Shown: positions 1-64,000 of the stretch, in pieces
How the letters are laid out: every line of letters begins with the position of its first letter
How positions within the stretch are numbered: position 1 is the first letter of the stretch
DNA from: Catellatospora sp. TT07R-123
GTDB lineage: Bacteria; Actinomycetota; Actinomycetes; Mycobacteriales; Micromonosporaceae
Assembly: GCF_018327705.1 (NCBI RefSeq)
Contig: NZ_BNEM01000001.1
Span: forward strand, 496,001 to 560,000
Direction of reading: 5' to 3'
Length of the DNA: 64,000 nt
The notes under the pieces: generated by a model
The model's database searches: none
Told to the model about the DNA's origin: nothing
Seen by the model: only the letters and a program-made list of their open reading frames with translations
Program-made: the position numbers and the translations under genes

Positions 1-1057
1 GGTGGGCGGGGTCCTCGGCTTGCAGGCTGTCCAGCCACTGCCGGCGGAAGGCGGCGTCGAACACCTTGCCCGTGACCAGGGAGCTGATCCAGACTGCCAG
101 ATCGTCGGCGGTCGAGACGGCCCCGCCTGCCGCGGTGGCGTAGGACGGGTTCTGGTTGGTGTAGTCGATGGGCTTGAGCGTGCCGGCGCGGGCGGCGGCC
201 TGCATCTCGGCCGGGTACGGCTCGTCGACCAGGGCGTAGGCGGTGCCGCCGTACATGTAGCCGTGGGAGTAGGGTGCCGGGATCTTGTCGTCGGTGGCGG
301 CCGGCAGCGAGGTCTGGCGCAGCCCGAGCGGGCCGAGCAGCCGCTGCTGGAACTGCTCGGCGAGCGGCTTGCCGCCTACCTTCTCCGCCACCAGGCCCAG
401 CAGCGCATAGTTGGTGTTGCTGTACTCGTAGCCGGTGTTCGGCGCGAAGTTCGGCGGCCGCTTGAACGCGATGTCGAGCATCTCCTGCGGCGTCCAGACC
501 CGGCCCAGGTCGGCGTCCATGGCCGTGGCCAGTTCCGGGGCGTTGGTGTAACCGTAGAGGCCGCTGCGCATCTTCAGCAGGTCCGCGATGGTGATGTTCG
601 CCCCGTTGGGCACGCCGTCCACATAGGCCGACACCGGATCGCCGAAGCTGAGTCCGCCGTCCTGGGCCAGCAGTGTGATCAGCGCGGCGGTCATGGTCTT
701 GGTGTTCGACGCGATCCGGAAGTGCGTGTCGGCGGTGGGCGGGAGCTGCGCACCGAGTTCGGTGGTCCCGGCGGCGGCGCGGTAAGTGCCTTCCGGGGTG
801 CGTACCAGCACCATCGCGCCGGGGACCAGCATCTGCTCGGCGGCGGCGCGCACGGCGCGCTCAAGGGCGTTCTGGTCGACGGGCTTCAGCCCCGCGCGGT
901 GCGGTGCCGGTCCGGCGGCCGACGGGGGTGCCGCGGCGGCCGCACTGCCCGCGAGCAGCAACGCCACACAGGCCGCGAGCGCGACACCCACCCGCCGCGT
1001 CCTGCGCGGACGGCGGCTCCCGTCTGCTCCGCTCTGCGCCCGAAGGGTCTTTCCCAT
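1..1057 (-). CDS. Secreted serine hydrolase (beta-lactamase / D-alanyl-D-alanine carboxypeptidase family), 3' end outside window
   Basis: Class C beta-lactamase-fold serine hydrolase, probably an extracytoplasmic DD-peptidase or esterase. About 352 residues are visible; the C-terminus is cut by the window edge. The N-terminus has an Arg-rich stretch, a hydrophobic core and an Ala-rich cleavage region, fitting a secreted protein. The catalytic motif SNTK (SxxK, about residues 117-120, in RIASNTKTMTAAL) and the YSN motif (near residue 210, in YEYSNTNYALLG) are intact, so an active enzyme is likely. The exact substrate cannot be read from sequence. The start is the ATG at 1057. It diverges from the HEAT-repeat gene across about 190 bp. 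Confidence 0.85.
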   Translation of the reverse strand, partial: MGKTLRAQSGADGSRRPRRTRRVGVALAACVALLLAGSAAAAAPPSAAGPAPHRAGLKPVDQNALERAVRAAAEQMLVPGAMVLVRTPEGTYRAAAGTTELGAQLPPTADTHFRIASNTKTMTAALITLLAQDGGLSFGDPVSAYVDGVPNGANITIADLLKMRSGLYGYTNAPELATAMDADLGRVWTPQEMLDIAFKRPPNFAPNTGYEYSNTNYALLGLVAEKVGGKPLAEQFQQRLLGPLGLRQTSLPAATDDKIPAPYSHGYMYGGTAYALVDEPYPAEMQAAARAGTLKPIDYTNQNPSYATAAGGAVSTADDLAVWISSLVTGKVFDAAFRRQWLDSLQAEDPAH

Positions 1058-1244
1058 GGCGTATCACCGCCTATGCCCGGAAGCCGAGCAGCAGCCGTGA
1101 CACGTGCTCGGGCCGGCCGGAAGGGCTGACAAATCCCACTAATTTTAGCAGCCCACCTGGTCTGGCCTCGGCTGTCCTGCCCGCCTGCGACCGCCGCTCG
1201 ACGGCCCGATGCGCCGCCGACGGCGGTCACTAACATCGGGCAGC

Positions 1245-4200
1245 ATGACACCAGTGAGTGAGCCGGTCCGGGCCGCGGTGCGGCGAGCCGACCTCGGCTG
1301 GCTCGCCGCCGAACTCGAAACACAGGACTGCACACCGGCCGTCCTGGCGCTACTCGTCCGGCACCAGGACCCGCTGCTGCGCCATCTCGGCCTGGAACGG
1401 CTCGGCGCCCGGCTCGCGAGCCCCGGCATCGGCGAATCCGAACTCGCCGAACTCGCCGGTCTGCTGCCCCCGACGCTGGACGGACCGCCGGAGACGGCCC
1501 AGATCCTGGCCCGCCTCCACCAGCAGCTCTGGCAGTACGTCCCCCAGCAGCACCGGCCCCGGTGGCGGGCCGCCGGGCTGCCGATCGGCGTTCAGCTCAC
1601 CTGGCTGTGGGCCGAGCTCTGCCACCAGCCCGCGACGCTCCGGCACGAGCCGGTCGGCGAGCTGCTCTACCAGTCCGTGGCCGCGACAGCGGCCGCCGAC
1701 ACCGACCAGCTCGACGAACTGATCGGTGAGCTGGCCGCCAGCGGTGACGACATCCTGCGGCACGCGGCGCTGCGACTGGCGCGGGAAGGGCTGCACAGCG
1801 CACTGCTGGCCCCGGCCCGTGCCCGTGAGCACCTCGACAGGCTGCTCGAATCCGCGAGCACCGGCGTGGTGGTCGCGGCGCTGCGCGAGCTGGCCGAACC
1901 GTGGGCCGCGCTCGCCGCGCTGCGACGGGAGCGGCTGTCGCCGCTGCTCACCGGTCCGGTGGCGCCGGAGCCGGCTGTCGTCGATGCGGCGATCGCGGCC
2001 GCGGCCCGGCACGGGCACGGTGACCTCCTGTGGGACGTCGTCGTGGCTGAGGCGATGCCGCCGGGCTCTCGCCAGCGTGCGCTGCGCGTGCTGGGGAACC
2101 TGGCCGGGCACGAGGACATCGGCGGGCTGCTGGCGGTCGCCGCCGCCGATCCGCTGCTGCTGGCCGGGCCTGTGCTCGCGTGCCTGGCGGGGATGCACCG
2201 GCGCGGCCTGTTCCCGGCCGGTGCCGACGCGGCGCCGATCGTCGGCCTCGCGCTGGCCGATCACAGCGTCTCCGCGGTGGAGGTGGCGACGGTCGTGTTC
2301 ACCTGTCGGCGGGAGGCGCTGCGGGCGCTGGTCGTCGAGGATCCCGGCGACGTGATGTGGCCGCGGCGGCTGGAACTGCTGGTGGAACTCGCCCGTCAGG
2401 GCAGCGGCGACCTTCCGGTCGGCGACGCGATCGCCGGGGTGCTGCCGGCGGCGTCCCGTCCGGAGCCGTTCCTGGCCGCGATCCGGGCGTTGCGGCATAC
2501 TCCCGCCGAGGTCGCCGTCGTCGACCTGCTGCCGCGTGCCGCCGCCGCCGCGCTGGACGCGCTGGAGGCCGTCGGCGGCGGGCATACTGCGGCCATGTTG
2601 CGCGACGGGCTCGGCCTGACCTGTCCCGACGGGGACGCGGCGATCGCGCCGCACCTGCGGCCGGTCCGCCATCAGGCCCTGGAGCTGCTGTGGCAGCTGA
2701 CCGATGATCCCGACGAGCGGGCCGCGATCCTGGCCCGGCTGGACCCCCGCGACGTGCCCGGCCGGATCGCCGCCGACCTCGGCGCACCCGACCGGCATGA
2801 GCTGGCGCTGCTGGCCGGCGGGTTCGATCCGGTCGATCCGGTCGCGGCGCTGACCGTGCTGGCCCGCAACGGCGACGCCGGCGTCCTGGCGGCCATCGGC
2901 GACCTGCTGCTGCGGATCGTGGCGGACCTCGCGGCGGCGTGGGAGCCGGGCGCCCCGGCTCGGCCCGCCGACCGCGCACGCCCTGACGGACGGCTGATGG
3001 GAGAGCCTGCCGTGCCCGAGGAGGTCGTGGCCGCGATCCACGCCCTCGGCGCCCGCCTGCACGCCCGGGGCAAGCTGCGGCCGTTCTGCCTGCGCGAGGC
3101 GGCCGACGCCCGGGCAGCCGGCCACGCGCTCGTCGCGACGGTGACGCTGGACCTGCTGGAACGCCCCGACCTGTCCGGCGGCGAGCAGGCAGTCCTGCTC
3201 GCGCTGCTGCTGCGGGCTCCGTACGCCGGCACGCGGGCCCGGGTGCACCGGCTGCTGCGCCACCGCGACCGCCACGTCCGCAAGCAGGTGATCGCGCTGC
3301 TGGCCGCCGACGCCACCGGACAGGACGCCGAAGCCCTCTCGGCCAGCCTGATCGCGTTGACCGGCGCCCGCGACGGGCAGACCGTCCGGCAGGCGCTGCT
3401 CGCCCTCGGGCACGCTCGGGCGCGCTGGGCCGCACCGGCCGTCGCGGCCTGCCTGGAGCACCCCGCCATGAACGTCAAGAAGACCGCCGCGGGGGTGCTA
3501 TCCCAGACCGGCACCCCCGCGGTGGTGCCGCGGCTGCTGTTCTGGCTCGGCCGTCACGACAACCCGGGTCTGCGAGCCGGGCTCGTCGAGGCGCTGCGGG
3601 CGGTCCTCGGCCGCGCCTACGCGGCCACGGTCCTCGCCGCGGCCGAACAGGCCACCGACGACCGGACCCGCAGGCTGCTCCTCGACGGGCTCGACGCGAC
3701 GCTGTCGGCGCGGGCGGTCAACGCGCTGGCCCGGCAGGGATCGCCGGTCGCCCCGACGCTGCTGGCGCTGGCCGCCGCAGGCGACCTGGTGCTCGCCGAC
3801 GGGTCCGCCGAAGACCTCGCGGCGCAGCTGGCGGCACACGGCATCGCCGTACCGGCGCGCCGGGCGCCGGACGGCGCGGACCCGTGCCGCGCGGACGTCG
3901 ACGCGCTGGTACGCGACGGCTGGAACACCGAGACCGCGCTGCGGCTCGCCGCCGCGCACGCAGCCCGGCCGCCGCGGTTGAGCGCCGTCCAGCTCGCCCG
4001 GCTGCGACCGACGCTGCCCGGCTGGCTCGACCTGGCCGGCACCGACCCTGCTGTCCGGCCGGACGCGCTGCGGCTCGCCCTGCGGCTGTGTCCGGCTCCC
4101 TGGGCGGCCGCCGAGGTGAAGGCCTTCGCCGGGGCGGCCCGGACCCTGACCGCCGGGCTGGCCGACACCACGGGCGAGGACCGCGACGGACTCATCGCGG

Positions 4201-5909
4201 TGCTGGAGAAGGTCGCGCCGACCCTGTCCGCCGCCCAGTGCCTCGACCTCGCCGAACGGCTGCGCGCGCAGCCGCCCACCCCGGCCGGACGCCGGTCGCC
4301 GCTGGCGCTGCTGCGAGGGTGCCGCGCCGTCCTGACCCGCGCCGACGTCGACCGGGCGCTGGCCGCCGCCCAGCTCGGCCCCGACCCGTGGCTCGCCGAG
4401 GCCGCAGTGCTGCGCGACGCCTTCGCCGTGACCCCGGCCCCCGCCTCCGACGAGGCCGCCGCCTGGCGGCTCGCGCTCGAAGCCGCCGTACGCACCCCGG
4501 CCGCCCTCCACGAGTGGCGGTCCCGCGACGACCACTCGCTCACCTCCCGCGAGCGTCTCACCGCCCTGATCGACGTGTTCGCCACAGCGCCCCGCGACGT
4601 CCGCGGCGCGATGCTGGACTGGATGGAATCGCTCCAGCCCATCGACGCCCCGCCCTGGACCCTCGCCGAGACCGCCCACCGGCCCTCCCCCGTGCCACGG
4701 ACCCCGCAGGACGGCGACCTCGACCAGCCGCGCTCGGCCGTGCAGCACCAGCGGCTCCTCGCCATGCTCGACGCACCCGCCGCGAGCAGGCGCGGCACGG
4801 CGGCGGCGGTGCTGCGGGGCTGGCCCGAGCCGCAGACCGCCGGTGTCGTGCTTCGCGCGTTCCTGCGCGGACGCGTCGACGTCGCGACCACCGGCACGCT
4901 CGCACGCGCCCTGAACAGCCTCGACCTGTCGGAGCTGCGGGCAGTCACCGATGACGACGCAGCCCGCGAACGGGCCGCCCGGGTCGCGTTCCAGCTCAGC
5001 CCGACCGAACTGCACCGGCTGCTCCCCCTGCTGCTGGAATGGTGGGAGCACGGCGGATCGGCCACCCGCGCATCGGTCGAGCGCGCGCTGCGGGCGACTC
5101 CCGGGCACCTCGACACCGTCGCCGAGAGCCTGTGCGGGCGCCTGGACGCCGGAGCCTGGGGTTTCGTCGATCTCATCGCCGGGCAGCCGCTGCTGCGGAC
5201 CCCGGCGCTGGCCGAAACCCGCCGGCGCCTGCTCGCCGCAGGACGCGCCGATCTCGCCGACCGGCTCATCCTGGTGGACGGCCCGCTGCGCCGGCCCGGC
5301 ACCGCAGGCACCGCCACGGCCCTCGCGGCGCTGCGCGAGCGGCCCCACCCGGCGGCGGCCCCGCCGGCGTCCGGTGCGTCGCGCCGCGATCTGCTCGACC
5401 TGGTCCGCACCGGCGACACCGGGCAGATCCGCCGCGCCCTCACCCGCCTGGCGGAAGTGGATGAGGACGACCGCCGGGCGGACGGCACAGCGGTCACCGG
5501 CCCGGACCGCGAACTGGAAGACCTGCTGGTCGGCCTGCTCCACCACCCCGAGCCCAGGGTCCGCCTGCACACCCACCGGATCGCCCGCCGGGTCCTGGAC
5601 CGCCCCGCCTACCTGCGCCATACCGCGGTCCTGCTCGACGACTCCGCGCCCGACGTGGTCCGGTCGGCGATCAGCACCCTCAGCCACGGGGCCTACGAAC
5701 CCGCGGTGCCCGCCATCGTCGGCCTGCTCACCCACCCGAGCACCGCCGTCCGGGAGGCTGCCGCCGATGGACTCGTCCGGCTCGGACGGCCGGCGCTGCC
5801 CGCCCTCACCCATGCCGCCGGCCGCGCCCGGCCGGACCGGAGGTCCCGCTACACCGCGATCATCGAGCAGATCAGCGCGCGGGAGGAGACGGCGAGGGAA
5901 CAGCCCTGA
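1245..5909 (+). CDS. Giant HEAT-repeat protein
   Basis: A 1554-residue protein made almost wholly of short Leu/Ala/Arg-rich helix pairs with the spacing of HEAT/armadillo repeats (for example the segments around residues 700-800 and 1430-1540). HEAT solenoids are protein-protein scaffolds. No enzymatic motif, signal peptide or membrane segment is visible, so it is probably a cytosolic scaffold. I prefer the ATG at 1245 (MTPVSEPV) to an in-frame ATG at 1209: a TAACAT box at 1231-1236 lies 8 bases upstream of 1245, and the residues encoded before it are an Arg-rich run without repeat character. Neighbours give no functional hint. The partner and process are unknown. Confidence 0.8.
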   Translation: MTPVSEPVRAAVRRADLGWLAAELETQDCTPAVLALLVRHQDPLLRHLGLERLGARLASPGIGESELAELAGLLPPTLDGPPETAQILARLHQQLWQYVPQQHRPRWRAAGLPIGVQLTWLWAELCHQPATLRHEPVGELLYQSVAATAAADTDQLDELIGELAASGDDILRHAALRLAREGLHSALLAPARAREHLDRLLESASTGVVVAALRELAEPWAALAALRRERLSPLLTGPVAPEPAVVDAAIAAAARHGHGDLLWDVVVAEAMPPGSRQRALRVLGNLAGHEDIGGLLAVAAADPLLLAGPVLACLAGMHRRGLFPAGADAAPIVGLALADHSVSAVEVATVVFTCRREALRALVVEDPGDVMWPRRLELLVELARQGSGDLPVGDAIAGVLPAASRPEPFLAAIRALRHTPAEVAVVDLLPRAAAAALDALEAVGGGHTAAMLRDGLGLTCPDGDAAIAPHLRPVRHQALELLWQLTDDPDERAAILARLDPRDVPGRIAADLGAPDRHELALLAGGFDPVDPVAALTVLARNGDAGVLAAIGDLLLRIVADLAAAWEPGAPARPADRARPDGRLMGEPAVPEEVVAAIHALGARLHARGKLRPFCLREAADARAAGHALVATVTLDLLERPDLSGGEQAVLLALLLRAPYAGTRARVHRLLRHRDRHVRKQVIALLAADATGQDAEALSASLIALTGARDGQTVRQALLALGHARARWAAPAVAACLEHPAMNVKKTAAGVLSQTGTPAVVPRLLFWLGRHDNPGLRAGLVEALRAVLGRAYAATVLAAAEQATDDRTRRLLLDGLDATLSARAVNALARQGSPVAPTLLALAAAGDLVLADGSAEDLAAQLAAHGIAVPARRAPDGADPCRADVDALVRDGWNTETALRLAAAHAARPPRLSAVQLARLRPTLPGWLDLAGTDPAVRPDALRLALRLCPAPWAAAEVKAFAGAARTLTAGLADTTGEDRDGLIAVLEKVAPTLSAAQCLDLAERLRAQPPTPAGRRSPLALLRGCRAVLTRADVDRALAAAQLGPDPWLAEAAVLRDAFAVTPAPASDEAAAWRLALEAAVRTPAALHEWRSRDDHSLTSRERLTALIDVFATAPRDVRGAMLDWMESLQPIDAPPWTLAETAHRPSPVPRTPQDGDLDQPRSAVQHQRLLAMLDAPAASRRGTAAAVLRGWPEPQTAGVVLRAFLRGRVDVATTGTLARALNSLDLSELRAVTDDDAARERAARVAFQLSPTELHRLLPLLLEWWEHGGSATRASVERALRATPGHLDTVAESLCGRLDAGAWGFVDLIAGQPLLRTPALAETRRRLLAAGRADLADRLILVDGPLRRPGTAGTATALAALRERPHPAAAPPASGASRRDLLDLVRTGDTGQIRRALTRLAEVDEDDRRADGTAVTGPDRELEDLLVGLLHHPEPRVRLHTHRIARRVLDRPAYLRHTAVLLDDSAPDVVRSAISTLSHGAYEPAVPAIVGLLTHPSTAVREAAADGLVRLGRPALPALTHAAGRARPDRRSRYTAIIEQISAREETAREQP

Positions 5910-6015
5910 CCGGCGCCGGAACGGAACGCCCGGCCGGATGCGGCGCACGGGCGCGCTTCTGCTAGACCTGAGATCCGCCCACCCCTTCACGTCACGGCCA
6001 GGAGAGCTGTCCACT

Positions 6016-6429
6016 GTGGTTGCGACCTTTACGAACGTACGTGAGATCTCCTCCGTCGACGAGCTCACCGAGATCCAGCGCGAGCAGGTGAGGTTGTCGG
6101 GGATCGCCTACGACGGAGACGACCTTCCCGCAGAGGTGCGTCTCGGCGACGACACCGCCGAGGAGCACCTTTTCGAGCTCACGGTCTGGGACGTCGAGCT
6201 CGACGGCGTGGTGGCCTACGCCGCCTGGTTCTACAACGTGGACTCCGGCTCCATGTTCCGCGCCGACGGCACCGAGATCGTGGCAGAGGTGATCCAGTTC
6301 GGCCTTGAATGCAAGGACCCTGAGCTGGAACTGCGACTCGGTGCGGGCATGGTCAGGGCGGGGCTCCTCCCCCGAGGCGACTCCGGGTACGAGCGGTACG
6401 AGCAGGAGGCCCTGCGGGCCGACCCGTGA
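6016..6429 (+). CDS. Small acidic hypothetical protein
   Basis: A 137-residue acidic protein starting VVATFTNVREISS, with no signal peptide, membrane segment or motif that I recognise. The GTG at 6016 is chosen because a GGAGAG ribosome site sits about 9 bases upstream (6001-6006). Reading further upstream in the same frame gives only shadow sequence from the HEAT gene. A GC-rich hairpin follows the stop. The even spread of charged and aromatic residues looks like a real folded small protein, but I cannot assign a function. Confidence 0.6.
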   Translation: MVATFTNVREISSVDELTEIQREQVRLSGIAYDGDDLPAEVRLGDDTAEEHLFELTVWDVELDGVVAYAAWFYNVDSGSMFRADGTEIVAEVIQFGLECKDPELELRLGAGMVRAGLLPRGDSGYERYEQEALRADP

Positions 6430-6439
6430 CGGCAGCGGC

Positions 6440-6460
6440 GGAGCCGGCCCGGCCGGCTCC
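6440..6460 (+). terminator. Terminator-like hairpin after the 137-aa gene
   Basis: A perfect 9-bp inverted repeat (GGAGCCGGC / GCCGGCTCC) with a 3-base loop starts 10 bases after the stop at 6429. There is no T tract, as is usual for high-GC actinobacterial terminators. Confidence 0.55.
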
Positions 6461-6573
6461 GACTCCGGCTGGCAATGCCGCGATGCGTGCAAAACAGGAT
6501 CATCGCCGAGGGACTCGAAGTAGATTCATCACTGAGTGCCCACCTTTGTCCCGCTCGGCAAGGACGGCTGGCT

Positions 6574-7752
6574 GTGAACGTCTTGAACCGGCTCCCGCGC
6601 CGCACCGGCGCGGCCTTCGCCACGATCCTGATGCTCGGCCTCACCGCGTGCGGGTCCGCCTACAACGCGACCGCCCCGAGCGGCGCCAGGCAGACGTCCG
6701 CGCCGGGCACCGCTGCTCCGGAAAGCCGGCAGATCGCCGCCATCGTCGACCGCCACATGAAGGAACAGGACCTCACCAGCGCCGTCTACGGTGTCTGGCG
6801 CGGCGACCAGCTCATCGCCGCGGGCGCGGTCGGGGGTTCGCCCATCGGCGTCCCGGCCACCTCCGACATGCAGCTGCGCATCGGGCAGCCGATGGAGCCG
6901 ATGCTCTCCACGGTGCTCCTGCAACTCGACGGCGAGGGCGTCCTCAAACAGGACGAGCCGATCGCGAAGTGGCTGCCCGACTTCCCGCGCGCGAACCAGA
7001 TCACACCGAGGATGCTCGCCGACAGCACCTCGGGCATCTCCGACTACGTGACCGACCCCAACTTCCTGAAGCAGTTCTACGCCAACCCCATCAAGGGGTT
7101 CACGAGCGCGGAACTGCTCGCGCTCGCCAACGAGCGCCCGCCGCTGTTCGAGCCCGGCAAGAGCTTCGCGTACGCGCACAGCGACCTCGTCGTGCTGGGC
7201 GAGGTGCTGGAGAAGGCGACCGGGCAGCCGCTCGGCGAGTTGCTGCAGAAACGGATCCTCGACCCACTGAACATGCGCGCCAGCAAGGTCATGCTGACAC
7301 CGCAGCTCAGCGAGCCCTTCCTACACGGCTACACGAACGAGCGCGGGGTCTTCGAGGACTCGTCCTTCTGGAACCCGACGGCGTTTCGCCACAGCGGCAA
7401 CATGAACACGACCGTGGCCGACGTCGCCACCTGGATCCGCGCCCTCGCCGACGGCCGGCTGCTCAGCCCGGAGCAGCACCAGGCCATGATGGCACCGTCG
7501 ACCGCCGGACTCGGGCCGCTGACGAAGGACAAGTTCTTCGCGTACGGCGTCGCGCACGCCGGCGACTGGTTCTTCATGAACCCGGCCTACGGGGGCTACC
7601 ACGGTGTCGTGTACTACGACACCGTGACGAAGACGCTGGTCGTCGCCTACGTGACCCTGGGGCCGAAGTCCGACGCGAACACCGACAACGCGCTCCCGCT
7701 GGGCAAGGAGATCGCCACCATGCTGGTGCCCGACCGTCCGCCGCAGATGTGA
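6574..7752 (+). CDS. Beta-lactamase-fold lipoprotein lacking the catalytic motifs (pseudoenzyme)
   Basis: A 392-residue serine-hydrolase homologue anchored as a lipoprotein: the signal peptide ends in the lipobox LTAC, with Cys26. The fold signature is clear (QLDGEGVLKQDEPI, LLGEVLEK-type helices). However, the SxxK position reads QPME (residues 105-108) and the YxN position reads YAH (200-202), so both nucleophile Ser and general-base Lys are absent. The neighbour at 1-1057 keeps both. The start is GTG 6574, with an AGGACGG ribosome site; in-frame codons further upstream would put non-signal residues before the lipobox. It is probably a non-enzymatic binding or sensing protein outside the membrane. 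It ends 9 bases from the convergent gene. Confidence 0.8.
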   Translation: MNVLNRLPRRTGAAFATILMLGLTACGSAYNATAPSGARQTSAPGTAAPESRQIAAIVDRHMKEQDLTSAVYGVWRGDQLIAAGAVGGSPIGVPATSDMQLRIGQPMEPMLSTVLLQLDGEGVLKQDEPIAKWLPDFPRANQITPRMLADSTSGISDYVTDPNFLKQFYANPIKGFTSAELLALANERPPLFEPGKSFAYAHSDLVVLGEVLEKATGQPLGELLQKRILDPLNMRASKVMLTPQLSEPFLHGYTNERGVFEDSSFWNPTAFRHSGNMNTTVADVATWIRALADGRLLSPEQHQAMMAPSTAGLGPLTKDKFFAYGVAHAGDWFFMNPAYGGYHGVVYYDTVTKTLVVAYVTLGPKSDANTDNALPLGKEIATMLVPDRPPQM

Positions 7753-7761
7753 CCGAGAAGC

Positions 7762-8814
7762 TCAGAGCGATGCCACCGCGGTCAGGTCGAGATCGTCGGC
7801 GGTCGGTGCGAAGTAGCCGGTGATCGCGGCGGCGTCGACGTCGGCGAGGCTGGCCGGCTGCCAGCGGGGGCTGCGGTCCTTGTCGATGACCTGGGCGCGG
7901 ACGCCCTCGGCGAAGTCCGCCGACGTCAGCATCGCCGCCGACAGCCGATACTCCTGCTCCAGCGCGGCTTCCAGCGACGGCAGGCGGGCGGCGGTGCGCA
8001 GCGACCGCAGGGTGACCGTCAGCGCGGTCGGCGACTTGGCGGCGATCTCCCGCGCGGCCGCGCGGGCGCCCGCGGCCGGATCGGATCGCAGCCGGTCGAG
8101 GATCTCGGGCACGGAGTCGGCGTCGTAGCACCGGTCGATCCAGTCCCGGGCGGCAGCCAGCTCTCCGTCCGGCGCCGCGAGCGCATACCGGGCCACGGCC
8201 TCCTCGGCGCCGGTGCCCGCCAGCGTCGCGGCCAGTTGCGGCAGGCACCCGGCGGGAACGAAGTGGTCGGCGAGTCCGGCGTAGACGGCGTCGGCGGCCC
8301 CGATCGACGTCCCGGTCAGGGCCAGATGCGTGCCGACCTGCCCGGGCGCGTGCGACAGCAGCCAGCTGCCGCCGACGTCGGGGTGGAAGCCGATCCCGAC
8401 CTCCGGCATCGCCAGCCGGGAGCGTTCGGTGGCGATCCGCACGCCCGCGTGTGCGGAGATCCCGATGCCGCCACCCATCACCAGGCCGTCCATCCAGGCC
8501 ACGATGGGCTTGCGGTATCGGGCGATCGCGGCGTTGAGCCGGTACTCGCGGGCCCAGAAGTCCAGTGCCCCGCGGCCGCCGGACACCGCGTCGGCGCGGA
8601 GCGCGCGGATGTCCCCGCCCGCGCACAGCCCCCGGTCCCCCGCACCGGTGACCAGCACCGTCCGGACCCGGTCGGCGGTGGCCCACAGCTCCAGGGTCTG
8701 CTGGATGCTCGTGACCATCTCGGTGGTCAGCGCGTTGATGGCGCGCGGCCGGTTGAGGACGATCCGGCCCAGGCGGCCGGTGATCCGGGTCAACACCGCG
8801 GGCGGTGCACTCAC
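7762..8814 (-). CDS. 3-hydroxyisobutyryl-CoA hydrolase / enoyl-CoA hydratase-family enzyme
   Basis: A 350-residue crotonase-fold enzyme. The oxyanion-hole segments (GLCAGGDIRAL near residue 70 and DGLVMGGGIGIS near 115), the PEVGIGFHPDVGGSWLL block, and the long C-terminal half with EYRLS and FAEGVRAQVIDKD are typical of 3-hydroxyisobutyryl-CoA hydrolases. These remove CoA from a valine-catabolism intermediate; ordinary enoyl-CoA hydratases are about 260 residues. The GTG at 8814 is chosen because GAGAGG lies about 10 bases upstream; the in-frame extension to 8907 is not protein-like. No valine-pathway neighbours are in the window. Confidence 0.85.
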   Translation of the reverse strand: MSAPPAVLTRITGRLGRIVLNRPRAINALTTEMVTSIQQTLELWATADRVRTVLVTGAGDRGLCAGGDIRALRADAVSGGRGALDFWAREYRLNAAIARYRKPIVAWMDGLVMGGGIGISAHAGVRIATERSRLAMPEVGIGFHPDVGGSWLLSHAPGQVGTHLALTGTSIGAADAVYAGLADHFVPAGCLPQLAATLAGTGAEEAVARYALAAPDGELAAARDWIDRCYDADSVPEILDRLRSDPAAGARAAAREIAAKSPTALTVTLRSLRTAARLPSLEAALEQEYRLSAAMLTSADFAEGVRAQVIDKDRSPRWQPASLADVDAAAITGYFAPTADDLDLTAVASL

Positions 8815-9032
8815 GGCGGCGGGCCTCTCTCGCGGGGACCCGACGCGGATCCACGACGTGCACGGACTGGTCGAAGCCTGCCAGATCCGGGCGGACACAC
8901 GGTGCACCGGGGTCGCGACGGCGGCCGCACCTGGTCCACCCGTCGGCCCTTGCCGGGCCGCTGGACGCGATCGAGCAGCGCCTGCGCGCCACCGTCGCCG
9001 GAGGCGGGTCGCGCCCGTGAAATGATCGACCC

Positions 9033-10127
9033 GTGCTGACCCGCCGCGATCTCAACCGTGCCCTGCTAGCGCGGCAGCTGCTGCTGGAGCGCTCGCCGCT
9101 CGGACCGCTGGAGGCGATCGAGCACCTGGTCGGCCTGCCCGCCCAGGCGCCGAACCCGCCGTATGTCGGGCTGTGGACCCGGCTGCGGGAGTTCCAGGTC
9201 GAGGACCTGTCGGAGCTGCTCACCTCCCGGGCGGCCGTCCGCACCCCGCTGATGCGGGCCACGCCGCACCTGGTCAGCGCCCGAGATGCGGTGGACATCG
9301 GGCCGCGCCTGCGGGTCGTGCAGGAGCGGAGCCTGTCGGCACCGATGCGGGAACGGCTGCGCGGCGCCGACCCGGACCGCGTCGCCGAGGCGGGGCGGGC
9401 GCTGGTCGAGCAGCGGCCGTACACCGTGAAGGAGCTGGGAGCGGCGCTCGCGGCGCAGTGGCCGGAGGCCGATCCGGCCGCGCTCGGGGCGGCGGCGCGG
9501 GCCGGGGTCCCGATGGTGCAGGTGCCGCCGCACGGGCTGTGGGGAGCGGTCGGGCAGCCCGCGTACACCAGCGCCGAGCACTGGCTCGGCGCCGACGCCG
9601 GCCCGCGGATGACGCTCGACGACCTGGTCGTGCGGTATTTCGCCGCGTTCGGGCCCGCGACCGTTCGCGACCTGCAGGCCTGGTCGGGGCTGGGCGGGCT
9701 GCGGGAGGTCGTCGAGCGGCTCGGCGACCGGCTCGTGGACCACCGGGGCGAGGACGGCGTCGAGCTGCTCGACGTGCCGGACGCCCCGCTGCCGCACCCG
9801 GACACCCCGGCGCCGGGGCGGTACCTCGCCGACTTCGACGCCGTGCTGTCGGCGTACGACGACGGCACCCGGATCCTGGACGACCGGGACCGGCGCGACG
9901 TGTTCGCCGTGCCGGGCGTCGTTCCCGGCACGGTGCTCGTCGACGGCTCCGTCCGGGCGATCTGGACGATCGACCGCAGGAAGGGCGTCGCGACGCTGGT
10001 GGTGCGGCCGCTGTTCCAGATCCCGACCCTCGACGTGCAGGAGCTGACCGAGGAGGGCGAGCGGCTGCTCGCCTTCGCCGCGCCCGAAGCCGCCCGCCGC
10101 GAGGTCCGCTTCAACTCCCGCTGGTAG
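9033..10127 (+). CDS. Winged-helix DNA-binding protein, AlkZ/YcaQ-like (HTH_42 family)
   Basis: A 364-residue member of the HTH_42 winged-helix family, which includes the AlkZ and YcaQ DNA glycosylases that open interstrand crosslinks and alkylated bases. Family landmarks are the N-terminal EAIEHLVGLPAQAPNPPYVGLW block (positions about 28-49), the central FGPATVRDLQAWSGL winged helix (near 210), and the C-terminal DGSVRAIW and FNSRW ends. The catalytic QxQ motif of AlkZ reads PAQ here, so the first Gln is Pro and glycosylase activity is uncertain. It starts at GTG 9033, with no Shine-Dalgarno sequence. It diverges from the crotonase gene. Confidence 0.8.
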   Translation: MLTRRDLNRALLARQLLLERSPLGPLEAIEHLVGLPAQAPNPPYVGLWTRLREFQVEDLSELLTSRAAVRTPLMRATPHLVSARDAVDIGPRLRVVQERSLSAPMRERLRGADPDRVAEAGRALVEQRPYTVKELGAALAAQWPEADPAALGAAARAGVPMVQVPPHGLWGAVGQPAYTSAEHWLGADAGPRMTLDDLVVRYFAAFGPATVRDLQAWSGLGGLREVVERLGDRLVDHRGEDGVELLDVPDAPLPHPDTPAPGRYLADFDAVLSAYDDGTRILDDRDRRDVFAVPGVVPGTVLVDGSVRAIWTIDRRKGVATLVVRPLFQIPTLDVQELTEEGERLLAFAAPEAARREVRFNSRW

Positions 10128-10187
10128 CGCTACCTCGCCGCCGGCTGAACCTGCTGCGCTGTCGGTCGGCTCGATAGAATTCGGAGA

Positions 10188-12149
10188 ATGCCGAACGGCG
10201 ATGAACGAGCGACCGCGCGGATGCACCCGTCCAGCCGTGCCCTGGTCCACGCCGCCAGGCTCACGCTGCAACTGGCGGTGGCCGACCTCACCACCGCCCA
10301 GGCCTGGCATCGCCTGCTCGACGTCGCCGCGCGCCATCGCGGCCGCGGTGCCGACGACGTCCTGCTGATCGCGCGGCAGCGACCCGACGCCACCGAGCTG
10401 GCCACCCATGACCGGTGGCGGACACGAGGCGCCCACGTGCGCCGCAGCGAGCGCGGTCTGATGCTGCTGCGGCCGCTGGACGGCACCGGCGACGCCCTCG
10501 ACGTCGTCAAGGTCTTCGACGTCACCCAGACCGACGCGGTGCCCCCGCCTCGCCGACCGTCATATGACCTGGTGCGGGTCGTGGCGGCGCTGGCCGTGCT
10601 GGCGGGTGAGGCCGGGTTGACCGTCCGGCTGCGGCAGGGGCTGGAGTCCGCGGTGCGCGCCGATGGGGACCGCGTCGACCTGGCCGCTGAGCTGCCCCTG
10701 TCGGAGACGGCGGGGCATCTGGTCGGCCGGATGGCCCTGCCGATGCTGCCCGCAGGCCCGGCGCGCGAGGTGCAGGCCTTGGGTGTCGCCCGCGTCGTGG
10801 CCAGGCGGTTCGGTCTGCAACCGGTCGACGCCCCGGTTCCGCAGCCGCGCCGGTGGGCGGTGCCGGGGAACGGGTCCGCTGCGGACCTGCTGATCGACAC
10901 GATCGCGGTGGTCATCCGCACGGCGGACGCCGTGACGGCCCGACTGGAGCGGGCACTTGCCCGATCGGCGGCCCCCGCCGGGGCTCCTGCGCAGCGGCGG
11001 GGCACGGCACACGTCCCGGCGCAGCGGCAGGCCGCCCCGAAGGCCGTCTCGGCGCCGGCCGACGACCAGGATCAGCGGGACGCGCTGTACGCCGTCAACG
11101 CCGCCGCGGCGGCCTTCTACGCCGCCAAGCTGCCCGCGAACCGTGCCGCTGCGGCCTATCTGCGGTCGCGGGGCATCGCCGCCGCCGCCGATCCCGACAG
11201 CGGCTGGCAGCTGGGGGTCGCCCCGGCGGGCGGCGGCGTCCTGCTCCAGCACCTGCGCTCGATCGGGTTCACCGACGAGGTCATGCTCGACGCCGGTCTG
11301 GTGGCCGCCGACCGGCTGCACGGGCGCGGCAGTTACGACGTGTTCCGGGACCGACTGGTGTTCCCCATCCACGCCCCCGACGGCCGGATCGCCGGCTTCA
11401 CCGGCCGCGACCTGTCGGGGCGCAGCAGAGCCAAGTTCTACAACACCCCCGAGACGCCGATCTTCCACAAGGGCGAGCTGCTGTACGGACTCGCGCCGCA
11501 GCTGCGCGGCCAGGGCTGCCCGGCACGGTTCCTCGTGGTCGAGGGGCCTACCGACGCGATCGCCGCGCACCTGGCCTACCGCGGCCCGGCCGGCGGGGGC
11601 GTCCGCACCGTCGTGGTGGCTCCGGGCGGCACCGCGTTCACGCCGGCGCAGTTCGCGCTGCTGGCCGCCGCGGCCGGCCCGGACACGTCGCTGATCATGT
11701 CGTTCGACCTGGACCGCGCGGGTGCCAGGGCGCTGGAGCGGGCCTATCCGCTGGCCGTGAGCTGGCCGCACGGCAGGGTCCTGGGCACCGCGCCGACAGG
11801 GTTCAAGGACATCGCCGAACTGCTGGCCGCCCGCGGTCCCGACGCGGCCCTGCTGGACCTGCTCGCCGCGCAGCGGCCGCTGGCACTGATCGGGGTGGAG
11901 CGGGCGCTGGCCAGGGCGTTTCCCGACGGTTTCCACGCCGACTGGCCGGAGGCCCGGGTGCGGGCCTACCGGACCGTCGCCCCGTTCCTGCTCGACGCGG
12001 TGCGCCACGGCGACGTCGACCTGCTGCTCCGGTCGGTGGCGTCGCAGCTGCGGGTCGCGCCGCACGAGGTGAGCCAGGGCGTGATCCAGCACTTCGAGGA
12101 CGTCCCGCCGGAACCCGGGCACGACCGCCCGCGGCGGCCGCCGCCGTGA
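10188..12149 (+). CDS. ArdC-like N-terminal domain fused to a DnaG-type TOPRIM primase core
   Basis: A 653-residue two-part protein. Residues about 20-100 (AQAWHRLLDVAARHRG, LLIARQRPDATELATHDRWRTRGAHVRRSERG) match the ArdC N-terminal ssDNA-binding domain found on plasmids and integrative elements. Residues about 300-560 match the DnaG catalytic core: a DnaG N-lobe (FRDRLVFPIHAPDGRIAGFTGR), the TOPRIM Glu in VEGPTDAIA and a DxD in SFDLDRAG. There is no CHC2 zinc finger, unlike the chromosomal primase. A TAGAAT box at 10175-10180, 7 bases before the ATG, suggests a leaderless transcript. No relaxase, integrase or plasmid gene is nearby. Confidence 0.8.
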   Translation: MPNGDERATARMHPSSRALVHAARLTLQLAVADLTTAQAWHRLLDVAARHRGRGADDVLLIARQRPDATELATHDRWRTRGAHVRRSERGLMLLRPLDGTGDALDVVKVFDVTQTDAVPPPRRPSYDLVRVVAALAVLAGEAGLTVRLRQGLESAVRADGDRVDLAAELPLSETAGHLVGRMALPMLPAGPAREVQALGVARVVARRFGLQPVDAPVPQPRRWAVPGNGSAADLLIDTIAVVIRTADAVTARLERALARSAAPAGAPAQRRGTAHVPAQRQAAPKAVSAPADDQDQRDALYAVNAAAAAFYAAKLPANRAAAAYLRSRGIAAAADPDSGWQLGVAPAGGGVLLQHLRSIGFTDEVMLDAGLVAADRLHGRGSYDVFRDRLVFPIHAPDGRIAGFTGRDLSGRSRAKFYNTPETPIFHKGELLYGLAPQLRGQGCPARFLVVEGPTDAIAAHLAYRGPAGGGVRTVVVAPGGTAFTPAQFALLAAAAGPDTSLIMSFDLDRAGARALERAYPLAVSWPHGRVLGTAPTGFKDIAELLAARGPDAALLDLLAAQRPLALIGVERALARAFPDGFHADWPEARVRAYRTVAPFLLDAVRHGDVDLLLRSVASQLRVAPHEVSQGVIQHFEDVPPEPGHDRPRRPPP

Positions 12150-12152
12150 GCC

Positions 12153-12899
12153 TCATCCGGCCGAGGTCGGCCCTCCGGTCGCCGACGTGGAGGCTTCGCG
12201 AGATGCTGCGGTCGGCTCCGGCCCGTACACGGCGAGCAGTGTCGCCAGCGCCAGCCCGGTCAGCAGCCCGGCGCCGTGCGCGTCGCCGAGCCCGGCCAGC
12301 AGCAGCGCGCCCGCGGCCACGGCCGCGACGAGACCCCACCTGCCCGCGCCGCCGGTCCTGGCCGCCATGACCAAGGCGACCGCCAGTGCCCCGGCGACGG
12401 TCCCCGCGATCGGCCCGGCCACGGCGAGCGCCGCCAGGTACAGCGTGAAGTGGACCGCGTAGAGGCGTGCGGGCAGCGGTAGCGGCCGGCGGTCACGCCA
12501 GGTCAGCACCGCGAGCGCGCCGATGAGGCCGGCCACGGCGTCGGAGGAGCCGCCGCCGGTGCCGGACGGCTCGACCAGCAGCATGAACACCACGCCCGCC
12601 AGGCCTGCCGCGAGGAAGAGAAGGAGCCAGCGGACCCGGCCGAGCCGCCGTTCCACCGCCAGGCCGACCAGGAGCAGGCCCAGGGTGTTGTACGCGTACT
12701 GGCCCCAGCCCGACGGCTGCACGAGCAGCGGCGACAGCAGGCGCCACCACTGTCCGTCGCGGATGGGGCCGGGATCGCGCTGGAGCGCGTCGACCACCGA
12801 CGGTGCCGCGAGCTGCACCGCGAAGGCCGACGTGCTGAGCGCCGCGACCGCGAGGGTGAGCGGCCCGCCACGAAGCGCACGCACGGCTGCGGACCTCAC
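12153..12899 (-). CDS. Rhomboid-family intramembrane serine protease
   Basis: A 248-residue membrane protein with about six hydrophobic segments. Rhomboid features include NTLGLLLVG with the adjacent ERRLGR turn, the serine motif GSSDAVAGLIGAL (GxSx; typical family form GASG), and a His in GDAHGAGLLTGLAL in the last membrane segment, giving a possible Ser-His dyad. Rhomboids cleave membrane-anchored substrates within the bilayer; the substrate here is unknown. The GTG at 12899 overlaps the stop of the upstream SARP gene by four bases (GTGA), so the two are probably translated together. It ends 3 bases from the convergent primase gene. Confidence 0.8.
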   Translation of the reverse strand: MRSAAVRALRGGPLTLAVAALSTSAFAVQLAAPSVVDALQRDPGPIRDGQWWRLLSPLLVQPSGWGQYAYNTLGLLLVGLAVERRLGRVRWLLLFLAAGLAGVVFMLLVEPSGTGGGSSDAVAGLIGALAVLTWRDRRPLPLPARLYAVHFTLYLAALAVAGPIAGTVAGALAVALVMAARTGGAGRWGLVAAVAAGALLLAGLGDAHGAGLLTGLALATLLAVYGPEPTAASREASTSATGGPTSAG

Positions 12900-15784
12900 G
12901 TGAGCACGAGCGGGTCGGTGCGCAGGGCGGGATCGGCGCGGCGCAGCCGTGCCCGGACCTGGTCGGCGTCGGGATGGCCGAGCTCGTCCAACGTGGTCAG
13001 CGCCCGCCGCCACGCCAACCGGGCCGCCTCGTGGTCGCCGGCCGTCCAGTGGGTCGCGGCCAGGTTGGCGTCGCTGGCCGCTCGTCCGTACTGGTCGCCG
13101 ACCTGCTCGAACAGGGCGATCGCCCGCTGGTAGCACGTGACCGCGCGGGCGTGGCGCCCCAGCTGGTGGTGGGCATGGCCGAGGCTGTCCCAGGTGTCGG
13201 CCTCCCCCTGGCGGTCGCCGACGTCGCGGAGCAGTTCCAGCGCCTGCTCGCAGTAGGCCACCGCCTGCTCGTGGTCCCCGAGCAGGGTCAGCTTCCAGCC
13301 GATCATGTTCAACGTGTACGCCTGCCCGGCCGCGTTGCCGCCGCGCTCGAACTCCTCGCGGGCCTGCCGCGCGTGCCGCAGCGCGGCGTCCAGGTCGCCC
13401 TGGCGCTCGGTGAGCATCGACAGGTTGACCCGGGTGTGCCCGGCTCCGGACGGCTCGCCGAGGTCGGCGAAGAGCCGCAGCGCCCGGTCCAGGTGGCCGG
13501 CCGCCTGGCGGTCGCCGCCGAGCCGGAAGTAGGCCATGCCGAGCTCGCGGTGGCAGTGCGCCTGTCCGATCAGGTCGCCGCCGCGTTCGGCGGCCGCGAG
13601 GGCGGTCTCCTGGGTGGCCAGCCGGTCCGCCCACTGCCCGCGCCGGTCCAGGTCCCGGGCCATGCTCCAGGCCAGTTGCCAGGCGTGGGCCGGACGGCCG
13701 TGGCGGGCGGCATGCGTCACGGTGACGAGCAGACCGGCCCGTTCGGCCGCGAACCACGCCTGCGCCGCGGGCTCGCCGCCGATCTCCGGCAGGAAGGTGC
13801 CGGGTGCCGCCTCGGGCAGGTGCAGGGAGCTGAACGGCGGGTGCAGGGCGAGCGTTGCGGCGTAGGAGGTGTGCAGGTAGTGGTCGAGCAGGCGGGTGCG
13901 GGCCGCGTCGCGCCGGCCGGGATCGCCGATGCCGTCGGCGATGTCCACGGCGTAGGCGCGCAGCAGGTCGTGCAGGACGAACCGGTCCGGACCCGACGGA
14001 GTGAGCAGATTGGCGCCGACGAGTTCGGCGATGACCGGGTGTGTGCTCCGCAGCGGGAGCCCGAGCAGGCTCGCGGCGGCGCCGATGCCGAGGTCGGGGC
14101 CCGGGTGGAGGCCGAGCAGGGTGAACAGTTCCGCGGCCGGTGCGCTCAGCCCCCGGTAGGACCAGGAGAACACGGCCCGCAGGTCGGTGGCGGGGTCGCC
14201 GTCGCCGCGCAGGGTGTCGAGCACCCCCGCCGGGTCGGCGAGCTGATCGGCGAGCGCCGCGAGGCTCTGCTGCGGGCGGGTCGCGGCCAGCGCCGCGGCG
14301 ATGGACAGTGCCAGCGGCAGCCCGCCGCAGCGGGCGGCGATCGCCTCCACCGCGGCGGGCTCGGCCGTGACGCGACGTGCGCCGAGCCGACCGTGCAGCA
14401 GCTCCTGGGCCTGCTCGTCGGTCATCGGGTGAAGGTCGACGGGCCGGGCGCCGTCGGTGGCGACGAGCCCGGTGAGCCGGTTGCGGCTGGTCACCAGCAC
14501 CAGGCTGCCGGGCGCCCCGGGCAGCAGCGGGCGGACCTGCGCGACGTCGCGGGCGTTGTCGAGCAGCACCAGCATCCGCCGCCCGGCCAGCAGGCTGCGG
14601 TAGAGGCCGAGTTGCGCGTCGGTGCTGTGCGGCACGCGGGCCGCGGGCACACCCAGCGCGTCCAGGAACGCGCGGACCACAGCCGCAGCGTCCAGGACCG
14701 CGCCGTCGTCTGGGTCGAAGCCGCGCAGGTTGACATACAGGCTGCCGTCGGGGAACCGGTCCTTGACGCGGTGCGCCCAGCTCACGGCGAGAGCCGTCTT
14801 GCCGATACCGGCCGGGCCCGAGACGATCACGGCGGGCACCGGCGCGGCCGCGCCGTCGTCCGGCAGGGCCTCGCCGAGCCGGGCGAGTTCGCCCGCGCGT
14901 CCGGCGAACCCGGGCACCGGCGGCGGCAGCTGCGCGGGCAGTGGCCACGCGGACTGCTCCGGTGCGGCGGGCGGCGGTGCGACCGGGTCGGGCGGCGGGG
15001 TCGGTCCGGCGGGGGCCGACAGGTACGGGTCCTGGGCGAGGATCCGCCGGTGGACCTCGGCGAGCTGCGGTGACGGCTCGATGCCGTACTCGTCGGCGAA
15101 GATCGTCCTCACCTCGCGGAACACGGCGAGCGCCTCGGCCTGCCGGTCGGCCCGGTAGAGGGCGATCATCAACTGGCTCCAGAGGCGTTCCCGCTCGGGA
15201 TGCGCACGGCACAGGGCCTCCAGGTCCGCGACCACGTCGGCGCCGGTGGCGAGGGCGGAGGTGATGCGCTCCTCGCTGATGCTCAGGCGCAGGCGGCGCA
15301 GGCGGTCGGCTGCGGCGGGGAGGGCGTCGCCGCCGTCGAACTCGGCGAACGCGTCGCCGCGCCACAGCCCGAGTGCCTCGCTGAGCAGCGCCGCGGCCTC
15401 CGCGTGGCGGCCGCCGGACGCGGCGTCGCGGCCGGTCTTCGCGAGCTGCTCGAAGCGGGTGGCGTCGAGGGCGTCGCGGTCGACCCGCAGCAGGTAGCCG
15501 GGTGCCGCGGTGACGAGCTCGACGTCTCCGGCCTGGGCCAGGGGCCCGAGCGCCGAGCGCAGGCGCGAGACGTAGGTGCGGATGGTCCGTTCGGCGTCGG
15601 CCGGAGCGTCGTCGGCCCAGACCTCCCGGGCCAGGGCGGCGACGCTGACCGTGCGTCCGGCCTGGGCGAGGAGCCGGGCGAGGACGGTGCGGATGTTCGG
15701 TCCGCCGACCTGGACCGGCTGCCCGTCGTGGCTGACCTCCAGCGGCCCGAGCACCCGGAAGGGGAGATTGTGCGGCGCTTGCAT
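12896..15784 (-). CDS. SARP/AfsR-type transcriptional regulator (wHTH-BTAD-NB-ARC-TPR)
   Basis: A 962-residue large SARP. An OmpR-like winged helix (about residues 8-95) and BTAD (about 100-245) are followed by a Pro/Ala linker and an NB-ARC ATPase. The ATPase has the P-loop GPAGIGKTAL near 325 and a LVLLDNARD Walker B-like strand. The remaining third is TPR repeats (from about 690), with repeated AxxxxxxAL and LGxAHxxLGR motifs. This is the AfsR layout: ATP and protein binding by the C-terminus control DNA binding by the N-terminus, usually as an activator. The ATG at 15784 has a strong GGAGG. The divergent spacer holds four 11-bp-periodic heptamers, the expected SARP target. Confidence 0.9.
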   Translation of the reverse strand: MQAPHNLPFRVLGPLEVSHDGQPVQVGGPNIRTVLARLLAQAGRTVSVAALAREVWADDAPADAERTIRTYVSRLRSALGPLAQAGDVELVTAAPGYLLRVDRDALDATRFEQLAKTGRDAASGGRHAEAAALLSEALGLWRGDAFAEFDGGDALPAAADRLRRLRLSISEERITSALATGADVVADLEALCRAHPERERLWSQLMIALYRADRQAEALAVFREVRTIFADEYGIEPSPQLAEVHRRILAQDPYLSAPAGPTPPPDPVAPPPAAPEQSAWPLPAQLPPPVPGFAGRAGELARLGEALPDDGAAAPVPAVIVSGPAGIGKTALAVSWAHRVKDRFPDGSLYVNLRGFDPDDGAVLDAAAVVRAFLDALGVPAARVPHSTDAQLGLYRSLLAGRRMLVLLDNARDVAQVRPLLPGAPGSLVLVTSRNRLTGLVATDGARPVDLHPMTDEQAQELLHGRLGARRVTAEPAAVEAIAARCGGLPLALSIAAALAATRPQQSLAALADQLADPAGVLDTLRGDGDPATDLRAVFSWSYRGLSAPAAELFTLLGLHPGPDLGIGAAASLLGLPLRSTHPVIAELVGANLLTPSGPDRFVLHDLLRAYAVDIADGIGDPGRRDAARTRLLDHYLHTSYAATLALHPPFSSLHLPEAAPGTFLPEIGGEPAAQAWFAAERAGLLVTVTHAARHGRPAHAWQLAWSMARDLDRRGQWADRLATQETALAAAERGGDLIGQAHCHRELGMAYFRLGGDRQAAGHLDRALRLFADLGEPSGAGHTRVNLSMLTERQGDLDAALRHARQAREEFERGGNAAGQAYTLNMIGWKLTLLGDHEQAVAYCEQALELLRDVGDRQGEADTWDSLGHAHHQLGRHARAVTCYQRAIALFEQVGDQYGRAASDANLAATHWTAGDHEAARLAWRRALTTLDELGHPDADQVRARLRRADPALRTDPLVLT

Positions 15785-15906
15785 CGGCCCTCCTGTCAGG
15801 CCCATTCTGACCGCGGGGCGGGATCGGCGGCCACTGATATCGCGTACCGGACACAGTGGACGGTTTTCGGTGTCCGATCCCTGGTCGCGGCCCCCGGGCG
15901 GGGCGC

Positions 15907-15946
15907 TGTCGACGGACTGTCGACCGGTCGTCGACGGATCGTCGAA
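15907..15946 (+). promoter_or_regulatory. Four tandem SARP-type heptamer repeats (11-bp period)
   Basis: TGTCGAC (15907-15913), TGTCGAC (15918-15924), CGTCGAC (15929-15935) and CGTCGAA (15940-15946) are each separated by exactly 4 bases. SARPs are known to bind direct heptamers spaced one helical turn apart, just upstream of a -10 box. The array lies between the SARP gene (start 15784) and the secreted PLAT-like gene (start 16001), on the side expected for activation of the latter. Confidence 0.75.
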
Positions 15947-16000
15947 ACAGGACCGCATCGTCGTCGGCAGGAACGAACCAGTCCGACCGACGGAGGAATC

Positions 16001-16477
16001 ATGAACATCAGGGCAGCGCTCTCGGCGACCGCGATCGCGATCACCGCAGTGGTGACCTTCACCGGCCAGGCCGCCTCGGCCGCGCCGGCCACCCCGGCCG
16101 ACACGCCCTCGGGCGTGGTCACCCTCGCGGGACCGGGGTACAACGTGACGGTGCGCACGGGCAACTTCTCGGGCGCGGGCACCGACGCGAACATCTACAT
16201 CCGGGCGTACGGCCTGCTGGCCATCTCCTCGGAGAAGCAGCTCGACGACTCGCGCGACAACTTCGAGCGCAACTCCACCGAGACGTTCGGCGTGACGAGC
16301 TGGGCCGACCTGGGCCGCATCGACGGCATCGGGCTGCGCAAGGACGGCAGCGGGTCGGAGTGGTACCCGGAGTGGGTCAGCATCCAGAACCTGGTGACCG
16401 GGGCGGTGGCGTTCTGCTCGGTCTACACCTGGTACCCGGACGCGGCGGCGACGAACTACTACGCCTGCGCCAACTGA
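16001..16477 (+). CDS. Small secreted PLAT/LH2-like domain protein
   Basis: A 158-residue exported protein. A Sec signal peptide (MNIRAALSATAIAITAVVTF then AxA near residue 28) is followed by one beta-sandwich domain with PLAT/LH2 features: YNVTVRTGNFSGAGTDANIYIRAYG, the central FERNSTETF and DLGRIDGIGLRKDGSGSEWYPEWVSI. PLAT domains bind lipids or proteins; actinomycetes secrete several of unknown role. The Cys pair near the C-terminus (AFCSVY, YACAN) may form a disulfide. GGAGG lies 4 bases before the ATG at 16001. The four SARP-type heptamers upstream imply activation by the divergent regulator. Confidence 0.8.
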   Translation: MNIRAALSATAIAITAVVTFTGQAASAAPATPADTPSGVVTLAGPGYNVTVRTGNFSGAGTDANIYIRAYGLLAISSEKQLDDSRDNFERNSTETFGVTSWADLGRIDGIGLRKDGSGSEWYPEWVSIQNLVTGAVAFCSVYTWYPDAAATNYYACAN

Positions 16478-16495
16478 CGGTGAACCGGGCCGGGT

Positions 16496-16525
16496 CCGGC
16501 CGCCGGGCGATCGCCCGGCGGCCGG
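16496..16525. terminator. Perfect 30-bp palindrome, terminator after the PLAT-like gene
   Basis: A perfect inverted repeat with 14-base arms (CCGGCCGCCGGGCG) around a central AT starts 18 bases past the stop codon at 16477. It folds into a very stable stem on either strand, without a T tract. Confidence 0.65.
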
Positions 16526-16566
16526 CACGGGCGGCGGCTCCCGCAGGACACCGCTAAGCTCCCCCG

Positions 16567-17379
16567 GTGACCGACTGGCATGAGGTGATGGCGAACGACA
16601 TGGCCGTCCCGGGCGACCGGCCGACGGCGGAACTCGTCGCCGAACTTTCCGGGATGCTGCGGGCCGCCGACCCGGCGATACGCGACCGGACGGCGTACTC
16701 GGTGGTGGCCACCTGGATCGGCCGCGGTGACCTGGACGCCCACCTGGTCGCGCTGGGCGACGAGATGGCGGCCCGGTTCGCCGACCCCGAGATCCAGGCC
16801 AGAACGTTCGCACCGCTCATCCTCGACTCGATAGTCAGCCGGGGCGTGTTCGCGCCGTCGTGGCTCGCCGCGTTCACCGCCTGGTATGCCGACGAACGCG
16901 ACATCCGCGGCTACGACCCGCAGCTGGGCTGGCTGCACGCGGTCGCGCACGGAGCCGACCTGCTCGGCGCGTTCGGACTCGCGCCCCAGGTGGGCCCCGC
17001 GGAACTCGCCGGGCTGCTCGCCCTGGGCGCCCGCCGGATGCTGGCCCCCACCGACCACCTCTTCGCCGCCTGGGAGGACGACCGGCTCGCCGACGCCCTC
17101 GCCCGCGTCCTCACCCGGGCCGAGCTCGACCAGGCGCAGGCGCTTGGCTGGCTGGACCTGATCGTCGAGGAGCTGCGCGCGGCCGGTCGGCCGGTGCCGG
17201 TCCCGGCGCGGACCGTGAACACCATGCACACCCTGCGGATGCTGTACGTCCTGGTCGACCGCGGCAGACGCGGCTGGAACCCGGCCGACCCCGCCGAAGT
17301 GGCCCGTGTGCGCCATCGAGACGCCCTGCTCAGACGCTTGGCCGAGGTGCTCCGCCTGTCCGTCCAGGGCATCGGTTAG
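16567..17379 (+). CDS. DUF2785-family protein
   Basis: A 270-residue cytosolic helical protein of the DUF2785 family, recognised from GWLHAVAHGADLLGAF (near residue 120) and the surrounding RTFAPLILDSIVSRG and FAAWEDDRLADALARVL blocks. The function of the family is unknown. The sequence is rich in paired amphipathic helices. Translation starts at GTG 16567. There is no Shine-Dalgarno, but TAAGCT at 16555-16560 lies 6 bases upstream, so the message is probably leaderless. It converges on the rifampin monooxygenase gene, 87 bp away. Confidence 0.8.
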   Translation: MTDWHEVMANDMAVPGDRPTAELVAELSGMLRAADPAIRDRTAYSVVATWIGRGDLDAHLVALGDEMAARFADPEIQARTFAPLILDSIVSRGVFAPSWLAAFTAWYADERDIRGYDPQLGWLHAVAHGADLLGAFGLAPQVGPAELAGLLALGARRMLAPTDHLFAAWEDDRLADALARVLTRAELDQAQALGWLDLIVEELRAAGRPVPVPARTVNTMHTLRMLYVLVDRGRRGWNPADPAEVARVRHRDALLRRLAEVLRLSVQGIG

Positions 17380-17466
17380 CCCCGCCCGGCGGCCACGGAG
17401 CGCCGCCAGCCCCAAGTGCTCGGCGACGCCCCGTGCGCGGCAGTCCTCGGCGCCGCACCCGTGGCG

Positions 17467-19012
<1,546 letters not shown>

Positions 19013-19174
19013 GGGTCTCACCTCCTCAAGGCGTGTAGCGGTCAGCTGCAAGGTACAAGCCCGGCCATCATCCCGTCCAGTCCGCTTCCGGCTGGGCGAA
19101 ACGGCATTCGAACCCATTCCTCCCGTATCATCACCTTCACGTCTCCTGCTCTCAGCGCCGGGTACAGTCAGATA

Positions 19175-20695
19175 ATGAAACATGGCGTACGGGGTGATCC
19201 CGTCGCCGACGAATGGGTCCGCTTCCGGGAGCTGACGGTCGCGGGGCGGTCTGCCGAGGTCCTTCCGCTGGCGGACCGGATCGCGGCGGAGACCGGCGAC
19301 CCGCGCAGGCGGGCCCAGGCCCACATCGAACGCCTCGCCGCCTTCTACAACATGGGCCACACCGATGCTCTCGCATCGCAGCTGGACGAGGTCGACGAAC
19401 TGCTGCGCCAGACGCGGGACCCGCGGCTGCACGGCGAGTTCCACGTCCTGGCGGCCGCGGTCGCGGGCGAGCGGGGCGCACACGACATGGCGTTGCTGCA
19501 CCTCGTCCACGCGGAGCGGGAGCTGCGCCGCATGGACGAGCTCACCCTGGGCGCCGTGGACGCGTGGAACGACCTGGCCGCCGTATACACGCAGCTGGGA
19601 TACCACGCCGAAGCACTGACCGCGGCAGGGCAGTGCCGTCGCCTGTGCGCCCAGGCCGGCATCGCACCGGCAGAGGCCGCTTGCGTGATCACCTATGTGG
19701 GCGCCGCCGTCCACCTCGACCAGCGCGGGGACACCGCCGGCTGTGTCGAGGGACTGACCGCCCTCATCGGCTACAGCAGCCACTTCACCGGCGACCTTCC
19801 GGTGATGCAGCGCGTACCGCTGCGATACGCGGTGAAACGTCTGGCGGCCCTGGGCCACCGGGTCCGCCTCGACGTGCCGGAGGACACCGGCGTCGATGCC
19901 ATCCTGGCGGACGTGAACGTCCTGGCCGAGGTCTGCGACGCCATCGCGGCGCGCCAGCCCGACCAGGCACTCTCGCTGCTCGATCAGACCCCGAACGCGA
20001 TCGACGCCCTCGGCGTGGCAGAGCCGCTGCGGCTGCGGTCGATGGCGCTGACCCAGCGCGGCGACCACGCCGCGGCCCTCGACGCCGAGCGCAACGCCAT
20101 CCGCGCGCTGTCCATCGAGGAACGGCAGCTGCGCACGCTCTTCCACAGCGGGGCGAGCGCCCGGCTCGACCAGGACCGGCTGCGGCGCATGGCCGCGCAC
20201 TACGCCAGCCAGGCCAGCACCGATCCGCTGACGGGCCTGCCCAACCGGCGCCGGATCGACGAGCTCGCCGCCGAGCTGACCCGGCGCGGCGTGGACGCCG
20301 TCATCGGCATCCTCGACCTGGACGGCTTCAAGGCGGTCAACGACACCTACGGGCACAACTCCGGTGACGTCGTCCTGCAGCGGGTGGCCGGTGTGCTGGC
20401 CCGTACGATCCGACAGGGGGACCTGGTCGCCCGGCTGGGCGGTGACGAGTTCGTCGTCATCCTGCCGCGTACGACGCTTGCCGAAGCGGAGCAGACCGGC
20501 CGCCGGATGAGCAGGGCCCTGGCCGCCGAGGACTGGACCTCCATCGTGCCCGATACACCCGTCTCGGCCACGGTCGGCTGGGCCCGGCTGACGAACGACC
20601 CGGTGCAGAGTCTCGCCGCGGCGGACGACGCCCTCTACCGCACCAGGCGGCGGCGAGGCGCTGATCGCCTGAACGGCGGAGGCGCCCAGGCCTGA
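19175..20695 (+). CDS. GGDEF diguanylate cyclase with TPR-like sensory region
   Basis: A 506-residue cytosolic protein. The first ~340 residues are helical TPR-like repeats (AYTQLGYHAEALTAAGQCRR-type pairs), followed by a GGDEF domain (about 345-500). The active-site loop LGGDEFVVILPR (near 422) is canonical, and the product-inhibition I-site RxxD (RQGD) sits five residues before it. It should therefore make cyclic di-GMP and be feedback-inhibited. There is no signal peptide or membrane segment. The ATG at 19175 has no Shine-Dalgarno; TACAGT at 19163-19168 lies 6 bases upstream, consistent with a leaderless message. It diverges from the rifampin monooxygenase. Confidence 0.88.
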   Translation: MKHGVRGDPVADEWVRFRELTVAGRSAEVLPLADRIAAETGDPRRRAQAHIERLAAFYNMGHTDALASQLDEVDELLRQTRDPRLHGEFHVLAAAVAGERGAHDMALLHLVHAERELRRMDELTLGAVDAWNDLAAVYTQLGYHAEALTAAGQCRRLCAQAGIAPAEAACVITYVGAAVHLDQRGDTAGCVEGLTALIGYSSHFTGDLPVMQRVPLRYAVKRLAALGHRVRLDVPEDTGVDAILADVNVLAEVCDAIAARQPDQALSLLDQTPNAIDALGVAEPLRLRSMALTQRGDHAAALDAERNAIRALSIEERQLRTLFHSGASARLDQDRLRRMAAHYASQASTDPLTGLPNRRRIDELAAELTRRGVDAVIGILDLDGFKAVNDTYGHNSGDVVLQRVAGVLARTIRQGDLVARLGGDEFVVILPRTTLAEAEQTGRRMSRALAAEDWTSIVPDTPVSATVGWARLTNDPVQSLAAADDALYRTRRRRGADRLNGGGAQA

Positions 20696-20738
20696 GCGAC
20701 ACCGCGAGCGCCGACGTCGCAGGGCCCGGACTGCCGGT

Positions 20739-20758
20739 GGTGTCCAACGGTGTCCAAC
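20739..20758. repeat. Tandem 10-bp direct repeat upstream of the Fn3 gene
   Basis: GGTGTCCAAC occurs twice back to back (20739-20748, 20749-20758), about 40 bases before the ATG of the secreted Fn3 gene. Direct repeats in this position can be activator or repressor sites; nothing more is visible. Confidence 0.4.
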
Positions 20759-20799
20759 CACACCGGGGTTCGCGGGTCCGGCCCTGCACGATCACCACC

Positions 20800-21798
20800 A
20801 TGAACGCTCACAGCCTCCTGCGCCTGCTCGGCGCGGCCGCGGCCGTCGTGGTCACCGCCGCGATCACGGCCGGCCCGGCCGGCGCGGCCACGCCGCTGCC
20901 CACGCCCGGAACCCCGGTGGCCACCCAGGTCACGCAGACCAGCATCACGATCACCTGGGCGGCGTCCGCCGGCCCGGTGAAGGACTACACCATCCAGGTC
21001 ATCGACGGCCCGCTGGTCCCGTGGTACGACCTGGCCCACAACGCGACCACGTCGTTCACCCACACCGGGCTCACCCCCGACAAGGTGTACGAGTACCGGA
21101 TCATCGCCAACGCCCAGCCGAACTCGGGCTACACCACCAGCAGCCCGTCGGGCTACATCGCCGTGACCACGGCGCCGCTGCCCGATGCGGTGCCGCCCAC
21201 CAAGCCGGCCACGCCGATCGCGTACTCCGTGAGCACGATCGCCGCGACCATCAACACGAACGGCTCCACCGACAACAACCGCGTCGCCGGCTACTGGGTG
21301 CAGCGCCAGGTCAACGGCGTGTGGACAGACTGGGCCACGAACAACATCGGCACCGTCTACCTGTACAACCTGACGCCGAGCACGACGTACACGGTGGTGG
21401 TGGTCGCCTTCGACCCCAACGGCAACCGGTCGGTGCGCTCGGACCCGGTCACCTTCACCACCCGGGCCGTCCAGCCCGCACCGACCTGCCGGTCCTCCAT
21501 CATCAGCTACGGCACGCAGTTCAACGTGACCGTGACCGTGGAGAACATGACGGCATCGACGGTGCTGCAGAACTGGACGGTCACGTTCACGCTGCCGACC
21601 GCGGAGACGCTCGGCGGCGCCTTCAACGCGACGGTGACCCGCGCCGGCGACCAGGCGACCGCGACCCCGGCGTTCTACATCGCCACCATCAACCCGGGCG
21701 GAGCCGCCACGTTCGGATTCGGCGTGACGGCGCCCGCCGGCTCGCCGCCGCCGAGCCGCTTCGTGCTCAACGGCACCGTCCCCTGCACGACGGCCTGA
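20800..21798 (+). CDS. Secreted two-Fn3 protein with C-terminal CBM2-like domain
   Basis: A 332-residue exported protein without a catalytic domain. A Sec signal (MNAHSLLRLLGAAAAVVV, cleavage near AGAAT) is followed by two fibronectin type III domains (about residues 30-125 and 130-225; TSITITWAAS, LTPDKVYEYRIIA, LTPSTTYTVVVVAFD). The last domain has the look of an expansin/CBM2-type cellulose-binding module: a Cys at each end (PTCRSS, VPCTTA), LQNWTVTFTLP and a Gly/Ser-rich tail. It probably binds extracellular polysaccharide. A strong terminator follows. The next gene is an alginate lyase with its own promoter. Confidence 0.75.
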   Translation: MNAHSLLRLLGAAAAVVVTAAITAGPAGAATPLPTPGTPVATQVTQTSITITWAASAGPVKDYTIQVIDGPLVPWYDLAHNATTSFTHTGLTPDKVYEYRIIANAQPNSGYTTSSPSGYIAVTTAPLPDAVPPTKPATPIAYSVSTIAATINTNGSTDNNRVAGYWVQRQVNGVWTDWATNNIGTVYLYNLTPSTTYTVVVVAFDPNGNRSVRSDPVTFTTRAVQPAPTCRSSIISYGTQFNVTVTVENMTASTVLQNWTVTFTLPTAETLGGAFNATVTRAGDQATATPAFYIATINPGGAATFGFGVTAPAGSPPPSRFVLNGTVPCTTA

Positions 21799-21825
21799 TC
21801 CGAACCGGCGTTCAGCGCCCGACCA

Positions 21826-21862
21826 CCGGAAGCGGCGATTCTCGCGAAATCGCCGCTTCCGG
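21826..21862. terminator. Strong stem-loop terminator after the Fn3-CBM gene
   Basis: A perfect 15-bp stem (CCGGAAGCGGCGATT with its complement) around a 7-base loop CTCGCGA begins 27 bases after the stop at 21798. Confidence 0.8.
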
Positions 21863-21906
21863 ACCCGTCGCTGTCGGCGTACGCCCGCAGCGCGATGTTC
21901 CGCCGT

Positions 21907-21920
21907 CCACATATGTGGAT
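21907..21920. promoter_or_regulatory. Perfect 14-bp palindrome TCCACATATGTGGA
   Basis: A self-complementary, AT-centred 14-mer in an otherwise GC-rich spacer, about 40 bases upstream of the -35 box of the alginate lyase promoter. It has the form of an operator or activator site; the cognate regulator is not apparent in the window. Confidence 0.45.
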
Positions 21921-21960
21921 CGAATGTTCCAGGGTGATGGGATTGGCAGATGTCGACACC

Positions 21961-21988
21961 TTGACAGGTAGATGGCTCCACCTATTAT
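21961..21988 (+). promoter_or_regulatory. Sigma70-type promoter of the alginate lyase gene
   Basis: TTGACA (21961-21966), a 16-base spacer and TATTAT (21983-21988) form the best consensus-like promoter in the window. It lies 125 bp before the alginate lyase ATG. Confidence 0.8.
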
Positions 21989-21989
21989 C

Positions 21990-22010
21990 AGTTAGGTAAC
22001 TTTCCTATCT
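21990..22010. promoter_or_regulatory. Operator-like imperfect palindrome over the transcription start
   Basis: A 21-bp near-palindrome centred on 22000 (left arm AGTTAGGTAA, right arm TTTCCTATCT, 16 of 20 positions symmetric) begins 2 bases after the -10 box. It would therefore cover the expected transcription start, a position suited to a repressor. The form resembles AGGAAA-TTTCCT-type sites seen before carbohydrate-active enzyme genes in actinomycetes. Confidence 0.6.
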
Positions 22011-22113
22011 GGTCGCGTACCTCTCCGCCGCTCGCAGCGCGATCAGGCGTCCAGTTCATCGATGACGGCCGGTCGCGGCAACCCGCGCCCATGTCGGTCG
22101 AGCAGGAGGATCT

Positions 22114-23319
22114 ATGATGTTGCGCAGCTCAATGCCCTCAGGGCGTAGGACGTCACGCGGTACGCGGGCGAGGCGCTGGGGCGCGGGACTCGCCGTCGCC
22201 GTCATCGCCACGGTCGTACCGGCCGCCCCCGCCGCCGCCGCGGCCACCCGCTACGAGGCCGAGAACGCCACGATCTCCCAGGGCATCCTGGAGACGCTGC
22301 ACCCGGGCTACTCCGGCACCGGCTACGTCAACGCCGACAACGTGGTGGGCAGCTACGTCGAGTTCACCGTCACCGCCGCCAGCGCGGGCACCGCCACCAT
22401 CACCATCCGGTACGCCAACGGCACGAGCGTGGACCGGCCGTCGACCGTGGCTGTCAACGGCAGCACGGTGGCCGCCGGGCTGTCGTTCCCGGCCACCGCC
22501 GACTGGGACACCTGGGCCGACCGGACCGTCACCGCGCCGGTCAACGCCGGCACCAACAAGGTGCGCATCACGGCGACCACCGCCAACGGACCGGCCAACA
22601 TCGACTTCATCGACGTCGACGTCACCGGCCTGAACCCGAACGTCTCCCCCGGCGGCAACTTCGACCTGTCCGTATGGTCGCTCCAGCTGCCGATCGGCTC
22701 ACCTGGCTCGCCCACCACGATCCCTCCGGCACAGCTCAAGGGCCCGACCGGATACGCCAACCCGACCTACTTCTGGACCGACAAGAACGACGGCTCGATG
22801 ACCTTCTGGGACCCCGAAGCGGGCGTCACCACACCGAACTCGAACTACGCGCGCACCGAACTGCGGGAGATGAACCCGAACGGCAGCGCCGCCGACTGGG
22901 CCCTGACCGGGACCCACCGGCTGAGCGCACGGCTGCGCGTCGTCTCGGTGACCAAGAACGTCTGCGTGGGACAGGTCCACCTCGGCTCGGGCGGGACGTC
23001 CACCAAGCCGCTGCTCGAGCTCTACTACGCGCCCAACGGCAACATCACCCTGGGCACCGAGAACTCCCCCGACGGCGGGCAGACCCTGCACCCGGTCGGC
23101 AACGTGCCCCTGGGCACGCAGTGGAGCTACGTGATCGCGATCTCCGGCGGCAGCATCAACCTGACGATCAACGGCAGCACGACGAGCTACCCGATCCCCT
23201 CGTCGTTCAACCAGTACCACCAGTACTTCAAAGCCGGTGACTACAACCAGTCGTCGTCGACCAGCACCAGCAACGGCGCGAAGGTGAAGTTCTACGCGCT
23301 GAGCGTCACCCACGGCTAG
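22114..23319 (+). CDS. Secreted alginate lyase (PL7) with N-terminal CBM35/CBM6-like module
   Basis: A 401-residue secreted polysaccharide lyase. A signal peptide (Arg-rich then hydrophobic, cleavage near residue 44) leads into a CBM35/6-type module (about 45-170; YEAENATIS, GYSGTGYV, NIDFIDVDV). A PL7 jelly roll (about 180-400) carries all three family signatures: ARTELREM, VGQVHL and YFKAGDYNQ. These give the catalytic Arg, Gln, His and Tyr of beta-elimination. In this family QVH rather than QIH goes with preference for mannuronate-rich chains. The ATG at 22114 has AGGAGG 4 bases upstream. Transcription should start near 21995 at a promoter overlapped by a palindrome. Confidence 0.88.
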   Translation: MMLRSSMPSGRRTSRGTRARRWGAGLAVAVIATVVPAAPAAAAATRYEAENATISQGILETLHPGYSGTGYVNADNVVGSYVEFTVTAASAGTATITIRYANGTSVDRPSTVAVNGSTVAAGLSFPATADWDTWADRTVTAPVNAGTNKVRITATTANGPANIDFIDVDVTGLNPNVSPGGNFDLSVWSLQLPIGSPGSPTTIPPAQLKGPTGYANPTYFWTDKNDGSMTFWDPEAGVTTPNSNYARTELREMNPNGSAADWALTGTHRLSARLRVVSVTKNVCVGQVHLGSGGTSTKPLLELYYAPNGNITLGTENSPDGGQTLHPVGNVPLGTQWSYVIAISGGSINLTINGSTTSYPIPSSFNQYHQYFKAGDYNQSSSTSTSNGAKVKFYALSVTHG

Positions 23320-23346
23320 GCCCCCGGCCGGGGGCGCCGAGCAGTG

Positions 23347-23386
23347 ACGGCCCTGCGATCCCGCGTCGGCGGGACCGCAGGGCCGT
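23347..23386. terminator. Long stem-loop terminator after the alginate lyase
   Basis: ACGGCCCTGCG pairs with CGCAGGGCCGT, and after one mismatch TCCCGC pairs with GCGGGA around a GTCG loop. A 16-bp perfect palindrome (23320-23335, GCCCCCGG and complement) overlaps the end of the gene just before it. Confidence 0.8.
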
Positions 23387-23438
23387 GACCGTACGCGGTC
23401 AGCTGTCGGTCAGCGGCGCGCCGGGGTAGCATCCGCGA

Positions 23439-24053
23439 GTGTTTTTCGGCGCCAGGAACAAGGTCGACAAGTACTGCGATCAACTTGAGGCGGCCGACGA
23501 CCCGGCCGCCTTCGAGCAGGCTGCCCTGGGCCTGTGGACCGCCGCGCAGAAGGCCTCGCCGCGCGACGTCACCGCCGCGCTCGAACGGTGCGCCTGGCTG
23601 CTGAGCGGGCTGAGCGTCGGCTCCGGCGGCCGGTTCTCGATCCTGTGCGGGGCTCTGGTCGAGCTCGGGGCGCAGCCCGACGCACTGGTCACTCCGGTCG
23701 CCGACGGCCTGCTCCGGTCGCTTCAGCAGGCCGGGCGGTTCCGCGACGCCTGGAACAGGGCCGGTGCCGGGCAGAAGCTGCCGGATCCGGAGGCGGCCGA
23801 CGACCACCTGAAGAGCGCTGTCACGCGGCTGGCGCCGCTGCTCGGCGGGGAGGGCGCCTACCGGGCCGCGGAGGGATGGTTCAGCGTCACCAACTGGGCC
23901 AGACCGGCGACGGCGCTGCTGCGGGCGGCACCCGAGCTGTGGGTGCCGCATCCGCGCCGGGCCGAGCTCGTCGCCGCGGTCGCCGCCCTGGTCGCGGACG
24001 TCCCCGACCTCGATGACGTGCTCGAACTGCTGAGCGGCCCCGACCGGCGTTAG
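23439..24053 (+). CDS. Hypothetical helical protein
   Basis: A 204-residue helix-rich cytosolic protein beginning VFFGARNKVDKYCDQLE. I do not recognise a family, and no catalytic motif, signal peptide or membrane segment is visible. It starts at GTG 23439. No Shine-Dalgarno is present, but TAGCAT (23427-23432) lies 6 bases upstream, so a leaderless message is likely, which also supports the start. It converges on the oxygenase fusion gene across 64 bp. Confidence 0.65.
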   Translation: MFFGARNKVDKYCDQLEAADDPAAFEQAALGLWTAAQKASPRDVTAALERCAWLLSGLSVGSGGRFSILCGALVELGAQPDALVTPVADGLLRSLQQAGRFRDAWNRAGAGQKLPDPEAADDHLKSAVTRLAPLLGGEGAYRAAEGWFSVTNWARPATALLRAAPELWVPHPRRAELVAAVAALVADVPDLDDVLELLSGPDRR

Positions 24054-24117
24054 GTGGCACGGGCGCCGCGGCCGGACGGCGCGGACCGCGCCGGATTCCG
24101 CGCCGCCGAACGCAGGG

Positions 24118-25716
24118 TCACCGGCGCAGCACGCGGGCGAGGATCGGCCTGAAGTGTCCGAACTCCGGCACGGCTGCGGCGGGGTCCTTGGCGGCGTCGT
24201 CCCAGCGGCGTACCGCGACGGCGTCGGCGGCCCCGGGCCGCGCCTCGAACGCGGCGGTCTCCGCCGCAGTCATCGGGCCGCCCTGCACGGTCAGCGTGTA
24301 CTCGGAGGCGGCCGACAGCTGCTCGCGGTAGCCCGGCTCGACCGCGCACAGGTACCGCTTGGCCGCCACGTGCAGTCGGATCGGTTCGGTGACCGGCTCC
24401 GGGAACCACGCGGCCAGCCAGTCCGCGCCCGTGTGGCTGTGCCGGTTGTCGACCCCGGCCATCAGGTCGCCGCCGCCGACCTCGCCGACGAAGTGGCCGA
24501 CGTCGTGCAGCAGCGCGGCCGCGACCAGCGCGTCGGGCGCGCCTGCGGCTTCGGCCAGCGACGCCGTCTGGAGCATGTGCGCGGCCTGCGACACGGCCTC
24601 GCCCAGGTAGTCGGCGGCACCCGGCCCCGCGAACAGGTCGGCGAGCTGGTCGAGTGGCGCCTGGCGGCGCAGGACCGCCCGCCGGCTGGCCACCGCGTCC
24701 AGGTCCGCGTAGCACCCCTGCAGGTGCCGGGCGCCGCCTTCGGCGAAGGCGGTGCGGGCGTGCAGCATGCGGGTGTTGTCGAAGACGAGGCAGTCCCCCG
24801 GTTCCAGCCGGAAGTCCAGGCGCCCCTGCGGCCGGGCGATGATCTCGGCGAACGTCCGGTACGCGGCGTAGAACGCGCTCACCTCGGCGTGCGGCGCGCG
24901 CAGCGGCTGGGTCGACCGGTTGTTGAACCGGATCTCACAGACGCGCCCGGCGGGGTCGACACCGATCAGCGGCCTGCTGGCGGAGAGGTCCGTGTCGGCA
25001 TCGGCGTAACGGAAGGTGACGGGGGTCCGGGTCAGCACGGCGAACGCCTCGGGCTCCTCCGCCCGCAGGACGGCCGCTGCGGCGAACCCGTCGACCAGCC
25101 CGGAGTCCCCGCCGTCGGCGGCGTTGACCAGGCAGTGCAGCAGTTGGACGGTCGGCACCGGGTCCCGGTAGGGGTTGTCGGTGTGCGGGGTGATCTCGCG
25201 GCCGGTGAACGCCAGGTTCGTCGCATCGGCCTCGACGCGGACGTCGAACAGGCGGCCGTAGTTCGTCTCCCGGACGTAGCCGAACTCCGCGGCGGCCTCC
25301 AGGACCGCCCCCTCGACGACCGGCACGCCGCGCAGCAGCACGAACCCTCGCCGCAGCAGGGCATCCAGCGCCCCGGCGCGGTCCTGCCGGAAGTCCTCCC
25401 ACGCGACCTCGACCAGCCCGGCCCCGAACTCCTTGCCCGCCTCGGTGCGCTCATCGGCGGTCACCGGTGCGAGCAGCCAGCCGCGCGGGAAGCGGGACAC
25501 GTGCCCGTCCGGGGCGAAGGTGACGGCCACCTCGCAGCCGTCGTCGGCCACGTCGGCGATGCTCAGGTCGGCGGGCAGGTCCGTGATGCCGAACAGTTTC
25601 TGGCCGCTCACCGGGTCGGCGCACGCGGGGCAGCGGCAGTTGTCGCGCAGCCACACGGCCGGCAGTTCATGATCATCAAGGCGAAGGGTCGTCGATCCGG
25701 CCGGCATGGCAGCCAT
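24118..25716 (-). CDS. Fused TmpA-like Fe/2-oxoglutarate hydroxylase and PhnZ/TmpB-like HD diiron oxygenase
   Basis: A 532-residue fusion. Residues 1-345 resemble gamma-butyrobetaine hydroxylase and TmpA: a Cys-rich N-terminal domain (LRDNCRCPACADP), the iron ligands HTD (near 176) and a distal His in LHARTAF (near 318), and an Arg for 2-oxoglutarate. Residues 345-532 are a PhnZ/TmpB-type HD domain: YxxE then His seven residues later (YLGEAVSQAAH), HDVGH, HSHTG, HVAAKRYL and RRWDD. These match the mixed-valence diiron site and its Tyr/Glu lid. TmpA plus TmpB convert trimethylaminoethylphosphonate to glycine betaine and phosphate, so here both steps may sit on one chain. ATG 25707 is an alternative start. 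It lies 143 bp downstream of gntR on the same strand. Confidence 0.82.
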   Translation of the reverse strand: MAAMPAGSTTLRLDDHELPAVWLRDNCRCPACADPVSGQKLFGITDLPADLSIADVADDGCEVAVTFAPDGHVSRFPRGWLLAPVTADERTEAGKEFGAGLVEVAWEDFRQDRAGALDALLRRGFVLLRGVPVVEGAVLEAAAEFGYVRETNYGRLFDVRVEADATNLAFTGREITPHTDNPYRDPVPTVQLLHCLVNAADGGDSGLVDGFAAAAVLRAEEPEAFAVLTRTPVTFRYADADTDLSASRPLIGVDPAGRVCEIRFNNRSTQPLRAPHAEVSAFYAAYRTFAEIIARPQGRLDFRLEPGDCLVFDNTRMLHARTAFAEGGARHLQGCYADLDAVASRRAVLRRQAPLDQLADLFAGPGAADYLGEAVSQAAHMLQTASLAEAAGAPDALVAAALLHDVGHFVGEVGGGDLMAGVDNRHSHTGADWLAAWFPEPVTEPIRLHVAAKRYLCAVEPGYREQLSAASEYTLTVQGGPMTAAETAAFEARPGAADAVAVRRWDDAAKDPAAAVPEFGHFRPILARVLRR

Positions 25717-25802
25717 GGTGGCAACGCACCGCGACCGGCCGCAACCCGTCCGCCGCGTTGTTCACCAAGCGTTCGCGTCCGCGGAGGGCGCCCCCCAGGT
25801 GC

Positions 25803-25829
25803 CGACGGCGGCAGCGGCCAGGGCCGTCG
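25803..25829 (-). terminator. Weak hairpin between gntR and the oxygenase fusion
   Basis: CGACGGC and GCCGTCG form a 7-bp stem around a 13-base loop, about 30 bases after the gntR stop. It could attenuate read-through into the oxygenase gene. Confidence 0.35.
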
Positions 25830-25859
25830 CCGGGGCACCACGGGCAGGGCCGGCATGGC

Positions 25860-26522
25860 TCAGTCGGTCAGGATCCCCGCCTGCGCCATGCCGTCGACCG
25901 CTCCGAGGTAGTGCTCCTCCAGCGCTTGGACCATCTCGTCGATGCCGCCCTTGCCGAAGACGTCCACGACCAGCTGGTGGCGGCGTACGGTTTCGACTAG
26001 GTCGATGTGCTGGCGGTCGATGGAGGAGCGCATGAGTGCCCCCATCTGCGCGTCCAGTGTCCGCCACAGTGAGCCGAGCCGGTTGCGGCCGGACGCGTCG
26101 ATGATGCAGGCGTGGAACTCCGTATCAAGGTCGATCATCGAGGCCACGTCGCCTTCCCGCGCGGCAGCGCCCATGCGGGCGACCACCGCCTGCATCTTGG
26201 CGACCATCTCCTGCCGCTCGCCGACGCTGCGGGCAGCGCCGGCCTCGAGCACGTAGCGTGCGTAGCAGGCGTCGCGGATGTCTTCGTACGCCATCCGCGT
26301 GACGACGCTGTGCCGCCTCGGCGAGATGTCGACCAGCCCGTCGAAGGACAGCTGGCGCAGCGCTTCCCGGATCGTGGAGCGGCTGACACCGAGTTCCTCG
26401 GCGAGGTTGGTCTCGATGAGTCGCTGCCCGGCGGGCAGCTCGTTGTTGAGGATCCGCCGGCGCAGCAGCAGATAGACGTTTTCCGGCAGGGACCGGTGCA
26501 CCACGGTCGCTGGATTCGTCAT
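25860..26522 (-). CDS. GntR-family regulator (FadR/FCD type), last gene of the 15-gene operon
   Basis: A 220-residue regulator. An N-terminal winged helix (residues about 10-75; RLIETNLAEELGVSRSTIREALRQL is the recognition region) and a C-terminal all-helical FCD domain (about 85-215) hold likely metal/ligand residues (DTEFHACIIDASGR, VRRHQLVVD). FCD GntR proteins often respond to small carboxylates and bind palindromes of the TTGTC-GACAA type. The perfect palindrome at the operon promoter (41687-41710) has exactly that core, so autoregulation of the whole operon is likely. The ATG at 26522 overlaps the upstream stop by four bases. Confidence 0.88.
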   Translation of the reverse strand: MTNPATVVHRSLPENVYLLLRRRILNNELPAGQRLIETNLAEELGVSRSTIREALRQLSFDGLVDISPRRHSVVTRMAYEDIRDACYARYVLEAGAARSVGERQEMVAKMQAVVARMGAAAREGDVASMIDLDTEFHACIIDASGRNRLGSLWRTLDAQMGALMRSSIDRQHIDLVETVRRHQLVVDVFGKGGIDEMVQALEEHYLGAVDGMAQAGILTD

Positions 26523-27352
26523 GGCCGGAAGTGTAGGCGGTCGAGGGTGAGCTGTGGAGCCGCGTCGCCGGTGAGCGAGACGGGCAGGTTGGCGGCCGGC
26601 GCGCACAGGATCGGCATGAGGCCGGGTCCGTGACCGGGCAGCGGGCTGCCGCCGTGCACGATCAGTCCGACAGTCCGGTATCCGCCCCGGTATCCGGTGT
26701 TGTGCCGCACGTCGAGGTCGTCGACGGCGACGAGGTCGCCCAGCCGCAGCCCGGCCGCCTCCGGGTCGTCCGGGGTGAGCTGGAGGTCGATGTCCCACAT
26801 CTGCGCCGGGCGGCCGATGCCGTTGCCGGCGACCCGCGACGGGAACACGGCCCGCACCGTGGCGTGGACCTGCCCGTCGCCGATCACCAGGGGCAGCAGG
26901 TCCAACGCGTCCGGGTCGGCGTTGAGCAGGTGCACGCCGGGCAGCTCGGCGCCCTGTCCCCGGCCGCGCACGACGATCGTGTCGCCGGGCACGAGCTGTG
27001 CCAGCGTCTCGTCGTCGAAGACGACGATGACACGGCCCTGCTCGCCGCGCTTGCCCAGCACGAAGCCCGGAGCGCCCGCCGCGGCGCCGGTGCGGACCAT
27101 GGCACGGTTGCCGAAGCACGCGAAGGCGGTCAGCGCGTGCCGGGCCGACTGGTCGGCGTGGCTGAGGGTGACTCCGGGGGCCACGTGGTCGGCGTCGTGG
27201 TCGAAGACGCCGTCGCCGATGTGGACGCCGAGCACGACGCCGCAGTCGCCCAGCGGCACGTACGGATGTCCGTCGGCGTCGACGAGGTATGGCGTCGACG
27301 GCATGGTGGGGGTCTCCACCACGCCGGTCAGGTTCACCGCGATCGGTGTCAC
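26519..27352 (-). CDS. DUF4438 protein, second paralogue
   Basis: A 277-residue protein of the DUF4438 family, whose function is unknown. It shares with the adjacent paralogue the GDCGVVLGVHIGDGVFDHDADHVAPGVTL region, the GN-x-VRTG-x-AAG block near residue 85, the VRGRGQGAEL turn and the LHF-type C-terminal end. There is no signal peptide. The GTG at 27352 overlaps the upstream stop (GTGA), and its own stop overlaps the gntR start, so it is translated as part of the coupled string. Tandem DUF4438 copies next to TldD/TldE suggest a heteromer or two related enzymes acting on the same imported compound; this is inference. Confidence 0.75.
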   Translation of the reverse strand: MTPIAVNLTGVVETPTMPSTPYLVDADGHPYVPLGDCGVVLGVHIGDGVFDHDADHVAPGVTLSHADQSARHALTAFACFGNRAMVRTGAAAGAPGFVLGKRGEQGRVIVVFDDETLAQLVPGDTIVVRGRGQGAELPGVHLLNADPDALDLLPLVIGDGQVHATVRAVFPSRVAGNGIGRPAQMWDIDLQLTPDDPEAAGLRLGDLVAVDDLDVRHNTGYRGGYRTVGLIVHGGSPLPGHGPGLMPILCAPAANLPVSLTGDAAPQLTLDRLHFRP

Positions 27353-28200
27353 AGGATTCCTCCCAGGCAGGCGTCGGGGTCGTCGACGAGATGGAACGCG
27401 TCGGCGGGACCGGTCAGGATGGTGCTCGGCCCCGGGCCGTGGCCGAACAGGCGGCAGTGGCCGGTGCTGATCACACCGATGGCCAGATGGCCGCGCCGGT
27501 AGCCGCGGCCGAAGCGGTGGTCGGCGTCCTCGATCGCGACGATGTCGCCGATGCGCAGGCGCTCCAGGCCCAGGGACAGGTCGTCCCCCTGCCCGGCGTA
27601 GGCGCCCATGAGGTCGGTGTTGGCGAATTCGGAGACCATGCCCGCACCCGCGCCGACTGCCGAAGCCGGGACCCGGGCGGCCACGCCGACCTCCAGCCGT
27701 CCGTCGGCACGGGTCCGCACGGGAAGCCGGGTCAGCAGGTCGGGATCGAGGTTCTTGGCCACGACCGCCGGGTGGTCCAGCAGCCTGAGGCCCTGGCCGC
27801 GGGCGGCGACGGTGACCTGGTCGCCGGTGCTGACCTCGGCGAGGTCGGCCTCGGCCAGGTCGACCAGCACGTAGGCGTGCTGGCCGATGACCTTGCCCTG
27901 CCGCCCGGCGGCCGGTCCGGTCCGGACCGTGACGATGTTGCCGACGCAGCTGAGGAACTGCAGCGCCATGTTGGCGCCTTCGCCGCGGGCGCGGACCGAC
28001 AGGCCCGGTTCGAGATGGTCGGCGGCGTAGCCGGTCGCCGGGTCGCCCGGGTGCACGCCGAGTGTCACCCCGCCCATGCCGGGCAGCAGGAACGGCTGCC
28101 CGTCGGCGTCGACCCGGTAGCCGTGCCGGTCGGCCAGCGCCGGCCACACCTCGCCGGCGAGGATCTGGGTGACCAGGCGGTCCGCGTTGGTTCGTATCAT
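27349..28200 (-). CDS. DUF4438 protein, first paralogue
   Basis: A 283-residue DUF4438-family protein, paralogous to its downstream neighbour: GVTLGVHPGDPATGYAADHLEPG near residue 45, CVGNIVTVRTGPAAG near 85, ARGQGLRLL near 135, EFANTDLMGAY near 190. A Gly-rich stretch resembles a KOW-like turn, but no catalytic motif is evident. The ATG at 28200 shares a base with the tldE stop (TGATG). Nothing in the family tells the reaction. Its fixed place after tldD/tldE points to a role in the same processing step. Confidence 0.75.
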   Translation of the reverse strand: MIRTNADRLVTQILAGEVWPALADRHGYRVDADGQPFLLPGMGGVTLGVHPGDPATGYAADHLEPGLSVRARGEGANMALQFLSCVGNIVTVRTGPAAGRQGKVIGQHAYVLVDLAEADLAEVSTGDQVTVAARGQGLRLLDHPAVVAKNLDPDLLTRLPVRTRADGRLEVGVAARVPASAVGAGAGMVSEFANTDLMGAYAGQGDDLSLGLERLRIGDIVAIEDADHRFGRGYRRGHLAIGVISTGHCRLFGHGPGPSTILTGPADAFHLVDDPDACLGGIL

Positions 28201-29579
28201 CACTGCTCCTCGATCGCGGCCGAGCCGAAGCGGAACCCGTGCCCGCGTACGGCGGGCGCGGTGACCGCGCCGTTCCACACGTTCATGACCGGCTGCGAGC
28301 GGCGGGCTGACCCGACGGCGTCGACGGTGGCGAGGAAGTCGAGGACCGAGTGGGTGAACCGGGCGCCGGCGACCGGTTCGGCGAGCCTGCCGTCGCGGAT
28401 CAGGAAGCAGCCGTCGCGGCTGACGCCGGTGATGGTGCCGGTCAGGCGGTCGACCAGCCGGGTGTACCAGAACCGCTGCACGTAGACGCCGTGCTCGACG
28501 CCGGCGATGAGGTCGGCCTCGGTGGCGTCGCCGGGGGCCATGACGACGTTCGCGGCGACCGGGGCGGGAGCCTGTTCGCGGGCGATGTGGGCATGGCCGG
28601 TGGAGGCGGTGCCGAGGAGGGCGGCGGTGGCGAGATCGGTCACCGCCTGTCCGACGACACCGCGGTCCAGCAGCGGGACACGCCGCTTGGGTGTTCCCTC
28701 CATGTCGAAGCCGATGGGCAGCCCGATCGTGGCGGTGGCGTCGTCGGCGACGGTGACCAGCGGCGAGGCGACCCGCTCGCCGCGCCGCCGGGCGACGAGC
28801 CCGACGCCGGCGGCGGCCAGCTCGCCGGAGAAGCCGACGTCCTCCAGGAACGTCAGCAGTTCCCCGACTGCTTGCGGGCCGAGCACGACGGTGTGCCGTC
28901 CGTCCGGGACCGGGACGCGGCCCTGGCCCGCGACCGCCTCGCCGATCGTGCGGTCGGCGGCGGCCGCGAGGCCGAGGGCGCCGCTGGAGCGGTGCAGGTC
29001 GACCCAGTGGGAGGTGCCGTCGGCGACCGCTGCGGTCAGCGAGCCGAGTGCCTCGGTGGCCACGGCGTGGTGGGCGGCGCCGGTGGAGGCGACGACGGCG
29101 ATCTGGGTGATCGCCCGGCCGAACATGCCGGCGGCGGTGCCGCCTGCGGCAGCGGCCGCGCGCATGGTCTGACCGGCGGCGACTGCCCGCGCGCCGGCGT
29201 CGAACGCCGCGGTGTCGTCGTGCCACAGCGCCACCTGGGGCAGTGGCGCCGGCTCGGAGGTCCGGGCCGTGCCGGGGGCGGCGCCCGGCCTGCGGGCCAT
29301 GGCTCGGGCGGCCTCGGTGGCCTTGCCCACGGCGGCCGCCAGGCCGCCCAGGGTGCCGACCGCGGCGCGCGCGGCGTGTCCGTCGACGATGGCACGGACC
29401 GTGTACTGGGTTTCGATGATGTCCTGCGGCTGGTGGATCCGGCCGTCGGCGAACCGGGTGTACTGCCCGGCCCGGCCCAGCAGGGTGATCTCGACAGCGT
29501 CGGCGGTGCCCGACGCCGCGGCCGTGCCGAGCCGGTCGAGCAGGCCGTCGAGGGACACCGGTGGGTGGAAGGCGGTCAT
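28200..29579 (-). CDS. TldE/PmbA-family metallopeptidase partner subunit
   Basis: A 459-residue member of the TldD/PmbA family, on the TldE side: it lacks the HExxxH motif and has the GFSGELAAAGVGLVARRRGERVASPLVTVADD core, the EGTPKRR strand and the TNVW-like tail NVWNGAV. TldD and TldE form a heterodimeric zinc protease that threads and cuts unfolded or modified peptides (known from microcin B17 maturation and CcdA turnover). The ATG at 29579 overlaps the tldD stop by one base (TGATG), typical of obligate partners. Confidence 0.85.
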   Translation of the reverse strand: MTAFHPPVSLDGLLDRLGTAAASGTADAVEITLLGRAGQYTRFADGRIHQPQDIIETQYTVRAIVDGHAARAAVGTLGGLAAAVGKATEAARAMARRPGAAPGTARTSEPAPLPQVALWHDDTAAFDAGARAVAAGQTMRAAAAAGGTAAGMFGRAITQIAVVASTGAAHHAVATEALGSLTAAVADGTSHWVDLHRSSGALGLAAAADRTIGEAVAGQGRVPVPDGRHTVVLGPQAVGELLTFLEDVGFSGELAAAGVGLVARRRGERVASPLVTVADDATATIGLPIGFDMEGTPKRRVPLLDRGVVGQAVTDLATAALLGTASTGHAHIAREQAPAPVAANVVMAPGDATEADLIAGVEHGVYVQRFWYTRLVDRLTGTITGVSRDGCFLIRDGRLAEPVAGARFTHSVLDFLATVDAVGSARRSQPVMNVWNGAVTAPAVRGHGFRFGSAAIEEQ

Positions 29580-31054
29580 CAGGCCACTCCGATCCGCAGG
29601 TCGCGTACCAGCATCGGGCTGGCGCCGTGGCTGAGGAAGCCCCATTGCTTGGGTTCGCCCTTGCCGCAGGGGTAGCCGAAGGAGCGGAACTCCGACGGCC
29701 CGGCCACGGCCTCGACCGAGCCCCAGAACTGCGGCGTCACACCGCCGTAGGAGAAGTTGCGCAGCAGCCGGCCGCGGCGTCCGCGTTTGACCTCGTAGGC
29801 GACCTCGGTGCCGAACTGGAAGTTGAGCCGCTGGTTGTCGATGGACCAGCTGCGGTTGTCGTCGATGTAGTAGCCGTCGCCCATCCGGTCGAGCAGGTCG
29901 TCGAGGCTGCCGCCGTCGCCGGGTTCCAGGAAGACGTGGGTGGAGAAGCACACCGGCAGGTAGGCCCAGCCGTCGGAGCGGGCGGCGCCGGTCAGGGCCA
30001 GGCCCGAGCGGGCGGCGGAGTCGCGGGTGGACAGGGTGTTGGCCACGATGCCGCGGTCGATGAGGGCGGCCCGGCGGGACGGCGTGCCCTCGTCGTCGAA
30101 GGCGAAGCTGCCGCGGGTGCCGGGCACGGTCGGGTCCGACGCGATCGTGACCGCGGCCGAGCCGTAGCGCAGCGAGCCGACGTCGGCGGCCCTGATGAAC
30201 GAGGTTCCGGCGTAGTTGGCCTCGTCGCCGAGGATCCGGTCGAGCTCCAGCGCGTGCCCGGCCGATTCGTGGATCTGGAGCGAGACCTGCTGGGCGCCGA
30301 TGACGACGTCGGCGAATCCGCGGGGGGCGGCCGGCGCGGTCAGCAGCGCGACGGCCTCCTCCCCCACCCGGGCGGCGTTGTCGTGCATGGCCAGGCTCGC
30401 CAGGTATTCCCAGCCCGCTCCGGCGGTGTTGCCGTGGAAGGAGTTGGGGTAGCTGCGCCGCTGTACGTCGCCGTGCCCGGCGGCGGTCACCACCAGCATC
30501 GCGCCGGTCTCCAGCAAGTGCTGGTGCTGGCGTGAGCCTTCGGTGTCGGCGTAGTGCCGGTGCTGGCGCTTCGCGTTGATCCCGGCCTGCCCGGCCGCGA
30601 CCAGCGCGGGCGCGCCTGCCTCCGCCAGCCAGCCGGCCAGCAGGCCGTGCCGGGTCGCGGTGTCGACGGCGAACGGGTCCTGGCCGACCTCCGTGGCGTA
30701 GCGTCCGCTGGACGGCTCGCGGGCAGGCAGGTCCACCCGTCTGCCGATGCCGGACATGGCCAGCGCGTCGGCGTGCGCCGCGCGGGCGGCGAGAGCGGCG
30801 TCGCCGACGGCGGTCAGCGGCCGGGCGGCGAAACCCCACTGGCCGTCGACGAGGACGCGCACGCCGATGCCGATGTTCTGCTCGATGCGCTCGTCGGGGT
30901 CGGCGCCGAGTTGGGCGTAGGAGCGCAGCTCCTCGCATTCGATGAGCCGGGCGTCGGCGAACTGGACCCGCCCGGCGAGGGTGTCCAGTGCCGTTTCCAG
31001 GATGGCGCGGGCTGCGGCGTCGTCGGCCAGCGTGCCCCAGTCGTGGGCGCTCAC
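29579..31054 (-). CDS. TldD-family zinc metallopeptidase, catalytic subunit
   Basis: A 491-residue catalytic subunit with the family zinc motif HExxxH (HESAGHALELD, near residue 260), the downstream EGTPSRRAALIDRG block and C-terminal CGKGEPKQWGFLSHG with the likely third-ligand Cys. In its class, TldD needs the non-catalytic TldE encoded next to it. The substrate is probably an imported or modified peptide, given the peptide-type ABC transporter in the operon. The GTG at 31054 overlaps the upstream stop by four bases. There is no signal peptide, so it acts in the cytosol. Confidence 0.87.
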   Translation of the reverse strand: MSAHDWGTLADDAAARAILETALDTLAGRVQFADARLIECEELRSYAQLGADPDERIEQNIGIGVRVLVDGQWGFAARPLTAVGDAALAARAAHADALAMSGIGRRVDLPAREPSSGRYATEVGQDPFAVDTATRHGLLAGWLAEAGAPALVAAGQAGINAKRQHRHYADTEGSRQHQHLLETGAMLVVTAAGHGDVQRRSYPNSFHGNTAGAGWEYLASLAMHDNAARVGEEAVALLTAPAAPRGFADVVIGAQQVSLQIHESAGHALELDRILGDEANYAGTSFIRAADVGSLRYGSAAVTIASDPTVPGTRGSFAFDDEGTPSRRAALIDRGIVANTLSTRDSAARSGLALTGAARSDGWAYLPVCFSTHVFLEPGDGGSLDDLLDRMGDGYYIDDNRSWSIDNQRLNFQFGTEVAYEVKRGRRGRLLRNFSYGGVTPQFWGSVEAVAGPSEFRSFGYPCGKGEPKQWGFLSHGASPMLVRDLRIGVA

Positions 31055-32172
31055 GCCTGCTCCAGCGGGAAGGAGGTCCAGGCCCGGTCGCGGAAGGACT
31101 TCTCGAACGCGTTGATGGTCTCCTGCACCAGGGCGCCCTGGGCGAAGTCGCCCTGGTTGGCGTCGGTGCCGGAGAGGATCTCGGTGGCGAAGTCGGCGCA
31201 GAGGTTGGAGTAGAACAGGAAGTCCCACGGTTCGCGGGAGTGTCCGCCTTCGGGGAAGAACTGCTGGGGGATCTCGCGTTCGACGAACTCGACCGAGTCC
31301 TTGGTGGCGGTCTTGATGGTCTGGCAGATGCCGAATTCCTCGACCAGCCGCACGATGATGGCGCCTTCGGAGCCGAAGATGCGGGCCTCGATACCGGGGA
31401 AGTTGCCGACGGTCACGTAGGAGGACTGGATCGAGGCCAGGACGCCGTTGTCGAACTCGGCGATCCACATGTCGCCGTCGTCGATGTTGAGGCGCTGCAT
31501 GGCGCCGGTGGCGCGGACGACGCGTTGGGGTACGAAGTTGCGCATGGTGCCGACGACGGAGGTCAGGTTGCCGCCGCTCCACTCGTGCATGATGTCGATG
31601 ATCGGGGCGCCGTAGCCCTCGATCGACGAGGTGACCAGCACGTTCGGGTCGGCGTCCGGGTCGACCTGGCGCATCGGGGTGGCGGGGTCGATCCACTGGC
31701 TGTTCTGCTCGTAGCCGTTGAAGATGTAGGGCGTGCCGACGAACCCGGCGTCGATGAGGCTCTTGGCGTACTGGACCGCGGGCGCGTAGCGGAACGTGAA
31801 GCCGAGCTTGGTCTTCAGGCCCTTGCTGCGGGCGAGTTCAGCCAGGGCGCGGGTCTGCCGGTTGTCGTGGTGGACGGGCTTCTCGCACAGGACGTGCTTG
31901 CCCGCGTCGAGGGCGGCTGCGGAGATCTCGAAGTGGGCGTGGTTGGCGGTGGCCACGTCGATCACGTCGATGTCGGGTGCGTCGAGCAGCTCGCGGTAGT
32001 CGGTGACCAGGCGGTCGACGCCGAAGTCGGCGCCGGCCTGGGCGAGGATGGCCGGGTCGGTGTCGGACAGGGCCACGACCTCGACGCGGGGGTCACGCTG
32101 CCAGCCGGGGATGTGGGCGCGCTGGGCCCAGCGGCCCGCACCGACGACGGCTACTCGCAGCTTGTCACTCAT
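31051..32172 (-). CDS. Gfo/Idh/MocA-family oxidoreductase
   Basis: A 373-residue NAD(P)-dependent oxidoreductase. The N-terminal Rossmann domain has GAGRWAQRAH (residues 11-20) and the family signature CEKPV (near 95); the C-terminal half is the alpha/beta dimerisation domain. Members oxidise or reduce sugar or cyclitol hydroxyls. Here the substrate is probably a fragment or decoration of the imported compound. The ATG at 32172 has GGAAGGAA upstream. The 35-base gap after the permease gene is one of the few non-overlapping joints of the operon. Confidence 0.85.
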   Translation of the reverse strand: MSDKLRVAVVGAGRWAQRAHIPGWQRDPRVEVVALSDTDPAILAQAGADFGVDRLVTDYRELLDAPDIDVIDVATANHAHFEISAAALDAGKHVLCEKPVHHDNRQTRALAELARSKGLKTKLGFTFRYAPAVQYAKSLIDAGFVGTPYIFNGYEQNSQWIDPATPMRQVDPDADPNVLVTSSIEGYGAPIIDIMHEWSGGNLTSVVGTMRNFVPQRVVRATGAMQRLNIDDGDMWIAEFDNGVLASIQSSYVTVGNFPGIEARIFGSEGAIIVRLVEEFGICQTIKTATKDSVEFVEREIPQQFFPEGGHSREPWDFLFYSNLCADFATEILSGTDANQGDFAQGALVQETINAFEKSFRDRAWTSFPLEQA

Positions 32173-32207
32173 GGGGGTTCCTTCCGGTTTTGCGGGGCGG
32201 GGGCGCA

Positions 32208-33134
32208 TCAGCGGCGCACCCGGGGGTCGACCAGCGCGTAGGCGAGGTCGACGAGCAGGTTCATGACGACGATGAAGAAGGCGGCGAACAGCACCGCCCC
32301 GGTGATCATGGGGATGTCGAGCGTGCCGATCGCGTCGAAGGTGAGCTTGCCGACGCCCGGCATGCCGAACACCGACTCGATGACGACGACGCCGCCGAGG
32401 AAGTAGCCCAGGTCCATCCCGAGCATGGTCAGCAGCGGGCTGAGGACGTTGCGCAGGCAGTGGCGCAGCAGCACGACGCGTTCGGGCATGCCCTTGGCGC
32501 GGGCCATCTGCACGTACGGACTGCGCAGGGCCTCGATCATGTTGGTGCGGGTCAGGCGGGCGTACCAGGCGGCGCCGCCGAGGCCGAGGGTGAAGCTGGG
32601 CAGGATCAGGTAGTTGATGTACGGCGCCTGGTAGCCCGACAGGGGGAACAGATCGAACTTGAACGCCAGCAGGTACAGCAGCAGCAGGCCGACCCAGAAC
32701 GGCGGTGCCGACAGCCCGACGAGGGTCGCCAGGGTGGTGGCCCGGTCGGCCAGCTTGCCCGGCCGGTAGGCGGCCAGGATGCCGACGGGGATGCCCAGCA
32801 GCGCCTCCCAGACCACGCCGAGCACGGCCAGGGCGGCACTGATGGGCAACGCCCGCAGGATCGCGGTGGCCACCGGGGTGTCCTGGAGCGCGAAGCTGGT
32901 GCCGAGGTCACCGTGCAGCAGTCCGATGAGGAAGTGCCAGTACTGGTAGGCGATGCCCCGGTCGAGGCCGAGTTCGTGGTGGATGGAGGCGACCGTGGCG
33001 GCACTGGCGTTGGGGCCGGCGATGAGCCGGGCCGGGTCGCCGGGGACGAGGTGGGTCAGCAGGAAGGCGAGGGTCACCACGCCGAGCAGGACGACGACGG
33101 CCTGCGGGACGCGGCGCAGCAGGAACCGGGACAT
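32208..33134 (-). CDS. Peptide/nickel-type ABC transporter permease (DppB class)
   Basis: A 308-residue inner-membrane permease with six predicted membrane segments. The first segment (LLRRVPQAVVVLLGVVTLAF) and the following HLVPGDPARLIAG loop are diagnostic of the DppB/OppB class. The ATPase-contact EAA loop (ALRSPYVQMARAKGMPERVVLLRHCLRN) is near residue 205. It pairs with the DppC-class permease just upstream; its ATG shares a base with that gene's stop. Confidence 0.9.
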   Translation of the reverse strand: MSRFLLRRVPQAVVVLLGVVTLAFLLTHLVPGDPARLIAGPNASAATVASIHHELGLDRGIAYQYWHFLIGLLHGDLGTSFALQDTPVATAILRALPISAALAVLGVVWEALLGIPVGILAAYRPGKLADRATTLATLVGLSAPPFWVGLLLLYLLAFKFDLFPLSGYQAPYINYLILPSFTLGLGGAAWYARLTRTNMIEALRSPYVQMARAKGMPERVVLLRHCLRNVLSPLLTMLGMDLGYFLGGVVVIESVFGMPGVGKLTFDAIGTLDIPMITGAVLFAAFFIVVMNLLVDLAYALVDPRVRR

Positions 33135-34045
33135 CAGCGGCGCTCCGGGGCGGTCGGGTCGAGGAGATCGCGCAGCCAGTCGCCGGCCAGGTTGAAGGCC
33201 AGGACGGTGAGGATGAGGCAGACGCCGGGGGCGAACAGCAGCCACGGTGCGATCTGGAAGTACTCCTTGCCCTGTTCGATCATCTGGCCCCAGGACGGGG
33301 TGGGCACCGGCACGCCGACGCCGAGGAACGACAGGGACGCCTCGATGAGGATGGACGACGCGACGCCGAGGGTGGCGTACACGATGATCGTGGGTACGAG
33401 GTGCGGGAACAGGTGCTTGCGCATGATGCGCCAGTGGGTGAGGCCCATGGTGCGGGCGGCGACGACGAACTCGCGTTCGCGTAGTGACAGGACCTGGCTG
33501 CGGATGATGCGGGCCAGGGTGGTCCAGTAGATGACGGCGATGACGACGATGACGTTGCGTTCGCTGGGTCCGGTCACGGCTATGAGCGCGATGCAGAACA
33601 GCAGGATCGGGAACGACATCACGATGTCGGTCAGCCGCATGAGGATCGTCTCGGTCCAGCCGCCGAGGTATCCGGCCGCGAGTCCGACCAGCACTCCGGC
33701 GATGGTCGCCAGCCCGTTGGCGAGGATGCCGATGACCAGCGACACCCGGGCACCGTAGAGCAGGCGGGACAGGACGTCGCGGCCGTTGGGGTCGGTGCCC
33801 AGCGGGAACCCGTGGCCGGGGCCGACGGGTGCGCCGTTGGCGGCGAGTCCTTCGGGGTAGGTCTGCAGCGGCGGGTGGGAGGCCAGCACCGGTGCCAGTA
33901 CGGCGGCCAGCGCGAGCAGGACCAGCACGATGATCGAGATCAGGGCGGGCTTGTCGTGGCGCAGGCTGCGCAGCACCCGCCGTACTCCGGTGGGGGCGGC
34001 GGCGACCGTGTCGGGGACGGTGGCGGTGAGCGGTGGGGCGCTCAT
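33134..34045 (-). CDS. Peptide/nickel-type ABC transporter permease (DppC class)
   Basis: A 303-residue inner-membrane permease: a long cytosolic N-terminus, one membrane segment (ALISIIVLVLLALAAVLAP), then the GTDPNGRDVLSRLLYGARVSL hallmark of DppC/OppC, and four more segments with the EAA loop REREFVVAARTMGLTHWRIM near residue 190. It forms a heterodimeric channel with the downstream permease. The ATG at 34045 overlaps the upstream ATPase stop by four bases. Confidence 0.9.
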   Translation of the reverse strand: MSAPPLTATVPDTVAAAPTGVRRVLRSLRHDKPALISIIVLVLLALAAVLAPVLASHPPLQTYPEGLAANGAPVGPGHGFPLGTDPNGRDVLSRLLYGARVSLVIGILANGLATIAGVLVGLAAGYLGGWTETILMRLTDIVMSFPILLFCIALIAVTGPSERNVIVVIAVIYWTTLARIIRSQVLSLREREFVVAARTMGLTHWRIMRKHLFPHLVPTIIVYATLGVASSILIEASLSFLGVGVPVPTPSWGQMIEQGKEYFQIAPWLLFAPGVCLILTVLAFNLAGDWLRDLLDPTAPERR

Positions 34046-35049
34046 GCGGCGGTCCTCCCTTGCGGGTTCTGGTCACCGCTGGGCGCGGCGGCCGGGGCGG
34101 TGTCGGCGTGGTGGCACGCGGTCTGGTGTCCGGTCGGGCCGGCCAGCAGTTCCGGGCGCCGGCTGCGGCACACGTCGGTGGCCAGCGGGCAGCGCGGCGC
34201 GAAGGCGCAGCCGCGTACGGTGGCGCTGCCGGCCGGGGCTTCGCCGGCGACGATGCCGCGCCGGTGGCGGCGTCCCGCGCCGGGTTGCGGGATCGCGGCG
34301 AGCAGGGCCTGGGTGTAGGGGTGGCGGGGATGGGCGAACACGTCGGCGCTGGTGCCCAGTTCCACGATCCGGCCCTGGTACATGATCGCGACGTCGTCGG
34401 CGATGAACCGCAGGGTGGACATGTCGTGGGAGATGAACAGGTAGGCCAGGCCGTCGGCTTCCTGGAGGTCTTTGAGCAGGTTGAGGATCTGGGCGCGGAC
34501 CGAAACGTCCAGGGCGGAGACGGCCTCGTCGCAGACCAGCACCTGCGGTGCGACGGCGAGCGCGCGGGCGATGGAGACCCGTTGGCGCTGCCCGCCGGAC
34601 AGCTGGTGCGGGTAGCGGCCGGTGAACGCGGCGGGCAGGCCGACCCGGTCGAACAGTTCGCGGGTGCGGGTGATCTGGTCGGGGCGGGGCACCCCGGCCG
34701 CGGTGAGGGCTTCGGCGACGTTGTCGCCCGCGGTCAGCCGCGGGTTGAGCGAGTCGTAGGGGTCCTGGAAGACCATCTGCATGTGGCGGCGGAAGCGGCG
34801 CAGCGCGGCGCCGCGCAGGGTGGTGACCTCCCGTCCGGCGACGCGCACCGATCCGGCGGCCGGGTCGTGGACCCGCATCAGGGCGCGGGCGACGCTGCTC
34901 TTGCCGGAACCTGACTCGCCGGCCAGGCCGAGGGTGCGTCCGGCGGCGATGCTGAAGCTGACCGCGTCGACCGCGGTGTGGTGCCCGCGGTGGAGCAGTC
35001 CGCGGCGGCCATAGCGGACGGTCAGGTCTCGCACGGCGACGACGCTCAT
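34042..35049 (-). CDS. Peptide-type ABC transporter ATPase (DppF class)
   Basis: A 335-residue ATPase with Walker A GESGSGKSS (near residue 45), the Q-loop in MVFQDPYDSLNPR, signature LSGGQRQR, Walker B VLVCDEAVSALD and the switch His in ISHD. The C-terminal oligopeptide extension has the Cys cluster RGCAFAPRCPLATDVC seen in DppD/DppF proteins, which can hold an iron-sulfur cluster. It is coupled by ATGA overlaps on both sides. Confidence 0.9.
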   Translation of the reverse strand: MSVVAVRDLTVRYGRRGLLHRGHHTAVDAVSFSIAAGRTLGLAGESGSGKSSVARALMRVHDPAAGSVRVAGREVTTLRGAALRRFRRHMQMVFQDPYDSLNPRLTAGDNVAEALTAAGVPRPDQITRTRELFDRVGLPAAFTGRYPHQLSGGQRQRVSIARALAVAPQVLVCDEAVSALDVSVRAQILNLLKDLQEADGLAYLFISHDMSTLRFIADDVAIMYQGRIVELGTSADVFAHPRHPYTQALLAAIPQPGAGRRHRRGIVAGEAPAGSATVRGCAFAPRCPLATDVCRSRRPELLAGPTGHQTACHHADTAPAAAPSGDQNPQGRTAA

Positions 35050-36035
35050 CGGGTCGCCTCCTTCACGGCGGTGGTCAGGGGGAAGTGGCAGGCGGCGCTG
35101 GTCTGTGCGCCGGTGGGAGCCGGGGCCGGGGCCCGGGTGCGGCAGATGTCCCGGGCGTGGGGGCACCGGTCGGCGAAAGCGCAGGAGCCGGTCGGCACGT
35201 CGCCGAACGGGGGCGTGCCGGGGATGGCGGGCAGGCGGCGGGGCAGCTCGCCGTCCAGGCGCGGGATCGAGTCCAGCAGCGCCCTGGTGTACGGATGCGA
35301 CGGCGCCGCCACGATGTCGTCGGTCGGTCCGGTCTCGACGACCTGCCCGGCGTACATGACCAGGATGCGGTCGCAGAAGCTGGAGATGACGCCCAGGTCG
35401 TGGCTGACCAGGATCGTCGCGGTGCGATGGCGTTCGGTGAGCTCGTCGAGCAGGTCGAGGACCTGGGCCTGGACGGTGACGTCGAGGGCGGTGGTGGGTT
35501 CGTCGGCGATGATGAGTTTCGGGGTGCAGGCGGCGGCGACGGCGATGCAGACGCGCTGGCGCATGCCGCCGCTGAACGCGTGCGGGTAGTCGCGCAGGCG
35601 GCGCTCGGCGTCGGCGATACCGACCAGGCGCAGCAGCCGGACGGCCTCGGCGCGGGCGGCGGCCCGGCCGAGCCCGCGGTGGCGCCGCAGTCCCTCGGTG
35701 AGCTGGGTGCCGATGCGCAGCAGCGGGTTGAGGCTGGACATGGGGTCCTGGAACACCATGGCGATGTCGGCGCCGCGCCAGGCGGCCAGCCGGGCGGGGT
35801 CGAAGCCGAGGACGTCCTGGCCGGCGAAGCGGATGCGGCCGCCGACGGTGGCGGTGCTCGGCAGCAGCCGCATCACGGCCTGGGCGGTGACGGACTTGCC
35901 GGAGCCGGACTCGCCGACGATCCCGACCCGCTCCCCCGCGTCCACGCGCAGGCTGACCCCGCGGACCGCGGCGGTGCGCGTGCCCTGGCGGGTGAAGTCG
36001 ATCGTGAGGTCGTCGACTTCGAGAATGGCTGTCAT
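35046..36035 (-). CDS. Peptide-type ABC transporter ATPase (DppD class)
   Basis: A 329-residue ATPase with Walker A GESGSGKSVTAQ (near residue 40), FQDPMSSLNPLLRIG Q-loop, signature FSGGMRQR, Walker B LIIADEPTTALD and switch His VSHD. The C-terminal extension includes the Cys motif GSCAFADRCPHARDIC. It is the first gene after the 86-base gap that follows the binding-protein gene, where a strong hairpin probably lowers its expression relative to the binding protein. Confidence 0.9.
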   Translation of the reverse strand: MTAILEVDDLTIDFTRQGTRTAAVRGVSLRVDAGERVGIVGESGSGKSVTAQAVMRLLPSTATVGGRIRFAGQDVLGFDPARLAAWRGADIAMVFQDPMSSLNPLLRIGTQLTEGLRRHRGLGRAAARAEAVRLLRLVGIADAERRLRDYPHAFSGGMRQRVCIAVAAACTPKLIIADEPTTALDVTVQAQVLDLLDELTERHRTATILVSHDLGVISSFCDRILVMYAGQVVETGPTDDIVAAPSHPYTRALLDSIPRLDGELPRRLPAIPGTPPFGDVPTGSCAFADRCPHARDICRTRAPAPAPTGAQTSAACHFPLTTAVKEATR

Positions 36036-36068
36036 CGAAGTTCCTCGGTGTCGCAGGGGTCGAGGGGT

Positions 36069-36113
36069 GGCGGTGCGGGGCGCGGGAGGAGGCAGGACGC
36101 GTCCCGCACCGCC
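36069..36113 (-). promoter_or_regulatory. Intercistronic hairpin between binding-protein and ATPase genes
   Basis: GGCGGTGCGGG-A-CGCG pairs with CGCG-C-CCCGCACCGCC (15 bp, one A-C mismatch), around a 13-base loop. It lies 8 bases after the stop of the substrate-binding protein. Such stems stabilise upstream mRNA or partly terminate transcription, and are common where a binding protein is needed in excess. Confidence 0.65.
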
Positions 36114-36121
36114 GGGGAAGG

Positions 36122-37765
36122 TCAGCGGCTGGCTGCGCCGTCGGTCTTCCAGTAGTTGGTCATGTCCCAGCCCCAGATCGGCTGGGAGTGGTAGCCGCCG
36201 ACGGACTTGCCGAAGACCTCGGTCTTGGAGCCGTAGTAGAGCGGCACCACCGGGTTGTCGGCGAGCATCTTGGCGGTGGCCTGGGCGTAGATGGTGTTGG
36301 CCTCGGCGACGGTCGGTGCCGCCAGCGCCTTGTTCACCAGGTCGTCGACGTCCTTGTTGCAGTAGAACGAGTAGTTCTGTCCGCCCGGGACCGCCGAGGC
36401 GCAGGACAGCAGCGCCTGGTAGAAGTCACTGCCGTCGGGGTAGTCGGCGACCCAGAAGGTGAGGGTCATCGGCGCCTTGCCGGGGGTGGCGGCCAGGTCG
36501 AAGAAGGCGCTCTGCTGGATCGGCTGCGCGTCGACCTTGATACCGATCTTGCCGAGGTCCTGCTGGAGCTGGGGCAGCAGCGCCGTCCACGGGGAGGTGT
36601 TCCAGGAGTACATCGTGGTGGTGAAGCCGTCGGGGTAGCCGGCCTCGGTGAGCAGCTGCTTAGCCTTGGCGATGTCCTGGTCGTGGACGAGCTTGTCGCT
36701 GGTGTAGCCGGTGATGCCCGGCGGCAGGTACTCGTTGGCGGCCTGGCCCTGGCCCGCGACGAGCTTGAGCAGGAAGGCCCGGTCGACGGCGTACGAGACG
36801 GCCTCGCGCACCTTCGGGTTGTCGAACGGCTTCATCTGCGTGTTCATCGTGAGGTAGTAGGTCGACGGCTTCACGATCGTCTTGGTCTGCGCCTTGAGCG
36901 AGGCGTCGTTGCCGACCTGCAGGTAGTCGGCGGCCGGGATCGGGTCGCCCATCAGGTCGAGCTGGCCCTTCTGCAGCTCCAGCAGCTGCACGTGCGGGTC
37001 GATGCCGAGCTTCTCGACGACCTTGTCGACGTAGGGCCGCGGGCTGTCCCAGTACTTGGCGTTGCGGTTGACCACGATCTCGGCGCCGGGCGTGAAGTGG
37101 TCGAGCACGAACGGCCCGGAGCCGACGGGCTTGCTCGCGGTGCCCTTCTCGATGATCGACGCGTGCGGCATCGCCAGGACGTACTTGAACGAGCTGTTGG
37201 GGGCGGTCAGCTCGATCTTCACGGTGGTGTCGTCGACGGCGGTGATGCCGGCGAGTTCACCCGCCGGGTTCTTGGCGTAGTCGGCGGCACCCTTGACCCC
37301 GGTCCAGAAGCTCGCCACCGGCGACTTCGTGGCCGGGTCGAGGATGCGGTCGAGGGAGTAGACGACGTCGGCGGCGGTGACGGGCTTGCCGTCGGTGAAC
37401 GTCATCCCGGCGCGCAGCTTGATGGTGTAGGTGAGGCCGTCGGTGCTGACCTGCGGCAGGTCGGCCGCGGCCTGGGCGGCCAGGTCCATGGTGTCGCCGG
37501 TGTAGTCGAAGAGCCGGTCGTACATCATGCGCATGTTGTTCCAGCAGGTGGCGTCGTAGCACACCGCCGGGTCGAACGTCTTGGGGTCGCTCTTGTAGCC
37601 CACGGTCATCGTGCCGCCGTGGCGGGGTTCGGTCGAGCCGGTGCCCGGGTCGACGGTCGCCGGGCTGTTGCCCGCGCAGGCGGCGGTCACCGCCAGCGTG
37701 CTGGCGAGCAGGGCGCCCAGCGCGGCCCGGCGGAGGGGGACCCGCCGGAGGGGGTTGCGTTTCAT
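36122..37765 (-). CDS. Family 5 extracellular solute-binding lipoprotein (peptide ABC transporter)
   Basis: A 547-residue lipoprotein receptor for the ABC importer. The signal peptide ends in the lipobox VTAAC (Cys30). A periplasmic-binding-protein type 2, family 5 fold follows (TMTVGYKSDPKTFDPAVCYD; LTYTIKLRAGMTFTDGKPVTAADVVYSLDRI near residue 115). Family members bind peptides, nickel or glycosides; the specificity cannot be read directly. GGAG lies 8 bases before the ATG at 37765. The gene follows the aminotransferase by 16 bases. A hairpin after it suggests higher expression than the membrane components. Confidence 0.9.
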   Translation of the reverse strand: MKRNPLRRVPLRRAALGALLASTLAVTAACAGNSPATVDPGTGSTEPRHGGTMTVGYKSDPKTFDPAVCYDATCWNNMRMMYDRLFDYTGDTMDLAAQAAADLPQVSTDGLTYTIKLRAGMTFTDGKPVTAADVVYSLDRILDPATKSPVASFWTGVKGAADYAKNPAGELAGITAVDDTTVKIELTAPNSSFKYVLAMPHASIIEKGTASKPVGSGPFVLDHFTPGAEIVVNRNAKYWDSPRPYVDKVVEKLGIDPHVQLLELQKGQLDLMGDPIPAADYLQVGNDASLKAQTKTIVKPSTYYLTMNTQMKPFDNPKVREAVSYAVDRAFLLKLVAGQGQAANEYLPPGITGYTSDKLVHDQDIAKAKQLLTEAGYPDGFTTTMYSWNTSPWTALLPQLQQDLGKIGIKVDAQPIQQSAFFDLAATPGKAPMTLTFWVADYPDGSDFYQALLSCASAVPGGQNYSFYCNKDVDDLVNKALAAPTVAEANTIYAQATAKMLADNPVVPLYYGSKTEVFGKSVGGYHSQPIWGWDMTNYWKTDGAASR

Positions 37766-37781
37766 CTCTTTGACTCCATCT

Positions 37782-38960
37782 TCACTGAGGGGTGGTGGGA
37801 CGGATGTTCAGGAAGCCGGCCAGGCCGGTGAGGCCGGCGTCGATCTCCTCCGGCCGGGCGGCCAGGGACAGGCGCAGGCGGGACCGGCCCTGGCTGCCGA
37901 AGGCGACGCCCGGAGCCAGCGCGACACCCCGTTCGGCGAGCAGGTCCAGCGCGAACGCGGCGGTGTCGGCCACGGACGGGACGGCCAGCCAGAGGTAGAA
38001 GGCGCCCGCCGGGCGTACGGCGCTCAGGCCCAGGGCCGCGGCCCGGTCGACGGCGGTGTCGCGACGTGACCGGTACGCCTGGCGCATGTCGGCCACGCAG
38101 TCCTGCGGGCCGGCGAGCGCGGCCGTGCCCGCGTACTGGGTGGGGGTGCTCACGCAGGAGGCTGTCGCCTCCAGCACCCGGGCGAGCGCGGCGGCGAGCC
38201 GGTCGTGTCCGGGCCCGCTGGTCACGGCGTAGCCGAGCCGCCAGCCGGTCATGGCATAGCTTTTGGACAGGGAGAACACGGTGACGGCGGGGGTGTCCGG
38301 AGCGGCCGCGGCGAAGGTGACGGCCGGTTCGTCGAGCCACAGCTGGTCGTAGCACTCGTCGGAGATGACGGTCAGCCCGTGCCGGTCCGCCCATTGCCCC
38401 AGCTCGGCGAGCTGGGCGGCGTTCCACTGGTAGCCGACCGGGTTGGCCGGGGAGTTGATGAGGATCGCCCGGGTGCGGGGTCCGACCAACGTGTCGAGGT
38501 GCTCGTAGTCCGGGCTGAAGCCGTCGTGTTCCACCAGCCGGTAACCGCGGGCGGTGGCGCCCAGCATCGTCGCGATGGTGGAGAAGTTCGTCCAGCCGGG
38601 GTCGGGGACGAGGATCTCGTCGCCGGCCGACAGCAGCGCCCGGTAGGCGGCGGTCAGGCCGCCGACCCCGCCCGCGGTGACGACGACGTGGTCGGCGGCG
38701 GCGGTCAGGCCGTTGTCGCGGGCCAGCTTGTCCACGACGGCGTCGCGCAGTGCGGGGACGCCGACGCTCGGGCTGTAGCGGGTGCGGCCGTCACGGGCGG
38801 CGGCGTGCCCCGCCTCGACGATGTGTCCGGGGGTGGCGAAGTCCGGCTCGCCGAGTTCCAGGTGGATGGCACCGGGGTGCCGCCAGGCGGCGTTGGCCAG
38901 GGCGCGGATGCCCGACGCCGGGGTCGCGGCGACCTCGGCGGAGATCAGCGGGGCGGTCAT
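37782..38960 (-). CDS. PLP-dependent aminotransferase, class I/II
   Basis: A 392-residue fold-type I aminotransferase. The PLP-binding Lys is in SLSKSYAMTGWRLGY (near residue 238); the cofactor-binding SPANPVGY and SDECYDQLW (near 180-210) and the carboxylate-binding Arg in RLRLSLA (near 370) are present. It would transaminate an amino acid released by the operon's peptidases; the side-chain preference is not clear. The start overlaps the upstream SDR stop by four bases (ATGA), which fixes ATG 38960. Confidence 0.88.
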   Translation of the reverse strand: MTAPLISAEVAATPASGIRALANAAWRHPGAIHLELGEPDFATPGHIVEAGHAAARDGRTRYSPSVGVPALRDAVVDKLARDNGLTAAADHVVVTAGGVGGLTAAYRALLSAGDEILVPDPGWTNFSTIATMLGATARGYRLVEHDGFSPDYEHLDTLVGPRTRAILINSPANPVGYQWNAAQLAELGQWADRHGLTVISDECYDQLWLDEPAVTFAAAAPDTPAVTVFSLSKSYAMTGWRLGYAVTSGPGHDRLAAALARVLEATASCVSTPTQYAGTAALAGPQDCVADMRQAYRSRRDTAVDRAAALGLSAVRPAGAFYLWLAVPSVADTAAFALDLLAERGVALAPGVAFGSQGRSRLRLSLAARPEEIDAGLTGLAGFLNIRPTTPQ

Positions 38961-39730
38961 GTCATGCTCCGCATCAGGCCGCCGTCGCAGGACAGCAGGC
39001 TGGCCGTGACGTAGGACGACTCGGGACCGGCCAGGAAGCCGACCAGCGCCGCGAACTCTTCGGGCCGGCCGTAGCGTCCGGCGGGGATCGTGGCGATGCT
39101 GGCCTCCCGTACGGCTGCCGGATCGGTGCCGGCGCGGCGGGCGGCGGCCGCGTCGAGCTCGGCGACGCGCGGGGTGTCGATGCGGCCGGGCACGACGCCG
39201 TTGACGGTCACCCCGTCGGCGGCGACCTGCCGGCCGGCCGTCTTGATCCAGGCGGCCAGCGCGGCCCGGCCGCTGTTGGAGTAGGTCAGGTGCGGCAGCG
39301 GCTCGCGTACCCCGGAGGACAGCACTGCCACGATCCGGCCGTAGCCACGCTCGCGCATGCCGGGCAGCAGCCGGGTCGCCAGGTCGATCGGGGTGACGGT
39401 GAGCAGTTGCAGCGCGCTGCGCCAGGTGTCGGCGTCGGTCTGGTCGGCGGTCGCCGGGGGTGGGCCGCCGGCGTTGAGGACGCAGGTGTCGATGTGGTCG
39501 AAGACCTCCCGGGCCCGGTCGGCGACGATGCTCGCGGCCTCGGGCGCGGCGGCGTCGGCGGCGACGGTGTACACCGTCACGCCGTACCGCTCGCGCAGGG
39601 TGGCGGCGATCGGGTCGAGCCGGGCGGTGCTGCGCGACCACAGCAGCAGATCGGTTCCGGCGGCGGCGAGGCGCTCGGCGACGGCGGCGCCGAGTCCGGC
39701 GCTGGCGCCGCCCACCACGGCGGTGGTCAC
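38957..39730 (-). CDS. SDR-family oxidoreductase with altered active site
   Basis: A 257-residue short-chain dehydrogenase/reductase: the cofactor motif GGASAGLGAAVAE (TGxxxGxG class) at the N-terminus, NAGG near residue 90, a Ser in VLSSGVREP near 138, and PGRIDTPR near 185. The usual YxxxK reads YSNSG followed by Arg, so the catalytic Lys is missing at its normal place, as in a known divergent SDR subgroup. Activity as a dehydrogenase is therefore uncertain. The GTG at 39730 overlaps the upstream stop (GTGA). Confidence 0.85.
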   Translation of the reverse strand: MTTAVVGGASAGLGAAVAERLAAAGTDLLLWSRSTARLDPIAATLRERYGVTVYTVAADAAAPEAASIVADRAREVFDHIDTCVLNAGGPPPATADQTDADTWRSALQLLTVTPIDLATRLLPGMRERGYGRIVAVLSSGVREPLPHLTYSNSGRAALAAWIKTAGRQVAADGVTVNGVVPGRIDTPRVAELDAAAARRAGTDPAAVREASIATIPAGRYGRPEEFAALVGFLAGPESSYVTASLLSCDGGLMRSMT

Positions 39731-40635
39731 GGCAGCTCCAGCGGTGCGATCGCGGGCGTGAGCCCGACGCGGGCAAGGACGTCGTCGAGTTCGGCCAGGG
39801 TCGCCGGGTCGGGCAGCGGGTTGAGCGCCCGAGTACGGGCGGTGGCCAGCACCCCGCGGCGGCGCAGGACCTCCTTGCGGATGCTCAGTCCGACCCGGAC
39901 CTGGCCCTCGAACACGAGGTAGGGCAGGAACCGGTCGTTGAGCCGTGCCGCCAGGGCGGAGTCGCCGTTCTCGAAGGCGACCCGGATCGCTTTGAGGATC
40001 TCGGGGTAGGCGAAGCCGGTCATCGTTCCGGCCGCGCCGCGGCGCAGTTCGGAGTACACGCTGACGCCGCCGAGGCCGCCGAAGACGGTCAGGTCGGGTC
40101 GCTGGGCCAGCAGCCGACCGATCTTGGGCGGCGTCGGCGGATCCTCGAGTTTGACCACGGTGCTGCCGGCCGCGTCCAAGGCCGCCAGCAGCGCCGACAC
40201 GGGCAGCGTCACACCGGTGGCGGCGGGTTCGTCCTGCACGATCACCGGGATCGGGCAGTCGCCGACGGCCGAGCGGTAGAAGGCCGCGATCTGGTCGGTG
40301 TCCTTGAGCAGCGCGGGCGCGGCGACCATGACGGCGGCGGCGCCGCTGTCGGCGGCGCGGGCGGCGTTGGCGCGCACCACGGCCGGAGCCGGGGCCGAGC
40401 AGCCGACCGCGAAGGGGATGCGTCCCGCCGCGGCCTGCGAGACGGTGGTCAGGACGGTGTCCCGTTCGGTGGCGGTGAGGTCGGCGACCTCACCCATCAC
40501 GCCGAGGATGGTGATGCCGTCGACACCCCACCCGATCGCCGCGTCGACGATGCGGCGCAGGCTTTCGCGGTCGACCTCACCCGCCTCGGTGAACGGGGTG
40601 GGGCTGATGTACCAGGTTCCGGCCAGTGTCGTCAT
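39727..40635 (-). CDS. Dihydrodipicolinate synthase-like (DapA family) lyase/synthase
   Basis: A 302-residue class I aldolase-fold enzyme. The Schiff-base Lys is in VVKLEDPP (near residue 160) and the pyruvate-binding GVMGE motif near 47. The catalytic Tyr position is changed: IVQDEP replaces the YN-x-P of true DHDPS, so it is unlikely to be the lysine-biosynthesis enzyme. Relatives cleave or form 2-oxo acids by aldol chemistry, fitting a catabolic operon. The ATG at 40635 lies one base after the upstream stop. Confidence 0.85.
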   Translation of the reverse strand: MTTLAGTWYISPTPFTEAGEVDRESLRRIVDAAIGWGVDGITILGVMGEVADLTATERDTVLTTVSQAAAGRIPFAVGCSAPAPAVVRANAARAADSGAAAVMVAAPALLKDTDQIAAFYRSAVGDCPIPVIVQDEPAATGVTLPVSALLAALDAAGSTVVKLEDPPTPPKIGRLLAQRPDLTVFGGLGGVSVYSELRRGAAGTMTGFAYPEILKAIRVAFENGDSALAARLNDRFLPYLVFEGQVRVGLSIRKEVLRRRGVLATARTRALNPLPDPATLAELDDVLARVGLTPAIAPLELP

Positions 40636-40636
40636 G

Positions 40637-41668
40637 TCAGTACCCCAGCTCCCGGCGGTAGAGGTTGCGCAGGCTGCCGCCGTCGAGGAAGCGGCGCAGG
40701 TTGTCGCGGAACAGGTCGGTGATGGCGGCGTTCTCGGTGTCGACGGTGGACGCCGAGTGGGGCGAGACCAGCACGTTGTCGAGGTCCCACAGCGGCGAGT
40801 CGGCCGGCAGCGGCTCGGTGGCGAACACGTCCAGGGCCGCGCCGGCCAGCGCCCCGCCGCGCAGGGCTTCGATGAGGGCGGGTTCGTCGACGAGCTGGCC
40901 GCGGCCGATGTTGACCAGGATCGCGCCGGGCTTCAGCCGGGCGATCAGCGCGGCGTCGAGCAGGCCTTCGGTCAGCGGGGTCAGCGGGGTGCACAGGACG
41001 AGGACGTCGGTGTGCGGCAGGAGCTCGGCCAGGTCGGCGGTGGTGCGCACGGCGGCCGCGCCGTCGAGGTCGTAGCTGCCGCCGGGACGTCCCACGGCGG
41101 TCACGTGCGTGCCCAGGGCGGCGAAGCTCGCGACCACCTGCCGGCCGATGCCGCCGAGTCCGACGACGGTCACGGTGCGACCGGCCAGTCGTGCGGTCGT
41201 GTAGCGCTGCCAGCGGTGTGCGCTCTGCTGGGCGCGCAGGTGCGGCAGGCCCTTGATGAAGTGGAGCGCGCCGGTGACCGCGAACTCCGCCAGCGGCACG
41301 GCGTGGATGCCGGCGGCGGTCGTGAACGTGATGTCGGTGCGGTCCAGGCCGGTGCGCTGGACGAATGCGCCGATGCCGGCGCTGGTGGCCTGGACCCAGC
41401 GCAGGTTCGGAGCGCGTTGCGGCAGCTGGGCCGGGGCCTGCCAGTCGAAGTCGAAGGCGACGTCGGCGGCGGCCAGTGCCCTGTCCCAGCGGGACTGCTC
41501 AGCGGCGGTGAGGTCGCGGGGCGTGCCGGTGTGGTCGCAGGCGTATCGCGGCCGCGGAAGCAGATCCGGTTCGTAGATCACGTCGACGGCGGGGTCGACG
41601 GCGGCGATCTGTTCGACCAGGTCAGGTTCGAGATAAGTGGCGATGAGGGTGCCGAGCCGGTGGGACAT
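40637..41668 (-). CDS. D-2-hydroxyacid dehydrogenase, first gene of the 15-gene operon
   Basis: A 343-residue NAD(P)-dependent D-2-hydroxyacid dehydrogenase: the Rossmann GLGGIGRQV (near residue 168) and the full catalytic set Arg (VNIGRGQLVDE), Glu (DVFATEPLP) and His (VSPHSAS). It interconverts a 2-oxo acid and a D-hydroxy acid; the deaminated product of the operon's aminotransferase is a logical substrate. I choose ATG 41668 because a TATGGT box ends exactly 6 bases before it, indicating a leaderless message. An in-frame ATG at 41737 would place translation across the promoter palindrome. Confidence 0.87.
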   Translation of the reverse strand: MSHRLGTLIATYLEPDLVEQIAAVDPAVDVIYEPDLLPRPRYACDHTGTPRDLTAAEQSRWDRALAAADVAFDFDWQAPAQLPQRAPNLRWVQATSAGIGAFVQRTGLDRTDITFTTAAGIHAVPLAEFAVTGALHFIKGLPHLRAQQSAHRWQRYTTARLAGRTVTVVGLGGIGRQVVASFAALGTHVTAVGRPGGSYDLDGAAAVRTTADLAELLPHTDVLVLCTPLTPLTEGLLDAALIARLKPGAILVNIGRGQLVDEPALIEALRGGALAGAALDVFATEPLPADSPLWDLDNVLVSPHSASTVDTENAAITDLFRDNLRRFLDGGSLRNLYRRELGY

Positions 41669-41674
41669 GATCGA

Positions 41675-41710
41675 ACCATAGGCCTTCTGCCGATTGTCGA
41701 CAATCGGCAG
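41675..41710 (-). promoter_or_regulatory. Leaderless promoter covered by a perfect 24-bp palindromic operator
   Basis: On the minus strand, TTGTCG (41703-41698), a 17-base spacer and TATGGT (41680-41675) form the promoter, and the ATG of the first operon gene follows 6 bases later. A perfect 24-bp palindrome (41687-41710; half-site CTGCCGATTGTC) covers the -35 box and most of the spacer. The core ATTGTC-GACAAT is a typical FCD-GntR target, and the operon's last gene encodes such a regulator. Confidence 0.8.
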
Positions 41711-41718
41711 CCGACACA

Positions 41719-41743
41719 TTTTTTGCCTGCTGGGCAATTTTTT
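41719..41743. promoter_or_regulatory. Two T6/A6 tracts upstream of the operon promoter
   Basis: T6 runs at 41719-41724 and 41738-41743 (A6 on the transcribed side) lie about 20 and 40 bases upstream of the -35 box. They flank the short inverted repeat TTGCC/GGCAA. In this GC-rich DNA they could be an UP element or a bend. Read on the plus strand they also look like a small intrinsic terminator, but no plus-strand gene enters here. Confidence 0.4.
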
Positions 41744-41906
41744 ATCGGACTACCAGGCAGTATTCGGACGTATCGACCAGTGGAGAGTCGGCGTAGGCCC
41801 GGTCCGACCGACGCTGCCGACGCAGAGGGCCGTCCGCGCGGGTGCCTCGATCGACGAGCGCGCCGCCGGGTCAGGAGATGGCGCTGGCCATGGCCACGAC
41901 TATCGG

Positions 41907-42059
41907 TCACAGCAGGGGCAGGACGACGTTGGAGAGGGCGTAGACGATGGTGTAGCTCATCAGCGGGGTGGCGTTGCCCGCCGCCTGCTGCACGGCGGTG
42001 GCGGCGGGAGTGGAGCACCGCGTAGACCCGAGCCGGTAGGGCACCGGCGCACCTGACCG
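41907..42059 (-). pseudogene. C-terminal remnant of an AspT/YidE-type transporter
   Basis: An open stretch on the minus strand, directly after the PPK2 stop, reads STPAATAVQQAAGNATP and then LMSYTIVYALSNVVLPLL before a stop. This resembles the last membrane segments of the aspartate:alanine exchanger (AspT/YidE duplication) family, where GxxTSTPAL and GYTVxYAxSNVLLPLLGP are typical. No start codon with a ribosome site and no rest of the gene are present, and the final membrane residues are lost. I read it as a decayed fragment. Confidence 0.4.
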
Positions 42060-42063
42060 GTCG

Positions 42064-42996
42064 TCACAGGCTGGGCAGGAACCGCATCGGCTGCTCGTCC
42101 GGATCGATCATCTCGCTGCCGCGTCCGACGATCAGCGGATCGGGCACGCCGACGACGCCGTCGTCGCGGCCGGCGTACCGGAACCGGCTGAGCACGCAGC
42201 GCATCGCCTCCACCCGCGCACGCTTCTTGTCATTACTCTTGATCACCATCCACGGCGCGTCGGCGGTGTCGGTGTAGAAGAACACCGCCTCCTTGGCCTG
42301 GGTGTAGTCGTCCCAGCGCTCCAGCGACGCCAGGTCCACCGGCGACAGCTTCCACCGCCGCACCGGGTCCAGCCGGCGGATGGCGAACCGGGTGCGCTGC
42401 TCGGAACGGGACACGCCGAACCACAGTTTGACCAGGAGCATCCCGGAGTTGACCAGCATCCGCTCCAGCTCCGGCGCAGCCCGCATGAAGTCGAGATACT
42501 CCTTCGGCGTGCAGAAACCCATCACGCGCTCGGTCCCGGCCCGCGTGTACCAGGACCGGTCGAACAGCACGATCTCCCCCGCCGCCGGCAGGTGTTTGAC
42601 ATACCGCTGGAAGTACCACTGGCTGCTCTCCCGGTCCGTGGGTTTCTCCAGCGCCACCACCCGCGTCCCCCGCGGGTTGAGGTGCTGCGTGAACCGCTTG
42701 ATCGCGCCGCCCTTACCCGCCGCGTCCCGCCCCTCGAACACCACGACCAGCCGCTCGCCCGCCGACTTGACCCACGACTGCAACTTCAGCAGCTCGATCT
42801 GCAGCTGGCGCTTGACGATGTCGTACTCGGCACGCGACATCCGCTCGGGATACGGATGGCCCTCCCGCCACGTGTCCAGCCGGGCACCGTCGGGGCCGAC
42901 CAGGTTCGGCTCACCGTCCGGGTCGTACTCGACCCGGTAGTCACGCAGGTCTCCCAGCAGCTCGGCGGCTGCGAGACGCTCGACCTGCTCGGACAC
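42064..42996 (-). CDS. ppk2: Polyphosphate kinase 2 (PPK2 class I)
   Basis: A 310-residue single-domain PPK2. Walker A GRDAAGKGGAIKR (near residue 92), Walker B-like FDRSWYTRAGTERVMGF (near 152) and the C-terminal IKSNDKKRARVEAMRCVLSRF are family hallmarks. It transfers phosphate between polyphosphate and nucleotides; class I members mostly use polyphosphate to make NTPs from NDPs. The GTG at 42996 has a G-rich ribosome site (GGGGGTGGG). It stands alone, with the transporter remnant downstream. Confidence 0.92.
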   Translation of the reverse strand: MSEQVERLAAAELLGDLRDYRVEYDPDGEPNLVGPDGARLDTWREGHPYPERMSRAEYDIVKRQLQIELLKLQSWVKSAGERLVVVFEGRDAAGKGGAIKRFTQHLNPRGTRVVALEKPTDRESSQWYFQRYVKHLPAAGEIVLFDRSWYTRAGTERVMGFCTPKEYLDFMRAAPELERMLVNSGMLLVKLWFGVSRSEQRTRFAIRRLDPVRRWKLSPVDLASLERWDDYTQAKEAVFFYTDTADAPWMVIKSNDKKRARVEAMRCVLSRFRYAGRDDGVVGVPDPLIVGRGSEMIDPDEQPMRFLPSL

Positions 42997-43322
42997 GGAC
43001 CCACCCCCAGGCGTGCGCGGCCTGCTTGCTTCCAGTCTGGCAGGCCGCCGGCCCGCGGCGGTGCCGTCCCGCAGATGTCCACCGGCTCCGGCGGTCGGCG
43101 GTGGGTCCCGGCCCGCATCGACGCGGTGTGACGCATGGCGGGCCGCCGCCGGAGGTGGAACCACTCCCCAGAGTGAAATCGGGATGATGCTTGGCCGAAT
43201 TTGTTGCAGTCTGGACCGCTGCGATGAATTTTGTCGGAGGCATCGTCCAATCTCGGCATGAGACGGCTGCCGGCAGACCAGCGGCCATGACCATCCGAGG
43301 CCCCAAACCAGATCGAGGTACC
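42997..43322. other. Intergenic spacer between PPK2 and the MFS exporter
   Basis: I see no gene in this 326-bp divergent spacer. A possible promoter for the exporter is TTGTTG (43201-43206), 16 bases, GATGAA (43223-43228); it is only weakly supported. The AT content rises between 43165 and 43260, as expected for a regulatory region. Confidence 0.35.
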
Positions 43323-44780
43323 GTGTCCCGCCAACTGCTCGACTCCCCCGCCAAGCCCGACAACGCGATCGCAGGTCGGACCCCGCCCGTGATCAGGCTG
43401 CTCGTGCTGGCCACGTTCGTCGTCATTCTCAATGAGACGATCATGATCAACGCGATACCCAACCTGATGGGCGCGCTGAAGATAACCGAGCAGACGGCGC
43501 AGTGGCTCTCGACCGCGTTCATGCTGACCATGGCCGCGGTGATTCCGATCACCGGATGGTTCCTGCAGCGGGTGTCCACCCGCGGCGCCTACGCCACGGC
43601 GATGGGCCTGTTCCTGTCCGGCACCGCGGCGGCCATCGTCGCACCGGGCTTCGAGCTGCTCCTCGCCGCCCGCGTCGTCCAGGCGTCCGGCACGGCCGTG
43701 ATGATGCCCCTGCTGATGACCACGCTGATGCATGTCGTGCCGGAGCAGGACCGGGGCAAGGTGATGGGCAACGTCACCCTGGCCATCTCGGTCGCGCCCG
43801 CGATGGGCCCGGCGCTGTCCGGGGTGATCCTCAACTTCGGGTCCTGGCGCCTGCTGTTCGCCGTGGTCCTGCCCATCGCCGCCCTGATCACCTGGGGCGG
43901 CATGAAGCAGCTCGACAACGTCGGCGAGCCCGAGGTCAGCACGATCGACTGGTCCAGCGTGGTCCTGGCCGCCCTCGGCTTCGGCGGCCTGGTCTACGGG
44001 CTCAGCCGGTTCCAGGGCGCGGACACCGGCCTGGCGGCCGGAATCGTCGTGGCCGGGCTGGCGGCCATCGCCGTCTTCGTGGTGCGCCAGCTGTCGCTGC
44101 AGAAGACCGGGTCGCCGCTCATGGACCTGCGGACGCTCAAGCACCGCACCTACACCGTCGCGCTCATCCTGATGTCGGTCGCCTTCATGGCGATGCTCGG
44201 CTCGATGATCCTGCTGCCCCTCTACCTGCAGAACATCCGGGGCCTCAGCGCGTTGCAGGCCGGGCTGCTCGTGATGCCCGGCAGCCTGGCCATGGGCCTG
44301 CTCGGACCGACCGTGGGCCGCCTGTTCGACAGGTTCGGGGGCCGAGTCCTGGTCATCCCCGGCGCGGTCGCGATCACGCTGTCGCTCGCCGGCCTCACCC
44401 AGGCCTCGATGACCATGCCGTACTGGCAGCTGCTCGGCCTGCACACCATGCTGATGGTGGGTCTCGCCGCGACCTTCACCCCGGTCTTCACGCTGGGGCT
44501 CGGCGCGGTTCCACCAGCCCTCTACGCCCACGGCAGCTCCATCCTGGGCACGCTCCAGCAGGTGGCAGCGGCCCTCGGCACCGCACTCGTCGTCACGGTC
44601 ATGAGCGCGCGAGCCGATTCACTACAGGCACGGGGTGTCGACGCTACGGCCGCCAGCCTCGACGGCATGCGGCTGGCGTTCCTCATCGGCGTCGTCCTGT
44701 CCGTCGGCGTGATCATCACCGCCCTGCTGCTGCCCGCCAGGGCTGACAGCAACGCCGAGCACGCCGGAGTCGGTCACTGA
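43323..44780 (+). CDS. MFS drug exporter, DHA2 (EmrB/QacA-like, 14 TM)
   Basis: A 485-residue membrane transporter with about 14 hydrophobic segments. DHA2 hallmarks: LNETIMINAIPNLMGALKI in the first segment (motif D1), the WLSTAFMLTMAAVIPITGWF second segment, motif C GPALSGVIL near residue 165, and the long loop RTLKHRTYT. It is probably a proton-driven efflux pump for a drug or metabolite. I favour GTG 43323, with GAGG four bases before it; ATG 43287 in the same frame lacks a ribosome site but would add 12 residues. A strong terminator follows the stop. Confidence 0.88.
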   Translation: MSRQLLDSPAKPDNAIAGRTPPVIRLLVLATFVVILNETIMINAIPNLMGALKITEQTAQWLSTAFMLTMAAVIPITGWFLQRVSTRGAYATAMGLFLSGTAAAIVAPGFELLLAARVVQASGTAVMMPLLMTTLMHVVPEQDRGKVMGNVTLAISVAPAMGPALSGVILNFGSWRLLFAVVLPIAALITWGGMKQLDNVGEPEVSTIDWSSVVLAALGFGGLVYGLSRFQGADTGLAAGIVVAGLAAIAVFVVRQLSLQKTGSPLMDLRTLKHRTYTVALILMSVAFMAMLGSMILLPLYLQNIRGLSALQAGLLVMPGSLAMGLLGPTVGRLFDRFGGRVLVIPGAVAITLSLAGLTQASMTMPYWQLLGLHTMLMVGLAATFTPVFTLGLGAVPPALYAHGSSILGTLQQVAAALGTALVVTVMSARADSLQARGVDATAASLDGMRLAFLIGVVLSVGVIITALLLPARADSNAEHAGVGH

Positions 44781-44782
44781 GT

Positions 44783-44811
44783 CCGCCGGGCGGGCACAGC
44801 CCGCCCGGCGG
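44783..44811. terminator. Strong terminator after the MFS gene
   Basis: A perfect 13-bp stem (CCGCCGGGCGGGC and complement) with a 3-base ACA loop starts 3 bases after the MFS stop codon. Confidence 0.8.
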
Positions 44812-44841
44812 CACCCGTCGGCATAGTTCTGGAAATAAACT

Positions 44842-44869
44842 TTGCAGTAAGCGTCGACTGTGCTATCAA
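44842..44869 (+). promoter_or_regulatory. Promoter upstream of the condensation-enzyme gene
   Basis: TTGCAG (44842-44847), a 16-base spacer and TATCAA (44864-44869) lie in a short AT-rich island (about 44823-44895), 65 bases before the GTG start. Confidence 0.6.
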
Positions 44870-44934
44870 ATACATGCGGATACATAGATGGCATCAGGCG
44901 CGGGTTTGACGCGCCGCGACGAGGGGTTGTCTGA

Positions 44935-46248
44935 GTGCAGGTCATCCCGCGCCGCGACACGCCGTACGGCACCGCGCCGCTGTCCCTGTTGCAGCAGCGA
45001 TGGTGGCATCTGTGCACGGCATACGAGGGCGACGCGTCGCCGATCGTGGTGATCGCCGACCGCATCACCGCGCCACTGGACGTGCCCGCGTTCACGGCGG
45101 CCGTGGACGCACTCGCCGACCGGCACGACGTCCTGCGCACCACGTTCGCCGTCGGCCCCGACGGGCCGCGACAGGTGATCGCACCACCCGGTGGCCTGGT
45201 GACGGAGCTGCACGACGTGTCGGGCGATGCCGACCCGCCCGCACGGGCACGCGAACTGGTCGCGGAACTCGCCCGAACGCTGCTCGACCTCGACGGCGGC
45301 ACGCTGGTGCGCTCCCGCCTGATCCGCCTCGGCCCGGACGACCACGTCTGGTGCCTGGCGGTGCACCACATCCTGGCCGACGGCGAGTCGGCGATGATCC
45401 TGCAACGCGAGGCGGTGGCCCTCTACCGGGGCGAACCGCTGCCCGAGCCGTACATCGGGTATGCCGACTTCGCCGCCTGGCAGTGCGCCGACACCACCGG
45501 AGACCGGGATCTGGCCTGGTGGGCCGACCGGCTGCGCGGCGTGCCGCCGCTGGAGCTGCCCACCGACCTGCCCCGCCCGCCGGCCAAGACGCTGCGCGGC
45601 GGCCAGGTCGACGTGCGTATCGCGGCACCGGACGCGGACGCGCTGGACCGGTTCGCCCGGCAGCGGCGGGCCACCCCGTTCATGGTGCTGGTCACCGCGC
45701 TGCTGGTGGTGCTCGCGAGACGTTCGGGGCAGACCGATCTGTGTGTGGGCATGCCGGTGTCCGGCCGCCTGCTGGAGGAGACCGAGCGCACGGTCGGCCT
45801 GTTCGCCAACACCATCGCGCTGCGGGTCGACCTGTCCGGAGGCCCTGATCTCGGCGAACTGCTGGGGCGGGTCCGCGCCGCGGCCATCGACGGGCTGGCC
45901 CGGCAGGCGGTGCCGTTCGGGCAGGTCGTCGCCGCCGTCGACCCGGACGCCGACCGCTCCCGCACCCCGGTCTTCCAGGTCACCGCCGTGCTGCACACGC
46001 ATACCGCCGGCGGGCTGGCCGATCCGCACTGGCGGCCGTTCGCCCAGGCCTCCCCGCAGATCCTGCACGACCTGGGGGTCGATGCCTGGCGCGAGCCCGA
46101 CGGCCTGGAGTTGACGCTGCGCTACGACACCGCTCTGTTCACCGGGGACACCGCCGCGGCGATGGCCGACGAGATCATCGCGGTGCTCCGGGACCTGGCC
46201 GAGGGCGCCACGCCGCCGGTGTTCACGCCGCAGCCGCGGCAGGAGTAG
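44935..46248 (+). CDS. Stand-alone NRPS-type condensation enzyme
   Basis: A 437-residue single condensation (C) domain with the catalytic motif HHILADG (HHxxxDG, residues about 144-150), the N-terminal LSLLQQRWW-type C1 motif, HDVLRTTF (C2) and VGMPVSGR and VGLFANTIALRV (C4/C5). No adenylation, carrier or thioesterase domain is attached, and none is encoded nearby. Free C enzymes make amide or ester bonds in natural-product pathways, using a carrier-bound or free acceptor. The GTG at 44935 is preceded by GAGGGG. It has its own promoter and sits between an exporter and an unrelated kinase-like gene. Confidence 0.85.
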   Translation: MQVIPRRDTPYGTAPLSLLQQRWWHLCTAYEGDASPIVVIADRITAPLDVPAFTAAVDALADRHDVLRTTFAVGPDGPRQVIAPPGGLVTELHDVSGDADPPARARELVAELARTLLDLDGGTLVRSRLIRLGPDDHVWCLAVHHILADGESAMILQREAVALYRGEPLPEPYIGYADFAAWQCADTTGDRDLAWWADRLRGVPPLELPTDLPRPPAKTLRGGQVDVRIAAPDADALDRFARQRRATPFMVLVTALLVVLARRSGQTDLCVGMPVSGRLLEETERTVGLFANTIALRVDLSGGPDLGELLGRVRAAAIDGLARQAVPFGQVVAAVDPDADRSRTPVFQVTAVLHTHTAGGLADPHWRPFAQASPQILHDLGVDAWREPDGLELTLRYDTALFTGDTAAAMADEIIAVLRDLAEGATPPVFTPQPRQE

Positions 46249-46320
46249 CCACCCGGTGTTCCTCAGCCGGTGCACGTCGGCAGAGAGCAGCGATGTTCGC
46301 AGCCCCGTACGATGTGGCCC

Positions 46321-47055
46321 GTGGCGTGGGAGGCACTTGGGCAGTGGGGTGACGACGTCGCTCGCGTCGAACCGCTCACCGGCGGAGTCGCCAACGACGT
46401 GTGGAGCGTGCGCCTCAACGGACAGCTCGCGGTCGGTCGTCGCGGCACCAGGAGCGACGCCGATCTCGCGTGGGAGACCGAGCTGCTCGTCTACCTCGAC
46501 CGGGCAGGTCTGACCGTGCCCGTGCCGATCCCCACCACGGACGGCCGGCTGTTCGCCGACGGCTTGGTCGTGATGACCTACCTGGACGGCGGACCGCCCG
46601 AGACGCGGGCCGACTGGCGTCGCGTGGCCGGCACGCTCCGCGAGCTGCACCGGTTGACGCGGGGCTGGCCGCAGCGTCCGGGCTGGCGGTCGTCGGGCGA
46701 CCTCCTGCACGCCGATACCGGGACGAAGATCGACCTCGGTGCGATGCCCTCGGAGGGCGTCGCCCGGTGCCGGGCCGCGTGGGCGCGGCTCACCGGGCGT
46801 CCGACCTGCGTCGTCCACGGCAATCCCGCCAACCCCGGCAACATCCGCATGACCGCGGACCGGGTCGCGCTGATCGACTGGGACGAGTCGCACGTCGACG
46901 TCCCCGACCTCGACCTCGTGCTGCCCGGCAACGCCGCCGACCTCGACGACGGCACGTACGACGTCGCCGCGCAGGCGTCGGCCGCGTGGGAGGCCGCCGT
47001 CTGCTGGGACGACGGGTACGCGGTCAAGCGGCTCGCCGAAGTCCGAGCCGTCTGA
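46321..47055 (+). CDS. APH-family kinase-like protein with degenerate catalytic loop
   Basis: A 244-residue protein of the aminoglycoside/choline-kinase-like phosphotransferase fold: GGVANDVWSVR nucleotide loop, TYLDGGPPE hinge, RELHRLTRGW and a terminal IDWDESHVDVPDLDL. The Brenner motif, normally HGDxxxxN, reads HGNPANPGN (near residue 163): the catalytic Asp is Asn and one residue is inserted. The metal-binding Asp of IDWD is kept. It may bind a ligand without phosphorylating it. GTG 46321 is chosen because TACGAT (46308-46313) lies 7 bases upstream, giving a leaderless message; ATG 46312 in frame is the alternative. Confidence 0.75.
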   Translation: MAWEALGQWGDDVARVEPLTGGVANDVWSVRLNGQLAVGRRGTRSDADLAWETELLVYLDRAGLTVPVPIPTTDGRLFADGLVVMTYLDGGPPETRADWRRVAGTLRELHRLTRGWPQRPGWRSSGDLLHADTGTKIDLGAMPSEGVARCRAAWARLTGRPTCVVHGNPANPGNIRMTADRVALIDWDESHVDVPDLDLVLPGNAADLDDGTYDVAAQASAAWEAAVCWDDGYAVKRLAEVRAV

Positions 47056-47106
47056 GAACCGGAACCTGGACCGGGCTGACGGCGGTCTCGCCTTGGCACA
47101 GGGACC

Positions 47107-48477
47107 TCACCAGACCGTCAGCAGGAGATGGTTGACCGCCAGAGCGGTGACGGCACCGGCGGTCAGCCAGCCGCGGCGGCTCTCGGCGGGCAGCAGCGCC
47201 GCCCCGGCGATCGCCCAGGCGGCGAACGGCAGCCAGATGCGTTCCACCTCGGCCTTGCTCAGCCCGGACAGGTCCGCGGTCACGACTGCCAGCAGTGCCG
47301 CGACCGGCAGCAGCACGTGTGCGGTCCGGTGGCGTGGCAGCGCGCTGAGCGCCCGTCGGGCGACGACGGCGGTGGCGGGACCTGCGGACAGCAGAAATGC
47401 CGCGAGGTTGGCGAACACCCAGTAGCCGTAGGCTCGTTCGGAGGCGACGCCCTGGTAGTAGCGCTGGACGACGAGGTGGTAGCCGTCGAGCCACCAGAAG
47501 CCGGCCGCGGTGAACGCTGCCGCGACGGCCAGCCCGGCCGCGACGGCTGTGCCCGTCATCAGGCCGAGGTGCTTCCATCCGGCCCGCCCCGATGCGGCCC
47601 AGACGACGGCGCCCACGACGGGGGCGAGCAGCACCAGGCCATAAGACAGGTAGCAGCCGTAGGCGAGCAGCGCGCCGGCGGCCAGGGCGCAGCAGGTGGC
47701 GCGGCCGCGTCGGCCGGTGGCCAGCGCCGTGGCCAGCAGTGCGACGCCGATGCTGGTGAGACCGGTGAACAGGCCGTCGGCGGAGGCGCCGATCCATACC
47801 GCGCCGGGTGTCAGCACCAGGAACGGCACGGCGGCGCGGGCGGCGGCCTGCTGGCCCAGGGCCCTCAGCGTGACGGGTACGGCGACGGCGGCCAGCGAGC
47901 CGGTCAGGATGCACGCGAGGGCGGCCGCGCCTCCGCCGCCGAGGCCGATGCGGTCGAGCCAGACGAAGATCAGTAGGACGCCCGGAGGGTGCCCGGAGAC
48001 GTGTGTGGTCCACGAGTCGGGTTGGAAGTCGAGGATGCGGCTGGTGAACTCGCGCAGCATGCTGGGGATGTCGGTGGTGGCCGGCACCTCGGTGAGGTAC
48101 TCGGCCTGCGCGGTGAGCCGCCCGGCCAGTCCCCGCTGCCATCCGTCGATCATGGCGAGGCTGAACGTCCAGACCACCGCGGCGGCGTAGGCAGCCGGTA
48201 GCAGACGTCGCCAGGGCAGTGCGGCGGCCAGGCGCGGACCGTGCAGGATCACGGCCGCCGCGGTGGCGAGCGCGGCCGGGGTGCCGGGGCCGATGTGCGG
48301 GCGCCAGAGTGCGTACAGGGGTGCCGCCTGGGCCTGCACCGGCGCGCCGGTGAGGTTCAGGACCACCCCGGCGGCGATCGAGGCGGCGACGAGGGCGGCC
48401 GCGACGGCGGTCGTGACGCGGTCGGCGCGGGGGAAGGCGGTGCCGGCGGCGGGTGTGGGCGTACGGAGGTCGAGCAT
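47107..48477 (-). CDS. Polytopic membrane protein, GT-C glycosyltransferase-like
   Basis: A 456-residue protein with ten or more membrane segments and a first extracytoplasmic loop containing the acidic/aromatic stretch ILDFQPDSWTTHVSGHPPG. This HxxPPG-type loop and the overall topology resemble polyprenyl-phosphate-dependent GT-C mannosyltransferases. The family call is tentative, as no DxD near the first segment is clear. It lies one base after the epimerase stop (ATG 48477); a GTG at 48486 is possible. Together with the epimerase it forms a two-gene minus-strand operon divergent from the GT2 operon, suggesting a shared glycan pathway. Confidence 0.7.
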   Translation of the reverse strand: MLDLRTPTPAAGTAFPRADRVTTAVAAALVAASIAAGVVLNLTGAPVQAQAAPLYALWRPHIGPGTPAALATAAAVILHGPRLAAALPWRRLLPAAYAAAVVWTFSLAMIDGWQRGLAGRLTAQAEYLTEVPATTDIPSMLREFTSRILDFQPDSWTTHVSGHPPGVLLIFVWLDRIGLGGGGAAALACILTGSLAAVAVPVTLRALGQQAAARAAVPFLVLTPGAVWIGASADGLFTGLTSIGVALLATALATGRRGRATCCALAAGALLAYGCYLSYGLVLLAPVVGAVVWAASGRAGWKHLGLMTGTAVAAGLAVAAAFTAAGFWWLDGYHLVVQRYYQGVASERAYGYWVFANLAAFLLSAGPATAVVARRALSALPRHRTAHVLLPVAALLAVVTADLSGLSKAEVERIWLPFAAWAIAGAALLPAESRRGWLTAGAVTALAVNHLLLTVW

Positions 48478-48478
48478 G

Positions 48479-49534
48479 TCAGGCACGCAGCGGCGCTACG
48501 GCGAACTCAGCCAGCCCCGCGGTGAACGGTGTGCTGGCGGTGAAGCCGATGTCGGCCGCCGCGCGCCGGGGTGAGGCGACGATGTGCCGGACGTCGCCGG
48601 CCCGGTAGGCGCCGGTGACCTCCGGCGGTGGGCCGCCCATCGCGGTGGCGAGGGTGGCGGCCAGGTCGGCGATGGTGCGCGGGTCGCCGGAGGCGATGTT
48701 GTAGGCCCGCAGTCCCGGCTCGGGCCGGGTGTCCAGGGCCGACAGCGCGGCTAGGTTGGCGGCGGCGACGTCGGTGACGTGGACGAAGTCGCGGCGCTGC
48801 TGACCGTCCTCGTACACCTGCGGGGCATCGCCGCGTTCGAGGGCGGAGCGGAAGATGGCCGCGACACCGGAATACGGGGTGTCGCGGGGCATGCCCGGTC
48901 CGTAGACGTTGTGGTAGCGCAGGGCGATGGCGCGCGCGCCGGACTCGCGGGCCCAGGCGTCGGCCAGGTGTTCCTGGGCGAGCTTGGTCGCGGCGTACAC
49001 GCTGCGGGGTTGCAGCCGGTCGTCTTCGTCCACGGTGCCGGACTCCAGGGGCATGCCGCAGGCCGGGCAGCCGGGTTCGAAGCGTCCGGCGGCGAGGTCG
49101 CCGGCGCGGCGGGGAGTGGGGCGGACCGGCCCGTGTTCGGGGCAGGCGTAGGCGCCCTCGCCGTAGACGACCATGGAGCTGGCCAGCACCAGCCGCCTTG
49201 TCCGGTGCCGGGCCATGCCCGCCAGCAGCACCGCAGTGCCCAGGTCGTTGCAGCCGACGTAGTCGGGCAGGTCGGCCAGGTCGACGCCCATACCGACCAT
49301 GGCGGCCTGGTGCACCACGGCGTCCACCTGGGCCAGAGCCGCCTCGACGGTGGCGGGATCGCGGATGTCGCCGCGCCGCACCGCGACGCCGGGGAGGTCG
49401 GGGAGCTCCGATCCGGTGCCGTGGGCGGCCGGGTGCAGGCTGTCCAGCACGGACACGTCGTGTCCCGCCGCGGCCAGGGTGCGGGTGACGTGCGAGCCGA
49501 TGAAGCCCGCGCCGCCGGTGACCAGTACGCGCAT
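48479..49534 (-). CDS. NDP-sugar epimerase/dehydratase with inserted zinc-ribbon cysteines
   Basis: A 351-residue extended SDR: NAD motif GGAGFIGSH (residues 7-15), Ser in LASSMVVYGEG, catalytic YxxxK in VYAATKLAQEH (near 190), RYHNVYGPGMPRD near 225. An insertion of about 50 residues before the YxxxK carries CxxH (CPEH) and CxxC (CPAC), which could bind zinc. It probably changes the configuration of a nucleotide sugar for the glycosyltransferases around it. ATG 49534 is favoured: TACGTT (49547-49542, minus strand) lies 7 bases upstream, so the message would be leaderless. Confidence 0.85.
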   Translation of the reverse strand: MRVLVTGGAGFIGSHVTRTLAAAGHDVSVLDSLHPAAHGTGSELPDLPGVAVRRGDIRDPATVEAALAQVDAVVHQAAMVGMGVDLADLPDYVGCNDLGTAVLLAGMARHRTRRLVLASSMVVYGEGAYACPEHGPVRPTPRRAGDLAAGRFEPGCPACGMPLESGTVDEDDRLQPRSVYAATKLAQEHLADAWARESGARAIALRYHNVYGPGMPRDTPYSGVAAIFRSALERGDAPQVYEDGQQRRDFVHVTDVAAANLAALSALDTRPEPGLRAYNIASGDPRTIADLAATLATAMGGPPPEVTGAYRAGDVRHIVASPRRAAADIGFTASTPFTAGLAEFAVAPLRA

Positions 49535-49647
49535 GAGGCACAACGTAGCCGGGCATCTGCCCGTTATGGTGCCACGTTCGCACTTCGTAATGATTTGTCA
49601 GCGTTTGATAATAATTTGGCGGGGTCGGCACCACTAGGGTCGAGATC

Positions 49648-50298
49648 ATGATTGATGTGGTGCTGCCATGCCTGAACGAGGCGGCCGCGCTGCCCGGGGT
49701 GCTCGCCGGGCTGCCCGCAGGATATCGCGCGATCGTCGCCGACAACGGATCGACCGACGGCTCGGCCGACGTGGCGCGGGCGTTCGGCGCGCAGGTCGTC
49801 ACCGTGCCGCAGCGGGGGTTCGGGGCGGCGGCCCACGCCGGGCTCACCGCCGCGACCGCCGAGGTGGTGTGCTTCGCCGACGCCGACGGCTCCTTCGATC
49901 TCGGACAGCTGCCGCTGGTCGCCGAGCCCGTCGTGGCAGGTACCGCCGACCTGGTGCTGGGCCGCCGCCGCCCGGTCCCGGGAGCGTGGCCCGCGCACGC
50001 GCGGCTGGCCAACGGGCTGCTGGCGTGGCGGCTGCGCAGCAGCCTGCGACTGCCCATCCACGACCTCGGCCCGATGCGCGCCGGCAGGCGCCAGGAGCTG
50101 CTCGGGCTGGGCCTGACCGACCGGCGTTTCGGCTACCCCCTGGAGATGATCGTGGCCGCGGCGCGCGCGGGATGGCGGGTGGCCGAGGTGAGCGTGCGCT
50201 ACAGCCCCCGCGCCGAGGGAACCCGGTCCAAAGTCACCGGCACACTGCTCGGCACCGCCCGCGCCGTGCGCGACATGTCCAAGGTCCTGGCCCGATGA
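49648..50298 (+). CDS. Family 2 glycosyltransferase (dolichol-phosphate mannose synthase-like)
   Basis: A 216-residue GT-A fold enzyme: IDVVLPCLNEAAALPGVL at the N-terminus, DNGSTDGS (near residue 33), the metal/nucleotide motif FADADGSFDLGQLP (DxD, near 75), and FGYPLEMIVAA-type core. It lacks the C-terminal membrane segments of some relatives, so it is cytosolic. TAGGGT at 49635-49640 lies 7 bases before the ATG, which suggests a leaderless operon start. It is the first of six coupled genes. Confidence 0.85.
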   Translation: MIDVVLPCLNEAAALPGVLAGLPAGYRAIVADNGSTDGSADVARAFGAQVVTVPQRGFGAAAHAGLTAATAEVVCFADADGSFDLGQLPLVAEPVVAGTADLVLGRRRPVPGAWPAHARLANGLLAWRLRSSLRLPIHDLGPMRAGRRQELLGLGLTDRRFGYPLEMIVAAARAGWRVAEVSVRYSPRAEGTRSKVTGTLLGTARAVRDMSKVLAR

Positions 50299-50942
50299 CC
50301 GCCGCTCAGCTGCTGCTGATCGCGAAGGCGCCGGTGCCCGGCCGGGTCAAGACCCGGCTGTGCCCGCCGTGTACACCGCAGCAGGCCGCCGACATCGCCG
50401 CGGCCGCCCTCGCCGACACTGTCGACGTCCTCACCGCCAGCCCGGCCGCCCGCCGGGTGCTGGTCCTCGACGGGCGGCATCCCACCCCGCCCGGGTGGTC
50501 GACCGTGCCGCAGCGCGGCGACGGGCTCGGGCCACGCCTGGCCAACGCCTACGCCGACACCGCACTGCCGGGTGTGCCGTCGGTCCTCGTCGGCATGGAC
50601 ACCCCGCAGCTCACCCCGGGTATGCTCGCCGCCGCGACCTCGGCGCTGCACGACGCGCAGGCGGTGCTGGGCCCTGCCGAGGACGGCGGCTGGTGGCTGC
50701 TGGCCCTGCGCGATCCCGCCCACGGCGCCGTGCTCACCGACGTACCGATGTCCACCGGCGACACCGCGGCCCACACGATCGCCGCGCTGCACCGGCTCAG
50801 GCTGCGCGTGACCCTGCTGGACACCCTGCGCGACGTCGACACCGCCGCCGACGCGCTGGCCGTGGCCGCGCAGCAGCCCCGCGGACGGTTCGCCGCCGCG
50901 GTCGCCGCCGGTCTGCCGGACCTCGACCAGGTGACGCGATGA
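50295..50942 (+). CDS. DUF2064 / TIGR04282-family GT-A-fold transferase
   Basis: A 215-residue nucleotide-diphospho-sugar-transferase-like protein: LLLIAKAPVPGRVKTRL (residues 6-22) and the GMDTPQLTP (near 98) and GPAEDGGWWLLAL (near 120) blocks define the family sometimes labelled arsenosugar or rSAM/selenodomain-associated transferase. It overlaps the GT2 gene by four bases (ATGA). The reaction is not established for actinobacterial members. The context suggests building or activating a sugar moiety with the flanking glycosyltransferase and methyltransferase. Confidence 0.82.
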   Translation: MTAAQLLLIAKAPVPGRVKTRLCPPCTPQQAADIAAAALADTVDVLTASPAARRVLVLDGRHPTPPGWSTVPQRGDGLGPRLANAYADTALPGVPSVLVGMDTPQLTPGMLAAATSALHDAQAVLGPAEDGGWWLLALRDPAHGAVLTDVPMSTGDTAAHTIAALHRLRLRVTLLDTLRDVDTAADALAVAAQQPRGRFAAAVAAGLPDLDQVTR

Positions 50943-51580
50943 CCAGCGCGCTCACGCTCTACGGAGGGGCGCTGCGCCGGACTGCCGCCGGCGCCGACGG
51001 GGCGCTGCACCTGACCGACCCCGCCGGACGGCTGCTGCGCCAGCTGGACACCGCCGCCTGGTACGCCGCCCCCAGCCGCGCCGACGCCGGCATGCTGGCC
51101 CGGTGCTGCGGCCCGACCCTCGACATCGGCTGCGGACCGGGCCGCCTGGCCACCGAACTGACCCGCCGCGGCGTGCCGACGCTCGGCATCGACCTCAGCC
51201 CCGCCGCGGTCCGGCTGGCCCGCTCCCGGGGCGCGCGGGCGCTGGTGCACGACGTCTTCGCGCCGCTGCCCGGCCGACGCTTCAGGCACACGCTGCTGGC
51301 CGACGGCAACATCGGCATCGGGGGCGACCCGGTTCGCCTGCTGGCCCGCTGCCGCGAGCTGCTCAGCCCGGACGGCACGGTCCTGGCCGAGGTCGACCCG
51401 CCGGGCACCCAGGGCTGGCAGGGCCCGGTCGCGCTCACCGACACCCGGCGCACCAGCGAACCGTTCGCGTGGGCCGCTGTCAGCGCCGACGAACTCGGCC
51501 CGCTGGCCGCGCGAGCCGGTCTGCGCCAGTGCGACACCTGGACCGAGGAGGGGCGATGGTTCGCCTGCCTGAACCGCTGA
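50939..51580 (+). CDS. Class I SAM-dependent methyltransferase
   Basis: A 213-residue Rossmann-fold methyltransferase: motif I LDIGCGPGRLATEL (near residue 62), the acidic loop LGIDLSPAAVRLARSRG (near 83), and a DVFAPLPG post-II strand. It has no arsenite-methyltransferase Cys set. The substrate is unknown, likely a small molecule of the operon's pathway. The ATG overlaps the DUF2064 stop by four bases, and the next gene starts inside its 3' end. Confidence 0.85.
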   Translation: MTSALTLYGGALRRTAAGADGALHLTDPAGRLLRQLDTAAWYAAPSRADAGMLARCCGPTLDIGCGPGRLATELTRRGVPTLGIDLSPAAVRLARSRGARALVHDVFAPLPGRRFRHTLLADGNIGIGGDPVRLLARCRELLSPDGTVLAEVDPPGTQGWQGPVALTDTRRTSEPFAWAAVSADELGPLAARAGLRQCDTWTEEGRWFACLNR

Positions 51581-52713
51581 CGCGCCTGCATCCGGCACGC
51601 CTGTCGCGCCTGTTCACCTCCCGGTTGCGCTCACCTCAGCTGACCAGCCGGCTCGGCACGCTGCTCGGCGCCGCCGTCGCGGTGTGCTTCCTGACCGGGT
51701 ACGTCAGCCACGCGATCCAGCATCCGCCCGCCTGGTTCTACTGGCCCTCGCGACCGGTCGGCCTGTACCGCGTCACCCAGGGGCTGCACGTGGCCACCGG
51801 GCTGGCGATCGTGCCCCTGCTGGCGGCGAAGCTGTGGTCGGTCTACCCGAAACTGTTCCGCTGGCCGCCGTTCCGCGACGCCGTCCACGCGATCGAACGG
51901 ATCAGCCTGCTGCTGCTCGTGGCCGCCGCACTGTTCCAGGTCACCACCGGCATCCTCAACATCGCGCTGTGGTACTCCCCCATGAGCTTCTTCTTCACCA
52001 CCGCGCACTACTGGACCGCCTGGATCCTGGTCGGATCGCTGCTGGCGCACATCGGCGTCAAGCTTCCGATCATCCGCCGCGCCCTGTCCGCCCCGGCCCG
52101 GACGGCGCCCGCGGACGGGCTGAGCAGGCGCGGGCTGCTGGCAGCCGTCGGTGCCGCGGTCGCGGCGATCACCGTCGCCACCGTCGGGCAGACCCTGCGG
52201 CCCCTGGCCGGGATCTCGCTGCTCGGCCCCCGAGATCCACGCGTCGGACCGCAGGGGCTGCCCGTCAACAGGTCGGCCGCCGCGGCCGGGGTGACCGCCG
52301 CGGCCACCGATCCGGGCTACCACCTGGAGGTCACCGGACCGCAGGGCACCCTGCGGCTGAGCCTGGCGCAGCTGGCGGCCATGCCGCAGTACACCGCCGC
52401 GCTGCCGATCACCTGCGTCGAGGGGTGGAGCGCGACCGCCGCCTGGACCGGGGTACGCATCCGCGACCTGGTCACCGCGGTCGGGGGCCGCGACGGCGCC
52501 CACGTCCGCGTCACCTCGCTGGAGCAGCACAGCCCCTACCGGATCTCCACCCTGGCCCCGCCACACGCCGCCGACCCGCTCACCCTGCTCGCACTTCAGC
52601 TGCGCGGACAGCCACTCGCCCTCGACCACGGCTATCCATGCCGGCTGATCGCGCCCAACCGGCCCGGCGTGCTGCAGACCAAATGGGTCGCCCGCATCGA
52701 GGTGCTGCCATGA
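51556..52713 (+). CDS. Membrane molybdopterin oxidoreductase with internal Tat motif
   Basis: A 385-residue fusion. Residues about 30-185 form four membrane segments with His residues placed like a b-type cytochrome (VSHAIQH, LHVATGLAI, TTAHYW, LLAHIGV). Then LSRRGLLAAVG (near 190), a twin-arginine motif, precedes a fifth segment. Residues about 250-385 are a sulfite-oxidase-fold Mo domain with the Mo-ligand Cys in TCVEGWS (near 285). This fits membrane proteins inserted jointly by Sec and Tat, putting the Mo domain outside. GGAGGGG precedes ATG 51556, which overlaps the methyltransferase end by 25 bases. The electron donor is unknown. Confidence 0.82.
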   Translation: MVRLPEPLTRLHPARLSRLFTSRLRSPQLTSRLGTLLGAAVAVCFLTGYVSHAIQHPPAWFYWPSRPVGLYRVTQGLHVATGLAIVPLLAAKLWSVYPKLFRWPPFRDAVHAIERISLLLLVAAALFQVTTGILNIALWYSPMSFFFTTAHYWTAWILVGSLLAHIGVKLPIIRRALSAPARTAPADGLSRRGLLAAVGAAVAAITVATVGQTLRPLAGISLLGPRDPRVGPQGLPVNRSAAAAGVTAAATDPGYHLEVTGPQGTLRLSLAQLAAMPQYTAALPITCVEGWSATAAWTGVRIRDLVTAVGGRDGAHVRVTSLEQHSPYRISTLAPPHAADPLTLLALQLRGQPLALDHGYPCRLIAPNRPGVLQTKWVARIEVLP

Positions 52714-53174
52714 CCGCCCGGCCCACCGCGTCACCCGCCACGACGTGGGCCAGGCGCCTGCTCGTCGCCGTCGGCGTGCTCGCCGCGGGCTACGGCCTGA
52801 TCGGCGTCCTCACCGACCCCAGCGTCTCGCTGCCGAACTACGCCCGCTACGCCGCCACCGTCCTGCTCGGTCACGACCTGCTGGTCCTGCCCGCCGCCAT
52901 CGCGGTCGGCGCGGTGCTCACCCGGTGGCTGCCCCGCTGGGCACGGCCCGTGGTGCAGGGCGCGCTGCTGGTCACCGCCGCGCTCACCGTCGTGGCGATA
53001 CCGCTGCTGCTCGGCCACGGCCGCCGACCCGACGACCCGTCCGCGCTGCCCCGCGACTACCACCGCGGCTACCTCGTCTGCCTGGCCGTGATCTGGCTGG
53101 TCACCGCCGCCGTCCTGGCGCTACGTGCCCGCCGGCGCGCCACCGCGACCGACCCTGGAGAGGAAGAACGATGA
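52710..53174 (+). CDS. Small membrane protein of the Mo-oxidoreductase operon
   Basis: A 154-residue protein with four predicted membrane segments (for example RLLVAVGVLAAGYGLIGVL and ALLVTAALTVVAIPLLL) and a short polar loop containing DPSALPRDYHRGY. I do not recognise a family. It is coupled to the Mo oxidoreductase gene by an ATGA overlap and to the MTA phosphorylase gene by another. It could be a membrane partner of the Mo enzyme. Confidence 0.75.
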   Translation: MTARPTASPATTWARRLLVAVGVLAAGYGLIGVLTDPSVSLPNYARYAATVLLGHDLLVLPAAIAVGAVLTRWLPRWARPVVQGALLVTAALTVVAIPLLLGHGRRPDDPSALPRDYHRGYLVCLAVIWLVTAAVLALRARRRATATDPGEEER

Positions 53175-53974
53175 CCCCCACCGCCACCATCGCCGTCATC
53201 GGCGGATCAGGCCTCTACGACCTGCTCGACGACGCCCGCGACGTCCACGTCGACACCCCCTACGGCCCGCCGTCGGACACCGTCACCGTCGCCGAGGTCG
53301 CCGGGCGCAGCGTCGCGTTCCTGCCGCGGCACGGCCGAGACCACCGCCACCCGCCCCACCTCATCCCCTACCGCGCCAACCTGTGGGCGCTGCGCTCACT
53401 GGGCGTACGCCAGATCCTCGCCCCGTGCGCCGTCGGCGGTCTGCGGTCCGACCTCGGACCGGGCACCTTCGTGCTGCCCGACCAGCTGATCGACCGCACC
53501 AGCGGGCGCGAGCACACCTTCGTCGAATCCGGTGCGGTCCACGTCAACTTCGCCGACCCGTACTGCCCCGCCGGCCGTGCCGCCGTCGCCGCCACCGCGG
53601 CGGCCACCGGCGTCGCCCTCGCCCCGGACGGCACCATGGTGGTCATCGACGGGCCGCGGTTCTCCACCCGCGCCGAGTCCCGCTGGTACGCCGCCGCCGG
53701 CGGCACCGTCATCAACATGACCGGCGCCCCCGAAGCCGCCCTCGCCCGCGAACTGGCCCTGTGCTACACCGCCGTCGCGCTGGTCACCGACCACGACGCC
53801 GGTGTCGACGGTGAGCGCGGCGTCACCCAGGAGGAGGTCTTCCGCGTCTTCAAGGACAACATCGAACGCCTGCGCGCCCTGCTCCTCGCCGTGATCGCGG
53901 ACCTTCCCGACGACCGTGCCTGCCCCTGCCCCGCGGCCCTGTACGGCATGCAGCCCGCCTACCGACTGCCCTGA
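53171..53974 (+). CDS. S-methyl-5'-thioadenosine phosphorylase-type enzyme
   Basis: A 267-residue purine nucleoside phosphorylase-fold enzyme: IGGSGLYDLLDD (phosphate loop), LPRHGRDHRHPPHLIPYRAN, GTFVLPDQLIDRT and the substrate loop INMTGAPEAALARELALCY with DHDAG are typical of MTA phosphorylases. It releases adenine from 5'-deoxy-5'-thioadenosine-like nucleosides, giving a 5-modified ribose-1-phosphate. In this operon it might serve methionine salvage or act on a modified nucleoside made by the pathway. AGGAAG precedes ATG 53171, which overlaps the upstream stop. Confidence 0.88.
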   Translation: MTPTATIAVIGGSGLYDLLDDARDVHVDTPYGPPSDTVTVAEVAGRSVAFLPRHGRDHRHPPHLIPYRANLWALRSLGVRQILAPCAVGGLRSDLGPGTFVLPDQLIDRTSGREHTFVESGAVHVNFADPYCPAGRAAVAATAAATGVALAPDGTMVVIDGPRFSTRAESRWYAAAGGTVINMTGAPEAALARELALCYTAVALVTDHDAGVDGERGVTQEEVFRVFKDNIERLRALLLAVIADLPDDRACPCPAALYGMQPAYRLP

Positions 53975-54079
53975 GCGACGGTGCCGGCCAGGGCGCGCCC
54001 GCCTCGGTGCCGTTCGCCGCGGAGCCCTGACCCCTGCGGCCGCGTCGGTACGGCGTACCGCTGATCTATGGTGTTCGGC

Positions 54080-54685
54080 ATGTTCGTGAAGGTGTGCGGG
54101 GTACGGACCGAAGCTGATGTCGCCGCGGTGGTCGCCGCCGGCGCCGACGCGGTCGGGTTCGTGCTGACCGACAGCGTCCGCCGGGTCGAGCCCGGCACGG
54201 CCAGGCTCCTGGCGGCCGGGGTCCCCCCGGAGGTGCTCACCGTGGGCGTGGTCCACGGCGTCCCGGCGGCCGAGGCGGCCCGGCTCGGCCTGGCCGCCGG
54301 TGTCCGGGCCGTGCAGCTGCACGGCGGCTATCCGCGCTCGGCGTTCGAGGAGCTGGCCGGGCTGCCCTTCCAGCTGATCCGGGCGACCACGCTCGACGCC
54401 GGCACCGATGTCCGGGTCGGCGCATACGGCGAGGACCTGCTCCTGCTGGACTCGCCGGTCGCGGGCTCCGGCGAGCGCTGGGACCTGTCACTGCTCGGCG
54501 CGGCCCCGCCCGAGGGGAAGTGGCTGCTCGCCGGCGGCCTGCGGCCGGACAACGTCGCCGAGGCGGTCGGCGCGGTCCGGCCGTGGGGGGTGGACGTGTC
54601 CAGCGGTGTCGAGTCGTCCCGCGGGGTGAAGGACCACGACCTGATCCATCGGTTCGTCGCGGCCGCCCGCACAGCCGCCGCGTAG
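54080..54685 (+). CDS. trpF: Phosphoribosylanthranilate isomerase
   Basis: A 201-residue TIM-barrel enzyme of tryptophan synthesis. The catalytic Cys is in FVKVCGVR (residue 6) and the catalytic Asp in LLLLDSPVAG (near 118); phosphate-binding LAGGLRPDNV and VDVSSGVESSRGVKD are near the end. It catalyses the Amadori rearrangement of phosphoribosylanthranilate. ATG 54080 is chosen because TATGGT (54067-54072) lies 7 bases before it (leaderless); an upstream in-frame ATG at 54068 overlaps that box. No other trp gene is nearby, and most actinobacteria use PriA for this step. Confidence 0.85.
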   Translation: MFVKVCGVRTEADVAAVVAAGADAVGFVLTDSVRRVEPGTARLLAAGVPPEVLTVGVVHGVPAAEAARLGLAAGVRAVQLHGGYPRSAFEELAGLPFQLIRATTLDAGTDVRVGAYGEDLLLLDSPVAGSGERWDLSLLGAAPPEGKWLLAGGLRPDNVAEAVGAVRPWGVDVSSGVESSRGVKDHDLIHRFVAAARTAAA

Positions 54686-54719
54686 ATCTCACAAAGCCCG
54701 GCGACCCGGGATCACATCA

Positions 54720-54760
54720 GGCGTGTGCCGATCGCGTCGCGGCGGTCACGCGCACACGCC
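54720..54760. terminator. Hairpin between trpF and the lipoprotein operon
   Basis: GGCGTGTGC (54720-54728) pairs with GCACACGCC (54752-54760), a perfect 9-bp stem with a GC-rich 23-base loop, 34 bases after the trpF stop. Confidence 0.5.
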
Positions 54761-54851
54761 GGCCACGGCGATAGGTGCTGGCACCGATGCGTACAGCCGT
54801 GGCCGCTGCCAGCATTTACCGCGCTGAGCACGATGTGATCAAGGAGCGCGG

Positions 54852-55430
54852 ATGAAGAAGACGACGGTGGTCGCGGTGCTGGCCGGGGTGTTGGCGGCGT
54901 CGGCGGCCTGCGGTCCGGACGACACCGACGGCAGCCTGCCGGGGACCGGGAACGGCTCGGTCAAGAAGGCCTTCGTGACGGTGACCTACGACATCAGCGG
55001 CGGCACGACCTTGAAGGGCACGACCGAGGCGGCCGCGTTCGTCGAGGGCGAGATCCTGCTGCACTCATGCGCCAGGTACGCCGAGGGCGGCAGCAAGAAC
55101 GGCGTCGGCATCTTCAGCATGCCGTACATGGAGAAGTCGAAGATCGAGGGCAAGACGGTCCACCTCCAGGCCAACGTCTCGCCGTACCACGGTCCGGGCA
55201 CCTATGAGGGCAACAAGCCCCTGGTCGGGGTCATGGGCAGCGAGCCGGGTCTGTTCATCGACGGCGAGGGCTACTCCGTGGGCTTCGAGAAGGAGGGGGC
55301 GACCAGCACGTTCACGGTGAACAAGGACGGCAGCGGCTCGTGGCGGTTCACCCGCATGCTGCCCAACAGCTACGCCCTCAAGCCCATCAACGGCACCATC
55401 ACCTGGACCTGCGGCGAGCGGGACCTGTGA
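54852..55430 (+). CDS. Lipoprotein, first gene of an uncharacterised envelope operon
   Basis: A 192-residue lipoprotein: MKKTTVVAVLAGVLAASAAC with lipobox ASAAC (Cys20). The mature part is a single beta-rich domain with two further Cys (LLHSCARY, WTCGERDL) likely to form a disulfide. I do not recognise the family. AAGGAG lies 7 bases before the ATG. Its stop overlaps the next gene (GTGA), the first of five such joints. Confidence 0.75.
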   Translation: MKKTTVVAVLAGVLAASAACGPDDTDGSLPGTGNGSVKKAFVTVTYDISGGTTLKGTTEAAAFVEGEILLHSCARYAEGGSKNGVGIFSMPYMEKSKIEGKTVHLQANVSPYHGPGTYEGNKPLVGVMGSEPGLFIDGEGYSVGFEKEGATSTFTVNKDGSGSWRFTRMLPNSYALKPINGTITWTCGERDL

Positions 55431-55822
55431 GCGGCCGCGGACGCCGCACCGGGGCGTACGCGATGGTGCTGCTCGGTCTGCTGCTGCTCGGGTTCGGCCT
55501 GTTCCAGCTGCGGACCCTGGCGTGGGGGCCCGCCACCGGCACGGTCGGCGCGTGCCACACGCTGGCGCATCGGGACAAGAGCACCAGCCGGACGTGGTAC
55601 ACGAACTCCTGCGACGTCACCTGGACCGACAGCGCCGGACAGCAGCACACGGACACGTCCGTCCCGTTCGGACGCGACGACGTGCATCCCGGCAACCCGG
55701 TCCAGCTCGTGGTCAGCGGCGACAGCGCCGCGCCGGCCGGGCAGAGCACGACCTACGTCCTGTACGCCGGGGGCGGTCTGCTCCTGCTGCTGCTGGGCGT
55801 CTTCACCCGGCTGAAGCGGTAG
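55427..55822 (+). CDS. DUF3592-like small membrane protein
   Basis: A 131-residue protein with one membrane segment at each end (YAMVLLGLLLLGFGLF; YVLYAGGGLLLLLLGVF) and an extracytoplasmic beta domain between them containing two Cys (GACHTL, NSCDVTW). The VTWTDSAGQQHTDTSVPFG pattern resembles DUF3592. The function is unknown. The GTG at 55427 overlaps the upstream lipoprotein stop by four bases; 8 bases separate it from the next gene. Confidence 0.7.
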   Translation: MSGRGRRTGAYAMVLLGLLLLGFGLFQLRTLAWGPATGTVGACHTLAHRDKSTSRTWYTNSCDVTWTDSAGQQHTDTSVPFGRDDVHPGNPVQLVVSGDSAAPAGQSTTYVLYAGGGLLLLLLGVFTRLKR

Positions 55823-55830
55823 GAGCAGCG

Positions 55831-56097
55831 ATGCGCAGCCTCCCGGCCGTACTCTGCGCCGCACTGATCGCACTCGGCGGGTGCGACGGCGACGCCGACA
55901 GGTCCGCACCGCCACCGTCCGCCCCGCCGCCGGCGGCGAGCGCGGCACCGTCCGGTCCCCCGCCGGTCTGCCCGACTGACGGCCCCACGCCGGCGAAACC
56001 CGGCAGCCGCGATCCGTTCGGTGCGCTCGGCGCCCGCCAGGAGCCCGGCCCGGCCATGACCCCGTCCCGATACCGGCGTCACCGGTCAGCCGGATGA
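55831..56097 (+). CDS. Small proline-rich lipoprotein
   Basis: An 88-residue protein with a lipoprotein signal (MRSLPAVLCAALIALGGC, lipobox LGGC, Cys18) and a low-complexity Pro/Ala/Ser tail containing one further Cys (PPVCPTDG). GGAG lies 6 bases before the ATG. The Arg-rich last ten residues look unlike the rest, so a shortened or frameshifted end is possible. The stop overlaps an ATG (ATGA) that opens the next small ORF. Confidence 0.6.
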   Translation: MRSLPAVLCAALIALGGCDGDADRSAPPPSAPPPAASAAPSGPPPVCPTDGPTPAKPGSRDPFGALGARQEPGPAMTPSRYRRHRSAG

Positions 56098-56240
56098 TGC
56101 AACGCCCGCCGAGCCCCGACGAGGGCGCCGCGGCGCTACAGCCGGACGGCAGGGCGTCGGGTGCTCCCCCCGCCCGGGGCCCCGCCGCGGTGATCATCGA
56201 TCCCGCCTGCTCCGCCGAGCCGGCGGAGGAGGCCCCGTGA
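56094..56240 (+). CDS. 48-codon ORF bridging two lipoprotein genes
   Basis: A Pro/Ala-rich ORF starting MMQRPPSPDEGAAALQ and ending AEPAEEAP. Its ATG overlaps the preceding stop by four bases and its stop overlaps the next GTG by four bases, the same joint used throughout this operon. That placement is the main evidence that it is translated. No domain is visible. It could instead be the displaced 3' part of the preceding gene after a frameshift. Confidence 0.4.
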   Translation: MMQRPPSPDEGAAALQPDGRASGAPPARGPAAVIIDPACSAEPAEEAP

Positions 56241-58072
56241 GCGCCCGGTGGAGCGCGGCCGCCCTCGCCGCCGTCCTGGTCCTCGGCGGCTGCTCGTCCG
56301 GCGGCGAGCGACCGGCGGCGGCCGCGAGCGAGGCGGCACCCGCGCTGGTGCTGGCCCCGGGCCAGGTCCGGCACTCGGTCGGCGTCACCTTCCAGTACGG
56401 CTCCTTCCTCGCCACCGTCGGCGACGCGGTGCACGACCCCGCCCGCGCCGAGTACCGCCTGGCGGTACGGCTGCGCAACATCGGCGGGGCCTGGGCCGAC
56501 ACGACGGTCCTGGGCTGGCTGCGCAGCGGCGGGGTCGAGGTGCCCATGACCACGAGCGGTTCGCCGCGGATACCTCCGCGGGCGGTCGCCGACCTCACCT
56601 ACGTCGCGGTGGCCACCCCGACCGACCCGACCGCCGGAGGTGTCGTGCTGTTCGGCGGCGAGCAGCGGGAACGGGCGGTCGTCGCGCTGGACGGTGCGAA
56701 GTCGACGGTGTTCACGCCGACCGCCCAGGCCCTGGACGTGTGGCTGCGCAACGGCAAGTACACGGTGCACGTGACCCGGGCGCGGGTCTACGCGGGTTCC
56801 ATCGGCGTGCTGAACCAGCAGGCCGACCCGGGGCGGCGGATCCTGCGGCTGGACTTCGACGCGTACGCCCACCGGTTCGACCCGGTGAACGGGTTCTTCC
56901 CGCAGGAGCACCTGACGCTGGTCCCGCCCGGCGCGGACGCGCCGGTCAGCGCCCTCGACCAGAGCCCCGGGGTCATCCCGCGCAGCTGGACCGTGTTCGG
57001 CGGCAACTGGATCGACTTCCCGGTGCCCGCGGACTACGCCGGGACGTACCGGCTGCGGCTGTCGAGCGTGTCGTCGACGGGGTTCTCCACCTTCCACCCG
57101 GAGAAGATCGTGTATGCCGAGGCGGCGGTGCCGGTCGGCGCCGGTGCGCCGATCGAGGACCCCGGGCCGGCTCTGGCGCCGCCGGTGCCGGTGCTCGCCG
57201 CCGGCCCGTCGGCCGCCCCGGCCGCCGCCGTCGACGTGAACCTGGCGGTCGGTGGCGTCAACGTCGCCGGGTTCGAGTTCACCCCCCAGCGGTTGCGCTT
57301 CGACCCGGTCGCGCAGTCGGCCACCGTCGACGGCCAGGTCCGCTACCTGACCGGCGACGACGCCGACCCGACCAGCCCGCTGTACGTGCCGCCGCAGTTC
57401 TCGTTCAACGCGGCACTGGTGGACGGCGGCCGGTACCACCAGGGCGCGATCGTCGGTCCGACGTCCGTGGCGGCGGCCGGGACGACCGCGGTGACGCTGC
57501 GTTTCGACGGGGTCGACCGGCTGGACCCGGCCGGCACGGCGCTGCTGGTCGGCCCGTCCAACAGTGTCGCGTCGAGCCTGCCGCTGGGCAGCGCCTCCAC
57601 CGTGCCCGCCTACCCGTCAGCGGTGACCGAAGGGCCCGTCGTCGCGCCGCCCGTCGTGTCCGGTGACTGGTCGGTGCAGGTCACGTCCTACCGGTTGGGC
57701 ATGCTCACCGGGACGCCGGCGGCGGGGCCGGGCACCCGGCAGCTGGAGTTGCGGTTGACGGTGAGCTGCGCGCCCGGGGCCCGGTCGCGCGCGCTCGGGC
57801 TGGTGTTCCGTCCGGCCGGGATGGTGTTCCTGCTGGCCGAGGGCGGCTATCTGACGCAGGCGGTCGCCGACGGCGGCATCGGCGACTTCCAGCCCGGACA
57901 GACGCAGCAGCTCAGCGTGCTGTTCTCGGTGCCCGACTCGTACACACCGGGTCGGCTCGGCCTCACCGTCCGCGGCGTCGACGAGATCGCCGACCTGTTC
58001 ACCGACAAGTTCGCCGAGACGACCGCCGGGATCGACCTGGGGACCGCCGCCACCGGAGAGGCACTGCGATGA
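56237..58072 (+). CDS. Large lipoprotein of the envelope operon
   Basis: A 611-residue lipoprotein (lipobox LGGC, Cys19, then SSGGERPA). The mature protein appears to hold three beta-sandwich-like segments (about 45-290, 320-450, 475-605) recalling DUF4352-type domains: GVTFQYGSFLATVGDAV-like openings and repeated YRLAVRLRN/LELRLTVSC strands. No catalytic motif is seen. The GTG at 56237 overlaps the 48-codon ORF, and the stop overlaps the next lipoprotein gene (ATGA). Confidence 0.75.
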   Translation: MSARWSAAALAAVLVLGGCSSGGERPAAAASEAAPALVLAPGQVRHSVGVTFQYGSFLATVGDAVHDPARAEYRLAVRLRNIGGAWADTTVLGWLRSGGVEVPMTTSGSPRIPPRAVADLTYVAVATPTDPTAGGVVLFGGEQRERAVVALDGAKSTVFTPTAQALDVWLRNGKYTVHVTRARVYAGSIGVLNQQADPGRRILRLDFDAYAHRFDPVNGFFPQEHLTLVPPGADAPVSALDQSPGVIPRSWTVFGGNWIDFPVPADYAGTYRLRLSSVSSTGFSTFHPEKIVYAEAAVPVGAGAPIEDPGPALAPPVPVLAAGPSAAPAAAVDVNLAVGGVNVAGFEFTPQRLRFDPVAQSATVDGQVRYLTGDDADPTSPLYVPPQFSFNAALVDGGRYHQGAIVGPTSVAAAGTTAVTLRFDGVDRLDPAGTALLVGPSNSVASSLPLGSASTVPAYPSAVTEGPVVAPPVVSGDWSVQVTSYRLGMLTGTPAAGPGTRQLELRLTVSCAPGARSRALGLVFRPAGMVFLLAEGGYLTQAVADGGIGDFQPGQTQQLSVLFSVPDSYTPGRLGLTVRGVDEIADLFTDKFAETTAGIDLGTAATGEALR

Positions 58073-59472
58073 AGACCCGGACACTGTTGACGGTGCTGCT
58101 CACGGCCGCCGCGTTCGGCCTGGTGGGCTGCGGGCCCGACGAGCTGTCGGCGGCTGAGGCGCAGGCCCGTTACGGCATGGCGCCGCAGCCGGACTCCTCG
58201 GTGACGTTGCAGCCCGACGTGGTGCTCATCGGCGGCGGCCCGACCGCGATCCGGGCGATGGACCCGGCGGCGATGACGTTCACGATGGACGGCGACGCCG
58301 ACGGCGTGGACGAGCTGGCACCCGGGAAGGTGATGTTCGCCAGCGCGGTCGCGGTCGGGCGGGTGGTACGCACCGAGAAGGCGGACGGGGACGTCGTCGT
58401 CACCGTCGCCCCGGTCGACCTGACCGACGTGGTCCGCGACGGCCGGATCGCCGCGGACGAGCCGCTGTCGTTCGACCAGGCGACTGTCGCCGACGCGGGC
58501 ACGGTGCCGGGCGGCCACCTGTTCCGCGACATGAACTCCAGCGTCGAGGCGACCCCGGCGCCCACACCCGCCAGCGGGACGACCTCGCCGCACATGAGAT
58601 ACGTCCCGAACGCGCGCGCCGCCGGCCTGCTCGGCTCGGCCGAGTACGGCCCGACGCTGCCGGGCGACTGGACGTACTCGGTGGTCAACGAGGGCAACCG
58701 GCTGGGCTTCCGGGCGACGCTCGACCAGCGCGAAACGAAGATCATCAGCGAGTTCCACGTCACCTACGCCGAGCCGAGGTTCCGCGCCGACATCAGCATC
58801 CGCGACGGTGCGATCGAGGTCGCCCGCAACCCGAAGGTCCTGGTGGAGGGCATCCGCTCGGTCGGCGTGAAGCTCGACGGCGGCAGCGGCAGGGGCCTGG
58901 CCGGCAACGTCGGCTACCGCGTGGACCTGCCGATCCAGCTGGTCAGCCGGCAGCTGCTCGTGTACGGCATCCCGATGACCCTGAAGGTCGGTTTCAAGCT
59001 GTACCTGGAGACCGCCTTCAGCGCGCGCAACTCGACCCTGAACGCGGAGGGCGAGTGGTCGCTCGACGGGGCGATCGGAGGCGACACCGCGCCCGTGCTC
59101 GGCACCCTGCAGAGCATCACCAACTCCATCGGCGGGGCGTCGCTGGGCATCAACGGGGTCGTCTGGGGCGCGGCGATGACGGTGAAGCTGGGCTTCGGCC
59201 TGCTCGCCCTGCAGGCCGGGCCCTACGGCAAGCTCATCCTCACCATCGGCATCACCCGCGGCTCCGACCTGGGCATCGTGCTGTGCCGCAGCGCCACGCT
59301 CACCGTGACGGCGATCTCGGGGGCCGGGCTCGAAGCCAACGAGGCGGTAAAGGGTGCGCTCGGGAAGCTCTTCGGCCAGGCCCTGAAGCCGTGGGAGCCG
59401 CGGAACCTGACCAGGCACACGATCATCGACAAGACCCGCAACACCCCGCCGCTGGCGATCTGCGGTGGCTGA
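58069..59472 (+). CDS. Lipoprotein, last gene of the envelope operon
   Basis: A 467-residue lipoprotein (MKTRTLLTVLLTAAAFGLVGC, Cys21). The first ~150 mature residues are a beta-rich domain (DVVLIGGGPTAIRAMD, GKVMFASAVAVGRVVR). The C-terminal half has amphipathic and glycine-rich strands (GYRVDLPIQLVSRQLLVYGIPMTLKVGFK; GAAMTVKLGFGLLALQAGPYGKLIL) that could form a lipid-facing barrel or tube. Two C-terminal Cys occur (VLCRSA, AICGG). I recognise no family. A 14-bp terminator stem follows. Confidence 0.75.
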   Translation: MKTRTLLTVLLTAAAFGLVGCGPDELSAAEAQARYGMAPQPDSSVTLQPDVVLIGGGPTAIRAMDPAAMTFTMDGDADGVDELAPGKVMFASAVAVGRVVRTEKADGDVVVTVAPVDLTDVVRDGRIAADEPLSFDQATVADAGTVPGGHLFRDMNSSVEATPAPTPASGTTSPHMRYVPNARAAGLLGSAEYGPTLPGDWTYSVVNEGNRLGFRATLDQRETKIISEFHVTYAEPRFRADISIRDGAIEVARNPKVLVEGIRSVGVKLDGGSGRGLAGNVGYRVDLPIQLVSRQLLVYGIPMTLKVGFKLYLETAFSARNSTLNAEGEWSLDGAIGGDTAPVLGTLQSITNSIGGASLGINGVVWGAAMTVKLGFGLLALQAGPYGKLILTIGITRGSDLGIVLCRSATLTVTAISGAGLEANEAVKGALGKLFGQALKPWEPRNLTRHTIIDKTRNTPPLAICGG

Positions 59473-59476
59473 CCAC

Positions 59477-59512
59477 CCGGTGCGGGCGGCACGTCGGCGC
59501 CGCCCGCACCGG
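59477..59512. terminator. Bidirectional terminator between convergent genes
   Basis: A perfect 14-bp stem (CCGGTGCGGGCGGC and complement) around an 8-base loop lies between the ends of the lipoprotein operon (59472) and the response-regulator gene (59533). Confidence 0.8.
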
Positions 59513-59532
59513 CCCGGGTCAGCCACCGCAGG

Positions 59533-60204
59533 TCAGGGCGGCGTGGGCGCCGATCCGAGCCAGGCCAGCGCGGCCCGTACCCGGCGGTTCTCGTCGGCGC
59601 TGGGGTGCAGATCGAGTTTGGCGAAGATGGACCGCAGATGGGCGTCGACGGTGCGTTCGGAGACCCTCAGCCGACGGCCGATCGCGGCGTTGCTCAGGCC
59701 GTGGGCCAGCAGGGAGAGGACTTCCCGTTCGCGGGTGCTGAGCACGTCGAGCCGGCCGTCGGCGGCGTTGCCGAGCAGCCGGTCGACGATCTGCGCGTCG
59801 ACGACGGTCGCGCCAGCGGCGATCCGGTGCAGCGCGCTGACGAACTCGTCGACGTCGAGCACCCGGTCCTTGAGCAGGTAGCCGAACCGGGGCGGCGGGT
59901 CGGCGACCAGCCGGGCCGCCAGGGTCTGCTCGATGACCTGGGACAGCACCATGACACCGAGGTCGGCATAGGCGTCGTGCAGGTGCAGCGCGGCCCGCGC
60001 GCCCTCGTCGGTATGGGTGGGAGGCATGCGCACGTCGACGACGGCGAGGTCGGGGCTGTGCGCGGCGACCGCGGCCAGCAGCGCGTCGGGGTCCTCGACC
60101 TGCGCGACGACCTGCATACCGGCGGCGGTGAGCAGGCGTGTCATGCCGTCGCGCAGCAGAGCCATGTCCTCGGCGATGACGACCCGCAACGCGGACGTGC
60201 TCAC
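59533..60204 (-). CDS. NarL/LuxR-type response regulator
   Basis: A 223-residue regulator. The receiver domain has acidic residues AED near residue 12, phospho-acceptor Asp in VVDVRMP (near 57) and Lys in GYLLKDR (near 110). The LuxR helix-turn-helix is LSTREREVLSLLAHGLSNAAIGRRLRVSERTVDAHL (about 155-190). The GTG at 60204 is taken because it opens the receiver fold directly. Its likely partner is the histidine kinase at 61061-62197, same strand, separated by one gene on the other strand. Confidence 0.88.
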   Translation of the reverse strand: MSTSALRVVIAEDMALLRDGMTRLLTAAGMQVVAQVEDPDALLAAVAAHSPDLAVVDVRMPPTHTDEGARAALHLHDAYADLGVMVLSQVIEQTLAARLVADPPPRFGYLLKDRVLDVDEFVSALHRIAAGATVVDAQIVDRLLGNAADGRLDVLSTREREVLSLLAHGLSNAAIGRRLRVSERTVDAHLRSIFAKLDLHPSADENRRVRAALAWLGSAPTPP

Positions 60205-60321
60205 GCGGTCACCGGGACCGGTGTGGGGCGGGGGCCGTGTCGGGCGGTCGCTTCGATGATCACGGCCGCATGATAGGAAGTCCGGACCACCGGCGGAACA
60301 GGTGGGCAGTAGCTTGTTCGC

Positions 60322-61083
60322 ATGACCGGAACCTCTGCATCGACGGCGGTGGCTGATGTCGCGCCCCGCGTCCTCACCATGGCGCTGGGCAACATAGACG
60401 TGCGGTACCGCGAGTACGGGCGCCCCGACGCCCCGGCGCTGGTGCTGCTGCACGGGGGTGCGAGCAGTTCGGCGACGTGGGACCGGCTCGCGTCGTCGCT
60501 GGCGGCAGAGGGCTGGCGCACCGTGGCGGTCGATCTGCGGGGGCACGGCGGCAGCACCCGGGCCGTGTCCTATCCGCTGGACGCGTACTGCACCGACGTC
60601 GTGGGCCTGCTCGACGCGCTGGCGCTGAAGCAGGTGGCCGTCGTGGGCCACTCGCTGGGTGCGCATGTCGCGTCGCTCGTCGCGTACGCGCGGCCTGAGC
60701 TGGTCAGCCATCTCATCCTGGAGGAGCCGCCGGTGCCGTCCCGGGACGACGCCGACGACGACGGCCTGCTGGCGCCCCGGTTCCTGCTGGAGAGCCTCGG
60801 CCTGCTCATCTTCCGGCGCGGCTTCCACCGCCGGGCTGTCGTCTCGGCCCTGCGGCAGCTGCGGCAGCCCCAGACCGACTGGTGGCGGCAGCTCGCGGCG
60901 ATCCGGGCCCGGACGCTGGTGGTGTGGGGCGGCCCGGCGAGCCACCTCTCCCTGGAACGGCTGGAGCTGGTGGCCGCGGCGGTGCCCGGCGCCCGCCTGG
61001 TGACGATCGAGGCGGGGCATCTGGTCCACAGCCGCCGTCCGGCGGAGTTCTACGACGCGGTCACGGCCTTCCTGGCGGACTGA
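60322..61083 (+). CDS. Alpha/beta hydrolase
   Basis: A 253-residue serine hydrolase: oxyanion HGGASSS (near residue 42), DLRGHGGSTR (near 75), nucleophile elbow GHSLGA (near 112) and catalytic His in EAGHLVHSRRP (near 235). An esterase, lipase or haloperoxidase-like role is possible. TAGCTT (60310-60315) lies 6 bases before the ATG, suggesting a leaderless message. It is inserted, in opposite orientation, between the two genes of a two-component system, and its last 23 bases overlap the end of the convergent kinase gene. Confidence 0.85.
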   Translation: MTGTSASTAVADVAPRVLTMALGNIDVRYREYGRPDAPALVLLHGGASSSATWDRLASSLAAEGWRTVAVDLRGHGGSTRAVSYPLDAYCTDVVGLLDALALKQVAVVGHSLGAHVASLVAYARPELVSHLILEEPPVPSRDDADDDGLLAPRFLLESLGLLIFRRGFHRRAVVSALRQLRQPQTDWWRQLAAIRARTLVVWGGPASHLSLERLELVAAAVPGARLVTIEAGHLVHSRRPAEFYDAVTAFLAD

Positions 61084-62197
61084 GAGGCAGCTGGGCCCGG
61101 ACGGCCGTTCCCCCGCCGGCCCGCTGTCCGACGGTCAGCACGCCACCGGCCAGGGCCACCCGGGTCTGGATGCCGCGGAGACCGCCGCCGGCGGGATCCG
61201 CGCCGCCGCGGCCGTCGTCGGTGACCTCCAGATGCAGCGCGGCCGGTGACGCGGTCACCCGGGCCTCGATGCGCTGCGCGCGGGCGTGCTTGACGGCGTT
61301 GGTCAGCGCCTCCGCCACGACGAAGAACGCCACCGCCTCGATCGCCGGTTCGCACCGCACGTCGGCCACGTCCACCTCGACCGGTTGCGGCAGCCTCGAC
61401 GCGAGGTCGTGGACGGCCGCGGCCAGACCCTGCCGGATCAGCAGGCTCGGTGCGTGGCCCGCGGCGATGCCGCGCAGGTCGTCCAGCACGATGCGCAGGT
61501 CCTGGATCGAGTCCGCCAGCAGGTCGCTGGTCGCCGAGTCGGCGACGGCGTGGCGGGCCAGCTGCAAGTTGAGGGCCAGCGCCAGCAGCCGTCCCTGGAC
61601 CCCGTCGTGCAGGTCGCGTTCCAGCCGGATCCGCTCGGCCATGGCCGCCCGCTCTGCCCGCTCCCGCTCCCGGACGATGCGCTCGGCCTGGTCCCGTACC
61701 GTGGCCCGGAACACCGCCCGCTCGATCAGCACGCGCAGCTCGTCGACCACCCCGGCGGCACCGGCCGGACCCGCGCCGGTGTCGGCGGCGCGCAGGAAGT
61801 AGGCGATGACCCGCCCACCGGTTCCGGCGACCAGTTCGACATGTCCGTGGCGGCGCTCCAGCGGCCCGGGTGCGGGCTGGTCGTCGACGTCGACCCAGCC
61901 GCGGTCGTCGGGCAGCGCCAGCAGCAGGACGGCGTGCGGATCGCCGAACACGGCGCGGATGGTCTCCTGCGCCAGGTGGGCCGCGGTGCCCGTCGGCGGC
62001 TCGTACGGCGTGTCGGCCATGAGCTGGCGGAGGTGGCGCGCGGTCAGGGTGGCGGCGAGCCGGCGGCGCGGATCGGCACGCCGCTGCAGCCAGCGCTGAG
62101 CCCGTCGCCGCAGCGGACCGACGCCCTCGGCGCGCACGAGCCGCGTCACCCAGAACCCGACGTGCCGGATGTGACCAGGTTTCGCGTTCGGTGCCAC
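61061..62197 (-). CDS. NarL-family sensor histidine kinase (cytosolic)
   Basis: A 378-residue kinase. A weakly conserved N-terminal sensory region (about 60-155, possibly GAF-like; no membrane segments) is followed by a coiled coil rich in Arg/Glu (RDQAERIVRERERAERAAMAERI). The HisKA_3 phospho-His is in RLERDLHDGVQGRLLAL (near 197), and the ATPase domain has AEALTNAVKHARA (near 295) and DDGRGGADPAGGGLRGI. It should phosphorylate the regulator at 59533-60204. GGGAG lies 9 bases before the GTG at 62197. Confidence 0.85.
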   Translation of the reverse strand: MAPNAKPGHIRHVGFWVTRLVRAEGVGPLRRRAQRWLQRRADPRRRLAATLTARHLRQLMADTPYEPPTGTAAHLAQETIRAVFGDPHAVLLLALPDDRGWVDVDDQPAPGPLERRHGHVELVAGTGGRVIAYFLRAADTGAGPAGAAGVVDELRVLIERAVFRATVRDQAERIVRERERAERAAMAERIRLERDLHDGVQGRLLALALNLQLARHAVADSATSDLLADSIQDLRIVLDDLRGIAAGHAPSLLIRQGLAAAVHDLASRLPQPVEVDVADVRCEPAIEAVAFFVVAEALTNAVKHARAQRIEARVTASPAALHLEVTDDGRGGADPAGGGLRGIQTRVALAGGVLTVGQRAGGGTAVRAQLPLSPPGRP

Positions 62198-62367
62198 GTC
62201 CGGAGTCTCCCACTGCCGCCAAGGCCGTGAGAATCCCTAAACGATCACGAGTGGGTGACGTCCTCCGGCATACCGGCCGCGGGTTGACAACGGCCGATCG
62301 GTTGGCCGATCCTCAGAGAGCGCTCCCCGAAAGATCGTCAGGTACCGCCCACGCCTGAGGCACATTC

Positions 62368-63564
62368 ATGAACACGACTGCCGGACACCTCGACCGCACC
62401 GTCGCGCGAGCGGCTGTCGCACGGGCCGTGCTGCTCGGCCGAGCGGCGGCGACCCTCACCGTCACCGGCGGTGTCCTGCGCCTGAGCGCCCGCCCCGCAC
62501 CGCTGCTCGCCGTGCTCCTGCTCGTCCTGGTCACGACAGCCGTCGCCCTGGTCTGCCTGGCCCGCGACCCCCGCCTGGTCGGCCGACCGGTGCCGGTCCT
62601 CGCCGCGGACGCCGCCACCGTGCTCGCCGTCCTCGGGCTCGGGGGCGGTGACGTCGCGTTCTTCTGCGGCGCCGTCGGCGCGAGCGCGCTGGCGGGGGTG
62701 CTCGCGGGCTACCGGGGTCTGCTGCCCGCCGCGTGCTACGCCGGGCTCGGTTACCTGGTCGCCGCCCGGCTGCTCGGCTCGGTGGGGTCGGCGGCGAGCC
62801 TGGCCGGCTTCGTCCTGGCCTTCCCCATCGCGAACGTGCTCGCCGCCGTCGGCGCCGCCGCCGCGACGGCCGCCTTGGCCGGGCAGGTCGAGTCGGCGGT
62901 ACGCCTGGTCGCGTCGGCGCAGCGCACGGCGGCCGCGGCAGAGCGGGCGCGGCTGGCCCGCGAGCTGCACGACTCGGTCACCAAGACGCTGCGCGGGGTC
63001 TCGTTCGCGGCGCTGGCACTGCCCGCCTCGCTGCGGCGGCAGCCGGGCCTGGCCGAGCAGCTGGCCGCGACGGTGTCGGCCGGGGCCACGGCGGCCGTGC
63101 ACCAGGCGCAGCAGGTCCTGGAGGGTCTGCGGCTGGACGATCCGGACGGCGAGTTCGCCGCGACGGTGCACCGGATCTGCCGCGAGTGGACCGGACGCGA
63201 GGGGGTCGCGGTGCGGGTGTCCGCCGCACCCACCGACCTGCCGCTGGACCTGCGCTACGAGCTCGGCCAGATCCTGCGCGAGTCGCTGGTGAACGTCGCG
63301 CGCCATGCCGGGGCGACGTCGGTGACCGTGGAACTTGCGCAGGTCGGTGCGGTGGTGCGGCTGCGCGTCGCCGACGACGGCTGCGGGTTTCGGGTCCCGG
63401 CCGGGTGGAGCGGCTGTTTCGGCCTGATCGGCATGGCCGAGCGGGCCGCCGCCGTCCACGGCACCCTGCGGGTCGTCTCCGCGCCCGGCCGGGGGACCGT
63501 CGTCGAGACGGTCGTCGCGGACGGGTCACCGAGGACGGCGTCGTACGCGGGGGCCTCGTCATGA
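62368..63564 (+). CDS. NarL-family sensor histidine kinase (membrane)
   Basis: A 398-residue kinase with about five membrane segments in the first 175 residues. The HisKA_3 motif RLARELHDSVTKTLRGVSFAAL (phospho-His near residue 202) and an HATPase domain (ESLVNVARHAGA near 305; DDGCGFRVPAGWSGCFGLIGMAERA near 340) follow. The upstream spacer has TTGACA (62284-62289) and a repeated GGCCGATC, possibly its promoter. Its stop overlaps the start of the response-regulator gene by four bases. Confidence 0.88.
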   Translation: MNTTAGHLDRTVARAAVARAVLLGRAAATLTVTGGVLRLSARPAPLLAVLLLVLVTTAVALVCLARDPRLVGRPVPVLAADAATVLAVLGLGGGDVAFFCGAVGASALAGVLAGYRGLLPAACYAGLGYLVAARLLGSVGSAASLAGFVLAFPIANVLAAVGAAAATAALAGQVESAVRLVASAQRTAAAAERARLARELHDSVTKTLRGVSFAALALPASLRRQPGLAEQLAATVSAGATAAVHQAQQVLEGLRLDDPDGEFAATVHRICREWTGREGVAVRVSAAPTDLPLDLRYELGQILRESLVNVARHAGATSVTVELAQVGAVVRLRVADDGCGFRVPAGWSGCFGLIGMAERAAAVHGTLRVVSAPGRGTVVETVVADGSPRTASYAGASS

Positions 63565-64000
63565 TCTCGGTCATGGTGGTGGACGACAACCCGATCGTCC
63601 GGGCGGCGCTCAGCGGCTACCTCGCGCTGTGTCCGGACGTATACGTCTGCGCGCAGGCCGCCGACGGGCGGGAGGCGGTGGCGCTGGCCCGCCGGGACCG
63701 GCCCGCGGTCACGCTGCTCGACCACCGCATGCCGGTGGCGGACGGGCTCTCGGTGCTCGGCGAGCTGACCCCGCACACCCGCGTGCTGGTGCTCACCAGC
63801 GACGCCAGCGCGGATCTCATCACCGGCATGCTGCGCGGCGGCGCGAGCGGCTACCTCGTCCACGGCGCGTTCGATCCGCCGGAGCTGCACCGGGCGGTCG
63901 TGGCGGTGGCAGCTGGGCACGGCTGGCTCTCCCCGGTCGCGGCGGCGGTCGCGGCGGCGGCCGTACGCGAGCAGGCCGAGCACGAGCGCAGCCGCCGCGA
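63561..64000 (+). CDS. Response regulator, cut by window end
   Basis: The first 146 residues of a NarL-type regulator: MISVMVVDDNPIVRAAL, phospho-acceptor Asp in LLDHRMPVADGL (near 52) and the Ser/Thr position LVLTSDAS. The conserved receiver Lys, usually GYLxK, is replaced by His (SGYLVHGAFDPPEL, near 98), so its phosphorylation chemistry may differ. The effector domain lies beyond the window. The ATG overlaps the kinase stop (ATGA), identifying its cognate partner. Confidence 0.85.
   Translation, partial: MISVMVVDDNPIVRAALSGYLALCPDVYVCAQAADGREAVALARRDRPAVTLLDHRMPVADGLSVLGELTPHTRVLVLTSDASADLITGMLRGGASGYLVHGAFDPPELHRAVVAVAAGHGWLSPVAAAVAAAAVREQAEHERSRR

What the first reader, a model, noticed from the sequence alone, without database searches (positions are those of the whole stretch)
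25860..41668. Fifteen-gene coupled operon joining a peptide ABC importer, TldD/TldE and twin DUF4438 proteins to amino-/oxo-acid enzymes
Seen: 15 same-strand genes, most joined by overlaps of 1 or 4 bases, from a single promoter at 41.7 kb to a gntR gene. Established: TldD/TldE cut unfolded or modified peptides; family 5 binding proteins with DppBCDF-type components import peptides. Inference: an unusual peptide or amino-acid conjugate is imported, cleaved by TldDE, processed by the two DUF4438 proteins, and its residue passed through aminotransferase, hydroxyacid dehydrogenase, DapA-like lyase, SDR and Gfo/Idh steps. I know of no described pathway with this gene set, and DUF4438 has no known function.
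Basis: partly seen in the sequence, partly recalled or inferred. Interest (0 to 1): 0.8.

Follow-up and report, generated by a model that had tools for sequence, protein, structure and literature searches.

The report
Peptide-uptake operon with twin mystery proteins
Fifteen bacterial genes that seem to be switched on and off together at one DNA site probably import and dismantle an unidentified peptide-like compound, and comparing them across species gives testable clues to a protein family of unknown function (DUF4438).

Summary
In detail: 15 minus-strand genes, 41668 to 25860, 10 of 14 joints overlapping by 1 or 4 bases. A palindrome (41686-41709) lies just before the first gene; its 14-base core occurs exactly once in the 9.17-Mb genome. 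A motif built from such sites finds sites before the same genes in rearranged clusters left out of training.

Of 18 actinobacterial genomes with an intact DUF4438 pair, tldD/tldE lies with it in 14, and a 2-hydroxyacid dehydrogenase gene in 17 of the 17 whose contigs reach. Operon-type tldD occurs in 8 of 300 family genomes, exactly those with the intact pair. Two Chloroflexota genomes carry the dehydrogenase, twin DUF4438, Gfo, GntR, family-5 binding protein and tldDE together. So tldDE is linked but dispensable; DUF4438 pair plus dehydrogenase is the core.

New: in all 30 pairs examined one copy keeps H62/E64/H108/H254, the other has lost E64 and H62 or H108, suggesting active plus degenerate subunits. 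The substrate is unknown.

The parts
41686..41709 (.). 24-base perfect palindrome, proposed operator of the GntR protein
   Evidence: core unique in genome at 0 mismatches; similar sites before hdh in 8 other genomes and in rearranged clusters
41675..41703 (-). possible promoter TTGTCG-17-TATGGT, read by eye
   Evidence: not listed by the consensus scan
40637..41668 (-). D-isomer-type 2-hydroxyacid dehydrogenase (hdh)
   Evidence: PF02826 6e-51
39727..40635 (-). DapA-superfamily lyase, nearest solved relatives 3DZ1 and L-2-keto-3-deoxyarabonate dehydratase
   Evidence: PF00701
38957..39730 (-). short-chain dehydrogenase/reductase
   Evidence: PF13561, PF00106
37782..38960 (-). class I/II aminotransferase
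   Evidence: PF00155 4e-61
36122..37765 (-). family-5 solute-binding protein
   Evidence: PF00496 1e-92; nearest solved 8UPI 1.5e-109
35046..36035 (-). DppD-type ABC ATPase
   Evidence: PF00005 + PF08352
34042..35049 (-). DppF-type ABC ATPase
   Evidence: PF00005 + PF08352
33134..34045 (-). DppC-type permease
   Evidence: PF00528 + PF12911
32208..33134 (-). DppB-type permease
   Evidence: PF00528 + PF19300
31051..32172 (-). Gfo/Idh/MocA oxidoreductase
   Evidence: PF01408 + PF22725
29579..31054 (-). TldD-type metalloprotease subunit (HESAGH at 262, PCGKG Cys at 463)
   Evidence: PF19289, PF01523; motifs
28200..29579 (-). TldE-type subunit without HExxxH
   Evidence: PF19289 7e-42
27349..28200 (-). 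DUF4438 copy 1 (D1), keeps H62/E64/H108/H254
   Evidence: PF14505 + PF20999
26519..27352 (-). DUF4438 copy 2 (D2), E64 to A and H108 to R
   Evidence: PF14505 + PF20999
25860..26522 (-). GntR-family regulator, FCD type
   Evidence: PF07729 + PF00392

Best explanation
A single GntR/FCD-controlled catabolic regulon for uptake and breakdown of an unidentified peptide-like, amine-bearing compound. Proposed working: the GntR protein, last gene of its own operon, binds the palindrome over the likely -35 element and is released by a pathway acid (inferred from the FCD domain). The family-5 binding protein and DppBCDF import the compound (inferred from family). Where the compound carries a bond that ordinary peptidases do not cut, the TldD/TldE metalloprotease opens it (metal-site motif shown, activity inferred). 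The DUF4438 pair acts on the released unit as a hetero-oligomer in which D1 supplies the reactive residues H62/E64/H108/H254 and D2 is a degenerate partner (residue pattern shown; oligomer and catalysis inferred). The 2-hydroxyacid and Gfo dehydrogenases, with optional SDR, aminotransferase and a DapA-like dehydratase or aldolase, carry the carbon skeleton into central metabolism (inferred).
For: Same 15-gene order in 7 other genomes of two families. One operator, exact once in the genome, found by a held-out motif before SBP/hdh, tldD, SDR/dapA-like and a second Gfo gene in rearranged clusters (the tldD, SDR/dapA and second-Gfo sites score only slightly above the best shuffle). Operon-type TldD in exactly the 8 of 300 family genomes with an intact DUF4438 pair. 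hdh beside the pair in 17 of 17 reachable actinobacterial clusters, and Hdh or Ldh_2 in 8 of 8 Chloroflexota pairs. Transporter swapped for another family-5 system in Humibacillus, G839 and G720 (34% DppB, 28-29% SBP) rather than lost. TldD metal-site motifs as in E. coli TldD (PMC5810440, passages). Residue split in 30 of 30 pairs.
Against: No substrate, no expression data, no activity. 4 of 18 actinobacterial clusters lack tldDE and 10 of 18 do not show DapA+SDR+aminotransferase, so the full pathway drawn is not needed for the core. G704 and G751 show no operator site and no gntR relative in short stretches. The binding protein has a serine where DppA-type proteins carry the arginine that I recall as binding the peptide C-terminus (alignment; residue role recalled), which speaks against a plain dipeptide. 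Shared ancestry inflates co-occurrence. H62/E64/H108/H254 were not shown to meet in space.
Confidence: 0.55

Rival explanations
1. The imported compound is not a peptide but an amino acid-sugar conjugate (opine-like or Amadori-like). The Gfo, SDR and DapA-like enzymes handle the sugar acid, and TldD/TldE is a later addition for an amide-bearing version.
For: One to three Gfo/Idh genes per cluster; DapA-like protein nearest to 3DZ1 and L-2-keto-3-deoxyarabonate dehydratase; family-5 binders also include agrocinopine and AgaA proteins (hits); tldDE missing in 4 of 18.
Against: The binding protein is much closer to peptide-type 8UPI and DppA than to opine binders (1.5e-109 and 3e-53 against 2.3e-37 for AgaA and about 1e-14 for agrocinopine binders); Chloroflexota clusters bring M14, AstE-type and amidohydrolase genes.
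Confidence: 0.25
2. A module for recycling or scavenging cell-wall (murein-type) peptides, with TldD/TldE in the place of the D-aminopeptidase of other dpp operons.
For: Dpp-type importer plus peptidase; a TldE/TldD pair next to the importer in 15-gene clusters. The dpp comparison is recalled.
Against: No LdcA, M55 or muropeptide-specific domain among the 15 genes; rare and patchy (9 of 300 in the family, 1 of 396 in the phylum draw), unlike a housekeeping recycling route; does not explain the dehydrogenases.
Confidence: 0.08
3. A biosynthetic (RiPP or other natural product) cluster in which TldD/TldE trims a precursor.
For: TldD/TldE pairs are known in microcin B17 maturation (PMC5810440, passages) and the family in lincosamide and other actinobacterial clusters (PMC4351081, passages).
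Against: None of the 15 proteins has a RiPP-enzyme domain in Pfam; the set is an importer, an FCD regulator and catabolic-type enzymes. Short precursor ORFs were not searched for.
Confidence: 0.06
4. Two separate functions (a peptide importer with TldDE, and a hydroxyacid/DUF4438 route) that merely share an operon.
For: Clusters without tldDE, and clusters with a non-orthologous transporter.
Against: They reassemble in different orders under one operator in several families and again in Chloroflexota; operon-type TldD never appeared without the pair in 300 family genomes.
Confidence: 0.1

Closest known systems
E. coli TldD/TldE metalloprotease (microcin B17 processing; PMC5810440, passages read)
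   Same: Adjacent TldD and TldE; TldD with HExxxH and a late cysteine in PCGKG; TldE without HExxxH
   Different: Sits in an importer/oxidoreductase operon under an FCD regulator; separate from the genome's other pair, whose TldD is 45% identical
DppABCDF-type dipeptide importers
   Same: Family-5 binding protein, two permeases, two ATPases with oligo_HPY
   Different: Nearest solved binder is 8UPI, not DppA; serine in the place of DppA's recalled carboxylate-binding arginine
TM1086 of Thermotoga maritima (PDB 3DCL, 3N99), the DUF4438 fold
   Same: D1 model superposes with TM-score 0.92-0.93; same H62/E64/H108/H254 residues in the alignment
   Different: TM1086-like genes elsewhere are single copies in mixed neighbourhoods; here an unequal pair in a regulon
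FCD-GntR autoregulated catabolic operons (general knowledge)
   Same: FCD regulator in the operon; palindrome just before the first gene
   Different: No described operon with this gene set was found in the library searched

Membership tests
TldD/TldE metalloprotease | TldD with HExxxH plus late Cys ligand; TldE without the motif | tested here: met
   Window plus 7 relatives: HExxxH and PCGKG in 8 of 8 TldD, HExxxH in 0 of 8 TldE
TldD/TldE metalloprotease | heterodimer with peptidase activity | not testable with these tools
   needs protein
TldD equivalog (NCBIfam) | score above curated cut-off of TldD equivalogs | tested here: not met
   99.4 of 635 bits and 76 of 513 bits; a divergent subfamily, not orthologous by this rule
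Family-5 peptide ABC importer | SBP_bac_5 + two BPD permeases + two oligo_HPY ATPases in one operon | tested here: met
Family-5 peptide ABC importer | residues binding peptide amine (Asp) and carboxylate (Arg) in DppA (roles recalled) | tested here: inconclusive
   Asp column kept (ADYPD against GDNGD), Arg column is Ser, in the alignment with 5F1Q
DUF4438 | PF14505 and PF20999 over cut-off; TM1086 fold | tested here: met
   for both copies; fold for D1 only
FCD-GntR autoregulated operon | FCD regulator and palindromic operator at the operon's start | tested here: met
   binding itself not testable
DapA (4-hydroxy-tetrahydrodipicolinate synthase) | score above the dapA equivalog cut-off | tested here: not met
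   71.5 of 206.15 bits
RiPP biosynthetic cluster | a modification enzyme domain in the cluster | tested here: not met
   none in Pfam tables of the 15 proteins
RiPP biosynthetic cluster | precursor peptide gene | not tested
   short ORFs not examined

The most novel reading that the evidence does not exclude
DUF4438 is a new class of enzyme with a fold so far known only from TM1086. In several phyla it has repeatedly split into an active and a degenerate subunit, and in Actinomycetota and Chloroflexota that pair, with a 2-hydroxyacid dehydrogenase, is the heart of an undescribed pathway for a peptide-like compound; TldD/TldE adds a second active/degenerate pair for one class of substrates.
Probability: 0.42. 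Interest if true: 0.78.

Novelty: new variant of a known kind. Interest (0 to 1): 0.6.

Why it matters
TM1086 has had a crystal structure since 2008 (date), and no paper of the library searched names DUF4438. This operon gives the family partners, a regulator, a candidate operator, four residues to mutate and a growth phenotype to look for. It also ties a divergent TldD/TldE subfamily, a family studied mainly for peptide-toxin processing, to what looks like nutrient catabolism.

Tried and rejected
Viral contigs for D1 relatives: 26 pattern stretches, none a relative. Single-sequence fold of D1: pLDDT 34, discarded; a 41-row alignment gave 92.7. A known relative of the DUF4438 fold: only TM1086 chains reached E 0.001; the next match, BesA, had E 0.017 and TM-score 0.16. 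A shared neighbour of single-copy DUF4438: none found; neighbours are mixed (MFS, adenosine deaminase, aminotransferase, tRNA ligase and others). The idea that the phosphonate gene at 24118-25716 belongs to the operon: rejected; it lies 143 bases after gntR and was not found by tblastn in the stretches fetched from the 18 other genomes. The weak phnR match of the GntR protein (85.2 of 271.5 bits) was not used. Literature: DUF4438, 0 papers; TM1086, 7 papers, listing only, one of them a crystallisation-methods paper (PMC2661377), the others apparently about other things; 8UPI, 0 from 2023 on; TldD+TldE+operon+ABC transporter+GntR, 0; aminoserine (a recalled ligand guess for 8UPI), 0; Mesorhizobium AP09 (recalled guess), 4, nothing relevant by listing; TldD with peptide-catabolism terms, 0. 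These searches cover open-licence PMC papers only. My first form of the residue rule (E64 and H108 lost together) failed in 5 of 6 new pairs and was widened to E64 plus H62 or H108.
Full report
WHAT IS THERE. The window lies in a 9.17-Mb, two-contig genome. Same-family genomes share contig sizes and places with records named Asanoa, Hamadaea, Dactylosporangium and Paractinoplanes, so the family is Micromonosporaceae by inference. On the minus strand from 41668 to 25860 lie hdh, dapA-like, SDR, aminotransferase, SBP, dppD, dppF, dppC, dppB, gfo, tldD, tldE, DUF4438 copy 1 (D1), copy 2 (D2) and gntR. Ten of 14 joints overlap, 7 by 4 bases and 3 by 1; the gaps are 1, 16, 86 and 35 bases. Starts were chosen by position. 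The genome has a second tldD/tldE-type pair; its TldD is 45% identical to this one.

THE SWITCH. A perfect 24-base palindrome lies at 41686-41709, before the ATG at 41668. Read by eye, TTGTCG (41703-41698), 17 bases, TATGGT (41680-41675) could be the promoter; the consensus scan did not list it. The core GATTGTCGACAATC occurs exactly once in the genome; with up to 2 mismatches there are 12 places, against 6 for the reversed control. Sites with 12 to 14 of 14 bases lie before hdh in the window and 8 other genomes. A matrix from those 9 was run on stretches not used to build it. Best places: G888, before SBP (21.4 bits), before tldD (16.4) and before a second Gfo gene (14.6); G839, between hdh and SBP (21.2) and between a DapA-like and an SDR gene (16.2); G720, between SBP and hdh (21.6 and 18.4); two Humibacillus genomes, between dppF and an SDR gene (27.7 and 23.0; 21.8 and 21.0); an Acidimicrobiaceae genome, between hdh and SBP (20.1). 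The highest of 30 shuffles (blocks of three bases) was 14.3 to 17.2 over these stretches, so the weaker G888 and G839 sites are near the noise. G704 and G751 show no site. One operator follows these genes through rearrangement; I take this as the strongest sign that they serve one process.

WHO TRAVELS WITH WHOM. PF14505 is above cut-off in 1 of 396 genomes drawn from the phylum, the window's own; in 9 of 300 of the family; in 7 of 200 of the family of Streptosporangium carneum, each with two copies; and in 18 of 350 of the Chloroflexota draw. The genome-contig scan gave 29 loci, several from the same genomes. Actinobacterial genomes with an intact pair: 18, the window counted; a 19th, G589, keeps only gntR and a broken D2 and was left out of the counts. 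Among the 18: tldD and/or tldE beside the pair in 14 (in G695 only the end of tldE is on that contig; in G888 tldDE stands beyond gntR as a separate unit); not seen in G839, G720, G704 and G751, whose draft genomes hold no TldD closer than 36%, G839 none at all; hdh in 17 of 17 whose contigs reach (G488's does not); gfo in 15; window-type gntR in 15; close DapA, SDR and aminotransferase together in 8. G720's contig ends inside D2, and G704's is 5.4 kb, so some absences may be gaps. Order and parts vary: the Acidimicrobiaceae cluster has no DapA, SDR or aminotransferase in the stretch held; in Humibacillus, G839 and G720 the transporter is another family-5 system (SBP 28-29%, DppB 34-36%).

RECIPROCAL TEST. 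Searched with the window TldD, the same 300 family genomes give 8 with a match below 1e-170 (82-100% identity); the next best is 5.6e-108. The 8 are exactly those with an intact DUF4438 pair. Fisher p is 6e-15, overstated because genomes are kin. The ten other members of the window's genus in the draw have neither.

ANOTHER PHYLUM. Of the 18 Chloroflexota genomes 7 have two copies; an eighth pair (L052, G700) came. In G1190 one strand carries Gfo, Hdh (45%), the two DUF4438 genes, two Gfo, GntR-FCD, a family-5 binding protein, TldD (56%) and TldE (43%); G1176 is alike with an SDR before GntR and TldD 58%, TldE 47%. TldD there keeps HESCGH and PCGKG. G1044, G1052 and G1140 share Gfo-Hdh-pair-Gfo-Gfo, but their contigs end within 3 kb. 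G954 has Hdh (34%), Ldh_2, aminotransferase-like, GntR and amidohydrolase genes. G699 has Gfo, DppBC, SBP, an epimerase, GntR, the pair, a glyoxalase-like gene, Ldh_2, an aminotransferase, an AstE-type deacylase, an amidohydrolase and an M14 carboxypeptidase; G700 has Ldh_2 and aminotransferase. Neither G699 nor G700 has any TldD match; G954 was not searched. So 8 of 8 Chloroflexota pairs and 17 of 17 reachable actinobacterial pairs have a 2-hydroxyacid-type dehydrogenase nearby, if Ldh_2 is counted, which is my choice. As a contrast, 13 single-copy loci and 4 of the 11 new single-copy Chloroflexota loci gave no hdh hit; many of these contigs are short, and Ldh_2 was not looked for systematically.

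THE DUF4438 PAIR. In a tree of 47 sequences actinobacterial D1 and D2 form separate groups, and the Chloroflexota and the fused Aminicenantes copies lie elsewhere (fusion). One clade for all degenerate copies is rejected (AU p 0.0002), as is one clade for all second copies (0.0004); the groups were named after the tree was seen, and long branches are flagged. In 11 single-copy rows H62, E64, H108 and H254 do not vary (the partial L054 and L060 were left out). All 18 actinobacterial pairs have one copy with all four and one with E64 changed to A, S or M and H108 to R, keeping H62 (H254 is beyond the contig end in G720's D2). In the four Aminicenantes-type pairs and in L050 and L052 one copy keeps all four and the other has lost all four. 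I then looked at new sequences: 11 of 11 new single-copy genomes keep the four; in 6 of 6 new pairs one copy keeps them and the other lacks H62 and E64. My first rule, E64 and H108 lost together, held in 1 of those 6. The rule as stated is thus partly after the fact, and many pairs are close kin. By invariant H/C columns the contrast is modest in actinobacteria (D1 keeps 5 of 7, D2 4 of 7 in most rows) and stronger elsewhere (5 against 2; 5 against 0). D1's model (pLDDT 92.7) matches only TM1086 in the PDB at E 0.001.

OTHER ENZYMES. TldD has the metal-site motifs described for E. coli (PMC5810440, passages) but is far below NCBIfam's TldD cut-offs, so it is a divergent subfamily. The DapA-like protein fails the dapA cut-off and aligns best with 3DZ1 and L-2-keto-3-deoxyarabonate dehydratase, sharing QDxP and a lysine column with them; that this lysine is the Schiff-base residue is recalled. 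The binding protein's nearest solved relative is 8UPI. None of this fixes the substrate.

VERDICT. The gene set is real, recurs across families and phyla in different orders, and looks regulated as one. The most useful result is a testable proposal for DUF4438: an enzyme family that works here as an active/degenerate pair beside a 2-hydroxyacid dehydrogenase.

Noticed in passing
window 24118-25716 (-): A fusion of TmpA-like and TmpB-like domains (6NPB 3.5e-90, 6NPA 1.4e-42; PF02668 + PF01966), 143 bases after gntR; looks like 2-trimethylaminoethylphosphonate (or related phosphonate) degradation in one protein.
   Followed up: partly
window 41723-41737: A second inverted repeat (TTGCCTGCTGGGCAA) upstream of the proposed operator; L062, L064 and L065 have a similar TTGC...GCAA dyad at the same place by eye. 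May bind a second regulator.
   Followed up: no
L030 (G589) 8305-9599: An eroded operon: gntR and part of D2 with a stop remain, D1 and the other genes were not found in the 19.9 kb.
   Followed up: no
L027 (G482) 6385-7853: tldD is matched in two overlapping pieces, possibly a frameshift or a sequencing error.
   Followed up: no
L055 4818-6812; also L056, L057, L058: Two DUF4438 domains fused in one ORF of about 660 residues, with a hydrophobic N-terminus in L055 that could be a signal sequence.
   Followed up: partly
L050 997-20521: A Chloroflexota DUF4438-pair cluster with M14 carboxypeptidase, AstE-type deacylase, amidohydrolase and Ldh_2 in place of TldDE and Hdh.
   Followed up: partly
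L099 4504-5361 (-): A DUF1028 gene (PF06267) directly after the DUF4438 pair in G751, which lacks tldDE; perhaps another amide hydrolase.
   Followed up: no
L046 3984-11849; L051: Single-copy DUF4438 beside NadB/NadC-type, nickel-insertion (LarC-type) and, in L046, glutamine cyclotransferase genes; L051 shares the first two neighbours. Unexplained.
   Followed up: no
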